A program made the translations under genes and the position numbers. Shown one piece after another: positions 1 through 64,000 of a stretch of DNA of 64,000 nt (position 1 is the stretch's first letter; each line of letters begins with the position of its first letter). Under the pieces are notes generated by a model. It ran no database searches and was not told the origin of the DNA. It saw nothing but the letters and a program-made list of their open reading frames with translations. The stretch comes from Kutzneria buriramensis (GTDB taxonomy: Bacteria > Actinomycetota > Actinomycetes > Mycobacteriales > Pseudonocardiaceae): NCBI RefSeq assembly GCF_003387475.1, contig NZ_QUNO01000001.1:806001-870000 (forward strand). The letters run 5' to 3'.

Positions 1-1606
1 CGTGCTGCCACACCGTCGCCGTCAGGTCGAGGTCGTCGAGCTGCTGCACCTGCACGTCGACGCTGCCGAGCTGGATGGCCATGCCGCCGTCGGCCATCAC
101 CGTGCCGGTGATCTGGCCGCCGGTCGCGTCGAACCCGGCCACCAGCTCGAATCGGAACGTCACGGACTCGCCCGGGGCCAGCCCGACACCGGTGGTGCAG
201 CTGATGGTGCCGGTGCCGCCGGTGCAGCTGATGGTCTGGTTGGCGAGCAGCGCCCTCGCCGCGAACGACTGCGTGCCGCCCTGGGTGGCGGTGACGCCGT
301 TGGGCAGGTTCAGCTTCGCGGTGACGGGGTCGGACGGCCCGTTGCCGTTGTTGGTGACGGTCACCGGCAGCTCCTGCGCCGGCCCACCCGGCACGAGGCT
401 GATCGGCTGCCCCGGCACGGACGGCACGAGGTCCGCCTTCGGCGTGGGAGTTGTCGTCGTGGGCGGTGGTGGCGGCGGTGCCTGTGTGGCGGGGCTGCTC
501 GGCACCGTCGTCGTGGTGGTCGGCGGCGGAGGAGGCGGTGGCGGCTGCGTGGGACTGTGAGTGGGCGGTGGCACCACCGGCGGCGCGGTTGTCGCCGGCG
601 GAGGCGGTGGCGGCGCGGCGTTGGCGACGATGGGCTTGCTCTGCCCTGACGTCAGCGCGAGGACGACTACCGCCGCGAGGGCGGCGGCGGATGCGCCGAC
701 ACCGATCATCTGACGCGGCACGGAGCTCGCGGCGCCGGCCGCACCGGCAGCTGCGCCACCAGCGGTGCCGGCGGCGACCACGGTCGCGGCCTTCGCCGTC
801 GTAGCGCCGATGGTGGCGAGGTAGCCGGCGGTGCCGATGCCCAGCACCAGCGGCGCGACGATCGCCCGCAGCGCGCCGTTGACGTCGGCGAGCTCGGCGG
901 CGAGCGCGCGGCACCGTTCGCACTCGTCCAGGTGGGTCTCGACCTGGGCGGTCTCCCGCTTCGACAGGCCGCCACGGGTCCACGCGCCGAGGCGATCGAC
1001 GGTCGCGCGGCACCGGTCGGCTGTGCTCTCCGCGAGATGCACCTGGAGGTACGCCTGCCGCAGGCCCTCGCGCGCTCGGTATGCCAGCGCAGACACGCCG
1101 TTGGCGGTCAGTCCCAGGATCGGTGCGACGTCTGCGGGGGACATGCCCTCGATCTCGGTGTGCCACAGCACGGCCTGCCAGCGCTCCGGCAGCCGCGCGA
1201 ACGCCTTCGCGGCGAGCGAGCGCTCCAGCCCGGAGACGGCGGTGTCGCTGAACTGCACGCTGATGGCCTCGGGGGACGCCACCGTCGTGACGTCCTCGGC
1301 GAGCTCCAGCTTGCGGTCGCGGCGCGTCTTGTCATACGCGGTGTGACGGAGTGCGGTGAGGAGGTAGGCGCGGAACGCGGAGTCGGGGCCGCGGCCGTCG
1401 CGCAGCGTGTCCAGGACCTTGGCGAACGCCTCGGCGACCAGGTCGTCGGCCTCGGCGGTGGACCGCGTCAGCTGGCGGGCGAGGTTGTACGCCGCGCCGA
1501 CGTGACGTTCGTACAGCGAGCCGTACGCCGCGGTGTCGCCCGCGCGGACCGATTCGATGAGCTCTGTGTCGCTGGGACCAGGCACTTCAAGAGGAGCTGT
1601 CGCCAA
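1..1606 (-). CDS. ECF-type sigma factor fused to zinc-finger, transmembrane and extracellular domain (3' end outside window)
   Basis: At least 535 residues in one frame. The N-terminal ~170 residues look like sigma-70 regions 2 and 4: an acidic region-2 stretch (AEADDLVAEAFAKVLDTL) and a region-4 helix-turn-helix (GMSPADVAPILGLTANGVSA). A cysteine motif HLDECERCR at about 224-232 resembles the zf-HC2 anti-sigma fold. One hydrophobic segment lies at about 300-318. A Pro/Thr-rich linker (~325-385) follows, then a DUF11/CARDB-like beta domain with PVTVTNNGNGPSDPVTAKL. Start TTG at 1606 is chosen for the AGGGGA ribosome site just upstream. Known actinobacterial ECF groups carry such C-terminal sensory extensions. 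I infer a self-contained envelope sensor, with the sigma domain cytoplasmic and the C-terminus outside. The gene is divergent from the next one. Confidence 0.85.
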   Translation of the reverse strand, partial: MATAPLEVPGPSDTELIESVRAGDTAAYGSLYERHVGAAYNLARQLTRSTAEADDLVAEAFAKVLDTLRDGRGPDSAFRAYLLTALRHTAYDKTRRDRKLELAEDVTTVASPEAISVQFSDTAVSGLERSLAAKAFARLPERWQAVLWHTEIEGMSPADVAPILGLTANGVSALAYRAREGLRQAYLQVHLAESTADRCRATVDRLGAWTRGGLSKRETAQVETHLDECERCRALAAELADVNGALRAIVAPLVLGIGTAGYLATIGATTAKAATVVAAGTAGGAAAGAAGAASSVPRQMIGVGASAAALAAVVVLALTSGQSKPIVANAAPPPPPPATTAPPVVPPPTHSPTQPPPPPPPPTTTTTVPSSPATQAPPPPPPTTTTPTPKADLVPSVPGQPISLVPGGPAQELPVTVTNNGNGPSDPVTAKLNLPNGVTATQGGTQSFAARALLANQTISCTGGTGTISCTTGVGLAPGESVTFRFELVAGFDATGGQITGTVMADGGMAIQLGSVDVQVQQLDDLDLTATVWQH

Positions 1607-1730
1607 CGGTCCCCTCTCCTCCCTCTCGAGCGGACACAGTGTGACGGAAACGCGTGCCCGACGTCACGCCGGCAACCAGTTCGGGTGAGGGGAACCGCGT
1701 CATACCCGTGTTCGCTCGCCGTCACTTCTT

Positions 1731-1749
1731 CGGGTCGACAGTCGACCCG
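1731..1749. promoter_or_regulatory. 19-bp perfect palindrome in divergent intergenic region
   Basis: CGGGTCGACAGTCGACCCG, nine-base arms around one central A, 25 bp before the GTG start of the GGDEF-like gene and in the 168-bp gap shared with the sigma-factor fusion. The size suits a dimeric DNA-binding protein. No cognate regulator can be named. Confidence 0.5.
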
Positions 1750-1774
1750 TCCGGAGTAGAGAGGAGCGCGGCGA

Positions 1775-2575
1775 GTGGTTGCGCGCAATGCTGCCTCGTC
1801 ACTGATCGGCCGAGACGATCACCGTGACGCGCTGTGCACACTGCGGGCCCGGTGGCGCTCCGCGAGCCTGGCGTCCGGGTGGCCCTTCCCCAGCGACTGG
1901 GCGTTGGCCGAGGTCGACGAGGTGTGCGCGGCGGTGGTGACCGGGGCCGACCTGGCCGAGGTGGTGCCGGCACTGGGCCGGGCGCGGGCGGCCGCCGGCG
2001 CCGGGCTGGACGAGACGCTGCTGGACCTCGCCGCGCTGCACGCCGTGCTGACCTCCCGGGAGACGCTGGTCTCCGCCGACCCCGACGCGCTCCCCTCCAA
2101 GCTGCTGCGATCCGCGGCGCTCGGCTGGGCCGACGCGGCCGCCGACCAGCTCGGCACGCGCGAGGCCGTCGACGCCATGACGGGCATGACCACCACCTGC
2201 TACCTGCGCACCCGGCTGGGTGAGGTGTACCGCGACGGCGCCGCCGACGACCACGTGCTGATCCTGGTCGGGCTGGACCTGTCGGCGGTCGAGGGCTGGA
2301 CCCGCTCGGTGGCGATGGTGCTGGTCGCGCAGGTGCTGCGCGAGGTGTTCCCGGGCGGGGAGACGGTGTCGCTGGTCGGCCCGTCGGTGGCCGGTGTGCT
2401 GGCCCGCCGCGACGGCCGGACGAGCACCCGGCTGGCCAGGGTCCGCTGGTTACTGGCCCGGCGGCTGACCGTGGACCCGCACCTGCACGACGTCGGCGCC
2501 CCCAGCGTGTGGCCGGAGCTGCTGCCCGAGTGCCACCTGGAGGCCTGCGAGCTGCTCGCCCACCTGGGCGGCTGA
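1775..2575 (+). CDS. hypothetical protein with possible degenerate GGDEF-like domain
   Basis: 266 residues, GTG start with GAGAGGAG 5 bases upstream. No signal peptide or membrane segment is visible. At about residue 133 DAMTGMTTTCYLRTRLGEVY resembles the opening of diguanylate cyclase domains (DPLTGLPNRRYL), and the following LVGLDLSAVEGW has the spacing of the metal-binding strand. No GGDEF or similar catalytic loop is seen, so an enzymatic role is unlikely. The preceding part is Ala/Leu-rich and helical. It is transcribed away from the ECF fusion and could share its regulation. The GGDEF relation rests on one motif, so hypothetical protein is the safe call. Confidence 0.7.
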   Translation: MVARNAASSLIGRDDHRDALCTLRARWRSASLASGWPFPSDWALAEVDEVCAAVVTGADLAEVVPALGRARAAAGAGLDETLLDLAALHAVLTSRETLVSADPDALPSKLLRSAALGWADAAADQLGTREAVDAMTGMTTTCYLRTRLGEVYRDGAADDHVLILVGLDLSAVEGWTRSVAMVLVAQVLREVFPGGETVSLVGPSVAGVLARRDGRTSTRLARVRWLLARRLTVDPHLHDVGAPSVWPELLPECHLEACELLAHLGG

Positions 2576-2684
2576 GAACCCCCGCGCGGCCGGGCGTCTG
2601 ATCCCTGTCACGGCCGGCTGCGTGGCCCTGTCCCCGACATCCCCTCGCGCCGTGTGGGGCTCGACCAAGTGTGACGCTGTGCTA

Positions 2685-2704
2685 GTGTCTTAGTCTAGTG
2701 ACAC
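2685..2704. promoter_or_regulatory. inverted repeat, candidate GntR/YtrA operator
   Basis: GTGTC and GACAC separated by 10 bp, ending 16 bp before the GntR-family start codon. It overlaps TA-rich hexamers (TAGTGT, TAGTCT) that could be -10 elements. YtrA-type regulators usually control their own ABC-transporter operon, so autoregulation here is a reasonable inference. Confidence 0.4.
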
Positions 2705-2720
2705 AATTCGGTGCGAGGGG

Positions 2721-3110
2721 ATGTCGTACGTGGTCGAGTTCCGGGTGGACCGCGGCAGCGGTATGCCGGCGTATCTCCAGCTCGCCCAGCAGGTCCGCGA
2801 GGCCCTGCGGCTGGGCTGGCTGACGCCGGGCGACAAGCTGCCGACCGTCCGCGAGGTGGTCGCCACCAGCGGCGTCAACCCGAACACGGTGCTCAAGGCC
2901 TACCGCGAGCTGGAGTTCGCCGGCCTCGTCGAGGCCAGGCAGGGCGCCGGCACGTTCGTGAAGGCCGCGCTGGGCACCGCCGACCGCAAGGACCTCGCCC
3001 GGCTCTACGACGAGCTGGTCGAGTGGCTCGCGCGGGCCCGGAAGTCCGGGCTGGAGGACGAGGACGTGGTCGCTCTCCTGCGCACCGCCCTTGAAGGGGA
3101 GAGGGAATGA
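2721..3110 (+). CDS. GntR-family transcriptional regulator, YtrA type
   Basis: 129 residues with an N-terminal winged helix typical of GntR: MPAYLQLAQQVREAL, then PGDKLPTVREVVATSGVNPN and LEFAGLVEARQGAGTFV. Only a short helical tail follows and there is no ligand domain, which is the YtrA class. ATG start preceded by GAGGGG. Its stop overlaps the ABC ATPase start by 4 bp, so the two are translationally coupled. YtrA regulators normally repress linked ABC transporters. The ligand or stress is not visible from sequence. Confidence 0.92.
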   Translation: MSYVVEFRVDRGSGMPAYLQLAQQVREALRLGWLTPGDKLPTVREVVATSGVNPNTVLKAYRELEFAGLVEARQGAGTFVKAALGTADRKDLARLYDELVEWLARARKSGLEDEDVVALLRTALEGERE

Positions 3111-3946
3111 CTGAGGGGATCGCGCTGGCCGTGGAGGGCCTCGGCAAGCGCTACCGGCGCAAGGTCGCGCTGCGGGACTGCTCGTTCGAGCTGCCCGCCG
3201 GCCGGGTGTCCGCACTGGTCGGGATGAACGGCGCCGGCAAGACCACGCTGCTCAGCGTGCTCGCCGGCCTGCTGCCGCCGACCGAGGGGAGAGTGCGGCT
3301 GCCGGCCGGCGAGCGTCGGATCGCCTTCGTCGCCCAGGAGAAGCCGCTGTACCGGCACTTCAGCGTGCGGGACATGCTGCGGCTGGGGTCCAAGCTGAAC
3401 ACGGTGTGGGACCAGCAGCGCGCCCTGGACTGGCTGGCCCGCTTCGACGTCCCGTTGGACCGGCCGTGCGGCAAGCTGTCCGGCGGCCAACAGGCGCAGG
3501 TGTCCTTCGCGGTGGCGATCGGCTCGCGGCCTTCGGTGCTGCTGCTGGACGAACCGCTGTCCAATTTGGACCCCCTGGCCCGGCGCGAGGTCGTCAAGGA
3601 GCTGCTGTCGGCCGTCGTGGACACCGACATGACCGTGCTGATGTCGACGCACGTGGTGGCCGAGCTCAGCGGGGTCGCCGACCACCTGCTGCTGCTCGGC
3701 GACGGCGAGCTGGTGCTGTCCGGGGACGTGGACGACCTGCTGGCCGCGCACCGCAACTACGCCGGCCCGCGCTCGGAGCGGCCGCCGGTGCCCGGCGAGG
3801 TGCTGGTGGCCAGCCATGTCGGCGGCCAGTCGACGTTCCTGATGGAGAGCTTCGAGCCGGTGGCCGCGCCGTGGACCGCGCGGCCGGTCACGCTGGAGGA
3901 CCTCGTGCTGGCCAGGCTGGAGAACGCGCGGGCGGTGGCCGCGTGA
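3107..3946 (+). CDS. ABC transporter ATP-binding protein
   Basis: 279 residues, one complete nucleotide-binding domain: Walker A GMNGAGKTT (39-47), Q-loop Gln at about 77, signature LSGGQ (124-128), Walker B VLLLDEP (144-150) and H-loop His at about 182. The C-terminal ~60 residues are an extension of unknown role. It is sandwiched by 4-bp overlaps between the GntR regulator and the first permease and should energise the two-permease exporter-like system that follows. The substrate is unknown. Related YtrA-linked systems respond to envelope-active compounds, but that is only family knowledge. Confidence 0.95.
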   Translation: MTEGIALAVEGLGKRYRRKVALRDCSFELPAGRVSALVGMNGAGKTTLLSVLAGLLPPTEGRVRLPAGERRIAFVAQEKPLYRHFSVRDMLRLGSKLNTVWDQQRALDWLARFDVPLDRPCGKLSGGQQAQVSFAVAIGSRPSVLLLDEPLSNLDPLARREVVKELLSAVVDTDMTVLMSTHVVAELSGVADHLLLLGDGELVLSGDVDDLLAAHRNYAGPRSERPPVPGEVLVASHVGGQSTFLMESFEPVAAPWTARPVTLEDLVLARLENARAVAA

Positions 3947-4803
3947 GCTGGCTGACCTGGCGCCTGCAACGCAGCACGATCATCGCCGCCGTGGCGCTGA
4001 TCGCGGTGTTCGCGGTGGTGGTGCCGAACCTGGACCTGAGCAGCCACCTCGATTCCCGAGCCGCCAACGGGCTGTTCGTCCTCGGGCCGCCGGCGTTCGC
4101 CACGGTGGTCGCGGTCTTCTGGGGCGCGCCCCTGGTCGCACGCGAATATGAGCACAACACGTACAAGCTGGTGTGGTCGCGCGACCGGTCGGCGACGCGC
4201 TGGCTCGCGGTCCGGGTCGGGCAGCTGCTGGCGCCGCTGGTGGTGCTGACGATCGCCGTGAATCTGATCACGCGTGTGTTGTACGACCGGATCGTGGCCG
4301 CCTCGCAGTATCCGCCCAGCGACGTGACCCCGTACGACCTGTGGCCGCCGCTCCAGCTGACGATGGTGCTCGCGGCCTTCGGCCTCGGCATCCTCGCCGG
4401 CATGGTGGCGCGCAGTTCCGTGCCGGCCATGGGAATCACGCTCGTCGTCTACGCGGCGTTGCGGATCGGTCTCGGGATGTTCGCGCGGCCATACCTGCTG
4501 CCGCCGTTGCGCTACATCGGCGAAGGGCCGCCGGACGGCTCGATGCCGGTCGGTTTCGGCTACCTGGACGGCGCGGGCCACGAACTGTCCAAATCGGACG
4601 CTGTCACCCAGTGTGCGGCGACCAGTCCGACCGGCGTGCAGAAGTGCATGGGCAGCAACCAGATCGTGCGGCAGTACGTCGACGCCCAGCCGCCCGATCG
4701 GATCCAGGACCTGCAACTGATCGAGTTCGGCATCTACGCGGCGATCGCCGCCGTGACGCTCGCCGCCGCCTGGTTGGTGCTGCGCCGAAGGATGGTGGCC
4801 TGA
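3943..4803 (+). CDS. ABC transporter permease (first of pair)
   Basis: 286 residues from GTG, overlapping the ATPase stop by 4 bp. Several hydrophobic stretches are visible: IIAAVALIAVFAVVV near the N-terminus, then around LFVLGPPAFATVVAVFWGAPL, LLAPLVVLTIAV, LAAFGLGILAGM and IYAAIAAVTLAAAWLVL at the end. The large loop before the last segment has Cys pairs (QCAATSPTGVQKCMG). It shares the motif FWGAPLVAREYE with the next gene (FWGAPLLAREFE), so the two are paralogs likely forming a heterodimeric channel. Confidence 0.88.
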   Translation: MSWLTWRLQRSTIIAAVALIAVFAVVVPNLDLSSHLDSRAANGLFVLGPPAFATVVAVFWGAPLVAREYEHNTYKLVWSRDRSATRWLAVRVGQLLAPLVVLTIAVNLITRVLYDRIVAASQYPPSDVTPYDLWPPLQLTMVLAAFGLGILAGMVARSSVPAMGITLVVYAALRIGLGMFARPYLLPPLRYIGEGPPDGSMPVGFGYLDGAGHELSKSDAVTQCAATSPTGVQKCMGSNQIVRQYVDAQPPDRIQDLQLIEFGIYAAIAAVTLAAAWLVLRRRMVA

Positions 4804-5648
4804 TGCTGTGGATCACCTGGCGGCAGCACCGGACCGCCCTCATCGGCACGCTGGTGGTCACCGCGGGCGTCAGCGCGCTTCTGCTGTGGATGTGGCAGGC
4901 CGTGGCGGAGCTGAACGACGCCTGCTCCCAGCACGACTGCATCACCGGCGTGCCTGGCGCACTCGGTGACCAGCTGCGTTGGGTGTACGCCTCGCTCTAC
5001 TTCGGCCAGCCGATCCTGGCGGGCCTGGTCGCCATGTTCTGGGGTGCGCCGCTGCTGGCCCGCGAGTTCGAGCAGCGGACCTATCTGCTGGCGTGGGCGC
5101 AGGACGTGACGCCCATGCGCTGGCTCGGCAGCAAGGTCGCGCTGCTCGGTGCGGCGGTCCTGCTGCTGTCGGGGGTACTCGCGGCCGCGAGCTGGCAGCT
5201 GGTCGGTGCGATGAAGGAATCCGGCAACTACTTCGGCATGGACGACTTCAAGGCGCTCGAGCAGTGGCCGCCGACGCAGGTGCTCTACGCGCTGTTCGCG
5301 TTCGTCCTCGGTCTGGCGGTCGGGCTGCTGGTGCGCCGCACGGTGCTGGCCATCGGCACGACACTGATCGTGTTCGCGACCGTGCGACTGGTGGTCGCCT
5401 TCACGGTGCTGTGGTGGGTGCCGCCGCTTCGCGTGGCGGCATCCCCGCAGGGTGGCGGGCTGCCGCCCGGCGCGTACTACCTCAGCGGCTACGGGATGCC
5501 CTACCTGCGGTCCGCCGTACTGGTCTACCAGCCGGTCGAGCGAGTGGCGACGTTCCGGTGGTTGGAGGTGATCACGTACGCGGTGCTGACGCTGGTGCTC
5601 GCCGGAGTGGCCTGGGCGGGGGTGTGGCGCGTCACACGGGTAGGCTGA
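4803..5648 (+). CDS. ABC transporter permease (second of pair)
   Basis: 281 residues. The ATG overlaps the previous TGA by one base (TGATG), so translation is coupled. The membrane layout matches the preceding permease: an N-terminal helix, FWGAPLLAREFEQRTYLLAW, VLYALFAFVLGLAVGLLV and a C-terminal helix ending in the cytoplasm. An extracellular Cys pair (NDACSQHDC) sits after helix 1. It is the last gene of the GntR-ABC operon. purK starts only 7 bp downstream, so read-through into the purine genes is possible. Confidence 0.88.
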   Translation: MLWITWRQHRTALIGTLVVTAGVSALLLWMWQAVAELNDACSQHDCITGVPGALGDQLRWVYASLYFGQPILAGLVAMFWGAPLLAREFEQRTYLLAWAQDVTPMRWLGSKVALLGAAVLLLSGVLAAASWQLVGAMKESGNYFGMDDFKALEQWPPTQVLYALFAFVLGLAVGLLVRRTVLAIGTTLIVFATVRLVVAFTVLWWVPPLRVAASPQGGGLPPGAYYLSGYGMPYLRSAVLVYQPVERVATFRWLEVITYAVLTLVLAGVAWAGVWRVTRVG

Positions 5649-5655
5649 CCCACCC

Positions 5656-6849
5656 GTGGACTCTCGCACCGGTCTTCCCGTCGTTGGCATGGTGGGCGGC
5701 GGCCAGCTCGCCAGGATGACGCACCAAGCCGCGATCCCGCTCGGCCAGGCGCTGCGTGTGCTGTCGGTCACAGCGGACGAGCCGGCGCCGCTGGTCACCC
5801 CCGACGTCGTGCTGGGCCACCACACCGACCTCCAGGCGCTGCGCGACTTCGCCGCCGGCTGTGACGTGCTCACCTTCGACCACGAGCACGTGCCCACCGA
5901 GCACCTGCGCGCGCTGGTCGCCGAGGGCGTCAAGGTGTTCCCGGGGCCGGACGCGCTGGTGCACGCCCAGGACAAGCTGGTGATGCGGCGCAAGCTCGCC
6001 GAGCTGGAGCTGCCGATCCCGCCGTTCGCCGAGGTCACCTCGGTCGGCGACGTGCTCGCCTTCGGTGGCGCGCACGGCTGGCCGTGTGTGCTCAAGGCGG
6101 CCCGCGGCGGCTACGACGGCCGCGGCGTGTGGATGCTCAATCAGCCGCAGAGCGCCCACAACGTGGTGCCCGAGCTGCTGGAGGCCGGCACGCCGCTGCT
6201 GGTCGAGCAGTGCGTGCCGATGCGCCGGGAGTTCGCCGCGCTGGTCGCGCGCTCCCCGTTCGGGCAGGGCGCGTCGTGGCCGCTGGTGCAGACCGTGCAG
6301 TCCGACGGCATCTGCGTCGAGGTGCTCGCGCCCGCGCCGGACGTGCCCGTCGAGGAGTCCGAGGCCGCCCAGGAGCTGGCGCTCAAGGTCGCCGACGCGC
6401 TCGGCGTGGTCGGCGTGCTGGCCGTCGAACTGTTCGACACCCGGGACGGCGTGATCGTCAACGAGCTGGCGATGCGGCCGCACAACTCCGGGCACTGGAC
6501 CATCGAGGGCGCCCGGACCTCGCAGTTCGAGCAGCACCTGCGGGCCGTGCTGGACTACCCGCTCGGCGCGACCGACAACGTCGCGCCGGCCGTGGCGATG
6601 GCCAACGTGCTCGGCGCCGCGGCGACCCCGAAGATGGGCGTCGACGAGCGGCTGCACCACCTGTTCGCGCGGTTCCGGGACGCGCACGTCCACCTGTACG
6701 GCAAGGCCGAGCGGCCGGGCCGCAAGGTGGGGCACGTGACCGTGCTCGGCGACGACATGACCGAGTGCCGGCGGCGGGCGACGCTGGCCGCCGGCTGGCT
6801 GGCCGAGGCCGAGTGGGCCGACGGGTACGACATCCACGGAGGTAGGTAG
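5656..6849 (+). CDS. purK: 5-(carboxyamino)imidazole ribonucleotide synthase
   Basis: 397 residues, ATP-grasp enzyme of de novo purine synthesis that carboxylates AIR to N5-CAIR using ATP and bicarbonate. The N-terminal [12 protein letters not shown] and FDHEHV, the ATP-grasp segment [13 protein letters not shown], and [18 protein letters not shown] near the active site are all as in PurK. GTG start. The partner gene purE follows after 2 bp, the normal pairing since PurE converts N5-CAIR to CAIR. In mycobacteria these genes also sit next to the same acyl-CoA dehydrogenase. Confidence 0.97.
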
Positions 6850-6851
6850 CG

Positions 6852-7358
6852 GTGGCGCTGGTTGGCGTGATCATGGGCAGCGACTCGGACTGGCCCGTCA
6901 TGGAGGCCGCCGCGCAGGCGCTCGCCGAGTTCGACGTGCCGTACGAGGTCAGCGTGATCTCCGCGCACCGCACCCCGCAGCGCATGCTCGACTACGCCCG
7001 CGACGCCGCCGGCCGCGGCCTCCAGGTGATCATCGCCGGCGCCGGCGGGGCGGCGCACCTGCCCGGCATGGTGGCGTCGGCGACCGTGCTGCCGGTGATC
7101 GGCGTGCCGGTGCCGCTGAAGTACCTCGACGGGCTGGATTCGCTGCTCTCGATCGTGCAGATGCCCGCCGGCGTGCCGGTGGCCACCGTGTCCGTGGGCG
7201 GCGCACGCAACGCGGGGCTGCTCGCCGTGCGGATGCTGGGCGCCACCGACCCCGTGCTGCGGGACCGGATGGCCGGCTTCCAGGCCGGCCTGGAGCAGCT
7301 CGTGCTGGAGAAGGACGACGCGCTGCGACGCAAGGCACAGGCGCAGCTAGGTGAATGA
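6852..7358 (+). CDS. purE: N5-carboxyaminoimidazole ribonucleotide mutase
   Basis: 168 residues, class I PurE. Typical motifs are [12 protein letters not shown] (9-20), SAHRTPQRM (37-45, catalytic His) and [14 protein letters not shown]. It moves the carboxylate from N5 to C4 of the imidazole, the step after PurK. GTG start 2 bp after purK stops, with GGAGGTAG inside the purK end as ribosome site. Confidence 0.97.
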
Positions 7359-7412
7359 CCGCTAACATGCACGTCAGCAACGTTGCTACTCGTTGGTAAC
7401 AGGAGGCGTGCG

Positions 7413-8576
7413 GTGAACCCGGACTTCGGCACCTACCAGTTGGCCGAGGAGCACGAGGAGCTGCGGCAGGCGATTCGTGCCCTGGCGGACAAGGAGATCG
7501 CGCCGTTCGCGGCCGAGGTCGACGACCAGGAGCGGTTTCCCCGTGAGGCGCTGGACGCGCTGGTCAAGTCGGGTTTCGCCGCCGTCCACGTGCCCGAGGA
7601 GTACGACGGGCAGGGGGCCGACTCGGTCGCGACCTGCATCGTCATCGAGGAGGTCGCGCGGGTCTGCGCCTCGTCCTCGCTGATCCCGGCCGTGAACAAG
7701 CTCGGCACCATGCCGATCATCCTGGCCGCGTCGGACGAGCTGAAGCGGCAGGTGCTGCCGTCGATCGCCGCCGGCGAGGCGATGGCGTCCTACGCGCTCA
7801 GCGAGCGGGAGGCCGGCAGCGACACCGCGTCCATGAAGACCCGGGCGCGGCAGGACGGTGACCAGTGGGTGCTCAACGGCACCAAGTGCTGGATCACCAA
7901 CGCCGGCGAGTCCACCTGGTACACCGTCATGGCGGTCACCGACCCGAACGCCGCCAAGCCGTCCAACGGCATCTCGGCCTTCGTCGTGCACAAGGACGAC
8001 CCCGGCTTCTCGGTGGGGGCCAAGGAGCGCAAGCTCGGCATCAAGGGCTCGCCCACGCGGGAGATCTACTTCGAGGACTGCGCGATTCCCGGGGACCGGA
8101 TCATCGGCGAGCCCGGCACCGGTCTCAAGACCGCGCTGCGGACCCTCGACCACACCCGCCCCACCATCGGCGCGCAGGCCGTCGGCATCGCGCAGGGCGC
8201 GTTGGAGGCGGCCATCGCGTACGTCAAGGAGCGCAAGCAGTTCGGCCAGGCCATCGCCGACTTCCAGGGCGTGCAGTTCATGCTGGCCGACATGGCCATG
8301 AAGATCGAGGCCGCCCGGCACATGGTCTACGTCGCCGCCGCCAAGGCCGAGCGCGGCGAGCCCAACATCGGCTTCATCACCGCCGCCGCCAAGTGCTACG
8401 CCTCCGACGTCGCCATGGAGGTCACCACCGACGCCGTCCAGCTCTTCGGCGGCGCCGGCTACACCCGCGACTTCCCCGTCGAGCGCATGATGCGCGACGC
8501 CAAGATCACCCAGATCTACGAGGGCACCAACCAGATCCAGCGCGTGGTCATGTCCCGCGCGCTGCTGCGCGGCTGA
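7413..8576 (+). CDS. fadE25: acyl-CoA dehydrogenase (FadE25-like)
   Basis: 387 residues, FAD-dependent acyl-CoA dehydrogenase of beta-oxidation type. The FAD/substrate signature YALSEREAGSD lies at 127-137, and the C-terminal IYEGTNQIQRVVMSR carries the catalytic Glu at about 370. GTG at 7413 is preferred because AGGAGG lies 6 bases before it; an in-frame start 30 bp upstream would include that ribosome site. Position after purE matches mycobacterial fadE25. The 54-bp gap contains a 10-bp palindrome GCAACGTTGC (7378-7387), possibly regulatory. Confidence 0.94.
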   Translation: MNPDFGTYQLAEEHEELRQAIRALADKEIAPFAAEVDDQERFPREALDALVKSGFAAVHVPEEYDGQGADSVATCIVIEEVARVCASSSLIPAVNKLGTMPIILAASDELKRQVLPSIAAGEAMASYALSEREAGSDTASMKTRARQDGDQWVLNGTKCWITNAGESTWYTVMAVTDPNAAKPSNGISAFVVHKDDPGFSVGAKERKLGIKGSPTREIYFEDCAIPGDRIIGEPGTGLKTALRTLDHTRPTIGAQAVGIAQGALEAAIAYVKERKQFGQAIADFQGVQFMLADMAMKIEAARHMVYVAAAKAERGEPNIGFITAAAKCYASDVAMEVTTDAVQLFGGAGYTRDFPVERMMRDAKITQIYEGTNQIQRVVMSRALLRG

Positions 8577-8597
8577 CCGCTCACCCAGGCGTCGCCG

Positions 8598-8651
8598 AAG
8601 ACTCTCATCGGTGATACTTTCATCGATGAGAGTTTCACCGATGAAAGTCTT
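8598..8651. repeat. 54-bp near-palindrome made of three 15-bp iterons
   Basis: Twenty-four of 27 base pairs are symmetric about ATCGAT. The same DNA is also three direct 15-bp units starting at 8601, 8616 and 8631. Their 10-bp cores are TCATCGGTGA (8605), TCATCGATGA (8620) and TCACCGATGA (8635), exactly 15 bp apart. It ends 9 bp before the GTG start of the ATPase gene and leaves no clear Shine-Dalgarno site. Multi-site operator, translational hairpin and fadE25 terminator are all possible; the iteron spacing favours a protein-binding array. Confidence 0.8.
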
Positions 8652-8660
8652 GGTGGCGCC

Positions 8661-10079
8661 GTGGACGGATTCGTCGGGCGGGATCGCGAGCTGGAGCTGC
8701 TCGGCCGGATGTTGACCCGGACGGCTGAGGGCGGCCGGGCGGGTCGTCCCGGGCGCGCGGTGTTGATGCGCGGCCGGCGACGGGTCGGCAAGTCGCGGCT
8801 CGCCGAGGAGTTCATCGAACGGTCCGGCGTGCCGTCCCTGTTCTTCACGGCCTCGGCTCAGCCGACCGTCGACCTCGACCTGGAACTGTTCGCGGCGGCC
8901 GGTGCGGCGTCGGACCTGCCCGGTGCGGCGCTGTTCGACGGGCAGGCGCCGCAGACCTGGGATGCGGCGCTGCGGCTGCTCGCGACCGCACTGCCGGAGG
9001 ACCGTCCGAGCGTCGTCGTGCTCGACGAGATGCCGTATCTCATCGCGACCGACCCGGGCTTCGAAGGAACCCTGCAGAAGCTGTTCGACCGGGAGCTGTC
9101 GCGGCGTCCGGTGCTGCTGCTGTGCATCGGCTCGGACCTGGCGATGATGGAGGCGCTCAACGACTACGGGCGGCCGTTCCACCAGCGGGCGACCGAGATG
9201 GTGGTGCCAGCGCTGAGCCCCGCCGACGTCGCGACGATGCTCGACCTGCCCGCCGCCGAGGCGTTCGACGCCTACCTGGTGTCCGGCGGTCTCCCGCTGG
9301 TGCTGGACGAATGGCCGCGCGGCAGCTCGGTGTGGGACTACCTCGGCGAGATCGTCGGCGATCCGACGTCGGCTTTGCTCGTCAGCGGCGAGCGATCGCT
9401 GGCGGCCGAGTTCCCGTCCGAGGCCAATGCCCGTCGTGTCCTCGGCGCGATCGGCTCCGGCGAGCGGACGTTCACGCTGATCGCGCGGGCGGCCGGCGAC
9501 ATGCCCGCTGCCAGCTTGGCTCGAGGGCTCCAGCTGCTGACGTCGAAGCGTTCGGTCGACGCCGCCACACCGCTGTCCACGCAGCCGTCGAAGGAGACCC
9601 GGTACACCGTCGTCGATCCGTATCTGCGGTTCTGGCTGGCGTTTCTCGGCCCGTACCTGCCGGAGATCGAACGCGGTCGAGGCGACCTCACGCTGGCCCG
9701 CATCAGGAAGTCGTGGACGTCCTGGCGCGGCCGGGCGATCGAACCCGTCATCCGGGAGACGCTGCGGCGGACCGTCGGCGGACCGGTGCCCGACGACACC
9801 GCGGTGATCGGCGGATTCTGGACGCGCAGCAACGATCCGGAGATCGACCTCGTCGGGGCCGACCGGCAGCCGATCGCGAAGCGGATCACTTTCGTCGGCT
9901 CGATCAAGTGGCTCGAGAACCGGCCGTTCGACGAGCACGACCTGGCCCGGCTGGTCGTGCACCGCTCGCAACTGCCCGGGGCCGACGACAGCACGCCGTT
10001 GCTCGCGGTGGCGCGCTGCGGCGGGACCGCGAGCTCCGTGACAGTGGTCACTCCGGACGATCTTCTTGCCGCGTGGTGA
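8661..10079 (+). CDS. AAA-family ATPase with DUF234-type C-terminal domain
   Basis: 472 residues. The N-terminus has the archaeal-type ATPase pattern FVGRDRELELLGRML, Walker A GRRRVGKS (38-45) and Walker B VVVLDE (118-123). The C-terminus resembles DUF234, which has been linked to the PD-(D/E)XK nuclease fold: WRGRAIEPVIRETLRR, then PEIDLVGAD and VGSIKW (Lys at about 416). The usual acidic residue two before Lys is Ser here, so nuclease activity is uncertain. GTG is the only reasonable in-frame start. The gene breaks the conserved synteny and is likely accessory. Role unknown; mobile-element or defence-related functions have been suggested for the family. Confidence 0.88.
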   Translation: MDGFVGRDRELELLGRMLTRTAEGGRAGRPGRAVLMRGRRRVGKSRLAEEFIERSGVPSLFFTASAQPTVDLDLELFAAAGAASDLPGAALFDGQAPQTWDAALRLLATALPEDRPSVVVLDEMPYLIATDPGFEGTLQKLFDRELSRRPVLLLCIGSDLAMMEALNDYGRPFHQRATEMVVPALSPADVATMLDLPAAEAFDAYLVSGGLPLVLDEWPRGSSVWDYLGEIVGDPTSALLVSGERSLAAEFPSEANARRVLGAIGSGERTFTLIARAAGDMPAASLARGLQLLTSKRSVDAATPLSTQPSKETRYTVVDPYLRFWLAFLGPYLPEIERGRGDLTLARIRKSWTSWRGRAIEPVIRETLRRTVGGPVPDDTAVIGGFWTRSNDPEIDLVGADRQPIAKRITFVGSIKWLENRPFDEHDLARLVVHRSQLPGADDSTPLLAVARCGGTASSVTVVTPDDLLAAW

Positions 10080-10135
10080 CTTCTCACGCCGGTCGGGCGT
10101 GGGATCATGATCAGCGTTGACCACTTGGTCGTGGC

Positions 10136-10165
10136 GCCCGTCCGGTCCCGGACGACCGGGCGGGC
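10136..10165. terminator. hairpin between convergent genes
   Basis: GCCCGTCCGGTC and GACCGGGCGGGC flank a 6-base loop, one mismatch in 12 pairs. It lies between the stops of the ATPase gene (10079) and the small leftward gene (10172). A smaller CACGCC/GGCGTG hairpin is at 10085-10101. No U-tract, as is usual in high-GC actinomycetes. Confidence 0.5.
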
Positions 10166-10171
10166 GTCGCT

Positions 10172-10426
10172 CTATGTCCGCCGGCGGGCGGCGGCGCAGC
10201 CGGCGAAGACCAGGCCGACGGCGATTGCCAGGCCCACCGCCCCGCCCACTGCCGAGAAGACGCCGGGCGGCGTGTTGGCTACGTTGATCCCGGTGGCGAA
10301 GAGGCAGCCGAAGGCGAGGTACCGCCACGGCCACGACACCTGCCGGCGGTAACTCCACAACGACCGCCGCGCGGTCGCGCCCGGCTCCACCCCAGTGGTC
10401 ATGGTCCCAAGGTAGTCCTCGGGCAC
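10172..10426 (-). CDS. small hypothetical membrane protein
   Basis: 84 residues from a GTG with AGGGCG upstream; an internal ATG at 10402 would give 76. Two hydrophobic segments, YLAFGCLFATGINVA and VGGAVGLAIAVGLVFAGCAAA, with a basic Trp-rich region before the first (SLWSYRRQVSWPWR) and Arg residues at the end. This suggests an integral membrane protein with cytoplasmic ends. No family recognised. Convergent with the ATPase gene and divergent from DoxX. Confidence 0.55.
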   Translation of the reverse strand: MPEDYLGTMTTGVEPGATARRSLWSYRRQVSWPWRYLAFGCLFATGINVANTPPGVFSAVGGAVGLAIAVGLVFAGCAAARRRT

Positions 10427-10563
10427 CGCCCTGGGCAGGCCCTGAGCGTTGACTCAGGGTGTCCTCCAAGGTTCATCAGAGTCACCGGCGGGGCGTTGCG
10501 AGGGTCCTTCGGCGCTGGTGCCATGGCTGCGAGGGGTCGTCACCAATGCGTAAGGAGTCCACT

Positions 10564-10992
10564 GTGGAACACGGCCGGAACATCGCGGGCCTGCTGGCGC
10601 GTGTCGTGATCGGTGTGGTGCTGATGCTGCACGGCTGGCAGAAGTTCTTCGAGTACGGCATCGGCGGCACGGCGGCGAGTTTCGGGCAGATGGGGGTGCC
10701 GCTGCCGGGAGTGTCGGCGGTGTTCGCGGCGGTGGTGGAGCTGGTCGGCGGCGCGGCGCTGGTGCTGGGGATCGGGCTGCCGGTGGTGGGAGTGCTGATC
10801 GCGATCGACATGGCGGGGGCGTTCGTGTTCGCACGGCTCGGCACGCCGCTGATCGCGCCGGAGGGCGGGCAGCTGGAGCTGGGTCTGCTGGTCGGCGGAC
10901 TGCTGGCGGGCTTCGCCGGCGGCGCCTACAGCCTGGACCGAATCCTGTTCCGAGGCAAGGAAAAGGCCGTTCCGGAGGCGGCCGCGGCCTGA
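10564..10992 (+). CDS. DoxX family membrane protein
   Basis: 142 residues. GTG start with AAGGAG 6 bases upstream. It has the DoxX pattern: a first helix LLARVVIGVVLMLHGWQKF, then FAAVVELVGGAALVLGIGLPVVGVLIAIDMAGAFVF and LLVGGLLAGFAGG, four helices in total. DoxX proteins are associated with thiol/redox stress complexes in mycobacteria, but many members are uncharacterised. The start codon lies inside a copy of the dispersed palindrome (GTCCACTGTGGAA, 10557-10569). Confidence 0.88.
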   Translation: MEHGRNIAGLLARVVIGVVLMLHGWQKFFEYGIGGTAASFGQMGVPLPGVSAVFAAVVELVGGAALVLGIGLPVVGVLIAIDMAGAFVFARLGTPLIAPEGGQLELGLLVGGLLAGFAGGAYSLDRILFRGKEKAVPEAAAA

Positions 10993-11007
10993 TCGGGTCA
11001 GCGAGCG

Positions 11008-11718
11008 TTACGGCCTGAGCAGCTCGACGGTGGTGCGCTCGGACTCGCGGCGCCTGGGCAGGGCGGCGGTGTCGAGGTTGCTGCACTGCACGAGCGCGGC
11101 GCCGGCGGACAGGACCGCGAGCAGGCCGTCGGCTAGACCGTCCGGAGTGGACCAGTCCAGAGTGGACAGCACGCGGTCGTCAGGGCCGATGTGCAACGCG
11201 GCGGCGCGGTCGGCGGCCAGGGTGATCAGGGCGTCCACAGTGGATCCGTGGAAGGCCGGCGCGTCGTCGGGAACCTTGTCGTACGCGACGAAGTCGTCGC
11301 CGAAGATCCGGGACTCGGTGAGGTAGTCCAGCCCGCCGCCCGGAGCGTCGCCGGAAAAGCCGCGTCCCAACGGATCCAGCGCGACGACGGCGACGGACTC
11401 GGCGCCGGGGGCGGAACCGTCGGGACCGATGAAGGCGACGAGGGCGTCCTCGGGGTCGGCGACGACGTGAGCCCCGCACCACCAGGCCCCGAGCAGCACG
11501 CCGACGGTCTGCCAGTGCGACGGCAGGGCAACGGAAACCGGGCTGCCGACCTCGACGTCGAGCTCGTCACGCAGCCAGTTCGCGGTCTTGGCGGCCCAGT
11601 TCGCCACGGTCGCCCGGGACAGCTCGATCCGGCTGCCGAGCGCGTCGTCGTAATGCGTGATCAACGGCTTGGCCGGCGCGGACAGCAGCGGGGCGAACAA
11701 CCGGGCGGTGACGCTCAT
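11008..11718 (-). CDS. TIGR03089 family protein
   Basis: 236 residues, conserved single-copy actinobacterial protein with weak similarity to the N-terminal part of AMP-binding (acyl-CoA synthetase) enzymes: LITHYDDALGSRIELSRATVANWAAKTANWLRDEL and VALPSHWQTVGVLLGAWWCGA. The ATP-binding P-loop of true synthetases is not seen, so catalysis is doubtful. It lies beside LCP and rhamnose genes in mycobacteria too, which suggests an envelope-related role. ATG start; stop 15 bp from the convergent DoxX gene. Confidence 0.85.
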   Translation of the reverse strand: MSVTARLFAPLLSAPAKPLITHYDDALGSRIELSRATVANWAAKTANWLRDELDVEVGSPVSVALPSHWQTVGVLLGAWWCGAHVVADPEDALVAFIGPDGSAPGAESVAVVALDPLGRGFSGDAPGGGLDYLTESRIFGDDFVAYDKVPDDAPAFHGSTVDALITLAADRAAALHIGPDDRVLSTLDWSTPDGLADGLLAVLSAGAALVQCSNLDTAALPRRRESERTTVELLRP

Positions 11719-11728
11719 GGCGGCCAGC

Positions 11729-12877
11729 CTAGTTCACGCAGCGAGTCCCGTTGACGGTGATGGGATCGGGAGCGGCGTTCAACCGAAGCGGGCCCGCCGA
11801 CGTGAAGCCCGACGGCGAGGCAGCGGCCAGGCCGGCGACGAACTTCTTCACGGCGTCCGGATCCACGACGACCACGCTCTGCCCGCGGTCGTTACGTCCG
11901 TTGGGGTTGACCACGGGAATCGTCACGAACTCGACGTTGCCGCCGGTCAGGCTCTGCGCCTGCTGCACGAAGCCGAACACGTCCCAGCCCTGGTCGATCA
12001 CCACGGACTTCTGCACGGCGGCGGTGAGCGCGGCCAGCCGGCCGGCGTCGAGCAGTGTGCCGGCGGACAGGACCTCCTTGGCGGCCGACGCCAGGAACAC
12101 CTGCTGCCGCACGATCCGGTCCAGGTCCCCGTGCGGCAGATTGTCCCGCTGTCGCACGAACGACAGCGCGTTGCTGCCGGACACGGTCTGCGGCCCGGCG
12201 CGGAAGTCGGCCCCGGAGTTGGGATCGCTGGTCGCGTGCAGCAGGCACACCGGCACGCCGCCGATGGCCTTGCTGAGCAGGTAGAAGCCGTACAGGCTGA
12301 CCTCGGCGTAGTGGTCGACACGCAGACCGGTCAGGTTCTGCACGCTCTCCACCAGCGCCTGCCGCCCGGCGGCGTCGGAGTCCCGTTCGACGGCGGCGTC
12401 GTCGTGCTCGCCGCCGGCCCGCAGCCGTTGCGCCGTCAGGTATTTCACCGCGCCGTAGGCGGCGTTGATCTTGTCGGTGCGAAAGCCGGGGATCGGCACC
12501 TCGGTGTCCCGCGGGATCGACACCGCGGTGCTCCGGCCGCCGTCCTTGGGAATCCGCAGCAGGATCAGGGTGTCGGTGCTGAGGCCGTCGTTGGCCTCGG
12601 TCCGCAGCTGGCGCAGGATCGAGGCGGGCAGCGGATTGCCGTTGAGGTCGGTCCGACGGTCGTCGCCGACCAGCAGGATGTCCGTGGCGCCGTCGTCCTT
12701 CGGCGGCGCGTTGGTCTCGGTGGCGACCTGGGCCAGCACGGGAGTGGTGTTGACCGCCTGCTGGACCTGCTCGTGGATGTTGCGTGCGAACGCCGTCGCG
12801 GCCAGCACGGCGATCGACGCCAGCGCGACGGACGTGCGGCCGCACACGCGTGCGATCGTCCGTCCCCGGCTGCCCAT
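11729..12877 (-). CDS. LytR-CpsA-Psr (LCP) family protein
   Basis: 382 residues. Short cytoplasmic N-terminus, one membrane helix (VALASIAVLAATAFA), then the LCP domain: DILLVGDDRR, STDTLILLRIPKDG, VSIPRDTEVPIPGF, DKINAAYG and SFVRQRDNLPHGDLDRIVRQQVFL, holding the conserved Arg and Asp residues that bind polyprenyl-pyrophosphate substrates. LCP enzymes ligate envelope glycans such as arabinogalactan to peptidoglycan. A short polar insertion (GGEHDDAAVERDSDAAG) is unusual. It ends in GTRCVN, like its neighbour. It lacks the LytR_C domain of the paralog. Start ATG. Confidence 0.9.
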   Translation of the reverse strand: MGSRGRTIARVCGRTSVALASIAVLAATAFARNIHEQVQQAVNTTPVLAQVATETNAPPKDDGATDILLVGDDRRTDLNGNPLPASILRQLRTEANDGLSTDTLILLRIPKDGGRSTAVSIPRDTEVPIPGFRTDKINAAYGAVKYLTAQRLRAGGEHDDAAVERDSDAAGRQALVESVQNLTGLRVDHYAEVSLYGFYLLSKAIGGVPVCLLHATSDPNSGADFRAGPQTVSGSNALSFVRQRDNLPHGDLDRIVRQQVFLASAAKEVLSAGTLLDAGRLAALTAAVQKSVVIDQGWDVFGFVQQAQSLTGGNVEFVTIPVVNPNGRNDRGQSVVVVDPDAVKKFVAGLAAASPSGFTSAGPLRLNAAPDPITVNGTRCVN

Positions 12878-12886
12878 GCGGTCACA

Positions 12887-14404
12887 CTAGTTCACGCAGG
12901 GCACGCCACCGGCCGTAATGGAAGGACTGGTGGGGGTCGTCACGGCGGTCGACGGGATCACGTACTTGGGCGTCATGGCGAAACCCTGCGCGCCGGGCCC
13001 GTTGTAGTCCTTGCCCAGATACACCCGGACGTGTCCGGCCGGCACCGCCGAATCCGGCTCGGTGACGACCTTGCCGCCCAGCGCCGCCGCCACCTTGTCG
13101 GCGTCGTCCGACGCGCCGGGGCCGTAGTGGACGGCCGAGGCCGGCTGCGTGGCGATGCTCAGATCCTCGCCCCGCACGAAGCCGTCGCCCACCAGCTCGT
13201 CGAGCACCGACGCGCCGAGGTTGCCCGCGCCGGAACCGTCCCGCATGTCGACGGTGATGCGGCCGTTGCCCGGGGTCGTGGTGCCGGTCGGGGTGGTCGC
13301 GCCGACCTTGCCGCCGGTCAGGCCGGCGACGAAGTCGTGCACCGAGTCCGGGTCGACGAGGGTGACCGACTGGCCCTCGTCCGACGTCACGTTCTGACCG
13401 GTGGGAATGGTCTGGAAGCGCACGCTGCCGCCGGCGATGCCCTGGAGCTGCTGCATGAACGTCAGCAGGTCCCAGCCGGAGCTGATCACCACCGACTTCT
13501 TGATCGCGTCGATCAGCGCGTTCAGCTTGGACGGGCTGGTCAGCGTGTCCGCGGACAGCACCTTCTGCACCATGCCGGCCAGGAACGCCTGCTGCCGCAC
13601 GATCCGGTCCAGGTCGCCGCGCGGCAGGTCGTAGCGCTGCCGGACGAAGGCCAGCGCCTGCCCGCCGGTGATCACCTGCTGGCCGGCCGGCAGGTCGATG
13701 CCGGAGCGGAACTCCTTGACCGGCGCGTTCAGGCACACCGGCACGCCGCCGATGGCCTGGCTGATCTCGTAGAAGCTGGCCAGGTTGACCTCGGCGTAGC
13801 GATTGATCGTCACCGCGCCGCCGGTCAGGTTCTCGATCGTCTTGATCAGGTTCTTCCGGCCGGCCACCGCCGCCTGCTGCTCCAGGTCCGCGCCCTTGAC
13901 GCCCTGGGCGGACAGCGTCGAGTAGGCGTCGTTGCGGGCGTAGGCGTACGCGGAGTTCAGCTTGTGCTTGCCGTAGCCGCCTGCGATCTGCACGTACGAG
14001 TCGCGCGGGAAGGAGATCGCCACCGCGCTGCGGCCGTCGGCCGGGATGTGCAGCAGGATCATGGTGTCGGTGTTGAGCTCGCCGTCGTCCGAACCGGCGT
14101 GCAGCTCGTCGAGCACCGCCTGTGGCAGCGGGTTGCCCTGGGCGTCGGCGCGGCTGTCGAGGCCGACGATGAGGATGTCCTGCGGGCCGTCGAGGCCGGG
14201 CACCGGCGGCGTGGTCGTGGCGGCGCCGGGGGCGGGCTTGTGTGTCTCGATCACGTCGGTGGTGGTGATGCCTCGGACCCGGTTCAGCTCGACCCAGCCG
14301 TAGCCGCTGGTCGCCAGGACCACCGCGGACATCAGCGCGGCCACGGTCCGACCGGTGACCCTCCCCGCCAGCGCCGCGCGCGATCTGTCCGCCGGCTCAC
14401 GCAT
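12887..14404 (-). CDS. LCP family protein with C-terminal LytR_C domain
   Basis: 505 residues from the ATG at 14404, with GGGAGGAA upstream; longer in-frame extensions lack support. N-terminal membrane helix (VAALMSAVVLATSGYGWV), LCP domain (DILIVGLDSR, NTDTMILLHIPAD, ISFPRDSYV, LAFVRQRYDLPRGDLDRIVRQQ), then at about 385-490 a LytR_C domain (RITVDMRDGSGAGNLGASVL). Expected to be an envelope ligase joining a secondary glycan to peptidoglycan. It lies 9 bp upstream of the first LCP gene (same strand, likely operon) and is divergent from rmlB. It ends in GVPCVN. Confidence 0.92.
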   Translation of the reverse strand: MREPADRSRAALAGRVTGRTVAALMSAVVLATSGYGWVELNRVRGITTTDVIETHKPAPGAATTTPPVPGLDGPQDILIVGLDSRADAQGNPLPQAVLDELHAGSDDGELNTDTMILLHIPADGRSAVAISFPRDSYVQIAGGYGKHKLNSAYAYARNDAYSTLSAQGVKGADLEQQAAVAGRKNLIKTIENLTGGAVTINRYAEVNLASFYEISQAIGGVPVCLNAPVKEFRSGIDLPAGQQVITGGQALAFVRQRYDLPRGDLDRIVRQQAFLAGMVQKVLSADTLTSPSKLNALIDAIKKSVVISSGWDLLTFMQQLQGIAGGSVRFQTIPTGQNVTSDEGQSVTLVDPDSVHDFVAGLTGGKVGATTPTGTTTPGNGRITVDMRDGSGAGNLGASVLDELVGDGFVRGEDLSIATQPASAVHYGPGASDDADKVAAALGGKVVTEPDSAVPAGHVRVYLGKDYNGPGAQGFAMTPKYVIPSTAVTTPTSPSITAGGVPCVN

Positions 14405-14551
14405 CGCGTTCCTCCCCGTGCCGGTGATCGACAGTAGCCGGACCTGCGTCGGCTCGCCGTGAACCGCCCACGGTCGAGGTAGATGTATCACGTGCGGAGA
14501 GAGTCTTAGTTGCTGAGGTATCCCGCCTAAGGGTCCTCGATCGGCCCCTTG

Positions 14552-14564
14552 TACTGTGGGCGGC
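14552..14564 (+). promoter_or_regulatory. -10 element of a leaderless rmlB transcript
   Basis: TACTGT (14552-14557) is followed by seven bases and the rmlB ATG. The TANNNT-6/7-start spacing is typical of leaderless actinobacterial mRNAs, and no Shine-Dalgarno site precedes the ATG. Confidence 0.55.
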
Positions 14565-15557
14565 ATGCGAATCCTGGTCACAGGCGGGGCCGGCTTCATC
14601 GGGTCCAACTACGTGCGCAAGGTTCTCGGCGGGCAGTACCCGGCGTATGCCGACGCCGAGGTCGTCGTGCTGGACAAGCTGACCTACGCCGGCAACGAGG
14701 CGAACCTCGCGCCCGTCGCCGACAGCCCGCGACTGCGTTTCGTGCGCGGCGACATCTGCGACGCGGAGCTGGTCGGCAAGCTGATGGCCGGCACCGACCT
14801 GGTCGTGCACTTCGCCGCCGAGTCGCACGTCGACCGGTCCATCCTCGGCTCGGCCGACTTCGTGCTGACCAACGTGCTCGGCACGCAGACGCTGCTCCAG
14901 GGCGCGCTGGAGGCCGGCGTCGGCAAGTTCGTGCACATCTCCACCGACGAGGTGTACGGCACCATCGACGAGGGCTCCTGGCCGGAGACCCACCCGCTGG
15001 AGCCGAACTCGCCGTACTCCGCGGCCAAGGCCGGGTCCGACCTGATGGCCCGCTCCTACCACCGCACCCACGGGCTGCCGGTGTGCATCACCCGGTGCTC
15101 GAACAACTACGGGCGGTACCACTTCCCGGAGAAGGTCATCCCGCTGTTCGTCACCAACCTGATCGACGGCAAGAAGGTGCCGCTCTACGGCGACGGCCTC
15201 AACGTGCGCGACTGGCTGCACGTGGACGACCACTGCCGCGGCATCCAGCTGGTCGCCGAGAAGGGCCGGGCCGGTGAGATCTACAACATCGGCGGCGGCA
15301 CCGAGCTGACCAACAAGGAGCTCACCGAGAAGCTGCTCGAGGCCACCGGCCGGGACTGGAGCTTCGTGGAGAAGGTGGCCGACCGCAAGGGCCACGACCG
15401 CCGCTACTCGGTGGACATCACCAAGATCTCCACCGAGCTGGGCTACACCCCGCAGGTGTCGTTCGAGCAGGGCCTGGCCGACACCGTCGCCTGGTACAAG
15501 GAGAACCGCGACTGGTGGGAGCCGCTCAAGGCGCGCGCCGCCCTGTCGGCGGGCTGA
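14565..15557 (+). CDS. rmlB: dTDP-glucose 4,6-dehydratase
   Basis: 330 residues, extended SDR enzyme, second step of dTDP-L-rhamnose synthesis. NAD-binding TGGAGFIGSN (6-15), catalytic Thr127-Asp128-Glu129 in HISTDEVYGTID, and Tyr151-x3-Lys155 in SPYSAAKAGSD. The length is normal. ATG start probably read from a leaderless mRNA. rmlD follows after 4 bp. Rhamnose is needed for the arabinogalactan linker made by WbbL, encoded 9 kb downstream. rmlA and rmlC are not in the window. Confidence 0.97.
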   Translation: MRILVTGGAGFIGSNYVRKVLGGQYPAYADAEVVVLDKLTYAGNEANLAPVADSPRLRFVRGDICDAELVGKLMAGTDLVVHFAAESHVDRSILGSADFVLTNVLGTQTLLQGALEAGVGKFVHISTDEVYGTIDEGSWPETHPLEPNSPYSAAKAGSDLMARSYHRTHGLPVCITRCSNNYGRYHFPEKVIPLFVTNLIDGKKVPLYGDGLNVRDWLHVDDHCRGIQLVAEKGRAGEIYNIGGGTELTNKELTEKLLEATGRDWSFVEKVADRKGHDRRYSVDITKISTELGYTPQVSFEQGLADTVAWYKENRDWWEPLKARAALSAG

Positions 15558-15561
15558 CCCG

Positions 15562-16470
15562 GTGACCCGTCTCGCACTGCTGGTGCCCGGCGGCCGCGGC
15601 CAGCTGGGCAGTGACCTCGCCGCGCTGGCCGACCGGGTCGGGCTGCTGCACGCCCCCGGCTCGGCCGAGCTGGACGTCACCGACGTCGGCGCGGTCGACG
15701 ACGCCGTCGCCTCGTTCGCGCTGGCAGCGCGGGACGCCGGCCTGCGGCCGGTGCTGGTCAACGCGTCCGCGCACACCGCGGTGGACGCCGCCGAGGGCGA
15801 GCCGGACCGGGCGTACGCGATCAACGCCACCGGGGCCGGACAGCTGGCCAAGGCGGCGGTTCTCAACGGCGTGCCGATGCTGCACGTGTCGACCGACTAC
15901 GTGTTCCCGGGCGACGGGGATCGGCCGTACGAGCCGGGCGACCCGACGGGGCCGAAGTCGGTGTACGGCAAGAGCAAGCTCGCCGGCGAGCAGGAAGTGC
16001 TCGGGGCCGGCGAGCAGACGTGGGTGATCCGCACCGCGTGGGTGTACGGCGCGACCGGCGGCAACTTCGTCAAGACCATGGTCAAGCTGGAGGGGCAGCG
16101 GGAGACGCTGTCCGTGGTGGACGACCAGCGGGGTTCCCCGACCTGGTCGGCCGACCTCGCGGCGGGTCTGCTGGAGCTGGCCGAGGCGGTTGTCGGCGAC
16201 CGTGCGCCGGCGCAGCGAGTGCTGCACGGGACCAATGGCGGCGAGACCACCTGGTACGGCTTCACCCGCGCCATCTTCGAGGAGCTCGGCGCGGACCCGG
16301 ACCGGGTGCAGCCCTGCACCACCGCCGACTTCCCGCGGCCGGCGCCGCGGCCGGCGTACTCGGTGTTGTCCGGGGCGGCGTGGGCGGCGGCGGGTCTGAC
16401 CCCGCTGCGCCCGTGGCGGGAGGCCCTGACGGCCGCGTTCGCCACCGTCGGCGACCAGCTCAGGCCCTGA
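15562..16470 (+). CDS. rmlD: dTDP-4-dehydrorhamnose reductase
   Basis: 302 residues, SDR enzyme that reduces dTDP-4-keto-L-rhamnose to dTDP-L-rhamnose. Nucleotide-binding GGRGQLGSD (10-18), STDYVFPGDGDRPYEP (110-125) and the Tyr-x3-Lys pair at 135-139 (YGKSK). GTG start 4 bp after rmlB. The C-terminal AYSVLSGAAWAAAGLTPLRPW is typical. It is followed by a strong hairpin. Confidence 0.96.
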   Translation: MTRLALLVPGGRGQLGSDLAALADRVGLLHAPGSAELDVTDVGAVDDAVASFALAARDAGLRPVLVNASAHTAVDAAEGEPDRAYAINATGAGQLAKAAVLNGVPMLHVSTDYVFPGDGDRPYEPGDPTGPKSVYGKSKLAGEQEVLGAGEQTWVIRTAWVYGATGGNFVKTMVKLEGQRETLSVVDDQRGSPTWSADLAAGLLELAEAVVGDRAPAQRVLHGTNGGETTWYGFTRAIFEELGADPDRVQPCTTADFPRPAPRPAYSVLSGAAWAAAGLTPLRPWREALTAAFATVGDQLRP

Positions 16471-16474
16471 CCTA

Positions 16475-16530
16475 TGCAGTGAAGGGGGCGTTCCCTGCAT
16501 TGAACGCAGGGAACGCCCCCCTTCACTGCA
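16475..16530. terminator. 56-bp hairpin, bidirectional terminator between rmlD and glycosyltransferase
   Basis: Arms 16475-16498 and 16506-16530 pair almost perfectly (24 bp with one extra C in the right arm) around a 7-base loop ATTGAAC. Key arm sequence is TGCAGTGAAGGGGGCGTT. It starts 5 bp after the rmlD stop and ends 12 bp before the stop of the convergent glycosyltransferase gene. Not the same sequence as the other convergent elements in the window. Confidence 0.75.
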
Positions 16531-16541
16531 AAACGGGAAGG

Positions 16542-17624
16542 TCAGTTCTTGGCCATGTGGTAGGCGTCGAGGGTGCGTTCCGCGCAGCGGCGCCAGGTGT
16601 AGACGGAGGCGTGGGCGCGGCGGGCGGCGAGCAGGTCGGCGGTCGGCGGGTCCTCCAGCGCGGAGACCAGGGCCGCCGCCAGCGCCTCGGCGTCGCCGAC
16701 GGGCACGAGGTGGGCCTGGTCGCCGGCGACCTCACGCAGCGCCGGCACGTCCGAGCACACCACGGGCACGTTGCAGGCCAAGGCTTCCAGCACCGGTAGC
16801 CCGAAACCCTCGTCCCGGGACGGCAGCGCGACGGCCGCCGCGCCGGCGACCACGCTGCGAAGGTCCACATCGGACAGGTAGCCGGCGGTGTGCACCCGGT
16901 CGCTCAGGGACCGATGACCGGGGCCGACGAGCAGCAGCGGCGGCAACGACGGCGTGGCGGCGTGCGCCTCCAGCAGCGTCGGCAGTCCCTTGCGGGGGCC
17001 GTCGGCGCCGACGAAGAGCAGGTACTCGGACGGCAGATTCAGCCTGGCGCGCAAGGAATCGCTCGGCGGCCGGGCGGCGAACCAGGCGGGGTCGACACCG
17101 AGCGGGGTGACCACGATCCGGTCCTGCGGCACGCCGAGCCGCTCCGTGACGATGTTGGCCACGGCAGCCGTCGGAGTGCAGACCACCGCGGCCCGTCGCG
17201 CGGATTTCCTTACCAGCTCGGGAAGTTCCCGGTCGCTGGGCGGCAATTCGTCGACGGCGTCGAGGAAATCGAGGTCGTGCACGGTCATCACGCCGCCGGC
17301 GAACATCGCCGGCGGCAGCACGAAGTTGGTGCCGTGCACGACATCCGCCAGCCCGGCGTAGATCTCCACCGGCGGGAAGGACGACCGCAGCCAGCACTTG
17401 CGTAGCAGCCGCGCGGGCACCGGCATGCCCCGCGCCCGAACCCCGTGCGGCAGCACGGAACGCAGGCCACGCCAGCCACGGAACGTGTACGCCACCGCGC
17501 GCACGTCCACCTCGTCCGGCATGGATGCCAGTTCCTCGGCCAGCGCCGCGGTGTAGCGGCCGATCCCGGTGCGCTGCCCGAGCAGCGGCGTGCCGTCCAG
17601 CAGCACCTTGAGCCGGTCAGCCAC
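16542..17624 (-). CDS. glycosyltransferase family 4
   Basis: 360 residues with a GT-B fold: N-terminal DGTPLLGQRTGIGRYTAAL, and C-terminal donor-binding EGFGLPVLEALACNVPVVCSDVPALREV with the paired Glu residues of the family. No membrane segment, so likely cytoplasmic or peripheral, using a nucleotide-sugar donor. GTG start overlaps the upstream bifunctional glycosyltransferase gene by 8 bp. Located beside rmlB/rmlD, so an envelope rhamnan or other surface glycan is a sensible guess. Exact donor and acceptor are unknown. Confidence 0.92.
   Translation of the reverse strand: MADRLKVLLDGTPLLGQRTGIGRYTAALAEELASMPDEVDVRAVAYTFRGWRGLRSVLPHGVRARGMPVPARLLRKCWLRSSFPPVEIYAGLADVVHGTNFVLPPAMFAGGVMTVHDLDFLDAVDELPPSDRELPELVRKSARRAAVVCTPTAAVANIVTERLGVPQDRIVVTPLGVDPAWFAARPPSDSLRARLNLPSEYLLFVGADGPRKGLPTLLEAHAATPSLPPLLLVGPGHRSLSDRVHTAGYLSDVDLRSVVAGAAAVALPSRDEGFGLPVLEALACNVPVVCSDVPALREVAGDQAHLVPVGDAEALAAALVSALEDPPTADLLAARRAHASVYTWRRCAERTLDAYHMAKN
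16863..16875. repeat. dispersed palindrome copy GTCCACATCGGAC
   Basis: One of three exact copies in the window, here inside the glycosyltransferase gene, where the minus strand reads Ser-Asp-Val-Asp. Confidence 0.5.
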
Positions 17625-20106
17625 GGGTCAACCGGATGACTCGACCGGCGGCCCGCCTGGCCAGCTCCGCGGGCCCGCCCGCGTTCAGGTATTCCCGCAC
17701 CAACCCCAAGTCCCTACGCAGCGTGCCGACCGTGCCCAGCGGCGTCTCCCGCACCAGCGGACCGGCCTTGACCAGCCGGTCGGCGGCCGGGTGCGGGGAG
17801 CGGCAGAACTCCACCAGCGGCGCCAGCACGACGTCCCACGTGAACCGCTCCCGCACCACCGCTATCCGCTCCCGACACCCGTCCGCGAACTCCTGGTCGT
17901 AGAGCACACGCTCCAGCGCCTCGGCGAGTTCACCCGGATTCTCCGGCGAGACGACGACGCCGAGCCGCTCGCGGCGGATCAGGTCGGCGAACGAGTCACC
18001 GTCGGTGGTCACGATGGGCAGCCCGGCCCACAGGTAGTCCAGCACCCGGGTGCGGAACGCGAAGGTGGTCTCCACGTGCTCGAAGTGCGTGGTCACGCCG
18101 CAGTCGGCGTCCAGCAGCCAGTTCTGCCGGTCGGCGTAGGGGACCCAGCGCTCGTTGAAGAACACGTGCGAGCCGGCCAGGCCGAGCCGGTTGGCCAGCC
18201 CGCGGGTGCGCCCGGCGACGCCCATGTCGGGCACGTCCGGGTTGGGGTGGCGCATGCCCATGAAGAACAGCCGCACGTCGTCGTGCCGGGCGCGCAGCCG
18301 GTCCACGGCGTGCACCAGGGTGATCGGGTCGAACCAGTTGTAGACGCCGCCGCCCCAGACGATCACCTTGTCCCGCTGGGAGATCCCGTCGACCACGCCC
18401 TTGATCGCGGGCGCGGTGCGCTGGGCGGGCTTGGCCGGCAGGCCGAACGGCACCTCGGCGATGAGCGAGCGCACGGTCGGGTCGGCGTCGTAGAGCTGCG
18501 GGGTGAGCCGGCCGAGCGCGGCCAGGTGCCCCAGCCAGAAGTGCCGCTGCCGGTCGGAGGCGCACAGGAAGAAGTCGCCCCGCTTGAGCTGGTTGTTCAG
18601 CACCGCGGTGACGCCGACGAGGTCCTTGCCGCGCTTCTCGTCGTTGTCCTCCTTGGCCTGTTCCAGCAGCTCCAGGTGCATCGGGTCGTACACGTCGCAG
18701 ACCACGATCTTGGTGGAGCGCGGGCTCTTCAGGCTCTGCACCATCTCCAGCACGTGCCCCTGGAGCACGATCACGTCCGCCCAGTCGACGTGCCCGAGCA
18801 GGCCCTTGACCGTCGACTGGAGCACCGGGAACGGGGCCTGCGGCGGGTCGCAGCGCTTGTTCACCGAGACCAGCCGCACGTCGTGCTCGCCGGCCAGCGT
18901 CTCGGCCATGTGCCAGGCCCGGATCGCCGGCCCGGCCATCTGCTCGGCCAGCGCGTCGCCGGTGATCACCAGCACCCGGCGGGGCCGGCCGAACGGCTCG
19001 TCCAGGCCGAACGCGTCGACCAGCGCCTCGTGCGCGGCGAGGTAGCGCGGCAGCGGGTAGGCGGGCTCCATCGCCTTGCGCATCAACGGAACCAGGTCGG
19101 CGTCGGTGCGCACCCGCGCGGCCTGCTCGACCTTGCGGGACTCGGCCAGCGTCGGCAGCAGCTCCACGAACTGGTCGATGGCCAGCAGCCCGGCGAGCGT
19201 TTCCCGGGGCACGGCAACGGGTTCGGCGTCGGCGGCGCGGTCGGCGGGCCGCTTGGTGATCTCCAGCTGGGCGGCGTCGATCTCGCCCCTCGCGGTGGCC
19301 CGGCGGACCGCCAGCGCCATCGCGGCCGGCATCGCCTTGGCCAGCGTCTCGTCGGAGAGGTTCTTGTACATCGCGGCGAGCGCGTTGCGCTCCAACAGGA
19401 AGTACTCGCGCGAGGTGTCCACATCGGACATCGAGGCGTGGTGGCGGTGGTAGGCGACCGACCGCGGCTCGTAGCGCACCCGCCAGCCGCGCAGGTTGAG
19501 CCGCCAGCCCAGGTCGACGTCCTCGTAGAACATGAAGAAGCGCTCGTCGAAGCCGCCCAGCGCGCGGAACAGCTCGGCCCGCACGAACAGCGCGGAGCCG
19601 GTGCCGAACAGCACGTCCCGGGGCACCTCGTGGCTGCCGTCGTCGGGCTGGCCGGCGAACCGCTTGTAGCCCATGCCGAACCAGGTCAGGCCGCCGTCCA
19701 CGAAGTCGATCAGCTTGCCGTCCCAGTCCAGCACCTTGCTGGCGACCGCGCCGACGTCGGGCTGGGCCCGGAGCGTGGCGACCGCGGCGCTCACCCAGTC
19801 CGCGTGCGGCCGGGCGTCGTTGTTGAGGAAGGCCAGCACCTCGCCGGTCGCGTGCTGCACGCCGAGGTTGCAGCCGCCGGCGAAGCCGAGGTTGTCGGGG
19901 GCGGCCACGAACGTCACGCCTGGTTCGGCCCGCAACCGCTCGGCGCTGCCGTCGCCGGAGTTGTTGTCCACGCAGACCAGCTGGAGCCGGTCGGGCGGGT
20001 AGTCCAGCTCCGTGCGCAAAGCGCGCAGGCAGGTCAGGGTGTCCTCGACGCCGCGGTAGTTGACGACGACAACCGACACCGACGGTCGGGTTACCCCCTC
20101 CGACAC
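17617..20106 (-). CDS. bifunctional glycosyltransferase: GT2 domain fused to GT4 domain
   Basis: 829 residues from GTG (GGAGG nine bases upstream). Residues ~8-260 are a GT2 domain: VSVVVVNYRG, VCVDNNSGDGS, FLNNDARPHADWV, GTGSALFVRAELFRALGGFDE and the DxD-like MFYEDVDLGWRL. Residues ~410-790 are a GT-B domain: RRVLVITGDALAEQMAGPAIRAWH, IVWGGGVYNWFDPITLVHA and FRTRVLDYLWAGLPIVTTDGDSFADLI. Two transferase centres in one chain could add two successive sugars to one glycan. It is coupled to the downstream GT4 gene by an 8-bp overlap. Substrates unknown. Confidence 0.9.
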   Translation of the reverse strand: MSEGVTRPSVSVVVVNYRGVEDTLTCLRALRTELDYPPDRLQLVCVDNNSGDGSAERLRAEPGVTFVAAPDNLGFAGGCNLGVQHATGEVLAFLNNDARPHADWVSAAVATLRAQPDVGAVASKVLDWDGKLIDFVDGGLTWFGMGYKRFAGQPDDGSHEVPRDVLFGTGSALFVRAELFRALGGFDERFFMFYEDVDLGWRLNLRGWRVRYEPRSVAYHRHHASMSDVDTSREYFLLERNALAAMYKNLSDETLAKAMPAAMALAVRRATARGEIDAAQLEITKRPADRAADAEPVAVPRETLAGLLAIDQFVELLPTLAESRKVEQAARVRTDADLVPLMRKAMEPAYPLPRYLAAHEALVDAFGLDEPFGRPRRVLVITGDALAEQMAGPAIRAWHMAETLAGEHDVRLVSVNKRCDPPQAPFPVLQSTVKGLLGHVDWADVIVLQGHVLEMVQSLKSPRSTKIVVCDVYDPMHLELLEQAKEDNDEKRGKDLVGVTAVLNNQLKRGDFFLCASDRQRHFWLGHLAALGRLTPQLYDADPTVRSLIAEVPFGLPAKPAQRTAPAIKGVVDGISQRDKVIVWGGGVYNWFDPITLVHAVDRLRARHDDVRLFFMGMRHPNPDVPDMGVAGRTRGLANRLGLAGSHVFFNERWVPYADRQNWLLDADCGVTTHFEHVETTFAFRTRVLDYLWAGLPIVTTDGDSFADLIRRERLGVVVSPENPGELAEALERVLYDQEFADGCRERIAVVRERFTWDVVLAPLVEFCRSPHPAADRLVKAGPLVRETPLGTVGTLRRDLGLVREYLNAGGPAELARRAAGRVIRLTRG
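19417..19429. repeat. dispersed palindrome copy GTCCACATCGGAC
   Basis: Second exact copy, inside the GT2-GT4 fusion gene, again read as Ser-Asp-Val-Asp on the coding strand with the less common GAT codon. Confidence 0.5.
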
Positions 20107-20183
20107 GCTGGTCTCCCTCCGTACGTGACGGCTACCAGCCTGCCCTACGAACCCCGGCTCGTGGAGACCAGGGTAAACCCTGA

Positions 20184-20247
20184 TTGCGTCAGGGTGCTCG
20201 ACCAAGCTATGTTTTGCTCAGCCGAGCAAAAAGCGGCTCGGACGAGC
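20184..20247 (+). promoter_or_regulatory. promoter with two tandem palindromic operators
   Basis: TTGCGT (20184-20189) and TATGTT (20208-20213) are 18 bp apart and fit a -35/-10 pair. The first palindrome, TTTTGCTC-AGCC-GAGCAAAA (20212-20231), overlaps the -10. The second, GCTCG-GA-CGAGC (20236-20247), follows at once. CGAGCAA occurs in both. The layout suggests tight repression, for example by a TetR-family dimer pair. No regulator gene is adjacent. Confidence 0.6.
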
Positions 20248-20259
20248 AAGGGGGACGAG

Positions 20260-20691
20260 ATGACCAGGGTGATCAACCTGCTGTACGCCAACCTCGGGTT
20301 GGCACTGCTCCAGGCGGCACTGACGTTCGTGTTCTACGGCCAGCTGGTCGCGTACCAGGCGCACGGCAGCGCGGCTGCCTACAGCGTGTTCGAGAACACA
20401 ACCTGGATCCGGCCGGTGGCGGTGTCGCTGGTGTCGCTGATCTACGTCGGCATCGCCCGCAACCTGCGCAAGGGGCGCCGGTCCACCTACATCCGCGTGG
20501 TCGTGATCTCGGTGCTCGGCTCGCTGGGCCTGGCCTGGGGCATCAGCCTCGGCCAGTTCCCGATCTGGATGGAGATCCTGATGGCTCTGCAGGCGCTCGT
20601 GCTGGTCGCCCTGTTCGTGTCGGCGATGCGGCCCTCGGTGCGGTCCCAGTTCGGCCGGAAGTCCAACGGCAACGCGCAGGTGGCGGCGTGA
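20260..20691 (+). CDS. small integral membrane protein, unknown function
   Basis: 143 residues with four likely helices: INLLYANLGLALLQAALTFVFYG, PVAVSLVSLIYVGIARNL, VVVISVLGSLGLAWGISL and LMALQALVLVALFVSAM. A basic tail ends it. ATG with AAGGGGGA upstream. Its TGA overlaps the GTG start of the following hydrolase by 4 bp, so they are one translational unit under the tandem-palindrome promoter. Family not recognised. Confidence 0.75.
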   Translation: MTRVINLLYANLGLALLQAALTFVFYGQLVAYQAHGSAAAYSVFENTTWIRPVAVSLVSLIYVGIARNLRKGRRSTYIRVVVISVLGSLGLAWGISLGQFPIWMEILMALQALVLVALFVSAMRPSVRSQFGRKSNGNAQVAA

Positions 20692-21596
20692 ACCGCCGGC
20701 AGCTGCTCGGCCTGGCCGCGGCGAGTGTGACCGCCGCGGCCGGTGCCGGCCTCGCGCCCGCGGCTTCGGCCGCGACTGATCGCCGGCGGCCGCCGCTGGT
20801 GTTCGTGCACGGTTCGCACGGCAGCTCCGGCTACCTGGTGCCGCTCGCGGGCGAGCTGATCCAGCGCGGACGGGTCGCGCTGGCGGTCGACCTGCCCGGT
20901 CACGGCGCCGAGGGCTACTTCCCGATCTGGTACCAGGCCCCGCAGGACCTGCACGCGATGGCCACCGAGGTATCGCCGATCGCGGGCATCTCGTTGCAGG
21001 ACAACGTGAACCGGGTGGTCTCGGTGCTGAGGCGGCTGGGTCCGGCGATCCTCGTCGGGCACAGCCTCGGCGGCGCGACGATCAGCGCGGTGTGCAACGC
21101 GGCGCCACATCTGGTGCAGCGCGCGGTGTACATGTCCGGGTACTGCTGCTCGAACGGCCAGACGGTCGCGGATCTGTTCCTGAGCAAGGAGAACGCGGAC
21201 AGCCTGATGCACGAGCTGCCGTCCGCCGCGGACGGTGCCGTGGTGCTGGCCAACCGCTTCAACTGGCGTACCAACGATCCGAACACGTTGGCACTGCTGC
21301 GGGAGACGTACATGGCCGACGGCACGAACGCGCAGCTGCGGGCGTCGATCGGCGGGTTGCAGCCGGACGAGCCGTACGGCGTGAGCCTGTCGGACTGCTC
21401 GTTGCAGCCGGCGACCGGCGGTCGCGTGCCGCGCACGTACATCCGGTTCACGCAGGACCGGGCGATCCCGCTGGTGTTGCAGGACAAGATGATCAGCGAC
21501 GCCGGCCGGTTCGAGGTGCACGACCTGGCGTCGTCACACTTCGGCGTGATGACGAAAACCGTTGAGCTGGCCGGGATTCTCGACGCCCTGTGCTAA
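20688..21596 (+). CDS. secreted alpha/beta hydrolase with Tat-like signal
   Basis: 302 residues. The N-terminus NRRQLLGLAAASVTAAAGAGLAPAASA has twin Arg, a hydrophobic core and an AxA cleavage site, so export by Tat is likely. The mature part is an alpha/beta hydrolase: PLVFVHGSHGSSGYL (oxyanion region), GHSLGGATIS (nucleophile Ser), acid probably in TQDRAIPL, and His in SSHFGVM. It resembles EstC/HNL-type esterases. Coupled to the membrane protein upstream and interlocked with the convergent GT2 gene by a shared CTAA. Substrate unknown. Confidence 0.88.
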   Translation: MNRRQLLGLAAASVTAAAGAGLAPAASAATDRRRPPLVFVHGSHGSSGYLVPLAGELIQRGRVALAVDLPGHGAEGYFPIWYQAPQDLHAMATEVSPIAGISLQDNVNRVVSVLRRLGPAILVGHSLGGATISAVCNAAPHLVQRAVYMSGYCCSNGQTVADLFLSKENADSLMHELPSAADGAVVLANRFNWRTNDPNTLALLRETYMADGTNAQLRASIGGLQPDEPYGVSLSDCSLQPATGGRVPRTYIRFTQDRAIPLVLQDKMISDAGRFEVHDLASSHFGVMTKTVELAGILDALC

Positions 21597-22498
21597 CGGC
21601 CGGCCCAGGTGCGCCACAGGGCGCGACGTCGCACCCGGGCCGTGGCGGTGATCCGCGCCCGCGCGACCAGCGCCGCCGGCAGCCGCCACAGCACGTCCGC
21701 CAGCACGGCCAGCCGCAGCGGCACCTGGAAGTTGGCCGCCTGCTGGCGCTTCCGGAACGGCAGCGTCGCGGTGATCGCCGTGAAGCGCGCCAGCTGCTCC
21801 AGCGCCACCAGCAGCGGTGCGCAGCGCACCAGCATCAGCAGCCGGTTGCGCTCGTTCCAGTGATGGAACTTGGAGGAGCCGAGCCGACTGCTCGCGCCGT
21901 GTCGGTGCACCACCCGCGCCGGCACGGAAATCACCTGCCAGCCACGCAGCCGCAGCCGCCACGAGGTGTCGGTGTCCTCGTAATAACAGAAATATCCGGC
22001 CGGTACGCCGCCGACAGACCGCAGTGCCGCGGTGCGCATCAGCACCGCGCCGCCGCAGAAGCCGAACACCTCACGCCCGGCCAGCGCCGTGTCGGCGCCG
22101 TGCCCGTCGGCCGTCAACTTCACGCCGACCGACTGCACGGAACCGTCCGGCAGCTCCAGCGACGACGTGACCGCCGCGGCGTCGCCATGGCGGTCCAAGG
22201 CGTCCTCCAGCGTGGCGATCCACGACGGTGTGGGCACGGCGTCGTCGTTCAGCCACGCCACGAACTCCGTGTCGACGCGCGGGAGCGCCGCCGCCAGCGC
22301 GCCGGCGTAGCCGCGATTGCGCGTGAGCCTCAACACGTCGTGACCCGTGAGCAGGTCGGCGGTGCCGTCGTCGGAGGCGTTGTCGACGACCAGCACGCGC
22401 GGCGCGCGGTCCTGCGCCGCCAGCGCGTCCAGGCACTCACGGATGTGCGCCCGGCCGCGCCAGGTCACCACCACGACGGTCGAACGGGCTTCAGCCAC
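21593..22498 (-). CDS. glycosyltransferase family 2
   Basis: 301 residues, GT-A fold: STVVVVTWRGRAHIRECLDAL, VLVVDNASDDGTADLL, the metal-binding region WLNDDAVPTPSW, GFCGGAVLMRTAALRSVGGV and YYEDTDTSWRLRLRGW. This subgroup contains rhamnosyl- and galactofuranosyl-type transferases. GTG start lies only 15 bp from the divergent GT4 start. The C-terminal ~70 residues are basic and amphipathic, suggesting membrane association. Probably part of the same surface-glycan pathway as its neighbours. Confidence 0.9.
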   Translation of the reverse strand: MAEARSTVVVVTWRGRAHIRECLDALAAQDRAPRVLVVDNASDDGTADLLTGHDVLRLTRNRGYAGALAAALPRVDTEFVAWLNDDAVPTPSWIATLEDALDRHGDAAAVTSSLELPDGSVQSVGVKLTADGHGADTALAGREVFGFCGGAVLMRTAALRSVGGVPAGYFCYYEDTDTSWRLRLRGWQVISVPARVVHRHGASSRLGSSKFHHWNERNRLLMLVRCAPLLVALEQLARFTAITATLPFRKRQQAANFQVPLRLAVLADVLWRLPAALVARARITATARVRRRALWRTWAGR

Positions 22499-22513
22499 GG
22501 CCGCAGACGGTAC

Positions 22514-23632
22514 ATGTCACCCTTGGGCGTGCCCGAACTCGTGGTGCTGACCGATCAGCTGCTCGCGCCTGTGCCCGGTGGCACCGGCCGCTACACCAGG
22601 GAACTCGCCGCCGCGCTCGCCGCGACGGCTCCCGACGGCTGGACCGTGACGGGCGTCGTGGCGCGTTGTGCGGACCCGAGCGCGGCACAGATCGACGGTG
22701 TCGAGGGCCCGCGCATGCTCCCGGTGCCACGGCCCGTGCTGGCGCGACTGTGGCAGCGTGGCGTGCCACTGTGGCCCGGCGGCGACGCCGTGCACGCACC
22801 GACGCCGCTCGCGCCGACCGTCGTCAAACGCGGGCGCACGCTCGTCGCCACGGTGCACGACACGGTGCCGTGGACGCATCCCGAGACGCTCACGCCGCAC
22901 GGTGCGCAGTGGCACCGCACCATGGTGTCCCGGCTCGTACGCAAGGCGCACGGCATCGTCGTGCCGACTGCCGCCGTGGCGAAGGAGCTCGCCGAATACG
23001 CCCCCGGCTCCGCGCACGTGCAGGTGATCGGGCACGGGGTCACCGCCGCGCTTGCGGTCCAACCGCCGGATGCCGATGCCGTCGCTCGACGGCTTGCGTT
23101 GCCGCCGCGCTACGTCCTCGCCGTCGGCACGCTGGAACCGCGCAAAGGCATAGATGTGCTCATAGAGGCCATGGGCCTGCCGGATGCGCCGGATCTGCCC
23201 GTGTTGCTGGTCGGGGCCACGGGCTGGGGCAACGTCGACGTGTCGTCCGAACGAGTGAGGCTGCTGGGGGCGCTGACCGACGCCGAGCTCGCCGTCGTGC
23301 TCCATCGGGCGACCGTGCTGGCGGTCCCGAGCCTCGCCGAGGGGTTCGGCCTTCCGCTGTTGGAAGCAATGGCGGCGGGCGTTCCTGTGGTCCACTCAGA
23401 TGTACCGGCGCTGGTCGAGGTGGCCGACGGCGCTGGTGTCACCGCACGAATCGGCGATCCGAAGTCGCTGGTAGTGGCGTTGCGCACAGTCACCGACGAT
23501 CCGGCCGCGGCGCGCGCGGCGAGCGATCGAGGTCGACAGCGGGCGAGCCGCTTCACTTGGCGCAGGGCGGCTGAATCGGTTTGGACGGCGCATCTGGGAC
23601 TGGGCACACACGGTTACGCCATTCGCAGGTAA
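22514..23632 (+). CDS. glycosyltransferase family 4
   Basis: 372 residues, GT-B fold. N-terminal VVLTDQLLAPVPGGTGRYTRELAAAL; middle HDTVPWTHPETLTPHG and VIGHGV; donor site EGFGLPLLEAMAAGVPVVHSDVPALVEV. ATG start has no clear Shine-Dalgarno site and an in-frame GTG follows at 22529; the mRNA may be leaderless because only 15 bp separate it from the divergent gene. It resembles the following GT4 gene and may have arisen by duplication. Likely role: envelope polysaccharide. Confidence 0.9.
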   Translation: MSPLGVPELVVLTDQLLAPVPGGTGRYTRELAAALAATAPDGWTVTGVVARCADPSAAQIDGVEGPRMLPVPRPVLARLWQRGVPLWPGGDAVHAPTPLAPTVVKRGRTLVATVHDTVPWTHPETLTPHGAQWHRTMVSRLVRKAHGIVVPTAAVAKELAEYAPGSAHVQVIGHGVTAALAVQPPDADAVARRLALPPRYVLAVGTLEPRKGIDVLIEAMGLPDAPDLPVLLVGATGWGNVDVSSERVRLLGALTDAELAVVLHRATVLAVPSLAEGFGLPLLEAMAAGVPVVHSDVPALVEVADGAGVTARIGDPKSLVVALRTVTDDPAAARAASDRGRQRASRFTWRRAAESVWTAHLGLGTHGYAIRR

Positions 23633-23650
23633 TGATCATCAACCCCGCCG

Positions 23651-23662
23651 TACCCTGCTCGG
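23651..23662 (+). promoter_or_regulatory. -10 element, leaderless-type
   Basis: TACCCT (23651-23656) lies six bases before the GTG of the next glycosyltransferase, with no Shine-Dalgarno site between, the usual actinobacterial leaderless spacing. Confidence 0.4.
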
Positions 23663-24817
23663 GTGCCCCATCTCGACCCCAGCGTCTTGATCGACGCTAC
23701 CGCCGTGCCCGCCGACCGGGGCGGCGTCGGACGGTACGTCGACTCGCTGGCGGCGGCGCTGGACGCGGACGGGGCCCGGCTCAGCCTGGTCTGCCAGCCG
23801 CGTGACGCCGCGCTGTACGCGGAGCTCGCGCCCAACGCCCGCATCGTGCCCGCGCCGGAGGCCGTGGCCGCGCGCACCGCGCGGCTGATGTGGGAGCAGA
23901 GCGCGCTGCCGCGGCTGGCCCGGGCGCTCGGCGTCGACGTGCTGCACTCCCCGCACTACACGATGCCGCTGGCCAGTCCGGTCGCCTCCGTCGTCACGCT
24001 GCACGACGCCACCTTCTTCACCGACCCCTTGCTGCACTCGTCGGTCAAGGCCCGCTTCTTCCGAACATGGACGCGAGCGTCGCTCGCACGCGCGACCGTG
24101 TGCGTGGTGCCCAGCCGTGCCACCGCGAACGAGCTCACGCGCGTGGCCAACGCCGACCGTCGCGTGCTTCAGGTCGCACACCACGGCGTCGACGCCGACC
24201 GCTTCCACCCGCCGTCGCCGGGGGAGATCAGGGCCGTGCGCGAGGCACTCAACCTCGACGACACGCCGTACGTGGCGTTCCTCGGGGCGTTGGAGCCGCG
24301 CAAGAACGTGCCCGCGCTCATCCGCGGCTTCGCGCGCGCCTGTCAGGGGCGCACGGATCCGCCCGCGCTCGTGCTCGCCGGCCAGCCCGGCTGGGACACG
24401 CAGATCGAGAACGCCCTGGACGCCGTGCCTCACCGGATCCGGGTGATCCGCGCCGGCTACCTGCCGTTCGAGCAGCTCTCGGGATTCCTCGGCGGCGCGG
24501 TCGTGGTGGCATACCCGAGCCTCGGCGAGGGCTTCGGGCTGCCCGTGCTGGAGGCCATGGCCAGCGGCGCCTGCGTGCTCACCACCCGGCGGCTCAGCCT
24601 GCCCGAGGTCGGCGGCGACACCGTCGCGTACGTCGGCGTCGGCGCGGGCGACATCGCCGCCGGCCTGACCGAGCTGTTGGACGACCCGGCCCGCCGGTCG
24701 GCGCTGGCCGCGGCCGCGCAGCTGCGGGCCAAGGAGTTCTCGTGGGCGGCGTCGGCCACCTGGCACCGCGAGGCGTACGGGCGGGCGGCTGTACTGGCCC
24801 GCCGCGCCCGCCACTAG
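23663..24817 (+). CDS. glycosyltransferase family 4 (mannosyl/rhamnosyl type)
   Basis: 384 residues, GT-B. Substrate side: LIDATAVPADRGGVGRYVDSL and VLHSPHYTMPLASPVASVVTLHD. Donor side: FLGALEPRKNVPALIRGF and EGFGLPVLEAMASGACVLTTRRLSLPEVGGD. GTG start. Immediately upstream of the WbbL-like gene (11 bp), so the two are probably co-transcribed. Its best-fitting relatives are mannosyl- or rhamnosyltransferases, but donor specificity cannot be read from the sequence. Confidence 0.9.
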   Translation: MPHLDPSVLIDATAVPADRGGVGRYVDSLAAALDADGARLSLVCQPRDAALYAELAPNARIVPAPEAVAARTARLMWEQSALPRLARALGVDVLHSPHYTMPLASPVASVVTLHDATFFTDPLLHSSVKARFFRTWTRASLARATVCVVPSRATANELTRVANADRRVLQVAHHGVDADRFHPPSPGEIRAVREALNLDDTPYVAFLGALEPRKNVPALIRGFARACQGRTDPPALVLAGQPGWDTQIENALDAVPHRIRVIRAGYLPFEQLSGFLGGAVVVAYPSLGEGFGLPVLEAMASGACVLTTRRLSLPEVGGDTVAYVGVGAGDIAAGLTELLDDPARRSALAAAAQLRAKEFSWAASATWHREAYGRAAVLARRARH

Positions 24818-24828
24818 TCTCATCCGGC

Positions 24829-25722
24829 GTGACGCAGCCCGAGCCGAAGACGTATGGCGACGAACTCGCGGTCGTGACCATCACCTACTCCCCGGGTGAG
24901 GTGCTCGACCGGTTCCTCGACACGCTGGCCAAGGCCACCACGCGCCCCGTCACCGTGATCCTCGCGGACAACGGGTCCACCGACGGCGCGCCGGAGAAGG
25001 CCGCGGCCGAGCGGGACGACGTCCGCCTCGTGCGCACCGGTGGCAACCTCGGCTACGGCGGCGCCGCCAACCGCGGTGTCGCCGAGCTGCCCGACGACGT
25101 CGGCTGGGTCGTCATCGTCAACCCCGACATCGAGTGGGGTGCCGGCTCACTGGACATCCTGATCGAGGGCGCCTCGCGGTGGCCGCGCGGCGGCTCGTTC
25201 GGGCCGCTCATCCGCGAGCCCGACGGCCGCGTGTACCCGTCCGCGCGGCTGCTGCCGTCGCTGGGCAAGGGGCTCGGGCACGCCGCGTTCGGCAAGGTGT
25301 GGCCCAGCAACCCGTGGACGCGCGAGTACCGGCAGCAGGACACCTCCGTCGTCGAGCGGCCCGCCGGGTGGCTGTCCGGTTCGTGCCTGCTCATGCGGCG
25401 TGAGGCGTTCGACTCCGTCGACGGCTTCGACTCCAGCTACTTCATGTACTTCGAGGACGTCGACCTCGGCGACCGGCTCGGGCGGGCCGGCTGGCTCAAC
25501 GTCTACCTGCCGTCCGCGGAGGTCGTGCACCTCGGTGGGCACGCCACCGCGCGGGCGTCCGAGCGGATGCTGGCCGCGCACCACGCCAGCGCGTACAAGT
25601 ACCTGTCCGAGCGCCATCGGGGGCCGTGGTACGCGCCGTTGCGGCTGGCCATCAAGGCCGGGCTGGCGCTGCGGTTGAAGCTGGAGCTCAGGGCTGGTCG
25701 TCCTCCGGCAGTGCCCCGCTGA
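24829..25722 (+). CDS. wbbL: WbbL-like rhamnosyltransferase (GT2)
   Basis: 297 residues, GT-A fold: VTITYSPGEVLDRFLDTLAK, ILADNGSTDGAPEKAA, IVNPDIEWGAGSLDIL, PAGWLSGSCLLMRREAFDSV and FMYFEDVDLGDRLGRAGW. Mycobacterial WbbL transfers L-rhamnose from dTDP-rhamnose to decaprenyl-PP-GlcNAc, making the linker between peptidoglycan and arabinogalactan. That identity is supported by position: rhamnose genes on one side and the manC-like gene on the other, as in mycobacteria. GTG start. The 3' end overlaps the convergent gene by 35 bp. Confidence 0.88.
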   Translation: MTQPEPKTYGDELAVVTITYSPGEVLDRFLDTLAKATTRPVTVILADNGSTDGAPEKAAAERDDVRLVRTGGNLGYGGAANRGVAELPDDVGWVVIVNPDIEWGAGSLDILIEGASRWPRGGSFGPLIREPDGRVYPSARLLPSLGKGLGHAAFGKVWPSNPWTREYRQQDTSVVERPAGWLSGSCLLMRREAFDSVDGFDSSYFMYFEDVDLGDRLGRAGWLNVYLPSAEVVHLGGHATARASERMLAAHHASAYKYLSERHRGPWYAPLRLAIKAGLALRLKLELRAGRPPAVPR

Positions 25723-26164
25723 GGCGGTCCGTCAGCGAGATACGGCGGCCCGGGTTCTGCTGCGTGGTCGGGATGATGCCCGGCAACTGCTTCGTCTCGG
25801 GCTCCGGCCGCTGCTGCGGAGGCTGCGGCAGCTGCTGGGTCGGCTGGACGTGCGGGAGCGGTTGCGAATGCTGAGCCCGTGGCTGGACGTGCGGGAGTGG
25901 CTGGGACTGGTGGGCCCGCGGGATCTGCTGGGTCGGCGCCTGCTGCTGCGGCACCGGCACCTGGCCCGCCGCCACCGAACCCGGCAGCACCACCGTCGTG
26001 TCGGGGTCCTGCTCGCGGGGGTCGTTCTGGTTGACCACCACCCGTGGGATCTGCACGGTCGGCTTCGCGTCCATCGGCGACGTGGCGTTGTTCGGGGTCA
26101 CCACCCACCGGCTGCGGGCGCTGGCGCGGGCGAGTGCTGCGTCGGCCCGGTCGCGGGGGTCCAT
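25688..26164 (-). CDS. Pro/Gln-rich hypothetical protein
   Basis: 158 residues. ATG preceded by GGTCGGGAG. The N-terminal 45 residues are ordered-looking (DPRDRADAALARASARSRW, then PTVQIPRVVVNQ). The middle is low-complexity with a 17-residue direct repeat (QPLPHVQPRAQHSQPLPHVQP region, about 90-115), and the end has RRISLTDRLSGALPEDD. No membrane segment. Convergent with wbbL, sharing 35 bp. No family recognised; possibly a scaffold for envelope enzymes, which is only a guess from location. Confidence 0.75.
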   Translation of the reverse strand: MDPRDRADAALARASARSRWVVTPNNATSPMDAKPTVQIPRVVVNQNDPREQDPDTTVVLPGSVAAGQVPVPQQQAPTQQIPRAHQSQPLPHVQPRAQHSQPLPHVQPTQQLPQPPQQRPEPETKQLPGIIPTTQQNPGRRISLTDRLSGALPEDDQP

Positions 26165-26282
26165 CTCCCGACCTCTTCCTGGTTGGCGTGCCGCCGGCCA
26201 CCGGGTCCGATGCCCGGTCGATCCGCCACGTGCAAGAGTATTCCCTCGGTTGGGCCCGCGTCAGTGGAGGAGGAAGACCGGC

Positions 26283-27377
26283 ATGTCGTCCAGCGTCGGA
26301 CAGCAGGTCAGTGGGGTGGACGCCGTCGTGCTCGTCGGGGGGAAGGGCACCAGACTCCGGCCGCTCACGCTCTCAGCGCCCAAGCCCATGCTGCCCACCG
26401 CGGGGGTGCCGTTCCTGACGCACCTGCTGTCCCGGATCCGGGCCGTGGGCATCACGCACGTCGTGCTCGGCACCTCGTACAAGGCCGAGGTGTTCGCCGA
26501 GTACTTCGGCGACGGGTCTCGGCTGGGGCTGGAGCTCGAGTACGTCGTCGAGGAGGAGCCGCTGGACACCGGCGGCGGCATCCGCAACGTCGGCGACCGG
26601 CTGCGCGAGGACGACGTCATGGTGTTCAACGGCGACATCCTGTCGGGGGTGGACCTCGCCGGTGTCGTCGGCACGCACCGCGACAACGACGCCGATGTCA
26701 CCCTCCACCTCGTGAAGGTTCCCGACCCCCGGGCGTTCGGCTGCGTGCCGACCGACGCCGACGGGCGGGTCACCGCGTTCCTGGAGAAGACCGACAATCC
26801 GCCGACCGACCAGATCAACGCCGGTTGCTACGTGTTCCGGCGCGAGGCGCTGATGACCATTCCCACCGGCCGTCGGGTGTCGGTGGAGCGGGAGACCTTC
26901 CCCGGCCTGCTCGCCGCCGGCCGCCGTCTCCAGGGGCACGTCGATTCGTCGTACTGGCTCGATCTCGGCACCCCCGGGGCTTTTGTCCAGGGCTCCGCCG
27001 ACCTCGTCCGCGGCATCGCCCCGTCCGCCGCCCTCCCCGGCGCCCCCGGCTCCGCGATCGTTCTCGAGGGCGCCTCCGTCGACCCGACCGCCGTCCTCAC
27101 CGGCGGCTCCACCGTCGGCGCCGGTTGCGTCGTCGAAGCCGGCGCCGTCGTCGACGGCTCCGTCCTCTTCGACGGCGCCGTCATCCGCTCCGGCGCCACC
27201 GTCGCCGCGTCATTGGTCGGCGCCCGTGCCGTCGTCGGCTCCGGCTCCGTCCTCCGCGACGTCGTCATCGGCGACGACGCCTCCGTCGGCGCCCACTGCG
27301 AGCTCCTCCACGGCGCCCGTGTCTGGCCCGGCATCCACCTGCCCGACACCTCCGTCCGCTTCTCCACGGACGCGTAG
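26283..27377 (+). CDS. manC: mannose-1-phosphate guanylyltransferase (NDP-sugar pyrophosphorylase)
   Basis: 364 residues. Catalytic N-terminal domain with the pyrophosphorylase signature VVLVGGKGTRLRPLTLSAPKPM, then FNGDILSGVD (metal-binding Asp), LEKTDNPPTDQINAG and DSSYWLDLGTPG. The C-terminal ~100 residues are a left-handed beta-helix with hexapeptide-type repeats (VDPTAVLTGGSTVGAGCVVE onwards). ATG with GGAGGAGGA upstream. Makes GDP-mannose from mannose-1-P in the mycobacterial counterpart (Rv3264c); a dTDP-sugar role is the main alternative. Complements ManA and ManB encoded at 38-42 kb. Confidence 0.9.
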   Translation: MSSSVGQQVSGVDAVVLVGGKGTRLRPLTLSAPKPMLPTAGVPFLTHLLSRIRAVGITHVVLGTSYKAEVFAEYFGDGSRLGLELEYVVEEEPLDTGGGIRNVGDRLREDDVMVFNGDILSGVDLAGVVGTHRDNDADVTLHLVKVPDPRAFGCVPTDADGRVTAFLEKTDNPPTDQINAGCYVFRREALMTIPTGRRVSVERETFPGLLAAGRRLQGHVDSSYWLDLGTPGAFVQGSADLVRGIAPSAALPGAPGSAIVLEGASVDPTAVLTGGSTVGAGCVVEAGAVVDGSVLFDGAVIRSGATVAASLVGARAVVGSGSVLRDVVIGDDASVGAHCELLHGARVWPGIHLPDTSVRFSTDA

Positions 27378-27380
27378 CCC

Positions 27381-28262
27381 TTGGACGCCCTGACCCGTCG
27401 CTGGAGGCCTGACTTCGCGCTCGATGTGGGCGCGGTGGTCGGGCCGATGCGGCGTGGGGCGGGGGACCCGGCGTTCCAGGTGGGCCCGGACGGGGCGGTG
27501 TGGCTGACGGGGAACACGGTCGCGGGGCCCGGGTCGCTGGCGCTGAGGCGGCAGGACGGCGAAGTGGTGGCGCGGGCCTGGGGACCCGGGGCGCCGGAGT
27601 TGCTGGACGGGGTGCCGAGGCTGCTGGGGGCCGACGACGAGCCGGAGGGGTTCGAGGCCCACCACGAGCTGATCGCCGAGACGAGGCGGCGCAATCCGGG
27701 GCTGCGGTTGGGGGCGACGGACCGCGTCTGGGACAGCCTGGTGCCGGCGGTGCTGGAGCAGAAGGTCACGGGATACGAGGCGAGAAGGTCCTGGCGGGAT
27801 CTGTGCCGTCGCTACGGAACGCCGGCGCCGGGGCCGGCGCCGCTGGGGATGAGGGTGCCGCCGACGCCGAGACAGCTGCTGGCGATCAAGGACTGGGAGT
27901 GGCACAAGGCGGGCGTGGACGGGGCGCGCCGGCGGACGTTGATGAACGCGGCGGCGGCAGCGCATGCGTTGACCAGCAAGGAGAAGCTGCGCCTGATCCC
28001 GGGCATCGGGGTGTGGACGACGGCGGAGGTGGCGCAGCGCGCCTGGGGCGACGCGGACGAGGTGAGTGTGGGCGACTTCCACCTGCCGAGCGTGGTGGGC
28101 TGGGCGCTGGTGGGCCGCGCGCTGGACGACGACGGCATGCTCGAGGTGCTCGAGCCGTACCGACCGCAGCGCCAGCGCGCGGTCCGCTACATCGAGGCGT
28201 CGGGGTTCAGGAAACCCCGCTTCGCACCACGGTTCTCCGCCAGGGACTACCGGGCGATCTAG
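27381..28262 (+). CDS. DNA-3-methyladenine glycosylase family protein (HhH-GPD)
   Basis: 293 residues. The helix-hairpin-helix and catalytic loop are clear near 210-235: LRLIPGIGVWTTAEVAQRAWG, followed by VSVGDFHLP with the catalytic Asp. This is the AlkA-like base-excision fold that removes alkylated purines. The TTG start lies 3 bp after manC, probably translated with it; a downstream GTG is possible. The stop is interlocked with the convergent NUDIX gene in a shared CTAG. Confidence 0.9.
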   Translation: MDALTRRWRPDFALDVGAVVGPMRRGAGDPAFQVGPDGAVWLTGNTVAGPGSLALRRQDGEVVARAWGPGAPELLDGVPRLLGADDEPEGFEAHHELIAETRRRNPGLRLGATDRVWDSLVPAVLEQKVTGYEARRSWRDLCRRYGTPAPGPAPLGMRVPPTPRQLLAIKDWEWHKAGVDGARRRTLMNAAAAAHALTSKEKLRLIPGIGVWTTAEVAQRAWGDADEVSVGDFHLPSVVGWALVGRALDDDGMLEVLEPYRPQRQRAVRYIEASGFRKPRFAPRFSARDYRAI

Positions 28263-28798
28263 CGGTAACGGGACAGCGCCAGATCCACGAGTTCGGGCAC
28301 GGTGTCCACATTGGACGGAAGCGCCTCGACGGGCCACCACTGGAGATCCACGGACTCGGCGCTGCGCACGGGCTTCGCCCCGACGGGAGCGCGCACGAGG
28401 AACCGGACGTCGAAGTGCCGGGTGGGCTTGCCGAGCGAGCACGTGATGGGGTGCACGTCGACGTGCAGCGGTGTGGACTCGATGCGCAGCCCCCGAATGC
28501 CGGACTCCTCGACGGCCTCGCGCAGGGCGGCGTCGACCAGCGTCGCATCCTCGGGCTCGCAGTGACCGCCGAGCTGGAGCCACCGGCCGACCCGAGGGTG
28601 CAGCGTCAGCAGGACGTTCTCGGCGGTGGCGTCGAGCACCAGCGCCGAGGCGGTGATGTGCCCGGCCTCGCACGACCGCAGGCACGCGTCCTCACGAGCG
28701 GCGAGGAAGCCGAGGAACGCCTGCCGCAGCGCCTCCTGCGGCTCGCTGCCGGGCAGCCACCCGGTCAACGTCGACACGGCGTCGGCATGCAGGCTCAC
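28259..28798 (-). CDS. NUDIX hydrolase
   Basis: 179 residues from GTG with GAGGTGGG upstream. The Nudix box GX5EX7REUXEEXGU reads GGHCEPEDATLVDAALREAVEESG, complete (~85-108). It is preceded by ENVLLTLHPRVGRWLQL. Hydrolyses a nucleoside diphosphate linked to X; the substrate is unknown. 73 bp downstream of fbiB on the same strand, so probably co-transcribed. It contains a copy of the dispersed palindrome at 28304-28316. Confidence 0.92.
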   Translation of the reverse strand: MSLHADAVSTLTGWLPGSEPQEALRQAFLGFLAAREDACLRSCEAGHITASALVLDATAENVLLTLHPRVGRWLQLGGHCEPEDATLVDAALREAVEESGIRGLRIESTPLHVDVHPITCSLGKPTRHFDVRFLVRAPVGAKPVRSAESVDLQWWPVEALPSNVDTVPELVDLALSRYR

Positions 28799-28871
28799 AG
28801 GCCCACCTCGCCAGCGCTCGGCGGGTCCGTGACCCAGGTCCCTGCGTTGAATGGTGCCGTCGCAAGCTCGG

Positions 28872-30212
28872 TCACAGTTCCACCAATCCCAGTTCGGTCG
28901 GCGCGGGCGGCCGAGGCCCGGTGACACCGTCGGCCGGATGACCGACGGCGACGGCGCCGAGCGGCGACCAGTCGGCGGGCAGGTCCAGCACGGCCCGCAC
29001 GATGTCGGGGCAGAAGATGGTCGACGACACCCAGCACGAAGCGAGGTCCTCGGCCGCCAGGGCGACCAGTAGCCCCTGCACCGCGGCGCCGCCGGCGACG
29101 GTGAACATGGTGCGCTCGGCCCCTTGCCGCAACGCGTCGGGATACGAGTGGGCGCCGTCCATGACCATGAACGGCAGCACCAGTTCGGTCGCGCCCCACA
29201 GCAGGTCGCCGCGAGCGATGCGGCGCTCGATCCGCGCCTCGTCCCACCCGTCGTTACGAAGGTCGGCGCGCCACTGGTCGCGCATGGCCTCCAGCAGCTT
29301 GGTCCGCCGCGCACGGTCCCGCACCCACACGAACCGCACGGGATGCGTGTGGTGCGGCGCGGGGGCCGTCAACGCCACGCCGATGGCCCGCCGCAGCACG
29401 TCCTCGTCCACCGGCTCGCCACTGAAACTCCGCACGGATCGCCGCAGCAGCACGGCCTCGCGACGGCCCTGCGCGATGGATTCGTTGGTGCCCAACCGGA
29501 ACAGGTCTTCCTCGACGGGCCGGTTCAGGTCCCGTGCGGTGGATCCGTTGTCCGCCAGGGACAACCCGCGCACGACCGCCACCGGCACCGCGCCGAGTTT
29601 GCCCTTGACGAGGTCGCCGGCGGCGGCGATCTCGTCGGCCAGCGCGATCTCGGTCACCACGAGCTCGTTGCCCTGCCGGTCGACCTCGCCGGCGTAGCTG
29701 CGGACCACCGGCAGCCCGGACGCGCCGATGGCGGCGTCGGTCTGCCCGACCCGCCAGGCCCGGCCCATGGTGTCGGTGATCACGACGGCGACGGAGACGC
29801 CCAGCCGCTCGCGCAGCTCGGTGCGCAGCTTCCGGGCCGAGGCGTCGGGGTCGAGCGGCAGCAGCGCGATCTCGGCCTGCGACACGTTGGAGTTGTCCAC
29901 CCCGGACGCGGCCTGCACGATGCCGAGCCGGTTCTGGGTGATCAGGGTGTTCTTCACCCGCGCCAGCACCCGCACCGACTCGGAGACCACGAGCTCCCGC
30001 CGCCGGGCCTCGCGTTCCTCCGGGTCGTCCGGCGCGGGCACCAGCTGACCCTCCACTTTGGACACGATCTTGCTGGTGACCACCAGCACGTCGCCGTCGC
30101 GCAGCCACGGCGCGGCCTGCGCGATCGCGGCGGTCAGGTCGTCGCCGGGCCGGAACTCGGGCAGTCCGGGCACCGGCAGCAGTTCGACGGAGCCCTCGGC
30201 GTGATCGGTCAA
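28872..30212 (-). CDS. fbiB: coenzyme F420:L-glutamate ligase, bifunctional
   Basis: 446 residues from TTG (GGGAGCC upstream), matching the ~448 of mycobacterial FbiB; an ATG at 30269 is an alternative. Residues 1-~240 are the F420-0:gamma-glutamyl ligase: [46 protein letters not shown] and [19 protein letters not shown]. Residues ~250-446 are the nitroreductase-like FMN domain ([27 protein letters not shown]) that reduces dehydro-F420-0 in mycobacteria. Adds the poly-glutamate tail. fbiA is 1.6 kb upstream, with two opposite-strand genes between. Confidence 0.95.
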
Positions 30213-30423
30213 CGTCGGCTCCCGGCTCGGTGCTCGTGCGAAACGCCAGCGATGCTCACGGGTCCTCATCCTGCCACGCCGGCGCGCCCCCCGACCGCGG
30301 CGCTGCCCCGTCGACGCCGAAATTCGGCCGACAGATTGTACTCGCCGGTTTCGGTGGTCGCCAGGAAATTGGCCGAAAGGGCGAAGAGTCCTGCGACACG
30401 CATCTGACGGGCCCTGTGGACGT

Positions 30424-30446
30424 CTTGTCCTATGTCGGGGGACAAG
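30424..30446. promoter_or_regulatory. inverted repeat before DoxX cassette, candidate operator
   Basis: CTTGTCC and GGACAAG with a 9-bp spacer that contains TATGTC, a possible -10. It ends 10 bp before the DoxX-like ATG and abuts its GGGGGAG ribosome site. It probably controls the two-gene cassette lying between fbiB and fbiA. Confidence 0.5.
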
Positions 30447-30456
30447 GGGGAGAAAC

Positions 30457-30939
30457 ATGGGGGCAGTTCGCGGCGCGACAAAACCGGGACCGCCGGTGTC
30501 GCGCGAGAAGGTGGACAACTGGTTGGCGCGGTACAGCTTTCCGCTGCTCCGCGTCGCACTGGGGTTGGTGATCTTCGGTTTCGGATTTCTCAAATACTTT
30601 CCCGGGGTCAGTCCGGCGCAGGATCTGGTGCTGCACGTCAACCGGATCCTGACGTTCGGACTGGTGCCGGACCAGGTGGCGCTGCCGGCGCTGGCCACGG
30701 TCGAGTGCCTGCTCGGCCTGTCGCTGATCACCGGCCGGGGCCTGCGCTACGTCGTGTATCCGCTCACCGCGTGGGCGCTGGCGATCCTGCTGCCGGTGCT
30801 GCTGTTCCCGGGGGAGCTGTTCAGCGGGCCGGACCACGCGCCGACGCTGGCCGGTCAGTACGTGCTCAAGGACATCATTCTGCTCGCCGCCTGTCTGGTG
30901 GTCATGGCGCGAGTCCGAAACAACACAAGGGGGCTGTGA
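30457..30939 (+). CDS. DoxX-like membrane protein
   Basis: 160 residues with four predicted helices: [58 protein letters not shown] and [17 protein letters not shown]. This matches DoxX/YkgB-type proteins, whose members are tied to redox or respiratory functions but are poorly defined. Start ATG with GGGGGAGAAAC upstream. One base separates its stop from the next gene. The pair faces away from fbiB and runs toward fbiA. Confidence 0.85.
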
Positions 30940-30940
30940 A

Positions 30941-31801
30941 ATGCCTGCTGTTTTCCGTGCCAGTGCACCCGTCGCCGACGCCGGCCCGGATCTCGGTCCG
31001 CTGCTGGAACTGCCGGGCACCTGGGTCGGCAATGGCTTCAATCTGATCTCGCGTCCCGACCAGCACGACAACAAGCCGTTCTTCCTCGAGCTCAACGCCA
31101 CGCGGGAGACGTTGTCGTTCACGGAGATCGGCGCGCCGATCCCGAACCGGGGCAGCGGCCAGGACGACATCTTCTTCCTGGGCGTGCACTATCTCCAGCG
31201 GATCAGCGACGCGGTGACCAACGGGGCGCTGCACCTGGAGCCGGGAATGTGGCTGAACATTCCGGCGACCACGGATCCGGCGGCGCCGGCCAGCGTGGCC
31301 CGCCTGGCCACCATTCCGCACGGCGACGCGCTGCTCGCGCAGGGCTCGTCGCTGACCGTCGCCGGACCGCCGGAGATCGCGCCGGTCGACTCGACGCCGA
31401 CGTTCTCCGCCGGCCCCAACACCGGCCAGAAGGTGACGGGCGCCTACCTGGACCCGTTCACCACGACGCCGCTGCCGCCCGGCATCCCGGACGGCGCGAT
31501 CGCCAACCCGAACGTGGTGCTGACCGAGGCGATCAGCCAGCAGAAGATCCTCGAGACCACGGTGCTGATCATCAGCACCGCCACCCAGGTCGGCGGCACC
31601 GCCGGCGGCATCCAGAACATCCCGTTCGTCGTGCAGAACGCCAACGCGACGAGCATGAGCGCGATCTTCTGGATCGAGAAGGTGCAGTCCGCGGACGGCA
31701 CCGGGACGTTCATGCAGCTCCAGTACACCCAGCAGGTGACGCTGGACTTCCTGGGGATCGCCTGGCCGCACATCCAGGTGGCCACGCTGGTGAAGCAGTA
31801 G
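30941..31801 (+). CDS. lipocalin/heme-binding-like beta-barrel protein, function uncertain
   Basis: 286 residues without signal peptide or membrane helix. The opening LPGTWVGNGFNLISRPD resembles fatty-acid-binding or nitrobindin-like barrels that start with a GTW/GxG strand. Many alternating hydrophobic strands follow (ETTVLIISTATQVGG, NIPFVVQNANATSMSAIFWIEKV). Similar actinobacterial proteins are often labelled heme-binding, but no heme ligand can be identified here. Translationally linked to the DoxX-like gene (1 bp), so a shared redox or ligand-handling role is inferred. Confidence 0.75.
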   Translation: MPAVFRASAPVADAGPDLGPLLELPGTWVGNGFNLISRPDQHDNKPFFLELNATRETLSFTEIGAPIPNRGSGQDDIFFLGVHYLQRISDAVTNGALHLEPGMWLNIPATTDPAAPASVARLATIPHGDALLAQGSSLTVAGPPEIAPVDSTPTFSAGPNTGQKVTGAYLDPFTTTPLPPGIPDGAIANPNVVLTEAISQQKILETTVLIISTATQVGGTAGGIQNIPFVVQNANATSMSAIFWIEKVQSADGTGTFMQLQYTQQVTLDFLGIAWPHIQVATLVKQ

Positions 31802-31808
31802 GGCCGCA

Positions 31809-31839
31809 GTGCGCGGCGGCGCCTCGCGCCGCCGCGCAC
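31809..31839. terminator. perfect 14-bp GC hairpin, bidirectional terminator
   Basis: GTGCGCGGCGGCGC and GCGCCGCCGCGCAC around the loop CTC. It sits between the convergent stops of the beta-barrel gene (31801) and fbiA (31844). Confidence 0.7.
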
Positions 31840-31843
31840 CGGG

Positions 31844-32809
31844 TCAGCCGAGCGACACGCCGGCGAGGTCCAGCGCCGCGCGGACCATGTCCGCGGTGGC
31901 GTCCACATCGGACATCAGCAGCGGCACGTTGCGCACGGCGACGCCGTCCACGGTCGCGGAGTCCTCGGGCGCGATCAGCCAGCCGTCCAGCAGGCCGTCG
32001 GCCTTGCGGGAGCCGTAGTGCCGGCCGACGGCCTCGGCGCTGGTCTCCACGCCGATCGCGGTGAGGCAGGCGTCGGCCATGCCGCGCACCGGCTTGTCGC
32101 CGATGATCGGGGAGATGCCGACCACACCGGCCGAGGTCTGTCGAACCGATTCGCGCACACCGGGGATCGACAGCACGGTGCCGACGCTGACCACGGGGTT
32201 GGACGGTGCGAACAACACCGCGTCCGCGCCGGCGATGGCGTCCAGCACGCCCGGCGCCGGCTTGGCGTCGTCCGCGCCGACCGGCACGATCGAGTGCGCC
32301 GGCAACTCGGCGTGGTACCGGATCCACCACTCCTGGAAGTGGATCGCCCGCCGCTCGTCCTCCGAGCCGGGCACGTCCACCACGACGTGCGTCTCCACCT
32401 GGTCGTCGGTCATCGGCAGCAGCCGCACGCCGGGCTCCCAGCGCGCGCACAGCGCCTCGGTGACCGCCGACAGCGGATAGCCGGCGCGCAGCATGCGCGT
32501 GCGCACGAGGTGGGTGGCGATGTCCCGGTCGCCCAGCCCGAACCACGGCGCCTCCGCGCCGTAGGCGGCCAGTTCCTCCTTGACCCGCCAGGTCTCCCCG
32601 GACAGCCCCCAGCCGCGCTCGGTGTCGATGCCACCGCCGAGCGTGTACATGCACGTGTCCAGGTCCGGGCAGATGCGCAGGCCGTGCAGCCACACGTCGT
32701 CCCCGGTGTTCACCAAAGCGGTGACTTCTGCCTGTTCGGGCAGAGCTGCCTTCACGCCCAGCAGGAATCTCGCCCCGCCGACGCCACCGACCAGTACCAC
32801 GACCTTCAC
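31844..32809 (-). CDS. fbiA: F420 biosynthesis LPPG:Fo (phosphoenolpyruvyl/phospholactyl) transferase
   Basis: 321 residues from the GTG at 32809, giving MKVVVLVGGVGGARFL as in mycobacterial FbiA; a GTG at 32827 adds six residues. CofD-type enzyme that joins a guanylylated three-carbon acid to Fo, forming (dehydro)F420-0. Conserved stretches are LVNTGDDVWLHGLRICPDLDT, TMLRAGYPLSAVTEAL-like region, and GVVGISPIIGDKPVRGMADACL. In most relatives fbiB follows directly; here a two-gene opposite-strand cassette intervenes. Carries a palindrome copy at 31901. Confidence 0.95.
   Translation of the reverse strand: MKVVVLVGGVGGARFLLGVKAALPEQAEVTALVNTGDDVWLHGLRICPDLDTCMYTLGGGIDTERGWGLSGETWRVKEELAAYGAEAPWFGLGDRDIATHLVRTRMLRAGYPLSAVTEALCARWEPGVRLLPMTDDQVETHVVVDVPGSEDERRAIHFQEWWIRYHAELPAHSIVPVGADDAKPAPGVLDAIAGADAVLFAPSNPVVSVGTVLSIPGVRESVRQTSAGVVGISPIIGDKPVRGMADACLTAIGVETSAEAVGRHYGSRKADGLLDGWLIAPEDSATVDGVAVRNVPLLMSDVDATADMVRAALDLAGVSLG
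31901..31913. repeat. dispersed palindrome copy GTCCACATCGGAC
   Basis: Third exact copy, inside fbiA, again encoding Ser-Asp-Val-Asp on the coding strand. Confidence 0.5.
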
Positions 32810-32843
32810 AGGGCGCAATCCTTTCACGCTTGCGGGTGAAACC

Positions 32844-33617
32844 TCACCGGAGCCAGAAGCGGAAGATGAAGTCGCCCGCGACGAAGAGCTGGTAATCGCC
32901 GCCGAGCGCGGCGAACAGGGCCCGCGCGATGGCGAAGAACACGCCGCTGACCTGGGAGAAGCTGATCACCAGGGCGAACAGCACCAGCGGCGCCCACGGC
33001 CGCACCTTCATGGCGACGGCCTGCGCCTCCCGGGACAGCCAGGGCGAGATCACGCCGAAGCCGTCGAAGCCCGGCACCGGCAGGATGTTGAACAGGAAGG
33101 TCATCACCTGGAGGAAGGCCAGGTAGCCGACGGCAAGCGCGAGGCCGGTGGGCAGATTCACGACCAGCAGCACGACGTTGAGCAGCACGCCGATAAGAAG
33201 ATTGAACAGCGGTCCGGCGAGGGAAACCAGCGATTCGATCGGCCTCGACCGCAGCGCCCAGTGGTTGATCAGGACGGCGCCGCCGGGCAGCGGGATACCT
33301 CCGATGATCAGGTAGATCAGCGGCAGCACGATGCTCAGTACTGGATCGGTGTAGTGACGCGGGTCGAGCGTCAGGTAACCGCGCGTGCGCACGTCGTGGT
33401 CGCCGCCGCGGTAGGCCACGAACGCGTGGCCGAACTCGTGCAGGCACAGGGAAACGACCCAGCCGCCGATGGCGAACAGCACGACGCCCAGGGTGAGCAG
33501 CGCCCGGCTGCCGGTGAACGGGTCGGCCGCCGGCAGGGCGCACAGCACCGCACCGATGACTGTCATGCCGAGCAGGCCGAGAAACAGGGGGCTCGGTCGC
33601 ACCGAAGATCGGTTCAC
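32844..33617 (-). CDS. site-2 protease family (M50) membrane metalloprotease
   Basis: 257 residues with about six hydrophobic segments. The zinc motif HEFGH is at 60-64 within a membrane helix, and the second motif reads VPGFDGFG, with Asp supplying the third ligand, in the C-terminal half. GTG start, GGAG upstream. Such rhomboid-sized M50 proteins may perform intramembrane proteolysis, for instance of anti-sigma factors; the substrate is unknown. 34 bp upstream of fbiA on the same strand. Divergent from whiB. Confidence 0.93.
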   Translation of the reverse strand: MNRSSVRPSPLFLGLLGMTVIGAVLCALPAADPFTGSRALLTLGVVLFAIGGWVVSLCLHEFGHAFVAYRGGDHDVRTRGYLTLDPRHYTDPVLSIVLPLIYLIIGGIPLPGGAVLINHWALRSRPIESLVSLAGPLFNLLIGVLLNVVLLVVNLPTGLALAVGYLAFLQVMTFLFNILPVPGFDGFGVISPWLSREAQAVAMKVRPWAPLVLFALVISFSQVSGVFFAIARALFAALGGDYQLFVAGDFIFRFWLR

Positions 33618-33720
33618 AGCTCCAGTGTGCCCGGTGGCCCAGGGTGACCGGCGGCGGTATGACCAGGTGGCGGTGCCTGCTAGCCCTCAGTGACGGTGTC
33701 CCCCGACGTGTGTACTTCGC

Positions 33721-33768
33721 TTGACCCCTTGCAACGACACGGGTGTAATCACATTGGTGTCATTCACC
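33721..33768 (+). promoter_or_regulatory. whiB promoter with direct repeats
   Basis: TTGACC (33721-33726), a 17-bp spacer and TGTAAT (33744-33749) form a near-consensus housekeeping promoter. Two similar units, GGTGTAATCAC (33742-33752) and GGTGTCATTCAC (33756-33767), start 14 bp apart over the -10 and start site, a likely regulator-binding region. The 5' leader to the ATG is about 75 bases. Confidence 0.6.
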
Positions 33769-33832
33769 GTCGAGGGGGCGGTGGGTGGTGTCCGCCAACC
33801 GGGGAGTGCGGAAGGCGAGGAGGCGGACGGAC

Positions 33833-34183
33833 ATGGAAATAGAAGGAGGCCGCATCGTGGAAGCGGCCGAGATCGTCGGCATCGCGCCGGTTCGTGAGTT
33901 CAGCCTGCTGGAATCCGGTGAGAGGGATTTCACGGTGCTGGACGGGGTGTTCGACGACGAGGACGAGCAGGAGTGGCAGGAGCGCGCCCTGTGCGCGCAG
34001 ACCGACCCGGAGGCGTTCTTCCCCGAGAAGGGCGGATCCACCCGGGAGGCCAAGCGGATCTGTCAGGGCTGCGAGGTGCGCTCGGAGTGTCTCGAGTACG
34101 CGCTGGCCCATGACGAGCGCTTCGGCATCTGGGGCGGGCTGTCCGAACGGGAGCGCCGGAAGTTGAAGAAGCGGCCCGCTTAG
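33833..34183 (+). CDS. whiB2: WhiB-family iron-sulfur regulator (WhiB2/WhmD-like)
   Basis: 116 residues. Four cysteines at 54, 77, 80 and 86 (LCAQTD, CQGCEVRSEC) bind a 4Fe-4S cluster. The turn GIWGGLSERERRKLKK provides the DNA/sigma contact region. The segment from WQERALCAQTDPEAFFPEKGG onward closely follows mycobacterial WhiB2, needed for septation. Two starts are equally well supported: ATG 33833 (AGGAGG 9 bases before) and GTG 33857 (AAGGAGG 7 bases before, inside the longer form). Expressed from a strong promoter 90 bp upstream. Confidence 0.95.
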   Translation: MEIEGGRIVEAAEIVGIAPVREFSLLESGERDFTVLDGVFDDEDEQEWQERALCAQTDPEAFFPEKGGSTREAKRICQGCEVRSECLEYALAHDERFGIWGGLSERERRKLKKRPA

Positions 34184-34260
34184 CGGCTTTACCCTCCGGG
34201 CAGCTGGCCCGATGATCAGTCGTACGGTGTGCTCCAGGCGCCGACGATGGGAGTGGCCAG

Positions 34261-37200
34261 TTGCCCGGTAAGGCCCAGCCGGTCCTGCGCACCGCGCCGG
34301 TGCTCGCCGTGCTCGTGTGCCACGACGGCGAGGCGTGGCTGCGCCTGGCGCTGTCCGCGCTGCGCCGCTCGACGCCGCGGCCGCGGCACGTGATCGCGGT
34401 GGACACGGGCTCCCGGGACCGGACCTCGAAGTTGTTGGCCGAGGCGGCATCCGGCGACAAGCCCGTGCTGGACGGCGTGCTGACGATGTCCCGTGGAACC
34501 GGTTTCGGGGACGCCGTGCGGGCCGCCGTGGGGCACGCGATCCAGCGCTGGGGCGATCCCGGGCGGTGGCTGTGGCTGCTGCACGACGACAGCGCGCCGG
34601 AGCCGGACTGCCTGGCCGCGCTGCTGGCTGCGGCGGAGATGTCGCCGGCCGCCGGCGTGCTCGGGCCGCTCGGCCTGGACTGGAACGACCCGACCACGGT
34701 CGTCTCGGCCGGACTGTCCACGGATTCGTCCGGTCATCGGCAGACCGGCATCTCCACGCTGGAGAGCGCGCAGGCGCGGTTTTTCGAGCAGAGCACCGAA
34801 TCCCTGGCGGTGGCCTCGGCCGGCTCGCTGATCGCCCGGGAGCTGTGGAGCCGGCTCGACGGCTACGACCCGGTGCTGCCGATGCTCGGCGACGATCTGG
34901 ATTTCGGTTGGCGCGCAAACAAAGCCGGCAGCCTGGTGCTGTCGGTGCCGACGGCTCGCCTGCGGCATGTCCGCGCCGCCAGTGTAGGCGAACGCCGGCT
35001 GGACGCGCTGGCCGCGCCGCCGGGGCCGTTCCGTCGCGGCGTCGAGCGCGCCCACGGCGTGCGCACGTTCCTGGTCAACTGCGCGCTGCCGTCCTTCCTG
35101 ATCGGCCTGCCGCGCCTGGTGCTGCTGTGTCTGTTGCGCGCCATGGGTTTCCTGGTGCTGCGGCGGGTCCCGGACGCGCGTGCCGAGCTCGGCGCGGTCC
35201 GCTATCTGCTGAGCGGGCGCGGGCATCTGCTGTCCGCTCGGGCAGATCGCCGGCGAACTTCGATCGCCGGGCAGAAAAGTGTGCGCGGACTGTTCACCAG
35301 CCGGCTGACGCGGTTGCGCAACGCGATCCGCAGCGGCCTGGCCGTGCTGGTGCGCCGGCGCGTGCAGGCCGACGCGGTGCTCGGCCGGCTGCCGGCGCCG
35401 GAGACGGCGCGGACGGCGTGGCTGGATCCCGAGGACAGCCGCAACGCCAAGCTTCCCGTCGGGCCGCAGGCGTTGCCGGCCGGCGCGCTGCGTGGCGCGC
35501 CGCGCCGACCGGCCGGACTCCGGCGGCCGGCGGCCGTCGTCGTGCCCGTCGCGGCCCAGACGCCGATGGGAATGAGACCCAGTCCACGCCCTCGGCCCTC
35601 GCCGCGACGGCGCGGCGAGGAGGCGCCGAATCCGCTGGCCGACCTCATGATCGTCGAGGTCGATCGCGGCGAGGTGATCCGGCAGCTGCTGCTGTCGCCG
35701 GCGCTGTGGATGTTCGCGGCGCTGTCGGTGCTCGGCGTGCTCGTCAACGTCGGCCGGCTCGGCACCGATCTCGTCGGCGGCCGGTTGCTGCCGGTGCGGG
35801 ACCTCGCCACCACCTGGTCGACGTACCTGGCGACCTGGCATCCGGTGGCCGGCGGCACGGCCGCGCCGGCCCCGGCGGCCTTGGCAGTGCTGGGAAGTCT
35901 CGGCGCGGTGCTGGGCGGTCCCAAGGCTGCGGTGGCCGTGCTGATGTTCGGCGACCTGCCGCTGGCCGGCGTCTCGGCGTACCTGGCGACGCGGCGGATG
36001 CGTGTCGCCAGGCCGATTCGCGCGCTGGTCGCCGCCACGTACGCGCTGCTGCCGGCGGCCGCGACGGCGGTGTCGCAGGGGCGGCTGGACGTGGTCGTCG
36101 TGCACCTGGTGCTGCCGCTGGTGCTTGCCGGGGCGGCAACCCTGTTGCGTGGCAACGCACCCGGCACGTGGGTGGCCACCGTCGCGAGCACGTCCATCGG
36201 ACTGGCGGTGATCGGCGCCTTCTCGCCGTTGACGCATCTGCTGGTGCTGGTCGGCGTGCTGATCGGCTTCGTCGCCGTGCCGGGGCACCGGCGCGTGCTG
36301 GCGCTGTTCGGGATCGTGTTGCTGCCGCTGGCTTTGCTGCTGCCGTGGCCGGCGGTCGTGTTGCAGCACCCCGATGTCCTGCTGCACGGCATCGGCGCGC
36401 GGCTGCCCGACCCGGCCGAGCCGTGGACCCGGATCGTCACCCTTGATCCGGGCGGCCCAGAAGCCCTTGGCGTGATCGGGGCATTCGTCGTCGTGGCCGG
36501 CGTGAGCGCGGCGGTGTTGCGCGCCAACCGGAACGTGCTGCCCGGCCTGGTGGTCGCCGTCGGCGGCGCGGTGGTGGTGGCGTTTCTCTGGCACAACCGG
36601 GTGTGGACCGGCGCGCCGATGCTCGTCGCCGGCGCGGGGCTGCTGCTGGTGGTGCTCGGCGCGTGCGTGCCGGCGCCGGTCGTGTGGTCGATCCCGCACG
36701 TGCGGTTCGCCGCCGTGAGCGCGGCGGTGGTCGTGGTCGGGGTGCTCGCCGCCAGTGCGCTGCTGGCCGGGCGGCAGGGGCCGCTGCGGGCCGGCGGCGA
36801 TCCGAGGTTCGTGCCGGCGATCGCCAACGAGCTGGCGTCGACCGGCGAGACCGTCCTGGAGGTGGCCCACGGCGACCGGCCGACCCGGTTGACCGCCGGC
36901 GGGCTCGCCGGCTTCGGCGACGACGACCTGGAACCGGTGCCGGGGGCCGCCGAACGGATCGCCAAGCTCGGCGCGGACCTGATCGGCACCGACCACGACG
37001 CCGCCAGGGCGGCCGTCGCCCAGCTCGCCGCCGACGGCGTCAGCTACATCGTGCTGCCCGACACCGCGGCCGCCGGGCGGCTGCACGACTCCGTCGGCGA
37101 ACTGGCCTCAGCCTCGCCGCCGATGTCCGACGGCCGGCCGGTGGTACGGGTGCAGCTGGCCAACGGGCACGTGGTGCTGCTGGCCCCGCAGCAGGCGCAG

Positions 37201-37554
37201 AAGGCCGTCACGGGCGGCACCCCGCCCGCCGAGCTCGGGGCGCCCGGCATCGCGCCGGTGGACGCCGCTCCGCCGGACATCGCCGTACGGGTGTCGGACG
37301 GGCCGAGCGGCCGGCTGCTGGTGCTGGCCGCCGAGGACGAGCCCGGCTGGCGGGCGACCGTGGACGGCCGTCAGGTGGCCACCGTGCGGGCCTGGGGCCA
37401 CCTCATCGCGGTCCCGGTGCCGACCACCGCCGCCGACGTCACCGTCGACCAGCCCGGCACCCTGCGGAGCTTCCTGCTCCTGGCCCAGGCCGCCTTCCTG
37501 CTCTTCACGGTGCTTGTTTCGCCGCGTGCCGCGGCGGAGCGAGGCCGCCTTTGA
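34261..37554 (+). CDS. large membrane glycosyltransferase: GT2 domain plus multi-helix C-terminus
   Basis: 1097 residues. TTG start with GGGAG upstream. GT2 domain within 1-~300: VLAVLVCHDGEAWLRLAL, AVDTGSRDRTSKLL, LLHDDSAPEPDCL and MLGDDLDFGWRANKAG. A basic linker (~330-460) follows, then about ten hydrophobic segments (~475-850), and a final soluble part with beta-rich LLVLAAEDEPGWRATVDGRQVA and a terminal helix. A similar gene sits beside whiB in other actinomycetes. It could assemble or export a surface polysaccharide. The copy-A structured element overlaps its last ~35 bp. Confidence 0.9.
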   Translation: MPGKAQPVLRTAPVLAVLVCHDGEAWLRLALSALRRSTPRPRHVIAVDTGSRDRTSKLLAEAASGDKPVLDGVLTMSRGTGFGDAVRAAVGHAIQRWGDPGRWLWLLHDDSAPEPDCLAALLAAAEMSPAAGVLGPLGLDWNDPTTVVSAGLSTDSSGHRQTGISTLESAQARFFEQSTESLAVASAGSLIARELWSRLDGYDPVLPMLGDDLDFGWRANKAGSLVLSVPTARLRHVRAASVGERRLDALAAPPGPFRRGVERAHGVRTFLVNCALPSFLIGLPRLVLLCLLRAMGFLVLRRVPDARAELGAVRYLLSGRGHLLSARADRRRTSIAGQKSVRGLFTSRLTRLRNAIRSGLAVLVRRRVQADAVLGRLPAPETARTAWLDPEDSRNAKLPVGPQALPAGALRGAPRRPAGLRRPAAVVVPVAAQTPMGMRPSPRPRPSPRRRGEEAPNPLADLMIVEVDRGEVIRQLLLSPALWMFAALSVLGVLVNVGRLGTDLVGGRLLPVRDLATTWSTYLATWHPVAGGTAAPAPAALAVLGSLGAVLGGPKAAVAVLMFGDLPLAGVSAYLATRRMRVARPIRALVAATYALLPAAATAVSQGRLDVVVVHLVLPLVLAGAATLLRGNAPGTWVATVASTSIGLAVIGAFSPLTHLLVLVGVLIGFVAVPGHRRVLALFGIVLLPLALLLPWPAVVLQHPDVLLHGIGARLPDPAEPWTRIVTLDPGGPEALGVIGAFVVVAGVSAAVLRANRNVLPGLVVAVGGAVVVAFLWHNRVWTGAPMLVAGAGLLLVVLGACVPAPVVWSIPHVRFAAVSAAVVVVGVLAASALLAGRQGPLRAGGDPRFVPAIANELASTGETVLEVAHGDRPTRLTAGGLAGFGDDDLEPVPGAAERIAKLGADLIGTDHDAARAAVAQLAADGVSYIVLPDTAAAGRLHDSVGELASASPPMSDGRPVVRVQLANGHVVLLAPQQAQKAVTGGTPPAELGAPGIAPVDAAPPDIAVRVSDGPSGRLLVLAAEDEPGWRATVDGRQVATVRAWGHLIAVPVPTTAADVTVDQPGTLRSFLLLAQAAFLLFTVLVSPRAAAERGRL

Positions 37555-37670
37555 GCCGGTGCCTGTCCCTTGCCGGATTTTTCGAGCGCCGCGTCGGCTT
37601 CCTGGTGGGTACGCCGGGTGGCGCCGCTCGAAAAATCTGCCAACCGTGCCAAGCACCGGCGCGGCCTCGC
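37520..37670. repeat. structured intergenic element, copy A
   Basis: A mini-hairpin CGCCGCG-TGC-CGCGGCG (37520-37536) is followed by a long stem. Outer arms are GCGAGGCCGC (37539-37548) with GCGGCCTCGC (37661-37670), then GCCGGTGC (37555-37562) with GCACCGGC (37653-37660). A perfect 13-bp core stem GATTTTTCGAGCG (37576-37588) pairs with 37625-37637. The left end includes the last codons and stop of the glycosyltransferase gene. Same architecture as 50802-50920 and 62771-62952. It lies between convergent genes and probably terminates both. Confidence 0.85.
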
Positions 37671-37701
37671 GGCCACCGGGTCACCGGCTCTCAGGCAGGT
37701 C

Positions 37702-38169
37702 TTAATCCCCGTCGATGACGTCCGGGTCCAGGCCCAGGTAGCTGGCGATCTGCTCGACCAGCACGTCGTGCACGAGATCCGCGAGATCCGCCCCGTCCTT
37801 GGCCCGCGCCTCCAGCGGCCGGCGGTACAGCACGATCCGGGCCCGGGTGGGCAGCCCGCGGCGGTCGACCCCGGCCGGCACCAGCCGGGCCAGCGGCACG
37901 TTGCCGTCGTCGACGACGCCGTCCTCCCAGCTCAGCTCGTCGTCCGGCCCGACGTGCACCTCCGGCACGTCGTCCACCGCGACGTCCAGTTGGGTCAACT
38001 CCGTGCGCCAGCGCGCCTCGATCGGCTCGAGCGCCTCGATCACGAGCGCGTCGAAACGCTCGGCCCGGCTGCGCGCGGCGGGCAGCGTCGCCGGATAGAG
38101 GGGTCCCCGCAGGCCACGGCCGTGCCGGTCGCGACTGCGGCGTCCCCGACGCCTGGATCCTCGAGCCAT
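37702..38169 (-). CDS. metallopeptidase-like (zincin-fold) protein, Rv3259 type
   Basis: 155 residues from ATG 38169; a GTG 6 bp earlier is possible. Basic N-terminus (RGSRRRGRRSRDRHGRG), then FDALVIEALEPIEARW, DVAVDDVPEVH and ARIVLYRRPLEARAKDGADLADLVHDVLVEQIASYLG. The family has a minimal HExxH-type site; here the position reads HDVLVEQ, so catalytic competence is doubtful. Neighbours whiB and the DUF3499 gene are the same as in mycobacteria, which secures the assignment more than the motif does. Confidence 0.82.
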   Translation of the reverse strand: MARGSRRRGRRSRDRHGRGLRGPLYPATLPAARSRAERFDALVIEALEPIEARWRTELTQLDVAVDDVPEVHVGPDDELSWEDGVVDDGNVPLARLVPAGVDRRGLPTRARIVLYRRPLEARAKDGADLADLVHDVLVEQIASYLGLDPDVIDGD

Positions 38170-38240
38170 CACCACGGCCAGTCAGCGTACGCGGGGGCGT
38201 GTCACCCGCGTGCCTGCACGCCGCCAAGAGTGGGAAGCGC

Positions 38241-38254
38241 TATCGTCAGCGATC
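38241..38254 (+). promoter_or_regulatory. -10 element, leaderless-type
   Basis: TATCGT (38241-38246) with eight bases to the GTG of the DUF3499 gene and no Shine-Dalgarno site, consistent with a leaderless mRNA for the mannose operon. Confidence 0.5.
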
Positions 38255-38626
38255 GTGCGGAGCGTGAGGCGGTGCTCGCGAACCGGGTGTACGAACCCGG
38301 CAGTCGCCACGCTCACCTACGCCTATGCGGACTCCACCGCGGTCGTCGGACCCCTGGCCACCTACTCCGAACCGCACAGTTACGACCTGTGCGAGGAGCA
38401 CGCCATGCGGCTCACGGTGCCCCGCGGCTGGGAGGTCGTCAGGCATGAGGGTGAGTTCGCCGCTCCCGAGCCGTCGGTCGACGACCTGACGGCGCTCGCG
38501 GAGGCGGTGCGGGAGGCCGGCCGGGCCGACCGACCGGTGGACCGGGTCGATCCGACCCGGGTCGACCCGATGGGGGCCCATCGTCGGGGCCACCTGCGGG
38601 TGTTGCCCGACCCGATCGAGGACTGA
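38255..38626 (+). CDS. DUF3499 family protein
   Basis: 123 residues from GTG, giving an N-terminus (VRSVRRCSRTGCTNPAVATLTY) that lines up with mycobacterial Rv3258c. Cysteines at about 7 and 12 and later a Cys-x2-His (LCEEHAMRL) suggest a small zinc-binding module. Conserved ADSTAVVGPLATYSEPHSYDLC in the middle; the tail is polar and variable. No function known for the family. First gene of the manB-trm112-SIS-manA cluster, so linked to mannose/envelope metabolism by position only. Confidence 0.9.
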   Translation: MRSVRRCSRTGCTNPAVATLTYAYADSTAVVGPLATYSEPHSYDLCEEHAMRLTVPRGWEVVRHEGEFAAPEPSVDDLTALAEAVREAGRADRPVDRVDPTRVDPMGAHRRGHLRVLPDPIED

Positions 38627-38677
38627 ACGCGCCGGTAGGCTGGCATCCGAACAGATCCGAGCTACCGGGGAGAAGGC

Positions 38678-40027
38678 GTGCCCGACCTGTCTGCGATCGT
38701 CAAGGCCTACGACATCCGTGGGGTGGTCGGCGAGCAGCTCGACGCCGCCGTGACCCGGGAGCTGGGCGCCGCGTTCGCCAAGCTGGTGGGTGGCCCGTCC
38801 GTGGTCATCGGGTACGACATGCGGGACTCGTCGCCGGCGCTGTCGGCGGCCTTCGCCGAGGGCGTGACCAGCCAGGGCGTCGACGTCGTCTCCATCGGCC
38901 TGGCCAGCACCGACATGCTGTACTTCGCCTCCGGCAAGCTCCAGCTGCCCGGCGCGATGTTCACCGCCAGCCACAACCCCGCCAAGTACAACGGGATCAA
39001 GCTCTGCCGGGCCGGCGCGGCGCCGGTGGGCCAGGACAGCGGCCTGGCCGAGATCCGGGAGTGGGCGCAGCAGGGGGTGCCGGCCGTCGAGGGCCGTCAC
39101 GGCAGCGTGAGCGAGCGGAACATGCTCGCCGACTACGCCGCCTACCTGCGCGAGCTCGTGGACCTCAGCGGCATCCGCCCGCTGAAGATCGCGGTCGACG
39201 CCGGCAACGGCATGGGCGGCTACACGGTGCCCGAGGTGTTCGCCGGGCTGCCGATCGAGGTCGTCCCGATGTACTTCGAGCTGGACGGCAACTTCCCGAA
39301 CCACGAGGCCAACCCGCTGGACCCGGCCAACCTGGTCGACCTCCAGCGCAGGGTGGTCGAGGTGGGCGCGGACGCCGGCCTGGCCTTCGACGGCGACGCG
39401 GACCGCTGCTTCGTGGTCGACGCCGACGGCAACCCGGTCTCGCCGAGCGCGGTGACGGCCCTGGTCGCCACCCGCGAGCTGGCCAAGGACCCGGGCGGCA
39501 CGATCATCCACAACCTGATCACCTCCCGCTGCGTGCCGGAGATCGTGGAGGAGCACGGCGGCAAGCCGGTGCGGACCCGCGTCGGGCACTCGTTCATCAA
39601 GCAGCGGATGGCCGAGACCGGCGCCATCTTCGGCGGCGAGCACTCGGCGCACTACTACTTCCGCGACTTCTGGCGGGCCGACACCGGCATGCTGGCCGCC
39701 ATGCACGTGCTGGCCGCGCTGGGCGAGCAGGACGGGTCGCTGGCCGAGCTGACCGCCGAGTTCTGCCGCTACGAGGCGTCCGGCGAGATCAACTCGACCG
39801 TCGCCGACCAGGCCGCCAGCACCGCCGCCGTGCGGGCGGCGTTCGCCGACCGCGAGGGTGTGACCTTCGACGAGCTGGACGGCATGACCGTCGACCTCGG
39901 AGACGGCCGCTGGTTCAACCTGCGCGCCTCCAACACGGAGCCGCTGCTGCGGTTGAACGTGGAGGCACCCGACGCGGGCGCGGTCGCCGCGCTGCGCGAC
40001 GAGGTGCTGGCCATCGTGCGGCGCTGA
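38678..40027 (+). CDS. manB: phosphomannomutase/phosphoglucomutase
   Basis: 449 residues, alpha-D-phosphohexomutase. Active-site serine in TASHNP (96-101), Mg-binding FDGDADR at about 237-243, sugar-binding GEHSAHYYFRDFW, and phosphate-binding RASNTEPLLRLNVEA near the C-terminus. Interconverts mannose-6-P and mannose-1-P, supplying the ManC substrate. GTG start. The other steps, manA and manC, are in the window, so the GDP-mannose pathway from fructose-6-P is complete here. Confidence 0.96.
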   Translation: MPDLSAIVKAYDIRGVVGEQLDAAVTRELGAAFAKLVGGPSVVIGYDMRDSSPALSAAFAEGVTSQGVDVVSIGLASTDMLYFASGKLQLPGAMFTASHNPAKYNGIKLCRAGAAPVGQDSGLAEIREWAQQGVPAVEGRHGSVSERNMLADYAAYLRELVDLSGIRPLKIAVDAGNGMGGYTVPEVFAGLPIEVVPMYFELDGNFPNHEANPLDPANLVDLQRRVVEVGADAGLAFDGDADRCFVVDADGNPVSPSAVTALVATRELAKDPGGTIIHNLITSRCVPEIVEEHGGKPVRTRVGHSFIKQRMAETGAIFGGEHSAHYYFRDFWRADTGMLAAMHVLAALGEQDGSLAELTAEFCRYEASGEINSTVADQAASTAAVRAAFADREGVTFDELDGMTVDLGDGRWFNLRASNTEPLLRLNVEAPDAGAVAALRDEVLAIVRR

Positions 40028-40052
40028 GACTTCTTCGCTAGGGAGGAACCCG

Positions 40053-40259
40053 ATGGCCGTCCAGCTCGATCCGCAGCTGCTGGAGATCCTGCGCTGCCCG
40101 TCGCCCGACCACGCGCCGCTGCGCCCGGGCACCCCGGACGACGCCGACGCGGACATGCTGACCTGCACCGAGTGCGGGCGCGGCTACCCCGTCCAGGACG
40201 GCATCCCGGTGCTGCTGCTGGACGAGGCGGTGCCGCCGCCGGGCGGCCTGGCCGGGTGA
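40053..40259 (+). CDS. Trm112 family protein
   Basis: 68 residues. ATG with GGGAGGAA upstream. Two Cys sites, ILRCPSPDHAPL and LTCTECGRGYPVQDGIPVLL, match Trm112p-like zinc-binding proteins, which in other organisms activate methyltransferases. The bacterial partner here is unknown. Sits between manB and the SIS gene, as in other actinobacteria. Confidence 0.92.
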   Translation: MAVQLDPQLLEILRCPSPDHAPLRPGTPDDADADMLTCTECGRGYPVQDGIPVLLLDEAVPPPGGLAG

Positions 40260-40265
40260 CCTGAC

Positions 40266-41342
40266 GTGCTCGACGACACCCTGCTCGACGACCCGTCACG
40301 GCTGGCCGACACCGACAGCGGCGGGCTGCTGCGCGCCGCCGCGATGTCCGGCGCGCAGGTGCGCGCGGTCGCGGAGGCCGCCGAGGAGGCGGGCGTCGGG
40401 CGGCTCGCCGACGAGCGCCCGCGGGCCCTGGTGCTGGTGACCCGGCCGGGCATCGGCGTGGCCGCCGCGCAGCTGCTGGCCGCCCTTCTGACGCCGGCGT
40501 GCCCGGTGCCGGTGGTGCTGGCCGAGGCGGTGCCGAGCTGGATCGGGGCCCTGGACCTGGTCATCGCCCACACCGACGACCCCGGCGACGTGGTGCTGGC
40601 GGAGTCCCTGGACCGGGCGACCCGGCGCGGCGCGCGCGTGGTCGTGACGGCCCCGCCGGACGGGCCGGTGGCGGCCGCGGCCGCCGGGCGCGGCGTGCTG
40701 CTGCCGCCGCGCGTGCCGGTGCCGACCGGCTTCGGCTTCGCCCGCGCGCTGGCCGCCGGCCTGGTCGTGGTCGGGGCGCTCGGGCTGCTCCGCACGGACA
40801 TCGCCGAGCTGGCCGACGAGTTGGACCGCGAGGCCGAGCGGGACCACCCGATGCACGAGTCGTTCGTGAACCCGGCCAAGAGCCTGGCGCTGCGCGTCGC
40901 CGACCGCACGCCGCTGCTGTGGGGCCTGGACCCGGCGGCCACCGCCGTGGCCTGGCACGCCGCGTTCGTGCTGGCCAGCCACGCCGGCCTGGTCAGCGAC
41001 GTGGCCGGCTACCAGCAGGCCATCGGGCGCGCGGCCCTGCACCGCGCCGCCGTCCAGTCCAGCTCCGGCAGCGACCTGTTCGCCGATCCGGACGACGAGC
41101 AGCCCACCCAGCCCCGGGTGCTGCTGCTGGCCGTCGGCCGCAGCGACGCCGCCGAGGCGATGCGCCGCACGGCCGAGGCGACGATGGCCGGCGCCGACGT
41201 GATCCGGTTGGACGAGGTCTCCGGCGGCGATGCCACCTGCGCCGCGGTGCTTGCCCTGCGTTTCGAGCTGGCCGCCCTCTACCTGGGGCTCGCGGCCGGC
41301 ACCATCGGCGGCCCCGGGTATTTCGCCCCGGCCGCCGTGTGA
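40266..41342 (+). CDS. SIS-domain protein (Rv3256c-like)
   Basis: 358 residues, GTG start 6 bp after the Trm112 gene. Two alpha/beta halves as in sugar isomerase proteins: ALVLVTRPGIGVAAAQLLAALL, LVIAHTDDPGDVVLAESLDRATRRGARVVV, and LALRVADRTPLLWGLDPAATAVAWHAAFVLASHAG. Related to bifunctional phosphoglucose/phosphomannose isomerases, but clear catalytic residues were not identified. Located upstream of manA by 14 bp. A role in mannose-phosphate metabolism is inferred. Confidence 0.88.
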   Translation: MLDDTLLDDPSRLADTDSGGLLRAAAMSGAQVRAVAEAAEEAGVGRLADERPRALVLVTRPGIGVAAAQLLAALLTPACPVPVVLAEAVPSWIGALDLVIAHTDDPGDVVLAESLDRATRRGARVVVTAPPDGPVAAAAAGRGVLLPPRVPVPTGFGFARALAAGLVVVGALGLLRTDIAELADELDREAERDHPMHESFVNPAKSLALRVADRTPLLWGLDPAATAVAWHAAFVLASHAGLVSDVAGYQQAIGRAALHRAAVQSSSGSDLFADPDDEQPTQPRVLLLAVGRSDAAEAMRRTAEATMAGADVIRLDEVSGGDATCAAVLALRFELAALYLGLAAGTIGGPGYFAPAAV

Positions 41343-41356
41343 GGGAGTGACGACGA

Positions 41357-42589
41357 GTGGAGTTGCTGCACAACGCGGTGCGCCCCTACGCATGGGGCTC
41401 GCGCACCGCGATCGCTGAGCTGCTCGGCAAGCCCGTGCCGGCCCCGCACCCGGAGGCCGAGCTGTGGATGGGGGCGCACCCGGGCGGCCCGTCCCGCCTC
41501 GTCGACGCGGACGGCGACGAACGGTCCCTGCTCGACGTGCTCGCCGCCGACCCCGACGGCCAACTCGGCCCGGCGCTGGCCGAGCGCTGGGGCGGCCGGC
41601 TGCCGTTCCTGCTCAAGGTGCTGGCCGCCGATGAGCCGCTGAGCCTGCAGGCCCACCCGTCCGCGGCGCAGGCCGCCGAGGGCTTCGCCCGCGAGGAGGC
41701 CGCCGGCATCCCGCGGGACGCCAAGAACCGCAACTACCCGGATCCGACGGCCAAGCCCGAGCTGATCTGCGCGCTGACCGAGTTCCACGCCCTGGCCGGC
41801 TTCGCCGACCCGGAGCGGACCGTGCGGCTGTTGCGCGGCCTGGACACCCCCGGCCTGGACCACTACACCGAGCTGCTGGCCGGCCAGCCCGACGCGGACG
41901 GCCTGCGGGCGCTGTTCACCACCTGGATCACCCTGCCCCAGCAGGCCCTCCAGCAACTGCTGCCGCAACTGCTGGACTCGTGCGTGCGGCAGGTCAAGGA
42001 GCACGGCGAGTTCGACCTGGAGTGCCGGACGGTGCTGGAGCTGGGCGAGGCCTACCCCGGCGACGCCGGCGTGCTGGCCGCCGTGCTGCTGAACCGGATC
42101 GTGCTCCAGCCCGGCGAGGCGATCTACCTGCCCGCCGGCAACCCGCACGCGTACCTGCGCGGCACCGGCATCGAGATCCTCGCCAACTCCGACAACGTGC
42201 TGCGCTGCGGGCTCACCCCCAAGCACGTGGACGTGCCGGAGCTGCTGCGGGTGCTGGACTTCTCGTACGGGCGGATGCCGGTGCAGACCGGCGACGAGGT
42301 CGCCCCGCACGACTTCGTCTACCGGACGCCGGCGGCCGAGTTCGAGCTGTCCCGGCTGGAGTGGTCCTCGGACGCCACCCCGGTGCGGATCGACCACCCC
42401 GGGCCGCAGGTGCTGATCTGCATCGACGGGGCCGTCACGCTGCGCCGTGACGACGGCGTGGAGCTGCCGCTGGGCCGCGGCGAGTCGGCCTGGCTGGCCG
42501 CCGCCGACCCGGCCGTGGACGTCGTGCCGACCAGCCTGCCGGCCTCGGTGTTCCGGGCCACTGCCGGGGTCGGTTCGTCCACCAATTAG
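41357..42589 (+). CDS. manA: mannose-6-phosphate isomerase, class I
   Basis: 410 residues, cupin-fold zinc enzyme converting fructose-6-P to mannose-6-P. Signatures: NAVRPYAWGSRTAIAELLG, ELWMGAHPGGPS, LPFLLKVLAADEPLSLQAHPS (zinc ligands), PELICALTEFHALAGF and YLPAGNPHAYLRGTGIEILANSDNVLRCGLTPKHVD. GTG start with GGGAGTGA upstream. Entry point to GDP-mannose, used for mannosylated glycolipids and glycans of the envelope. Confidence 0.97.
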   Translation: MELLHNAVRPYAWGSRTAIAELLGKPVPAPHPEAELWMGAHPGGPSRLVDADGDERSLLDVLAADPDGQLGPALAERWGGRLPFLLKVLAADEPLSLQAHPSAAQAAEGFAREEAAGIPRDAKNRNYPDPTAKPELICALTEFHALAGFADPERTVRLLRGLDTPGLDHYTELLAGQPDADGLRALFTTWITLPQQALQQLLPQLLDSCVRQVKEHGEFDLECRTVLELGEAYPGDAGVLAAVLLNRIVLQPGEAIYLPAGNPHAYLRGTGIEILANSDNVLRCGLTPKHVDVPELLRVLDFSYGRMPVQTGDEVAPHDFVYRTPAAEFELSRLEWSSDATPVRIDHPGPQVLICIDGAVTLRRDDGVELPLGRGESAWLAAADPAVDVVPTSLPASVFRATAGVGSSTN

Positions 42590-42600
42590 GGTTTTGTCCC

Positions 42601-43515
42601 ATGTCAGCAGGGGGCGGTACCAAAGCCATTGTCGCCGCGCTGAGCGCCAACGCCGGCATCGCGGTCGCGAAGTTCGTGGGCTTCGCCGTGACGGGATCGT
42701 CGTCGATGCTCGCCGAGGGCGTGCACTCGGTCGCCGACACCGCCAACCAGGGGCTGCTGCTGCTCGGCAAGCGGACCTCGCAGCGCAAGGCGGACGCCGA
42801 GCACCCGTTCGGCTACGGCCGCGACCGGTACTTCTACTCGTTCGTCGTCGCCCTGCTGCTGTTCACGCTGGGGGCGCTGTTCGCCATGTACGAGGGCGTC
42901 CACAAGGTGGAGGCCCCGGAGCCCCTGGACGCGCCGATCGTGGCCGTGGTGATCCTCGGCCTGGCCGTGCTGTTGGAGGGCTACAGCTTCCGCACCGCGA
43001 TGGCCGAGTCGCGGGAGCTGCGCGGCAGCGCCACCTGGTGGCAGTTCATCCGCCAGGCCAAGGTGCCCGAGCTGCCGATCGTGCTGCTGGAGGACACCGG
43101 GGCCCTGTTCGGCCTGGTGTTCGCGCTGCTGGGAGTCGTGCTGTCGCTGGTCACGGGCAATCCCGTGTGGGACGGCATCGCCACCATCGCCATCGGCGCG
43201 CTGCTCGGGCTGATCGCGGTCGTGCTGATCATCGAGATGAAGAGCCTGCTCATCGGCGAGGGCGCCGGCCCGGAGCTCTTGGCCACCATCGTGCGGGAGC
43301 TGGAGGGCGGCAACGTGGAGCGGGTGATCCACATCCGCACCCAGTACCTCGGGCCGGAGGAGATCCTGGTCGCCGCCAAGCTCGCCTTCGACGGCACCGA
43401 CTCCGTCGCCGACGTCGCCCGGTCCATCGACGAGGCGGAGGTTCGGGTGCGATCCGCGGTACCGGCGGCCCGTCTCATCTACCTGGAACCCGATCTTGAC
43501 AGGACTCCTCGGTAG
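42601..43515 (+). CDS. cation diffusion facilitator family transporter
   Basis: 304 residues. About six helices: IVAALSANAGIAVAKFVGFAV, then MLAEGVHSVADTANQGLLLLG, which holds the HxxxD metal site, and YFYSFVVALLLFTLGALFAMYEG. The C-terminal soluble domain ends in ALKLAFDGTDS-like and PAARLIYLEPD. CDF proteins exchange divalent metal (Zn, Co, Fe or Mn) for protons. ATG start 11 bp after manA, so it may share the operon. Metal not predictable. Confidence 0.92.
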   Translation: MSAGGGTKAIVAALSANAGIAVAKFVGFAVTGSSSMLAEGVHSVADTANQGLLLLGKRTSQRKADAEHPFGYGRDRYFYSFVVALLLFTLGALFAMYEGVHKVEAPEPLDAPIVAVVILGLAVLLEGYSFRTAMAESRELRGSATWWQFIRQAKVPELPIVLLEDTGALFGLVFALLGVVLSLVTGNPVWDGIATIAIGALLGLIAVVLIIEMKSLLIGEGAGPELLATIVRELEGGNVERVIHIRTQYLGPEEILVAAKLAFDGTDSVADVARSIDEAEVRVRSAVPAARLIYLEPDLDRTPR

Positions 43516-43550
43516 GGTCGGAGCACCGACAACGGAGTCTGGGAGGGTGC

Positions 43551-45032
43551 ATGGCGGGCAGCGGCCTATGGCGGACCAAGTCGATCGAGCAGTCGATCGC
43601 CGACACCGATGAGCCGGAGACCAAGCTCCGCAAGGACCTCACCGCGTGGGACCTGACGGTGTTCGGCGTCGCGGTGGTCATCGGCGCCGGCATCTTCACC
43701 GTGACGGCCAGCACCGCCGGCAACGTCGCCGGGCCGTCCGTGGTGATCTCGTTCGTCATCGCCGCCATCGCCTGCGGGCTGGCCGCCCTCTGCTACGCCG
43801 AGTTCGCCTCCACCGTGCCGGTCGCCGGCTCCGCGTACACGTTCTCGTACGCCACCTTCGGCGAGTTCGTCGCGTGGATCATCGGCTGGGACCTCGTGCT
43901 GGAGTTCGCGCTGGCCGCGGCCGTCGTCGCCAAGGGCTGGTCGGCGTACCTGTCGCAGGTGTTCGCCCTGTTCGGGCTGGACGTGCCGACCGTCGTCGCG
44001 CTGGGGTCGGTCGACTTCGACTGGGGCACCGTGCTGATCGTGCTCGTGCTGGGCACGCTGCTGGCCGTCGGCACCAAGCTGTCGTCGCGGTTCAGCCAGG
44101 TGATCACCGCGATCAAGGTGGCGGTGGTGCTGCTGGTGATCATCGTCGGCATCGGGTACATCAAGGCGTCGAACTACACCCCGTTCATCCCGCCGTCCCA
44201 GCCGTCGTCGTCCGGATCCCTGAACCAGTCGCTGTTCTCGCTGATCGCCGGCGGCAGCTCCAGCTCCTTCGGCGTGTTCGGCCTGCTGGCCGCCGCCTCG
44301 GTGCTGTTCTTCGCGTTCATCGGCTTCGACATCGTTGCCACCACGGCCGAGGAGACGCGCAATCCCCAGCGCAACGTGCCGCGAGGCATCCTCGGCTCGC
44401 TGGCCATCGTCACGGTGCTGTACGTGGCGGTGTCGCTGGTGGTGACCGGGATGGAGCCGTACACCAAGCTCGCCACCGGCGCCGACGGCGTGAAGAAGAC
44501 GCTGGCGACCGCCTTCGCCGACAACGGTGTCCACTGGGCCGCGACGGTGATCGCCATCGGCGCGCTGGCCGGCCTCACCACCGTGGTCATGGTGCTGTTG
44601 CTCGGACAGACCCGGGTCCTGTTCGCGATGAGCCGTGACGGCCTCATCCCGCGCGGGCTGGCCAGGACCGGCCGCCACGGCACGCCCGTGCGCGCCACCG
44701 TGCTGGTCGTCGTCGCGGTGATCATCGCGGGCGGCTTCTTCCCCTCCGGCGACCTGGAGGAGATGGTCAACGTGGGGACGCTGTTCGCCTTCGTGCTGGT
44801 GTCGCTGGGCGTGATCGTGCTGCGCCGCACCCGGCCCGACCTCCAGCGCGGTTTCCGCACGCCGCTGGTGCCGCTCGTGCCGGTGCTGGCCGTGCTGGCC
44901 TGCCTCTGGCTGATGTTGAACCTGGCCGTCTTCACGTGGGTGCGGTTCGTCATCTGGATGGCCATCGGCGTGGTCGTCTACTTCGCGTACGGCGTGCGGA
45001 AGTCGACCCTCGCCGCCTCGGCGAGGGTCTGA
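43551..45032 (+). CDS. APC-superfamily amino acid permease (cationic amino acid type)
   Basis: 493 residues with about twelve hydrophobic segments. The first has the APC signature VVIGAGIFTVTASTAGNVAGPSVVISF, with KLRKDLTAWDLTVFGV before it. LLAAASVLFFAFIGFDIVATTAEETRNPQRNVPRG and LLLGQTRVLFAMSRDGLIPRGLARTGRHGTP are typical of the CAT/YhdG group. The mycobacterial counterpart is Rv3253c. Likely imports cationic amino acids; substrate not proven. ATG start with GGGAGGG upstream. Convergent with a hypothetical gene 13 bp beyond. Confidence 0.94.
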   Translation: MAGSGLWRTKSIEQSIADTDEPETKLRKDLTAWDLTVFGVAVVIGAGIFTVTASTAGNVAGPSVVISFVIAAIACGLAALCYAEFASTVPVAGSAYTFSYATFGEFVAWIIGWDLVLEFALAAAVVAKGWSAYLSQVFALFGLDVPTVVALGSVDFDWGTVLIVLVLGTLLAVGTKLSSRFSQVITAIKVAVVLLVIIVGIGYIKASNYTPFIPPSQPSSSGSLNQSLFSLIAGGSSSSFGVFGLLAAASVLFFAFIGFDIVATTAEETRNPQRNVPRGILGSLAIVTVLYVAVSLVVTGMEPYTKLATGADGVKKTLATAFADNGVHWAATVIAIGALAGLTTVVMVLLLGQTRVLFAMSRDGLIPRGLARTGRHGTPVRATVLVVVAVIIAGGFFPSGDLEEMVNVGTLFAFVLVSLGVIVLRRTRPDLQRGFRTPLVPLVPVLAVLACLWLMLNLAVFTWVRFVIWMAIGVVVYFAYGVRKSTLAASARV

Positions 45033-45044
45033 CGCCCGCGCGGG

Positions 45045-45611
45045 TCAGGCGATCTCGCGTAGCACGGGCCGCAGGGCCCAGCTGAACGCCGCGGTGTTGT
45101 CGATGAGCGCGGGGGAGGCCAGCACCTGGTTGAACCCGCGCCGCATCCAGAACTGTCCGCGGACCGGCAGCTCGGTGATGGTCAGGTGGAACGGCCGGAC
45201 GGCCCGCTCCAGCTCGGTGCCGACGTCGCTGACGAGATCGGTGATCCACATCCGGGAGCTGTCCCGGTGCCGGCCGTGCCGCAGCTCGTGCCGGGTCAGC
45301 TGGGCGTCCCACTGCCGGATCGGCTCGATCAGCGCGCCGAGCGCCCGGCACACCGCCGGCCAGCGCGACATCCACCGGTCGTCGCCGATCGGCATGCCGT
45401 CCAGCACGCCGTCGAACCAGTGCAGCCACTCGGCCTCGACGGCGGCGCGGTCCACCCCCGGCGCGGGCAGCACCGGCACCCACGGGTCGGTCAGCGGGTA
45501 GGGGTCGTCCGGCACGCTCAGCGCGAGCACGTCCCGGAGGAAGAGGGCGGTGCGGACGTCCGGTCGGACCCCGATCTGCAACGTCCAGGTGGGTTGGCGT
45601 TCGGCGAGCAT
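45045..45611 (-). CDS. hypothetical protein
   Basis: 188 residues from an ATG with GGGAGG upstream; longer in-frame extension lacks a ribosome site. Soluble and Trp-rich (TWTLQIGVRP, EAEWLHWFDGVLDGMPIGDDRWMSRWPAVCRAL), ending in FWMRRGFNQVLASPALIDNTAAFSWALRPVLREIA. No signal peptide or known motif recognised. Lies between the amino-acid permease and the divergent MutL-like gene, without a clear functional link. Confidence 0.75.
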   Translation of the reverse strand: MLAERQPTWTLQIGVRPDVRTALFLRDVLALSVPDDPYPLTDPWVPVLPAPGVDRAAVEAEWLHWFDGVLDGMPIGDDRWMSRWPAVCRALGALIEPIRQWDAQLTRHELRHGRHRDSSRMWITDLVSDVGTELERAVRPFHLTITELPVRGQFWMRRGFNQVLASPALIDNTAAFSWALRPVLREIA

Positions 45612-45696
45612 GGCGACCTCCCTCGAGCGGGGAAGGTGATCTTCCACACACAGAATGAGGCAGCGCCCGCGTTCACGCCAGTGCGCGGGCACAACG

Positions 45697-45709
45697 TAGC
45701 TTGTCTGTT
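45697..45709 (+). promoter_or_regulatory. -10 element, leaderless-type
   Basis: TAGCTT (45697-45702) with seven bases before the ATG of the MutL-like gene and no Shine-Dalgarno site. Confidence 0.45.
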
Positions 45710-47005
45710 ATGAGCACGCTGCTGTGCCTGGACATCGGTTCGACCTGGACGAAGGGCGCCCTGGTCGCATCGGACGGCGCCCTTGTGGGGACGGCACAAC
45801 ATCCCACCACTCCGCCGGAAGTGCTTGATGGGATTGCATCGGTCACCACCCGGTTGGGCGCTCAAGGCGTCCCGGTGCTGGCGTGTTCGAGCGCCGGCGG
45901 CGGCCTGCGGCTCGCGGTCGTGGGCCAGGAACGGTTGGTGAGCGCGGAAGCCGGCTACCGGGTGGCGCTGTCGGCCGGCGCCAAGATCGTGCATGTGGTT
46001 GCGGGGCAACTGGACGGCGCGGCTATTCGTGAACTTCGTGCCACCGAACCGGATCTGGTGCTGCTGGCCGGCGGCACCGACGGTGGCGACCGGAGCGTGC
46101 TGCTGCACAACGCGAAGCGCATCGCGGCCAACCGGCTGCGGCCGCCGATCGTGTTGGCGGGCAACGCCGAGGCCCGGGCCGAGGCGGAGGCGCTGCTGCA
46201 CTCGACCGGACGAACCGTGGTGGCGACCGACAACGTGCTGCCGGACGTGGGCGAGCTGGCCCCCGGGCCGGCGCGGGCGGCGATCCGGGAGCTGTTCCTG
46301 CGGCACGTGATCGGCGGTAAGGGACTGTCCAAAGGACACGCCTTCCGCAACCTGGTCCGCGCGGTGACGCCGGACGCCGTGCTCATCGGAGTCTCGCGGC
46401 TGGCGGCGATCTTGGCCAAGCGCGAGGCGGGCGCGGTGCTCGTGGTCGACGTGGGCGGCGCGACGACGGACGTCTACTCGGCGGTGTCCACTGTGGATGA
46501 AAATGCGATGGAGCGCACGGTGGCGCTGCCGGCCGATCGCCGCACGGTCGAGGGTGACCTCGGCATGCGCTGGTCCGCGCCGGGCATCATCGCCGAGGCG
46601 CACGTGGAACGCCTTGACCCGCCGGCGATCGAGGAGGCGCGGCACCGGGCGGCGAACGTCGACTGGATCCCGGACGACGAGCACGGCCGCGACACCGACG
46701 CCGCCCTGGCCGGACTCGCCGCGGTGCTGGCGGTCCGCCGGCACCTGCGGCTCGTCGACGGCCAGCTGGGGCCCAAGGGCGCCGGCCTGCTCGTGCTGTC
46801 CGGCGGCGTGTTCCGGCACGCCACCCCCGAACGCCTCCAGGCGATCGAGGACCGGCTGCGGGCGGATTCCGTGCTACGGCCGGTGTTGCGCAACGCCCAC
46901 GTGGTCGTCGATCGACGTTACGTGCTGGCGCCGGCCGGCCTGCTGGCCGACGCCGGGCACACCGAGACCGCCGATGCGTTGCTGGACAACCACTTCAGTG
47001 CTTGA
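45710..47005 (+). CDS. glutamate-mutase MutL-like ATPase (ASKHA fold)
   Basis: 431 residues. Actin/hexokinase-type phosphate loops: LLCLDIGSTWTKGALV at the N-terminus and AVLVVDVGGATTDVYSAVS in the middle; adenosine region LLVLSGGVFRHATPERL near the end. It matches the glutamate mutase MutL family (Pfam MutL), whose founding member lies with adenosylcobalamin-dependent glutamate mutase genes and is thought to be a reactivating chaperone. No mutase subunits are nearby, so this copy is an orphan in the window. The 3' end overlaps the convergent membrane gene by 11 bp. Confidence 0.88.
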   Translation: MSTLLCLDIGSTWTKGALVASDGALVGTAQHPTTPPEVLDGIASVTTRLGAQGVPVLACSSAGGGLRLAVVGQERLVSAEAGYRVALSAGAKIVHVVAGQLDGAAIRELRATEPDLVLLAGGTDGGDRSVLLHNAKRIAANRLRPPIVLAGNAEARAEAEALLHSTGRTVVATDNVLPDVGELAPGPARAAIRELFLRHVIGGKGLSKGHAFRNLVRAVTPDAVLIGVSRLAAILAKREAGAVLVVDVGGATTDVYSAVSTVDENAMERTVALPADRRTVEGDLGMRWSAPGIIAEAHVERLDPPAIEEARHRAANVDWIPDDEHGRDTDAALAGLAAVLAVRRHLRLVDGQLGPKGAGLLVLSGGVFRHATPERLQAIEDRLRADSVLRPVLRNAHVVVDRRYVLAPAGLLADAGHTETADALLDNHFSA

Positions 47006-49220
47006 AGTTCCACAGCGTCAGCGGCGGCTCGGCGACGTCCAGGCCGGCTGCGGCCGCGATCGCGCGGTCCCATTCCGGGTCGGAGGTGTAGTCGTTGTGC
47101 CGGAGAATGCCCGGCCGCCAACGGCGTCCGGCGATCGGCCCGCGCTGCGGATCGGGCAGCCAGTGATCGCCGCCGAGCACCAGCGCCCCGGTGGCGCTGC
47201 GCTCGGCGGCCGGCAGCGCGCCCTCGAACCCGACACCCAGTAGCTGGCCGTCGAACGCCTGCCGATCCCACGTCGTGACGCCGCCGCCGATGGCGTCGGT
47301 GCCCCGGCAGACCGCGCGCCAGCGGCCGCCCATCGCCTTTGCCAGCTCCGCCAACGAATCGTGCGACACGATGGCCGGAAACGCCCGTGGATACGCCCAT
47401 TGCAGCGGCGAGCCGGCGGTGACCAGACCCACGCGTTCCCGCTCGTGCGCCGGCAGTGTGTCCAGCAGCCGGGCCACGGCGATCGCGGCGAGCAAGCTGC
47501 CCTGGCTGTACCCGGCCAGCACCACGCGGGCACCCGGCTCGGCGAGGTGTTCCCGCGCGCGGGCGACCAGTTCGGGAATCGCCTTCAGCGCGTAGCAGGG
47601 CGGCACGAGCGGATGCGCCTCGCGCGGCCAGAACCCGGCGATGTCGTTGAGCAGACCCACTTGACGAGCGGCGTCGGGGGACTTCGTCGCGACGTACACC
47701 TGCCGCAGGGCCCCGAGGGCGAACGCCCCGAGCGCGGTGATCCCGATGCCCGGCAGGGGCTGCGCCCACCACGGCAGGTCGACGCCCCGCACCTGCATCA
47801 GGACGGACACCACCGCGCCGGCGGACAGCACGCCGGCGGTCGCGAGCACCGCGTGGTGGCCGTGGTTGCGCCGCAGCCGCGCCGCCCGCCACGCCTTCGC
47901 CGCCGGCTCGGCATCCTCCGGCTTGCCCTGATGCAGCAACGGGATCTCGACCGGCTTCTTCCCTCGCGGCAGCACGAACACCGCCGCGCCGATCAGCGCG
48001 ACGACCACCGCCAGCACGGCGGCCACGCCCCAGAGCGTTGTCACGTAACGATATCCGGGCGGCAGCTGCAACGAGTCGTCCCCGAGCGCCTTCTGCACGG
48101 TGATCGCCACGCCCGCCCCGAACCCGCCGCCCAGCAGCGACGCGATGACCAGCACCGGCGCGGCCATCCAGCCGCCGGCCCAGGGCCGCAGCGACGCCGG
48201 CAGCTCCGACCAGCCGCCGCGCGCCAGCACGGCCGCCGGGATCAACACCAGCCCGAACGCGATGCACGTCAACCCGAGCACGGCGACGATCGACTCCACG
48301 GTTGGATCCGTGCCGGGCAGATGCAGACCGTTGCTGGGCATCGGGGTCAGCGCCGCCACCGCGGCCAGCTCCAGCAGCGTCAGCACGACCAGCGTCCGCC
48401 GGGCCCACGGCTTGAACCAGCGGCCCTCGGTCGGCGCGTCCAGCGCCAACGTGATGAGCACGCTCGCGCCGATCAGCACCCAGGCGACGATCCACGCCGT
48501 CGTCACCCGATCCGACGAAGGGCCGAACGGGCCGCCCACCGCGAGCAGCGCCGCGCAGGCCAGCCCCGCTGTGGCGTGCAGCACATGCAACGCCGGCGCG
48601 TCCGGGTCGGCGGCGATGCGCGTGCCCGGCAACAGGTCCCGACGCGGCGTCGGCTGCGTCCCGAGCACCTTCCAGTCGATGGCCGACAGCTTGTGCAGCA
48701 CGGCCACGATCACCACCACCGGCGCCAGCCCGATCGGCGCCCGCCACGGCCTGAGCTGCGAGAACTGGTCCAGCCACTGCCCGGCGACCAGATCCAGGCT
48801 CACCACCGTCACCTGCGTCACCAGCAGCATCGTCAGCACCAGCGCCGCCAGCCGCACCAGGGATCGCAGTGTGCCGCCGAGCACCCGGCCCGTCGGCGGC
48901 AGCATCCAGTGCGTCATGTTGGCCAGCGAGAACGGCAGCAGCAGCGCCCATGCGGCTTTGGCCGCGCCACCGGAGGTCATGGCACTCCACAGGTATCCCT
49001 CGACCGTGCGCGGCACGGGACGACCACCCGCTTGGAGCACGGGTCCGGGCGCGGGTCTGCGCAGCCGGTCCGCCGGGCGCACGAGACGGCCCACGCCGTC
49101 ACCCGCGACGTCCACGGCGACGACCGCGTCGACCAGTGATTCCGGTGTGGTCCCCATAACACCGTGCACCCGCAGTTCGATGACACGGGTGTCGGGTCCT
49201 GCTATCAGCACGGGGGCCAT
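46995..49220 (-). CDS. polytopic membrane protein with C-terminal alpha/beta-hydrolase-like domain
   Basis: 741 residues. N-terminal soluble part begins VIELRVHGVMGTTPESLVDA, which resembles a hydrolase oxyanion strand. About ten hydrophobic segments follow between ~90 and ~500. The C-terminal ~200 residues include VVLAGYSQGSLLAAIAVARLL, a nucleophile-elbow GxSxG, and VGLVTAGSPLQWAYPRAFPAI, as in lipases. A split hydrolase with a membrane insertion is plausible. Closest known role would be a lipase-like enzyme; substrate unknown. Stop overlaps the MutL gene by 11 bp. Confidence 0.82.
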   Translation of the reverse strand: MAPVLIAGPDTRVIELRVHGVMGTTPESLVDAVVAVDVAGDGVGRLVRPADRLRRPAPGPVLQAGGRPVPRTVEGYLWSAMTSGGAAKAAWALLLPFSLANMTHWMLPPTGRVLGGTLRSLVRLAALVLTMLLVTQVTVVSLDLVAGQWLDQFSQLRPWRAPIGLAPVVVIVAVLHKLSAIDWKVLGTQPTPRRDLLPGTRIAADPDAPALHVLHATAGLACAALLAVGGPFGPSSDRVTTAWIVAWVLIGASVLITLALDAPTEGRWFKPWARRTLVVLTLLELAAVAALTPMPSNGLHLPGTDPTVESIVAVLGLTCIAFGLVLIPAAVLARGGWSELPASLRPWAGGWMAAPVLVIASLLGGGFGAGVAITVQKALGDDSLQLPPGYRYVTTLWGVAAVLAVVVALIGAAVFVLPRGKKPVEIPLLHQGKPEDAEPAAKAWRAARLRRNHGHHAVLATAGVLSAGAVVSVLMQVRGVDLPWWAQPLPGIGITALGAFALGALRQVYVATKSPDAARQVGLLNDIAGFWPREAHPLVPPCYALKAIPELVARAREHLAEPGARVVLAGYSQGSLLAAIAVARLLDTLPAHERERVGLVTAGSPLQWAYPRAFPAIVSHDSLAELAKAMGGRWRAVCRGTDAIGGGVTTWDRQAFDGQLLGVGFEGALPAAERSATGALVLGGDHWLPDPQRGPIAGRRWRPGILRHNDYTSDPEWDRAIAAAAGLDVAEPPLTLWNFKH

Positions 49221-49321
49221 CCTGGGCCATCGACCGGCTCTTGACCCGCGTCTGAACCTCCGGCGTGGCGGACCGACTAGTGTGCATTGCCGACGACCAA
49301 CTGGTTCTGGAGGATCCCACG

Positions 49322-50794
<1,473 letters not shown>

Positions 50795-50801
50795 GTTTTT
50801 G

Positions 50802-50920
50802 CCGCGCGTTCCGCGCGGTGCGGGTTCGCCTTTAAGCCGGTGCCTTCCCTTGGCTCAGCTCGATCGATGGAAAGACTCGATCGAGCTGAGCCCGCGGTCC
50901 AGGCACCGGCGCGAACCCGC
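50802..50920. repeat. structured intergenic element, copy B
   Basis: Mini-hairpin CCGCGCG-TTC-CGCGCGG (50802-50818). Outer arms GCGGGTTCGC (50820-50829) with GCGAACCCGC (50911-50920), and GCCGGTGCCT (50836-50845) with AGGCACCGGC (50901-50910), both perfect. A 16-bp perfect core GGCTCAGCTCGATCGA (50852-50867) pairs with 50877-50892 around a 9-base loop. Starts 8 bp after sahH. Relative to copy A the outer arm changed at three positions on both sides, keeping the pairing. Confidence 0.88.
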
Positions 50921-50945
50921 GTAGGTTGCCGGCGGCGAGCTGTGG

Positions 50946-51890
50946 TCAGCTGCCGCCGGCGGCCGAGCCCCAGTGCACGGTGATGCCGGCGCGGTCGCAG
51001 TCGACCGGCTCGAAGTAGGCGCTGACCACGCCGTCCAGCCCGTAGCTGAGCTCCTCGTGCTGGATGTCGTCGCCGTGCTGCTCCCGAAAGCACCGCGCCG
51101 GCAGCACGCCCCGGTGGAACCGCAGCTGGAGCAGGTAGTTGCCGGCCACGGACGGGAAGCGCCGCAGGTGGCCGCCGGTCTGCCCGACGGCGGTGTCGAT
51201 CACCGTGTAGCTGAACACCAGCGTCTCGCCGGGCAGCAGCCGCCGGTCGAAGAGCAGCTCGAAGGCGACGGAGCCGTCGGGGCCGCGCTTGCGCATGCGG
51301 CCGGCGCGGCAGCCCTCGCCGGTGTGCACGGCGGAGTGCTCGACGTGCCCCTGCTCGTCGGCGGGGTGCAGCGCCAGGTACCGGTCGGCGCCCTCGGCCC
51401 GGCCACGCACGACGAGCCGGCTCAGCACCGACCGCCGCGTCCGGGCGGCGTTGATCGTGACGACCTCGTGCAGCGCCAGCACGTCCAGGTGCGGGTTGCG
51501 TAAGTCGGCCTCGAACTCCTCGGCGGCCAGGCTGGTCGACCGCCCCGAGTGCTCGCCCATCGGCTCGATCAGCCCGAGCAGCGAGTTGGACGGCAGGTCC
51601 AGCACCTGCTCCAGGGCCAGCACGGCCTCGGTGGCGCGCGGCATCTCGGGCCGGCGCAGCCCGCGCTGCCAGTAGCTGAGGGTGGACTGCCCGATATGTG
51701 TGCCGGCCTCGTCCAGTGCCGCGCGCAGCCGCGCCAGGGGCAGGCCCCGGTGGGTGATCGCCTGGTGCAGAGCCTGATGGAATGGCCCATCACGCAGCGC
51801 AGTGGCTAGTGTGGGCGGCAGTCCGCCAGTCGGGTGCACTTTGTCACTCGCGGCGTCGAGGCTGTCCCCGGCCAACGCGGCACCACCCAT
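50946..51890 (-). CDS. helix-turn-helix transcriptional regulator with C-terminal ligand-like domain
   Basis: 314 residues from ATG 51890. A -10-like TAATCT (51922-51927, minus strand) lies about 30 bases upstream, making the longer 350-residue reading unlikely. HTH in the first half: ALHQAITHRGLPLARLRAALDEAG, HIGQSTLSYWQRGLRRPEMPRATEAVLALEQVLDLP, of XRE type. The C-terminal half is beta-rich (ELLFDRRLLPGETLVFSYTVID, NYLLQLRFHRGVLPARCF), cupin-like in pattern. Alone between sahH and the divergent GH92 gene, which it might regulate; that is inference. Confidence 0.8.
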   Translation of the reverse strand: MGGAALAGDSLDAASDKVHPTGGLPPTLATALRDGPFHQALHQAITHRGLPLARLRAALDEAGTHIGQSTLSYWQRGLRRPEMPRATEAVLALEQVLDLPSNSLLGLIEPMGEHSGRSTSLAAEEFEADLRNPHLDVLALHEVVTINAARTRRSVLSRLVVRGRAEGADRYLALHPADEQGHVEHSAVHTGEGCRAGRMRKRGPDGSVAFELLFDRRLLPGETLVFSYTVIDTAVGQTGGHLRRFPSVAGNYLLQLRFHRGVLPARCFREQHGDDIQHEELSYGLDGVVSAYFEPVDCDRAGITVHWGSAAGGS

Positions 51891-52078
51891 CTCCCGGCCT
51901 GCCGTGTCTGAAGTGGACGCTAGATTAGTCACTCGTTTTGGTGATTGATAGTTGCCCCTCCGGGTGACCTCCCCGGTGTGCCTCTTGCGGCCTTCCACCC
52001 GGGTTTTTGACGATCACTTGTCGGGCTCGCGACAACGGCCCGGCGGCGCTGTCATCGTTGTCACCGTCTGGGGGTCCG

Positions 52079-55000
52079 ATGCGCCCTGTGGTCGTCATCC
52101 TGATCGCGCTGGCGCTGCTCGCGCCGCCCGCGGTCGCCGGCCTGCCGCCGGCCGCCGACCCCGTGGCGCTGACGGATCCGTTGATCGGAACCGGTTCCGC
52201 AGGCGCGGAGGTGGGGGAGATCAACAACTTCCCCGGCCCCAGCACGCCGTTCGGCATGCTCCAGTGGAGCCCGGACACCGCCGACCACTACGCGGGCTAC
52301 TCGTACGAGGACAAGACCGTCAAGGGCTTCAGCCTCACGCACGCCTCGGTCGGCTGCCGCCAGTTCGGCGACGTGCCGATCCTGCCGGTCAGCGGCGACG
52401 TCGGCGCGACCCCCTGGTCGTTGCAGGAGCCGTTCACCCACGCAGGTGAGCAAGCCTCGCCCGGTTACTACACGGTGACCGCCGGCGGCGTGAAGACCGA
52501 GCTGACCACCGCGCTCCGCGCCGGCCAGGGGCGGTTCACCTTCCCGCCGAACGCCCCCGCGCACGTGCTGGTCAAGGCCGGCGGCAGCCTCAACGGCGAC
52601 ACCGCCGCCACCGTCGCCTTCCCCGACGACCACACCGTCACCGGCTCGGCGACCTCCGGCGGATTCTGCGGCCAGGGCAACAAGTACACCGTCTACTACG
52701 TGATCACCTTCGACCGGCCGTTCGCCGCCAGGTCGTCCTGGAGCGGCCGGGCGACGCCGACCCCGACCGTCGTGCCGCCGGACGAGGCGGACCGGGGCAT
52801 CGCCGGCCCGCAGATCTCCGGCCCGCAAGTCGGAGCGACGCTCGACTTCGACACCGGCAAGGACGCCACCGTCCGCGCGAAGGTGGCGATCTCCTTCGTC
52901 TCGGTCGACGGCGCGCGGCGCAACCTCGATGCGGGCGCGCCGGCGTGGGACTTCGACGGCACGCGCGCGGCGACCAGGGCCCGCTGGGCGTCCTACCTCG
53001 GCCGGATCACCATCGGCGGCGGTGCCCAGGATCAGCTGAAAACGTTTTACGCGGCGCTGTACCACTCGTTCCAGTACCCGGTGACCTTCAACGACGTCGA
53101 CGGCAGCTATGCGGGCTTCGACGGCAAAGTCCACAACACCGGCGGCCGCACCCAGTACGCCAACTTCTCCGGCTGGGACATCTACCGCTGCCAGATCCCG
53201 CTGCTGGCCACGCTCGCCCCGGACGAGACGTCCGACATGATGCAGTCCCTGGTCAACGACGCCGACCAGTACGGCTGGCTGCCGAAGTGGCCGGTGTACA
53301 ACGACGAGTCCGCCGTGATGAACGGCGACTCGGTCGCGCCGATCATCGCCGGCGCGTACGCCTTCGGCGCGCGGAACTTCGACACCGCCGAGGCGCTGGC
53401 CCAGCTGGTCAAGGGGGCCACCAAGGACGGCAGCGTCGGCTGGGGCTACCAGGAGCGGCCCAACACGGTGGCGTACCAGCGGCTCGGCTACGTGCCGTCG
53501 AGCGCCGACGAGAGCGTCTCCATGACCGAGGAGTACGCCATCGACGACTTCGCCATCGGCCGGTTCGCCGACGCCCTCGGCGACGACGACACGGCGGCGG
53601 CCTTCGCGGCGCGCGGCCAGAACTGGCAGCACGTCTTCGACCCGACCACCGGGTACGTACGGCCGCACGCCGCGGATGGCGCTTTCCCGGGCGGCCCCGT
53701 GCTGGTTCCGCCGCCACCCGACCAATTCGCGCCGACCGGCTTCGCCGAGGGCAATCCCGCCCAGTACACGTGGATGGTGCCGCAGAACACGGCCGGCCTG
53801 ATCGGCGCGGTCGGCGGCCACGACGCCGCCGTGCAGCGGCTCGACGACCTGTTCACCAAGCTCAACGTCGGGCCGGTGCAGCCGTACTACTGGGCCGGCA
53901 ACGAGCCGATGTTCAGCGTGCCGTGGGCGTACGACTACCTGGACCAGCCGTGGAAGACCCAGGACGTGGTGCACCGCGTGCAGACGGAACTGTTCGCCGC
54001 CACGCCCGACGGCGAGCCCGGCAACGACGATCTCGGCGCCCAGTCCGCCTGGTACGTGTGGTGCGCACTGGGCCTGTACCCGGTCACGCCCGGCACCACC
54101 GACCTGGCCGTGAACACGCCGGTGTTCCCGCACGTGGCCATCCGCACCGGCACCGGCCGGCAGATCGTGATCGAGGCACAGGGCGTCGGCCCACACATCC
54201 AGGGGCTGGCGATCAACGGCGTCGGCTGGAACCAGTCCTCGCTGCCGGCCGATCTGCTGGCGTGGGGCGGTCACGTCACCTACAGCCTCGGCGACGGCAC
54301 GGCCTGGACGGCGTCGCCGCCGAGGTCCTATCGGGACGGCGAGACGCCGCTGGGGTTCGTGACGCCGCTGGGGGTGTCCACTCAGAACACGTTCCAGGTC
54401 GGCGTGCGCAACGGAACGAACCAGCCGGTTCAGATGCCGTGGAAGCTGACCGTGCCGCCGGGGGCGACGGCGTCCTTGACGCAGGGGCAGCTTTCCGTGC
54501 CGGCGAACGGAACCGCGAGCGTTCCCGTCACGATGACCGCGCTGGCCAACGGGATCTACCCCGTGCACGTCGACTTCGGCGGCAAGCAGCGCGCCACCGC
54601 GTACCTCGCCGTACCGGGCGCCGATCACACCGCCACCGGCTGCACCACCCTCGGCGCGACCAACACCGACTGCGGGCTCACCCAGGTCGAGTACGCCGCC
54701 GACGGCGCCACCACGCCGGTGGAAGTCGACGGAGTGTCAGGTCGCCGGATGGTGAAGGCCCACGACTGGGGCGACTACCGGTACCTGTACTTCCAGGCCG
54801 ACCAGCGGGCCGTTCCCGGCACCGGGCCGTACGAGGCGACGATCACCGTGCGGTACCTGGACGCCGGCAAGGACACGTTCACCATCCAGTACGACTCGGT
54901 GAACCGGTCCTATGTCGACGCCACGCGGGTCACCAAGACCGGCACCGGCACGTGGAAGGACGTCACCGTCACCGTGAAGGACGCCAAGTTCGGGCACCGC

Positions 55001-55138
55001 GAGAACGGCCAGTCCGACTTCCGGGTGTCCTCCGACGGCGCCGGCGACGCCAGCGCCGAGACGATAGCGTCGGCCGGCGTCACGGTGACCGGTCCGGACG
55101 TGCTGGCGGTTCGGCAGTGCCCAACGGCTACGCCTTGA
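52079..55138 (+). CDS. secreted GH92 family alpha-mannosidase
   Basis: 1019 residues. Signal peptide RPVVVILIALALLAPPAVAG. GH92 catalytic region (~25-750): LIGTGSAGAEVGEINNFPGPSTPFGM, SGYSYEDKTVKGFSLTH-type segment, ASVGCRQFGDVPILP, FNDVDGSYAGFDGKVH, FSGWDIYRC, and GNDDLGAQSAWYVWCALGLYPVTPG. A NEW3-like beta domain (~765-850) and a CBM6-like module (~880-1010) follow. GH92 enzymes are calcium-dependent exo-alpha-mannosidases, usually alpha-1,2. It would release mannose outside the cell. No transporter is linked. The ATG is preceded by GGGGG. Confidence 0.92.
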   Translation: MRPVVVILIALALLAPPAVAGLPPAADPVALTDPLIGTGSAGAEVGEINNFPGPSTPFGMLQWSPDTADHYAGYSYEDKTVKGFSLTHASVGCRQFGDVPILPVSGDVGATPWSLQEPFTHAGEQASPGYYTVTAGGVKTELTTALRAGQGRFTFPPNAPAHVLVKAGGSLNGDTAATVAFPDDHTVTGSATSGGFCGQGNKYTVYYVITFDRPFAARSSWSGRATPTPTVVPPDEADRGIAGPQISGPQVGATLDFDTGKDATVRAKVAISFVSVDGARRNLDAGAPAWDFDGTRAATRARWASYLGRITIGGGAQDQLKTFYAALYHSFQYPVTFNDVDGSYAGFDGKVHNTGGRTQYANFSGWDIYRCQIPLLATLAPDETSDMMQSLVNDADQYGWLPKWPVYNDESAVMNGDSVAPIIAGAYAFGARNFDTAEALAQLVKGATKDGSVGWGYQERPNTVAYQRLGYVPSSADESVSMTEEYAIDDFAIGRFADALGDDDTAAAFAARGQNWQHVFDPTTGYVRPHAADGAFPGGPVLVPPPPDQFAPTGFAEGNPAQYTWMVPQNTAGLIGAVGGHDAAVQRLDDLFTKLNVGPVQPYYWAGNEPMFSVPWAYDYLDQPWKTQDVVHRVQTELFAATPDGEPGNDDLGAQSAWYVWCALGLYPVTPGTTDLAVNTPVFPHVAIRTGTGRQIVIEAQGVGPHIQGLAINGVGWNQSSLPADLLAWGGHVTYSLGDGTAWTASPPRSYRDGETPLGFVTPLGVSTQNTFQVGVRNGTNQPVQMPWKLTVPPGATASLTQGQLSVPANGTASVPVTMTALANGIYPVHVDFGGKQRATAYLAVPGADHTATGCTTLGATNTDCGLTQVEYAADGATTPVEVDGVSGRRMVKAHDWGDYRYLYFQADQRAVPGTGPYEATITVRYLDAGKDTFTIQYDSVNRSYVDATRVTKTGTGTWKDVTVTVKDAKFGHRENGQSDFRVSSDGAGDASAETIASAGVTVTGPDVLAVRQCPTATP

Positions 55139-56459
55139 CCTGGTCCAGCAGGGTCAGGAACACGTCGCGCTCCACCACGGGCGGCTCGTCCGCGAGCAGG
55201 CCGCCGATGTGGCAGACGAACGTCTCCGGGCTGACGACCTCCAGCGGCACGGTGTCGGGCATCCGGCACGTCACCAGGCCCGGCTCCTTCGGATGCACCA
55301 GCACGATGCCCTCGACCTGCACCCGCGGCAGCAGCATCTGGTACGCGGCCACCGTCCGGCTCAGCCGCAGCGACGCGCCCTCGAAGCTCTCGCCGTCGCG
55401 CAGCAGGCCGCCGTTGCCGTCGCTGGTGTAGTGCCCGGCCGGCCACAGCTTCGACTCGATGAGCAGCAGCTTCCGGCCGCACAGCACGGCGTGGTCCACC
55501 TCGGCCTTGGACGACCCGGGCCAGGCCAGGCCGTGGAAGATGCGGGCGGCCGGGATCTGGCCCAGGTAGCCGGACAGCAGGTCCAGGGTCATCCACTCGC
55601 TCTTCGAGCAGTCCTTCACCGGCTCGTCCTCGGACGGCAGCAGCCGGGTGCCCGGCGCGCCGAACAGGTTGAACGTGCGGAACTCGTGCGTGAAGATCCG
55701 CTCGGTCACGCGGGACGCCAGGTACCAGCGGCCCAGCGGCGGCAGTGCGAACACGCCGGCGGCCAGCAGCACCACCGCGATGCCGTACAGGTGCCCGGCT
55801 GTCAGAGCGTAGGCGCCGATCGCGGCCATGCCGGCGGCCCAGATGTAGGTGATCACCGCCAGGAACTTCGGCGTGGCCTTGCCGGCGATGGTCACCGCCA
55901 CGTACGCGATGGGCACGATCACGACCACCGCGACGTAGGAGAAGCCGCTGGTCAGCATGGGCACGACGGTGCCGACGAGCAGCGCCGTCCACACCGCGGC
56001 GACCATGAAGAACCAGCGCTGGGCCCAGCCGAAGCCGGGCCGCCAGTGCACCTTGGCCTCCGGGTTGACCCGCCGCCACCAGGGGATGCTCTCCAGCGGG
56101 ATGGCCTTCAGCCCGGACGCGAAGCCGGCCGGCCTCGGCGGCGGTTCCGGCGGGCGCTCCTGCTGCTCGGCGTAGGCGGCCTCCTCCTGGTACTCCTCCC
56201 AGGTCTCCCATTCCGGCGCCGGCCGGCGCTGCTCGGGCACGCCCCGGGAGCGGCGCGCGTCGTACGCGGCGCGGCGCGCCGGGTCGGACAGCGTCTCGTA
56301 CGCCTCCTGGACCAGCCGGAACATGATCTGGCTGCCGCCGGCGTCGGGATGCAGCACCTTCACCAGCGAACGGTGGGCAGACTTGATCTCAGCCTGGGAG
56401 GCGCCAGGCTTGATCTCCAGCAACTCGTAGTAGTCGACTCCGCCCACGGCCCTTCCCAT
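55128..56459 (-). CDS. DnaJ domain, membrane and NERD domain fusion protein
   Basis: 443 residues. J domain at ~9-75 (DYYELLEIKPGASQAEIKSAH, HPD at 37-39). An acidic/Pro linker, then about four hydrophobic segments (~150-255: FFMVAAVWTALLVGTVVPML, YVAVVVIVPIAYVAVTIAG, ITYIWAAGMAAIGAYALTAG, IAVVLLAAGVFAL). A NERD nuclease-like domain (~285-400) keeps the expected acidic and Lys residues in AEVDHAVL and LLLIESKLW. The stop overlaps the GH92 gene by 11 bp. Role unknown; the J domain should recruit DnaK to a membrane site. Confidence 0.9.
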   Translation of the reverse strand: MGRAVGGVDYYELLEIKPGASQAEIKSAHRSLVKVLHPDAGGSQIMFRLVQEAYETLSDPARRAAYDARRSRGVPEQRRPAPEWETWEEYQEEAAYAEQQERPPEPPPRPAGFASGLKAIPLESIPWWRRVNPEAKVHWRPGFGWAQRWFFMVAAVWTALLVGTVVPMLTSGFSYVAVVVIVPIAYVAVTIAGKATPKFLAVITYIWAAGMAAIGAYALTAGHLYGIAVVLLAAGVFALPPLGRWYLASRVTERIFTHEFRTFNLFGAPGTRLLPSEDEPVKDCSKSEWMTLDLLSGYLGQIPAARIFHGLAWPGSSKAEVDHAVLCGRKLLLIESKLWPAGHYTSDGNGGLLRDGESFEGASLRLSRTVAAYQMLLPRVQVEGIVLVHPKEPGLVTCRMPDTVPLEVVSPETFVCHIGGLLADEPPVVERDVFLTLLDQVKA

Positions 56460-56572
56460 CTGCGGCTACGTCTGGCGCGGGTACGAACACGATAGGTTGC
56501 CTCGGCGTCAGAGTCCCGTTTTACCTGGGCCGTTTCGTCACCCGATCGGTTAAGTCCGTAGGGTGGACGCCC

Positions 56573-57208
56573 GTGGCGAGGCTGGTCGTGATCGAGGGAC
56601 TTGACGGCGCGGGCAAGCGGACGCTGTCCGACGCGCTCACCGCGGAGCTGGACAAACGGGGTGCGACGGCGACGAGGATCGCCTTCCCCCGCTACGGCGA
56701 GGACGTGCACGCCGACCTCGTCCGCGACGCGATGTACCTGCGGCTCGGCGATCTCGTGAAATCGGTGCACGGCATGGCCGTCCTGTTCGCGCTGGACCGC
56801 CAGGCCGCCGCCCCCAAGATCGCCGAGGCGCTCGCCGCGCACGACGTGGTCCTGCTGGACCGCTACATCGCGTCCAACGCGGCATATGGGGCGGCGCGGC
56901 TGCACGAGGATGTAAACGGCGAGTTCGTGCGCTGGGTTCACGACCTCGAGGTCGGTCGGTTCGCGCTGCCGCTGCCCGACCGCCAGCTGCTGCTCCGGGT
57001 GCCGGTGGAGGTGGCGGCGCAGCGGGCGGCCGGTCGCGAGCAGACCGAACGCGAGCGGGACAGCTACGAGACCGACGACGGCCTCCAGGCCCGCTGCGCG
57101 ATGGTCTACGACCAGTTCGTCGAGGCGGGCTGGCTGGCCCCGTGGACCGTGGTGGACGGCGTCGCCGGCGCCGACTTCGGGGCGCTCGCCGACCTGCTGC
57201 TCGGTTAG
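56573..57208 (+). CDS. tmk: thymidylate kinase
   Basis: 211 residues, dTMP to dTDP. P-loop GLDGAGKRT at 9-17, with the actinobacterial Asp-Gly-Ala variant, DRYIASNAAYGAARL (base recognition), and the LID region AAGREQTERERDSYETDD. GTG start. Sits just upstream of mtrA as in mycobacteria, but here the VOC gene is inserted between on the other strand. The stop is interlocked with it in TTAG. Confidence 0.96.
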   Translation: MARLVVIEGLDGAGKRTLSDALTAELDKRGATATRIAFPRYGEDVHADLVRDAMYLRLGDLVKSVHGMAVLFALDRQAAAPKIAEALAAHDVVLLDRYIASNAAYGAARLHEDVNGEFVRWVHDLEVGRFALPLPDRQLLLRVPVEVAAQRAAGREQTERERDSYETDDGLQARCAMVYDQFVEAGWLAPWTVVDGVAGADFGALADLLLG

Positions 57209-57693
57209 AGCGCCCCCACCAGGTCGCCGCCCCAGCGCTCGATCTCCGCGTCCAGATCCAGCGGCTTGGTCGCGGACGCCTCCTTCATCGCCTCGGTGAC
57301 CCGGTCCAGCGGCACCAGCCAGGACACCTCGAACTCGATGCCGTCGGGGTCCTTGGCGTACAGCGCCTTGGTCGTCACGTGGTCCGACGCGCCGACGAGC
57401 GCGCCCGCCTCGCGCAGCCGGTTCGCGTGGTCGGCGAGGTCCGTCAGCGTGGTCACCGACCAGGCCAGGTGGTACAGGCCCACCGTGTCGCGGCCCGCGC
57501 CGGACGGCTTGGCGTCCGCGCCGACCTGGAACAGGCCCAGGTCGTGGTCGTTGTCGGAGTCCGGGGCCTGGAGGAACGCGGCGCCTGGGAACTGGTGCAC
57601 CACCCGGAAACCGAGCACGTCGGTGTAGAAGGCGACGCTGCGCTCGGTGTCGCGCACGTACAGGACCGCGTGGTTGAGCCGGCGGATCGCCAT
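57205..57693 (-). CDS. VOC family protein (glyoxalase/extradiol dioxygenase fold)
   Basis: 162 residues from ATG, with GGGAGGTAACG immediately upstream. Two VOC repeats: LNHAVLYVRDTERSVAFYTDVLGFRVV and YHLAWSVTTLTDLADHANRLREAG, then the metal Glu in KDPDGIEFEVSW. The His and Glu positions fit catechol 2,3-dioxygenase-like metal sites. It may detoxify an aromatic compound or an electrophile. Its promoter has a MarR-like palindrome over the -10. Inserted between tmk and mtrA on the opposite strand. Confidence 0.9.
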   Translation of the reverse strand: MAIRRLNHAVLYVRDTERSVAFYTDVLGFRVVHQFPGAAFLQAPDSDNDHDLGLFQVGADAKPSGAGRDTVGLYHLAWSVTTLTDLADHANRLREAGALVGASDHVTTKALYAKDPDGIEFEVSWLVPLDRVTEAMKEASATKPLDLDAEIERWGGDLVGAL

Positions 57694-57714
57694 CGTTACC
57701 TCCCGGGCATCGTT

Positions 57715-57732
57715 GTTCAATATTCAACTATA
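57715..57732 (-). promoter_or_regulatory. -10 element and palindromic operator of the VOC gene
   Basis: On the minus strand TATAGT (57727-57732) is a good -10. The palindrome GTTCAATATTCAAC (57715-57728) overlaps and follows it, as for a MarR-family repressor site. No regulator gene is adjacent. Confidence 0.5.
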
Positions 57733-57738
57733 CCTTCG

Positions 57739-57759
57739 GTAACGAACGGTGAGCGTTAC
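57739..57759. promoter_or_regulatory. GTAACG/CGTTAC inverted repeat in the VOC-mtrA intergenic region
   Basis: GTAACG and CGTTAC separated by nine bases, in the 232-bp gap between the divergent VOC gene and mtrA. It could serve either gene. MtrA autoregulation is possible, but I cannot confirm a match to the MtrA consensus. Confidence 0.35.
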
Positions 57760-57925
57760 ACGCTGTAGTTCGTGAACTCGACGGGGACGAGGGTGGTGAT
57801 GGCGCATGACCGAGCGCTGGACCAGCACGGCGGAGCGCAACGGACCGGTCGCAGCGGGTGGCGACCGCGCCGGTGATCGCTGGGGTGCGCGCGGCCGCCC
57901 GGTCAGCAGTGCGACGATGGTAGGC

Positions 57926-58603
57926 ATGAAGGCACGCGTCCTGGTGGTCGATGACGACCCGGCCCTGGCGGAGATGCTCACCATCGTGCTGCGCGGTGAG
58001 GGGTTCGACACCGCAGTCGTCGCCGACGGCGCGCGGGCGCTGCCCGCGCTGCGTGAGCTCAAACCCGACCTGGTGCTGCTCGACCTGATGCTGCCCGGGA
58101 TGAACGGCATCGACGTGTGCAAGGCCATCAGGGCCGAGTCCGGCGTGCCGATCGTGATGCTCACCGCCAAGAGCGACACCGTGGACATCGTGCTGGGCCT
58201 CGAGTCCGGCGCCGACGACTACGTGGTCAAGCCGTTCAAGCCCAAGGAACTGGTGGCCCGCATCCGCACCCGGCTGCGCCGCACCGAGTCCGAGCCCGCC
58301 GAGGTGCTCGCCATCGGCGACCTGGCCATCGACGTGCCCGGCCACGAGGTGACCCGGGACGGGCAGGCCATCCAGCTCACGCCGCTGGAGTTCGACCTGC
58401 TGGTGGCGCTGGCCCGCAAGCCGCGCCAGGTGTTCACCCGCGAGGTGCTGCTCGAGCAGGTGTGGGGCTACCGGCACGCCGCCGACACCCGGCTGGTGAA
58501 CGTGCACGTCCAGCGGCTGCGGTCGAAGGTGGAGAAGGACCCGGAGCACCCCGAGGTGGTGTTGACCGTCCGCGGCGTCGGGTACAAGGCCGGCCCTCCG
58601 TGA
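57926..58603 (+). CDS. mtrA: two-component response regulator MtrA
   Basis: 225 residues, OmpR/PhoB type. The receiver domain has acidic VVDDDP, phospho-acceptor Asp53 (LVLLDLMLPGMNGIDVC), Thr in MLTAK and Lys in VVKPFKPKEL. The C-terminal winged helix has LTPLEFDLLVALARKPRQVFTREVLLEQVWGYRH and ends VVLTVRGVGYKAGPP, nearly identical to mycobacterial MtrA. MtrA controls cell division and envelope genes. ATG 57926; an ATG 9 bp earlier is equally possible. Long upstream in-frame reading has no conservation and is not used. mtrB follows after 14 bp. Confidence 0.97.
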   Translation: MKARVLVVDDDPALAEMLTIVLRGEGFDTAVVADGARALPALRELKPDLVLLDLMLPGMNGIDVCKAIRAESGVPIVMLTAKSDTVDIVLGLESGADDYVVKPFKPKELVARIRTRLRRTESEPAEVLAIGDLAIDVPGHEVTRDGQAIQLTPLEFDLLVALARKPRQVFTREVLLEQVWGYRHAADTRLVNVHVQRLRSKVEKDPEHPEVVLTVRGVGYKAGPP

Positions 58604-58617
58604 TCGGGGTCTGACGG

Positions 58618-61008
58618 ATGCGGCTCGACACCGGACCGGTGACTCGGTGGCTGCGGGAGGCGCCGAGCCTGGTTCGGGAGCGCTGGCAGCGGGCCAGCGA
58701 GCTGTGGCGGCGGTCGTTGCAGCTGCGGGTGGTGGTGAGCACCCTCGCGCTGTCCTCGGCCGTCGTCTTCGTGCTGGGCATGGTGCTCCAGTCGCAGATC
58801 ACCGACCAGATGCTGGGCAGCAAGCAGCTGGCCGCCACCGCGCAGATCCGGGCCAGCGTCACCGCCGTCCAGCACCAGCTGGTCGGCGTCAGCCCCGGCC
58901 CGGACAGCCTGAGCACCCGCTTCAACGCCGCGCTCAACGCGCTCACCAGCAGCGGCTCGGCCACTGTGGACGGGTCGTCGGCCGGCGCCTTCGAGCCGAT
59001 CCTGGCCGACGCCCGGTCGCTGGACTCCGCCGGCAACGTCGTGTCCACCGCCGACTACGGCGACATCCCGGACGACCTCAAGCGGTTCGTGCTCAACGAC
59101 GAGATCGCCAGCCGGATCCACACCGTCACCCGCGACGGCGTGCCGACCACGATGCTCATGGTCGGCGCCCAGGTGCCCAGCGCCAGCCACCCGATCCAGC
59201 TGTACGAGCTGTTCCCGCTGACCGCCGAGCAGCACACCACCGGGGTCGTGCAGAACACGCTGATCGTCGGCGGCATCGTGTTGCTGCTGTTGCTGGCCGG
59301 CATCACCAACCTCGTCACCCGGCAGGTGGTCCGGCCCGTGCGGCAGGCCGCCGAGGTGGCCGAGCGGTTCGCCGACGGCAAGCTCGACGACCGGATGCCC
59401 GTCGTCGGCGAGGACGACGTGGCCCGGCTGGCCGAGTCGTACAACGAGATGGCCGAGAGCATCCAGGCCCAGATCCGGCAGCTCGAGGAGTTCGGGCTGT
59501 TGCAGCGCCGGTTCACCTCCGACGTGTCGCACGAGCTGCGCACGCCGCTGACCACCGTGCGGATGGCCGCCGACGTGCTGCACGCCTCCCGCGAGCAGTT
59601 TCCCGCCGGCCTGGCCCGGTCCACCGAGCTGCTGGTCGACGAGCTGGACCGGTTCGAGGCGCTGCTCGGCGACCTCCTGGAGATCAGCCGTCTGGACGCC
59701 GGGGTCGACGAACTCACCGCCGACCTGGTCGATGTGCGGGGCGTCGTCGAGCGGGCGGTCGCCGCCGTCGGTCCCGTCGCCGTCAGCTCCGGCACCCCGG
59801 TCGAGACGTACATGCCGGCCGTCGAGGTGCCGGCCGAGATCGATTCGCGTCGGGTCGAACGCGTGCTGCGCAACCTGCTCAACAACGCCGTCGACCACGG
59901 CGAGGGCCTGCCCGTGCGGGTCCGCGTCGCCGCCGACGAGAACGCCGTCGCCATCGTCGTCCGGGACTTCGGCGTCGGCCTGCGCGACGGCGAGGCCGAA
60001 CTGGTGTTCAACCGGTTCTGGCGGGCCGACCCGTCCCGGAACCGCCGGACCGGCGGCACCGGCCTGGGCCTGGCGATCAGCGTCGAGGACGCCCGGCTGC
60101 ACGGCGGTTGGCTGGAGGCGTGGGGCGAACTCGGCGAGGGCGCCTGCTTCCGGCTCACGCTGCCGCGCCGGCAGGGCTTCGAGCTCACCGACAGCCCGCT
60201 CCCGCTGCCGCCCGACGAGGAGCGGCCGGTCCGTGAGGCCGAGGAGAGCGAGGTCAGCCCCCTCGTCGTCGCCGAGGTCGAGGCCGACGCCGAGGTCGAG
60301 GAGATCGCCTGGCAGCCCGCCGAGTCCGTGGAGCTCGACGAGCCCGCGCCGGAAGCGGCCGATCCGGAGCTCGCCTGGCACCCCGCCGACACCAAGGCCG
60401 TCGACGCCGCCGGCGAGCAAACCGGCGACGGCGTCACCGAGGACGAGCTCGTGGAGCACGGCGAGATCGGACCCGACCCGGAGTTCGACAGCGTGCCCGG
60501 CCTCCCCGCGACGACGGTCCAAGGGCAGTCGGGGCCCGGCGAGGTCGGCCCGGATCCGGAGTTGGACGGCGTGCCGGGCGTGCCCTCGACGGCCGCTCAG
60601 GCGGAGCCCGGCGAGGTGGGCCCGGATCCGGAGCTGGACGGCGTGCCGGGCGTGCCCTCGACGGCCGCCCAGCCGAAGCCCGGCGAGGTCGACCCGGATC
60701 CGGAGCTGGACAGCGTGCCGGGCGTGCCCTCGACGGCCGCTCAGGCGGAGCCCGGCGAGGTGGGCCCGGATCCGGAGCTGGACGGCGTGCCGGGCGTGCC
60801 CTCGACGGCCGCCCAGCCGAAGCCCGGCGAGGTCGACCCGGATCCGGAGCTGGACAGCGTGCCGGGCGTGCCCTCGACGGCCGCTCAGTCGGGGCCCGGC
60901 GAGGTGGGCCCGGATCCGGAGCTGGACGGCGTGATCGGCCCCGATCCCGAGCTGGACGGCGTGCCCCAGACTGCCGTTCGTTCCCAGTCCGTCGGGGAGG
61001 CCCGGTGA
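58618..61008 (+). CDS. mtrB: sensor histidine kinase MtrB with long repetitive C-terminal tail
   Basis: 796 residues; mycobacterial MtrB is about 567. Helices at ~38-58 and ~212-232 flank an extracellular domain, HAMP at ~233-290, HisKA with phospho-His305 (FTSDVSHELRTPLTTV), and HATPase boxes NLLNNAVDHG (419-), DFGVG (450-) and TGGTGLGL (478-). The kinase core ends at ~518. Residues 519-796 are acidic, Pro-rich and cytoplasmic, with a tandem repeat from ~615. ATG start. Phosphorylates MtrA. Overlaps lpqB by 4 bp. Confidence 0.96.
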   Translation: MRLDTGPVTRWLREAPSLVRERWQRASELWRRSLQLRVVVSTLALSSAVVFVLGMVLQSQITDQMLGSKQLAATAQIRASVTAVQHQLVGVSPGPDSLSTRFNAALNALTSSGSATVDGSSAGAFEPILADARSLDSAGNVVSTADYGDIPDDLKRFVLNDEIASRIHTVTRDGVPTTMLMVGAQVPSASHPIQLYELFPLTAEQHTTGVVQNTLIVGGIVLLLLLAGITNLVTRQVVRPVRQAAEVAERFADGKLDDRMPVVGEDDVARLAESYNEMAESIQAQIRQLEEFGLLQRRFTSDVSHELRTPLTTVRMAADVLHASREQFPAGLARSTELLVDELDRFEALLGDLLEISRLDAGVDELTADLVDVRGVVERAVAAVGPVAVSSGTPVETYMPAVEVPAEIDSRRVERVLRNLLNNAVDHGEGLPVRVRVAADENAVAIVVRDFGVGLRDGEAELVFNRFWRADPSRNRRTGGTGLGLAISVEDARLHGGWLEAWGELGEGACFRLTLPRRQGFELTDSPLPLPPDEERPVREAEESEVSPLVVAEVEADAEVEEIAWQPAESVELDEPAPEAADPELAWHPADTKAVDAAGEQTGDGVTEDELVEHGEIGPDPEFDSVPGLPATTVQGQSGPGEVGPDPELDGVPGVPSTAAQAEPGEVGPDPELDGVPGVPSTAAQPKPGEVDPDPELDSVPGVPSTAAQAEPGEVGPDPELDGVPGVPSTAAQPKPGEVDPDPELDSVPGVPSTAAQSGPGEVGPDPELDGVIGPDPELDGVPQTAVRSQSVGEAR
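60460..60975 (+). repeat. 72-bp tandem repeat array inside mtrB
   Basis: Five full 72-bp units start at 60538, 60610, 60682, 60754 and 60826, encoding 24 residues around GPDPELDGVPGVPSTAAQ. A degenerate unit precedes (60460) and partial units follow (60898, 60934). Units alternate between endings AEP and PKP, giving a 144-bp higher-order period, so recent duplication of a two-unit block is likely. All are in frame, with no stop. Confidence 0.95.
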
Positions 61009-62759
61009 TCCGGCGGTCCCGCCCGGCGCTGACGCTGATCGCGGTGCTCACGGCCCTGATCACGGTCGCGGGCTGTGCGGCGATCCCGGACGAGACGCCG
61101 GCGGCGGGGCTGGCGGCCGGCGGCGCGGGCGACCGGGTGGCGCCGGCGCCGGACCCACAGCCGAACCTCCAGCCGGCCGACCTGGTGCGGGCGTTCCTCG
61201 ACGCCAACGCCGATCCCACCAACAGCTACGCCGCGGGCCGGCCCTACCTGACCAAGGCGGCGCAGGCCAAGTGGCAGCCCGACGCGCCGGTCACGATCAT
61301 CCAGAACACCTTCAACACGCTGCCGGAGCAGACCAAGGCCGACCACGCCACGGTGACGGTGATCAGCCAGACGGTCGGGGTGCTCGGCACCGACAAGGCG
61401 TTCGTGCCGAGTTCCGCGCCCAGCACGCTGATCGTGCAGGTGGACAAGCAGGACGGCCAGTGGCGGATCAGCCAGCCGCCGTCGGGCGTGGTCATGACCC
61501 TGGACCGGTTCAACGAGGTCTACCGGCAGACCCGCCTGTACTTCCTGGACCCGCAGAAGCGCGTGCTCGTGCCCGACCTGCGCTACATCGTGTCGCAGCC
61601 GAGCTACAGCCTGCCGAGCCGGGTGATCGACCTGCTGCTGGCCGGTCCGTCCAACGGCATGCAGGGCGCGGTCACCAGCGCGCTCGGCGCGCAGGCGGCG
61701 CTCCAGACCGGCGGCACCGAGTCCGGCGACGGCGCGCTGCTGGTCAATCTCAGCCACGTCGGCGACACCTCGCCGGCGAACGTGAAGCTGATCATCGCGC
61801 AGGTCGTGCAGTCGCTGGCCGTGGTCACCAACAGCCGGATCCGCATCCAGCAGGACGGCGTGCAGCTGTCCCCGGACCGCCTGGACTGGCGGATCGGCGA
61901 CCTGCCGGCGTACGACAGCGGCACCAGCCCCGGGCCCGACCAGACCGGCCTGCTCGTGCACGACGGCCGGGTCAAGCAGCTCGACGACAAGCCCGTGAAC
62001 GGGCCGGCCGGCAACGGCGGCTACTACGTCTCGACCGCCGCGCAGTCCATCGACGGCAGCGAGCTGGCCACCGTCAGCAAGCCCCCCGGCACCAGCGCCG
62101 CCGAGCTGCGGGTCGGGGGCCTCACCCAGGTCAACCCGGTGGTCGACCTGACCGCGGGCACACTGACCCGGCCGACGTGGGTGTCGACCGACTCGGCCAC
62201 CGACGTCAGCAACGAGGTGTGGACCGTCGCCGACGGCAGCCGGGTGGCCCGCGTGATCAAGTCGGCCGACGGCACCTGGGTGGCGCGCACGGTCAACTCG
62301 AACGACCTCAGCCAGTTCGGCCAGATCACCGACCTGCGGCTGTCCCGGGACGGCACGCGGGCTGCGGTCATCGCGAACTCGCTGCTCATCGTGTGCGCCG
62401 TGGTCCGCACGCCCAACTCCGACACGGTGACGCTGCGCTCGCCCCGGGTGCTGCTCCAGGACACGCTGAACAGCGTCGTCGGCGTGGACTGGCTGCTCCA
62501 GGACCAGCTGGTCGTCGCGACCTCCTCCCAGGAGTCGCCGGTCGTGCAGGTGTCCGTCGACGGCAGCCCGACGTTCGTCCGCTACAACGCGGCCAACCTG
62601 ACCGCGCCGGTCTCGGCGGTCACGGCGGCGCCGAGCCGCCCGGTGATCGTGGTGGACGCCGGCGGTATGTGGACCTCCTCGGACTCGGGTTCGGTGTGGC
62701 GGGTCCAGGGCATCGCGGTCGGCAAGTCGTCGAACGCCGTGCCCTTCTACCCCGGCTAG
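61005..62759 (+). CDS. lpqB: lipoprotein LpqB, MtrAB accessory protein
   Basis: 584 residues. The signal and lipobox end VAGC with lipidated Cys24. GerMN-like domain at ~190-310 (RYIVSQPSYSLPSRVIDLLLAGPS, then ALLVNLSHVG), followed by a beta-propeller-like C-terminal half (ELATVSKPPGTSAAELRVGG onward). In mycobacteria LpqB interacts with the MtrB sensor and affects MtrA phosphorylation. GTG start overlaps mtrB stop by 4 bp. The structured copy-C element follows the stop. Confidence 0.96.
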   Translation: MIRRSRPALTLIAVLTALITVAGCAAIPDETPAAGLAAGGAGDRVAPAPDPQPNLQPADLVRAFLDANADPTNSYAAGRPYLTKAAQAKWQPDAPVTIIQNTFNTLPEQTKADHATVTVISQTVGVLGTDKAFVPSSAPSTLIVQVDKQDGQWRISQPPSGVVMTLDRFNEVYRQTRLYFLDPQKRVLVPDLRYIVSQPSYSLPSRVIDLLLAGPSNGMQGAVTSALGAQAALQTGGTESGDGALLVNLSHVGDTSPANVKLIIAQVVQSLAVVTNSRIRIQQDGVQLSPDRLDWRIGDLPAYDSGTSPGPDQTGLLVHDGRVKQLDDKPVNGPAGNGGYYVSTAAQSIDGSELATVSKPPGTSAAELRVGGLTQVNPVVDLTAGTLTRPTWVSTDSATDVSNEVWTVADGSRVARVIKSADGTWVARTVNSNDLSQFGQITDLRLSRDGTRAAVIANSLLIVCAVVRTPNSDTVTLRSPRVLLQDTLNSVVGVDWLLQDQLVVATSSQESPVVQVSVDGSPTFVRYNAANLTAPVSAVTAAPSRPVIVVDAGGMWTSSDSGSVWRVQGIAVGKSSNAVPFYPG

Positions 62760-62770
62760 CAGTGTCTTTG

Positions 62771-62952
62771 CCGCGCGTTCCGCGCGGGGCGAGGCCGTGT
62801 TTCGGCGCCGCCTTCGGCGTCGCGGCTCGGCCGCTCGTGACCGGTGCCTCGCCCTTGCCGGATTTCGACCGCCGCGTCGGCTCGGCGGTGGGGTGCGTCG
62901 GGTGGCGGCGATCGAAATCCAGCAACCGGGCGAAGCACCGGCGCGGCCTCGC
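62771..62952. repeat. structured intergenic element, copy C
   Basis: Mini-hairpin CCGCGCG-TTC-CGCGCGG (62771-62787), identical to copy B. Outer arms GCGAGGCCG (62789-62797) pair with CGGCCTCGC (62944-62952), and CCGGTGC (62841-62847) with GCACCGG (62935-62941). The core GGATTTCGA (62860-62868) pairs with 62912-62920. A 43-bp bulge with its own small hairpin (GCGCCG-CCTT-CGGCGT region) sits between the left arms. Lies between lpqB and convergent comF. Confidence 0.85.
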
Positions 62953-62963
62953 GGGCGTCCCGG

Positions 62964-63626
62964 CTAGTCGGTGCTGGTGAGGGCGACGATCGCGGTCACC
63001 TCCAACCCGGCCGCAGTGAGCACCTGGTGGCACGCGGCGGCGGTCGCGCCGGTGGTGATGACGTCGTCGAGCAGCACGACCGGGGCGCCGCGCGGCGGGG
63101 ACGCCCGTGGTCGAAGCCGCACCCGGCCGGCGAGGTTGGCGGCTCGGGCGGTCGGGTCCAGCCCGACGGAGTCGGCGGCCGAGCGGGCCAGCTCCAGCAT
63201 CGGGGCCACCGCCACGCCATGACCGGCCCGCGCCAGCTCGGCGGCGCACCACCGGGCCAGCTTCGTCATGTGCTCGCCGCCGCGTTGCCGGGAGGTGCGC
63301 CGCCGCGACGGAGCCGGGACCAGCCACCACACGCCGTCCGGCCCCGGCCGCGCCTCCGGGATCCATGGCAGCGCCCTCGCCACCGCCGCGCCCAGCGGCT
63401 CGGCCAGCTCCCGCCGGCCGCGCTCCTTGTACGCCAGCACGGCGTCGCGCGGGGCCCCGCGATATGGGGCCAGCGCATAGGCCGGTGGCCCGTCCGTGAT
63501 CGGGGCGCGATGTACCGGAAGAGGCCCTCCGAATTCGGCCGCGCAGGACTCGCACCACAGCCGGCCGCCCGTTCGGCAACCCACGCAGCGGACCGGCAGA
63601 ACAAGATCGAGCAGTTTCGTCGTCAT
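62964..63626 (-). CDS. ComF family protein (phosphoribosyltransferase fold)
   Basis: 220 residues. N-terminal four-Cys zinc motif CVGCRTGGRLWCESC (Cys14, 17, 25, 28). A phosphoribosyltransferase-type core follows with the PRPP-loop VVLLDDVITTGATAAACHQ. In other bacteria ComFC proteins take part in DNA uptake during transformation, but the actinobacterial role is unproven. ATG start. The mycobacterial homolog Rv3242c runs the same way as lpqB; here the gene is inverted. Confidence 0.92.
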   Translation of the reverse strand: MTTKLLDLVLPVRCVGCRTGGRLWCESCAAEFGGPLPVHRAPITDGPPAYALAPYRGAPRDAVLAYKERGRRELAEPLGAAVARALPWIPEARPGPDGVWWLVPAPSRRRTSRQRGGEHMTKLARWCAAELARAGHGVAVAPMLELARSAADSVGLDPTARAANLAGRVRLRPRASPPRGAPVVLLDDVITTGATAAACHQVLTAAGLEVTAIVALTSTD

Positions 63627-64000
63627 GGGGTCCAGCGTGGCCCTCGACCCCGACAGTTCCGGGCGCCCGTGTTTATTACTCGTGAGTTCGGGTTACGTCG
63701 GAAACCTGAAGTTGTTTCGCATGATTGAGAGAACCTCACACCGGCACCTGGGGGTGGACGTGAAGCGAATGTCGGGTTTTCGGCCACGGCCTTCGGCGGA
63801 CGTGATCGAGAGATACCACCCACATGGGTGAACTTGGGTAGCCGAACTCGATCACCGGCCCCGGTTCCGGCTGGTCCGGCGAAGATCGCCGCCGCCGGCC
63901 CGTCGCGCATCGCGACTACCACCATCGGGGCGACCCGAATCGGTGGCGACCGGTCGCACACGTGACCGGGAACCCCCGACTGGACTGGCACGTTGCCCCG
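63627..64000. other. gene-free right edge, 374 bp, with candidate promoter elements
   Basis: I see no convincing gene. GTTT (63671-63674), 15 bp and GGGTTA (63690-63695) resemble a SigF/SigB-type stress promoter reading rightward. ACTCGTGAGT (63678-63687) lies between them. CACCCA-CA-TGGGTG (about 63817-63830) is a palindrome farther on. In mycobacteria the next gene is a ribosome hibernation factor (hpf), which would suit a stress promoter, but it lies outside the window. Confidence 0.35.

What the first reader, a model, noticed from the sequence alone, without database searches (positions are those of the whole stretch)
37520..62952. A repeated structured intergenic element with compensatory base changes
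Three copies (37520-37670, 50802-50920, 62771-62952) share the same plan: a CCGCG mini-hairpin, an outer two-part stem with a left bulge near CTTT, the constant CCGGTGC/GCACCGG pair, and a variable core stem. In the outer arm, copy A/C GCGAGGCC pairs with GGCCTCGC, whereas copy B has GCGGGTTC with GAACCCGC: three positions changed on both sides, preserving pairing. The cores also differ completely yet stay paired. All three lie between convergent genes. This is a candidate undescribed family of bidirectional terminators or mobile palindromic repeats, and copy A even supplies a stop codon.
Basis: partly seen in the sequence, partly recalled or inferred. Interest (0 to 1): 0.78.

Follow-up and report, generated by a model that had tools for sequence, protein, structure and literature searches.

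The report
Mobile hairpin repeats in Kutzneria genomes
The three hairpins belong to a large, apparently mobile family of DNA palindromes scattered between genes in this bacterium and its relatives; they look like tiny passengers that settle behind genes rather than transcription stop signals, and what moves them is unknown.

Summary
In detail: three copies, one architecture, compensatory changes. They belong to a high-copy family: 32 copies on one 1.03-Mb contig of an 11.97-Mb genome. Six of 7 genomes of the genus carry it; one is Kutzneria viridogrisea. Weaker relatives were scored in 4 other genera of the family.

The copies behave as mobile DNA. At 16 of 25 sites compared, no element was detected in a close relative; at three occupied sites it differs in type, orientation or place. 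Copy A breaks into a gene end that five relatives have without it. Terminator-like hairpins persist beside the element in two relatives, and no U-tract terminator was found at copies A-C, so a terminator family is unlikely. No REP-type (Y1) transposase was found in the own genome or in 15 carriers of other genera.

Stems change on both arms together with almost no G-U pairs, while bulge, internal loop and apical loop stay conserved and oriented. I read it as a MITE/REPIN-like element recognised as a folded single strand by an unidentified enzyme. Enzyme and function are unproven.

The parts
37508..37670 (+). Copy A (C-type): left motif CGGTG 37508-37512, mini-hairpin 37520-37536, outer stem 37539-37548/37661-37670, one-sided bulge 37549-37554, inner stem from 37555, core
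   Evidence: sequence; fold; C-type HMM hit on C1 843501-843680; no element at this junction in 5 of 5 relatives compared
37552..37554 (+). TGA inside copy A that ends the ORF 34261-37554 (glycosyltransferase family 2 domain); relatives have a different native C-terminus (read by eye for G005 and G006)
   Evidence: Pfam
50791..50920 (+). Copy B (B-type): CTGAG 50791-50795 (TGA = stop of the S-adenosylhomocysteine hydrolase gene), mini-hairpin 50802-50818, outer stem 50820-50829/50911-50920, one-sided bulge 50830-50835, inner stem 50836-50845/50901-50910, internal loop TCCCTT 50846-50851 and CGCGGTCC 50893-50900, core 50852-50867/50877-50892, loop TGGAAAGAC 50868-50876
   Evidence: sequence; fold; R1 hit 160.4 bits (copy B was in the model); Pfam
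62760..62952 (+). Copy C (C-type, nested): CAGTG 62760-62764, mini-hairpin 62771-62787, outer left arm 62789-62796, second left-end hairpin 62804-62823, then inner stem and core, outer right arm 62943-62952
   Evidence: sequence; fold; BLAST query

Best explanation
A high-copy, non-coding, non-autonomous mobile element (MITE/REPIN-like) of Kutzneria and other Pseudonocardiaceae, about 130-190 bp. Shown here: shared architecture (left motif CNGNG, short hairpin, then a long hairpin with a one-sided left bulge, an asymmetric internal loop and an oriented apical loop); intergenic placement mostly behind genes with no strand bias; presence, absence or exchange between close species; arms that change together. 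Inferred: an enzyme acting in trans recognises the element as a folded single strand by its unpaired bases, so stems need only pair. The element inserts at or near short CNGNG-like sequences, sometimes at a stop codon, and copies persist where they do little harm (3' ends). The arms are kept complementary by template switching between arms or by copying through a hairpin intermediate. It is not the native terminator of its neighbours.
For: 32 copies on C1. Convergent 13 observed against 4.4 expected and divergent 3 against 9.2; chi-square p 2.5e-5. In G006 no element was detected at 16 of 25 sites compared; of 9 occupied sites 3 differ in type, orientation or place and 1 is a remnant. Four of 11 G006 elements in the first stretch are absent from G000, 1 was unmapped. 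Copy A breaks into a gene end that 5 relatives have without it. Tandem head-to-tail units occur in G004 and G098. In three orthologous B-type copies 14 pairs changed on both sides and stayed paired, 3 on one side, 0 to G-U; paired sites diverge as much as unpaired ones (11.4% and 8.3%). In 93 distinct copies G-U is 17 and A-C 21 of 3957 stem cells, against 20 G-U in 237 tRNA stem pairs. The one-sided bulge is kept in 92 of 93, and the loop TGRNNNGAY in 76 of 78 nine-base loops, 0 inverted.
Against: No mobilising enzyme found: Y1 none in the own genome, one partial match among 7 genus genomes, none in 15 other carriers; Y2 none, but its control was silent; genes near closely spaced copies looked ordinary by eye in the 13 of 20 regions listed. 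No target-site duplication seen, and exact ends not settled: CNGNG letters pre-exist at some element-free sites and not at others. Ectopic gene conversion could explain type differences at occupied sites without new insertion. One of the 16 'empty' sites (701788) keeps letters like a left end. No movement was observed. Alignments made with R1 lean towards its structure, and most copies in them are B-type. In the C/C orthologue 598978 there were 2 double and 3 single changes in 47 pairs, a weaker pattern.
Confidence: 0.72

Rival explanations
1. A family of bidirectional transcription terminators at convergent gene ends, amplified or maintained for that job.
For: Strong hairpins, enrichment at 3' ends and convergent gaps, no orientation bias relative to genes (19 of 42 tandem).
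Against: 0 terminator-like sites in scans of the three copies (the scan only knows U-tract terminators). Terminator-like hairpins remain downstream of the element in G006 and G001 at sahH and stand without it in G002 and G005 (by eye). No element detected at 16 of 25 sites in a close relative. 6 of 81 copies are in divergent gaps.
Confidence: 0.1
2. A structured RNA element (mRNA 3'-end stabiliser, RNase site or small RNA family) whose RNA fold is under selection, spread by duplication.
For: Compensatory changes in all four helices; conserved unpaired bases; position close behind stop codons.
Against: G-U cells are as rare as A-C cells (17 and 21 of 3957), unlike tRNAs (20 of 237 G-U). Paired sites diverge as fast as unpaired ones in three orthologues. 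No Rfam match at gathering score in the window, only far sub-threshold hits for copies B and C (copy A not tried at that threshold). No strand preference.
Confidence: 0.13
3. A REP/REPIN family moved by a REP-associated tyrosine transposase (RAYT) or another IS200/IS605 Y1 enzyme.
For: Hairpin architecture, intergenic placement and common compensatory changes resemble REPINs (PMC3116915, passages).
Against: PF01797: 0 first-look candidates in the own genome; 1 of 7 genus genomes has a partial match in a 58-aa frame; 0 of 15 other carriers; control genomes ring in 5 of 14.
Confidence: 0.05

Closest known systems
REPINs / REP elements with RAYT transposases (PMC3116915 passages; PMC3733652 start of abstract in a listing)
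   Same: Intergenic palindromes in many copies; fold as a hairpin; compensatory changes on both arms; movement proposed in trans by a RAYT, by analogy with IS200/IS605
   Different: REPs are 20-40 bp and most carry one of two end tags (PMC3733652); here 130-190 bp, a separate left hairpin outside the main stem, CNGNG left motif, and no Y1 transposase found
ERIC sequences of enterobacteria (review PMC10969869, passages)
   Same: Intergenic mobile repeat, tens to hundreds of copies, insertion reported at 3' ends of genes
   Different: Different phylum; sequence comparison with ERIC was not run
MITEs in general (PMC10969869, passages)
   Same: Short, non-coding, presumably moved in trans; core-less deletion remnants occur
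   Different: Outer arms are not at the left end (a mini-hairpin lies outside); no target-site duplication seen; no parent insertion sequence found
Template-switch maintained hairpins (PMC8794818, passages)
   Same: Double stem changes that keep Watson-Crick pairing
   Different: That work concerns RNA genes; here it is a dispersed repeat and the apical loop is not inverted in any of 78 nine-base loops

Membership tests
REP/REPIN with RAYT | Y1 (RAYT) transposase in carrier genomes | tested here: not met
   one partial match in 1 of 7 genus genomes
REP/REPIN with RAYT | Intergenic palindrome in many copies | tested here: met
REP/REPIN with RAYT | 20-40 bp unit | tested here: not met
   unit 130-190 bp
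REP/REPIN with RAYT | GTAG or CGTC end tag | tested here: inconclusive
   not in the left consensus by eye; no dedicated search
MITE | Presence/absence polymorphism at orthologous sites | tested here: met
   no element detected at 16 of 25 sites in G006
MITE | Terminal inverted repeats with target-site duplication | tested here: inconclusive
   stem arms present but mini-hairpin lies outside; no duplication seen by eye; ends not settled
MITE | Parent autonomous element sharing the ends | not tested
   only genes near some closely spaced copies were inspected by eye
Intrinsic terminator | Hairpin followed by U-tract | tested here: not met
   0 sites at the three copies
Intrinsic terminator | Terminates transcription | not testable with these tools
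   needs term-seq or reporters
ERIC | Sequence similarity to the ERIC consensus | not tested
   no ERIC sequence was compared
Known Rfam RNA family | Match at gathering score | tested here: not met
   0 in window; only far sub-threshold

The most novel reading that the evidence does not exclude
A family-wide mobile element of Pseudonocardiaceae moved as a folded single strand by an enzyme class not yet linked to small palindromic repeats. Recognition would rest on the conserved unpaired bases, with stem arms rewritten as a block by hairpin-templated DNA copying at each move. That would make it a second, RAYT-independent solution to REPIN-like mobility.
Probability: 0.3. Interest if true: 0.75.

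Novelty: new variant of a known kind. Interest (0 to 1): 0.5.

Why it matters
If right, it adds a mobile palindrome family of high copy number in a lineage known (from recall) for antibiotic producers, with no known transposase. Its stems show how both arms of a hairpin can be rewritten together. This warns that covariation alone is not proof of a functional RNA, and the G-U against A-C count used here is a simple check for that.

Tried and rejected
Terminator reading: rejected as main explanation. RAYT/Y1: not met. IS91-type Y2 (PF04986): nothing found, but the control rang nowhere, so this shows little. Genes between closely spaced copies as a hidden autonomous partner: translations of 13 of the 20 regions fetched were listed and judged by eye, no family search. 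Plasmids: no match for copies B and C; phages: no match for copy C; other pairings not tried. The pattern CCGGTGC-gap-GCACCGGCGCG genome-wide was too loose: 5 matches, control 1. The window pattern search was no better than shuffles (5 found, mean 4.9). The left-motif pattern was one base out of register, hence its many 3-mismatch rows; 34 matches, control 0. C-type arm test on 28 copies: 917 paired, 7 G-U, 43 A-C, 40 other, 220 gap letters; by eye many A-C come from one conserved C-A position; the excess of A-C there is not explained further and not used as evidence. Literature: searches listed no paper on this repeat in Kutzneria or Pseudonocardiaceae; one search found one mention of Actinomycetota REPs in PMC12306157 and none of Kutzneria, Amycolatopsis or Pseudonocardia. 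Listings and passages only; no paper was read whole.
Full report
What is there. The window is bases 806001-870000 of contig C1 of an 11.97-Mb genome. BLAST of copy C in that genome gave 377 first-look candidates, of which 40 were scored; the first 40 places listed have E below 1e-32. Copy B gave 158 candidates, 40 scored, the first 40 places below 3e-19. HMMs from 30 B-type and 30 C-type copies found 32 merged copies on C1 at E 0.01, which extrapolates to roughly 370 in the genome (inference). The covariance model R1 gave 133 matches at E 0.01 or better, with only 150 candidates scored; some are the reverse strand of a copy already listed.

Who carries it. Six of 7 genomes of the genus (own included; G003, a 4.7-Mb genome, has none), 1 of 18 other genera of the family (one weak match) and 0 of 16 genomes of other families of the order in the first sample. 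In a wider search with stricter filters, 43 of 390 genomes of the family and 5 of 46 genera at E 1e-4 or better (only 8 candidates scored per genome). A collection pattern scan hit Kutzneria viridogrisea DSM 43850; its contig length 341143 equals that of G004:C10, so I infer G004 is that species and the genus is Kutzneria, family Pseudonocardiaceae. The same scan hit one short contig of a Clostridiales metagenome bin, not followed.

Architecture. Left motif CNGNG, a short hairpin, an outer stem, a one-sided left bulge, an inner stem, an asymmetric internal loop and a core hairpin. R1 was run on 85 chosen loci and gave 114 matches; 17 are the reverse strand of a copy already in and were dropped, and 4 of the remaining 97 are duplicates, leaving 93 distinct rows. 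In these the left bulge is 4-7 bases in 92 and absent in 1, and the right side has none in 92. The left internal loop is TCCCTT in 69. Of 78 nine-base apical loops, 76 fit TGRNNNGAY and none is inverted (on all 97 rows the counts were 96, 96, 72 and 80 of 82). Four copies from two other genera keep the bulge and a TCCCT/GTCC internal loop by eye. In 38 left flanks the CNGNG letters are C in 26, G in 29 and G in 26; 5 of 43 copies without a detected hairpin were dropped, and at least 5 of the 38 are anchored on another hairpin.

Mobility. Compared with the close relative G006, 25 of 32 C1 copies had both flanks mapped in the stretches fetched; 7 did not. At 16 no element was detected (one of these, 701788, is itself a remnant in G000 and keeps left-end-like letters in G006); 9 are occupied: C-type against B-type in opposite orientation (606565), same type in opposite orientation and at another place in the gap (973301), B-type against core-less C-type (copy B), a remnant (622378), and five of like type and orientation (copy C, 98500, 585987, 598978, 997887). 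At the sahH junction G000 has B-type, G001 C-type and G006 core-less C-type, all right after the TGAG stop context, while G002, G003, G004 and G005 lack it. At junction A all five relatives compared lack it; in G000 the reading frame runs into the element and uses its TGA. At junction C, G006 has an element, G002 and G005 core-less remnants, G001 and G004 none. G004 shows three abutting units and G098 three at 195-base spacing. Fifteen G004 copies are on average 90% alike, range 79-100%.

Placement. None of 32 C1 copies lies within a gene call; convergent 13, tandem 16, divergent 3, against 4.4, 18.3 and 9.2 expected from intergenic length without elements. Of 82 elements tried, 81 were classified: 33 convergent, 42 tandem, 6 divergent; one lies inside a gene call (L024). 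In tandem gaps the left end faces the stop in 19 of 42. Those outside C1 are top BLAST hits, not a random sample. Gene calls are from my own codon-score script.

DNA or RNA constraint. Covariation is strong, but in 3957 stem cells of the 93 distinct rows there are 3785 Watson-Crick, 17 G-U, 21 A-C and 134 other (on all 97 rows 3953, 17, 22 and 137 of 4129). ARAGORN tRNA calls from this genome and relatives (11 parsed, at least one doubtful) have 20 G-U in 237 pairs; no A-C pair was counted there. In three orthologous B-type copies 14 of 136 pairs changed on both sides and stayed paired, 3 changed on one side and broke, none became G-U; 8 of 96 unpaired columns differ. So the stems are not slower than the loops. 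That fits template switching or hairpin-templated copying (PMC8794818, passages) or block replacement from another copy, and fits stepwise RNA compensation poorly. The C/C orthologue 598978 gave 2 double and 3 single changes in 47 pairs, and C-type arms showed 43 A-C against 7 G-U; neither is explained. Arm correction alone would tend to erase the one-sided bulge and flip loops; that these stay oriented suggests selection on recognition of the folded strand (inference).

Mechanism and limits. No mobilising gene was found. No target-site duplication could be seen. By eye the left-motif letters pre-exist, wholly or as CTGA, at copy A, sahH, 691042 and the G000 counterpart of G006 9634389, and do not at 620286, 670539 and 509067, so it is partly element, partly target. 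All statements about movement are from comparison; none was observed.

Noticed in passing
L040, L042-L051, L053, L056, L058, L059 flanks; element-free copies in L050, L053, L056, L059; G006 at C1 sites 533138, 691042, 929849: A second, shorter intergenic repeat (TGCCTGAAAC..CATTTCGGTGTG..GACTCGCGGGGG) flanks one B subfamily and also stands alone, sometimes at sites that hold the element in the other species.
   Followed up: partly
G006 sites orthologous to C1 628135 and 736050: A third repeat (GTCTCCAAGACCT..CAAACCC) occupies sites where G000 has the element; gene ends seem to host several repeat families in turn.
   Followed up: no
sahH 3' junctions of G001, G002, G005, G006; C1 670539 region: Recurrent hairpins of the kind AAGGGGCCCTTCCTGACGTTCAACGTCAGGAAGGGCCCCTT (G005; arms vary between genomes), perhaps native terminators, lie downstream of or in place of the element.
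   Followed up: partly
G004 (K. viridogrisea), L168-L185: Longer composite around the element in many copies: an upstream hairpin whose loop resembles the element's own core loop (CCGCTGGACTGATGCGG) and downstream spaced GGGACTCG units; L176 and L177 share the element and nearly identical near flanks.
   Followed up: partly
C1 1001823; G006 9754212; G002 and G005 junction C: Core-less remnants with the left hairpin joined to right-end sequence, suggesting recurrent deletion of the core.
   Followed up: partly
28 C-type copies: Arm mismatches in C-type copies are mostly A-C rather than G-U as read with the mini-hairpin on the left; on the other strand these would be G-U. Unexplained.
   Followed up: no
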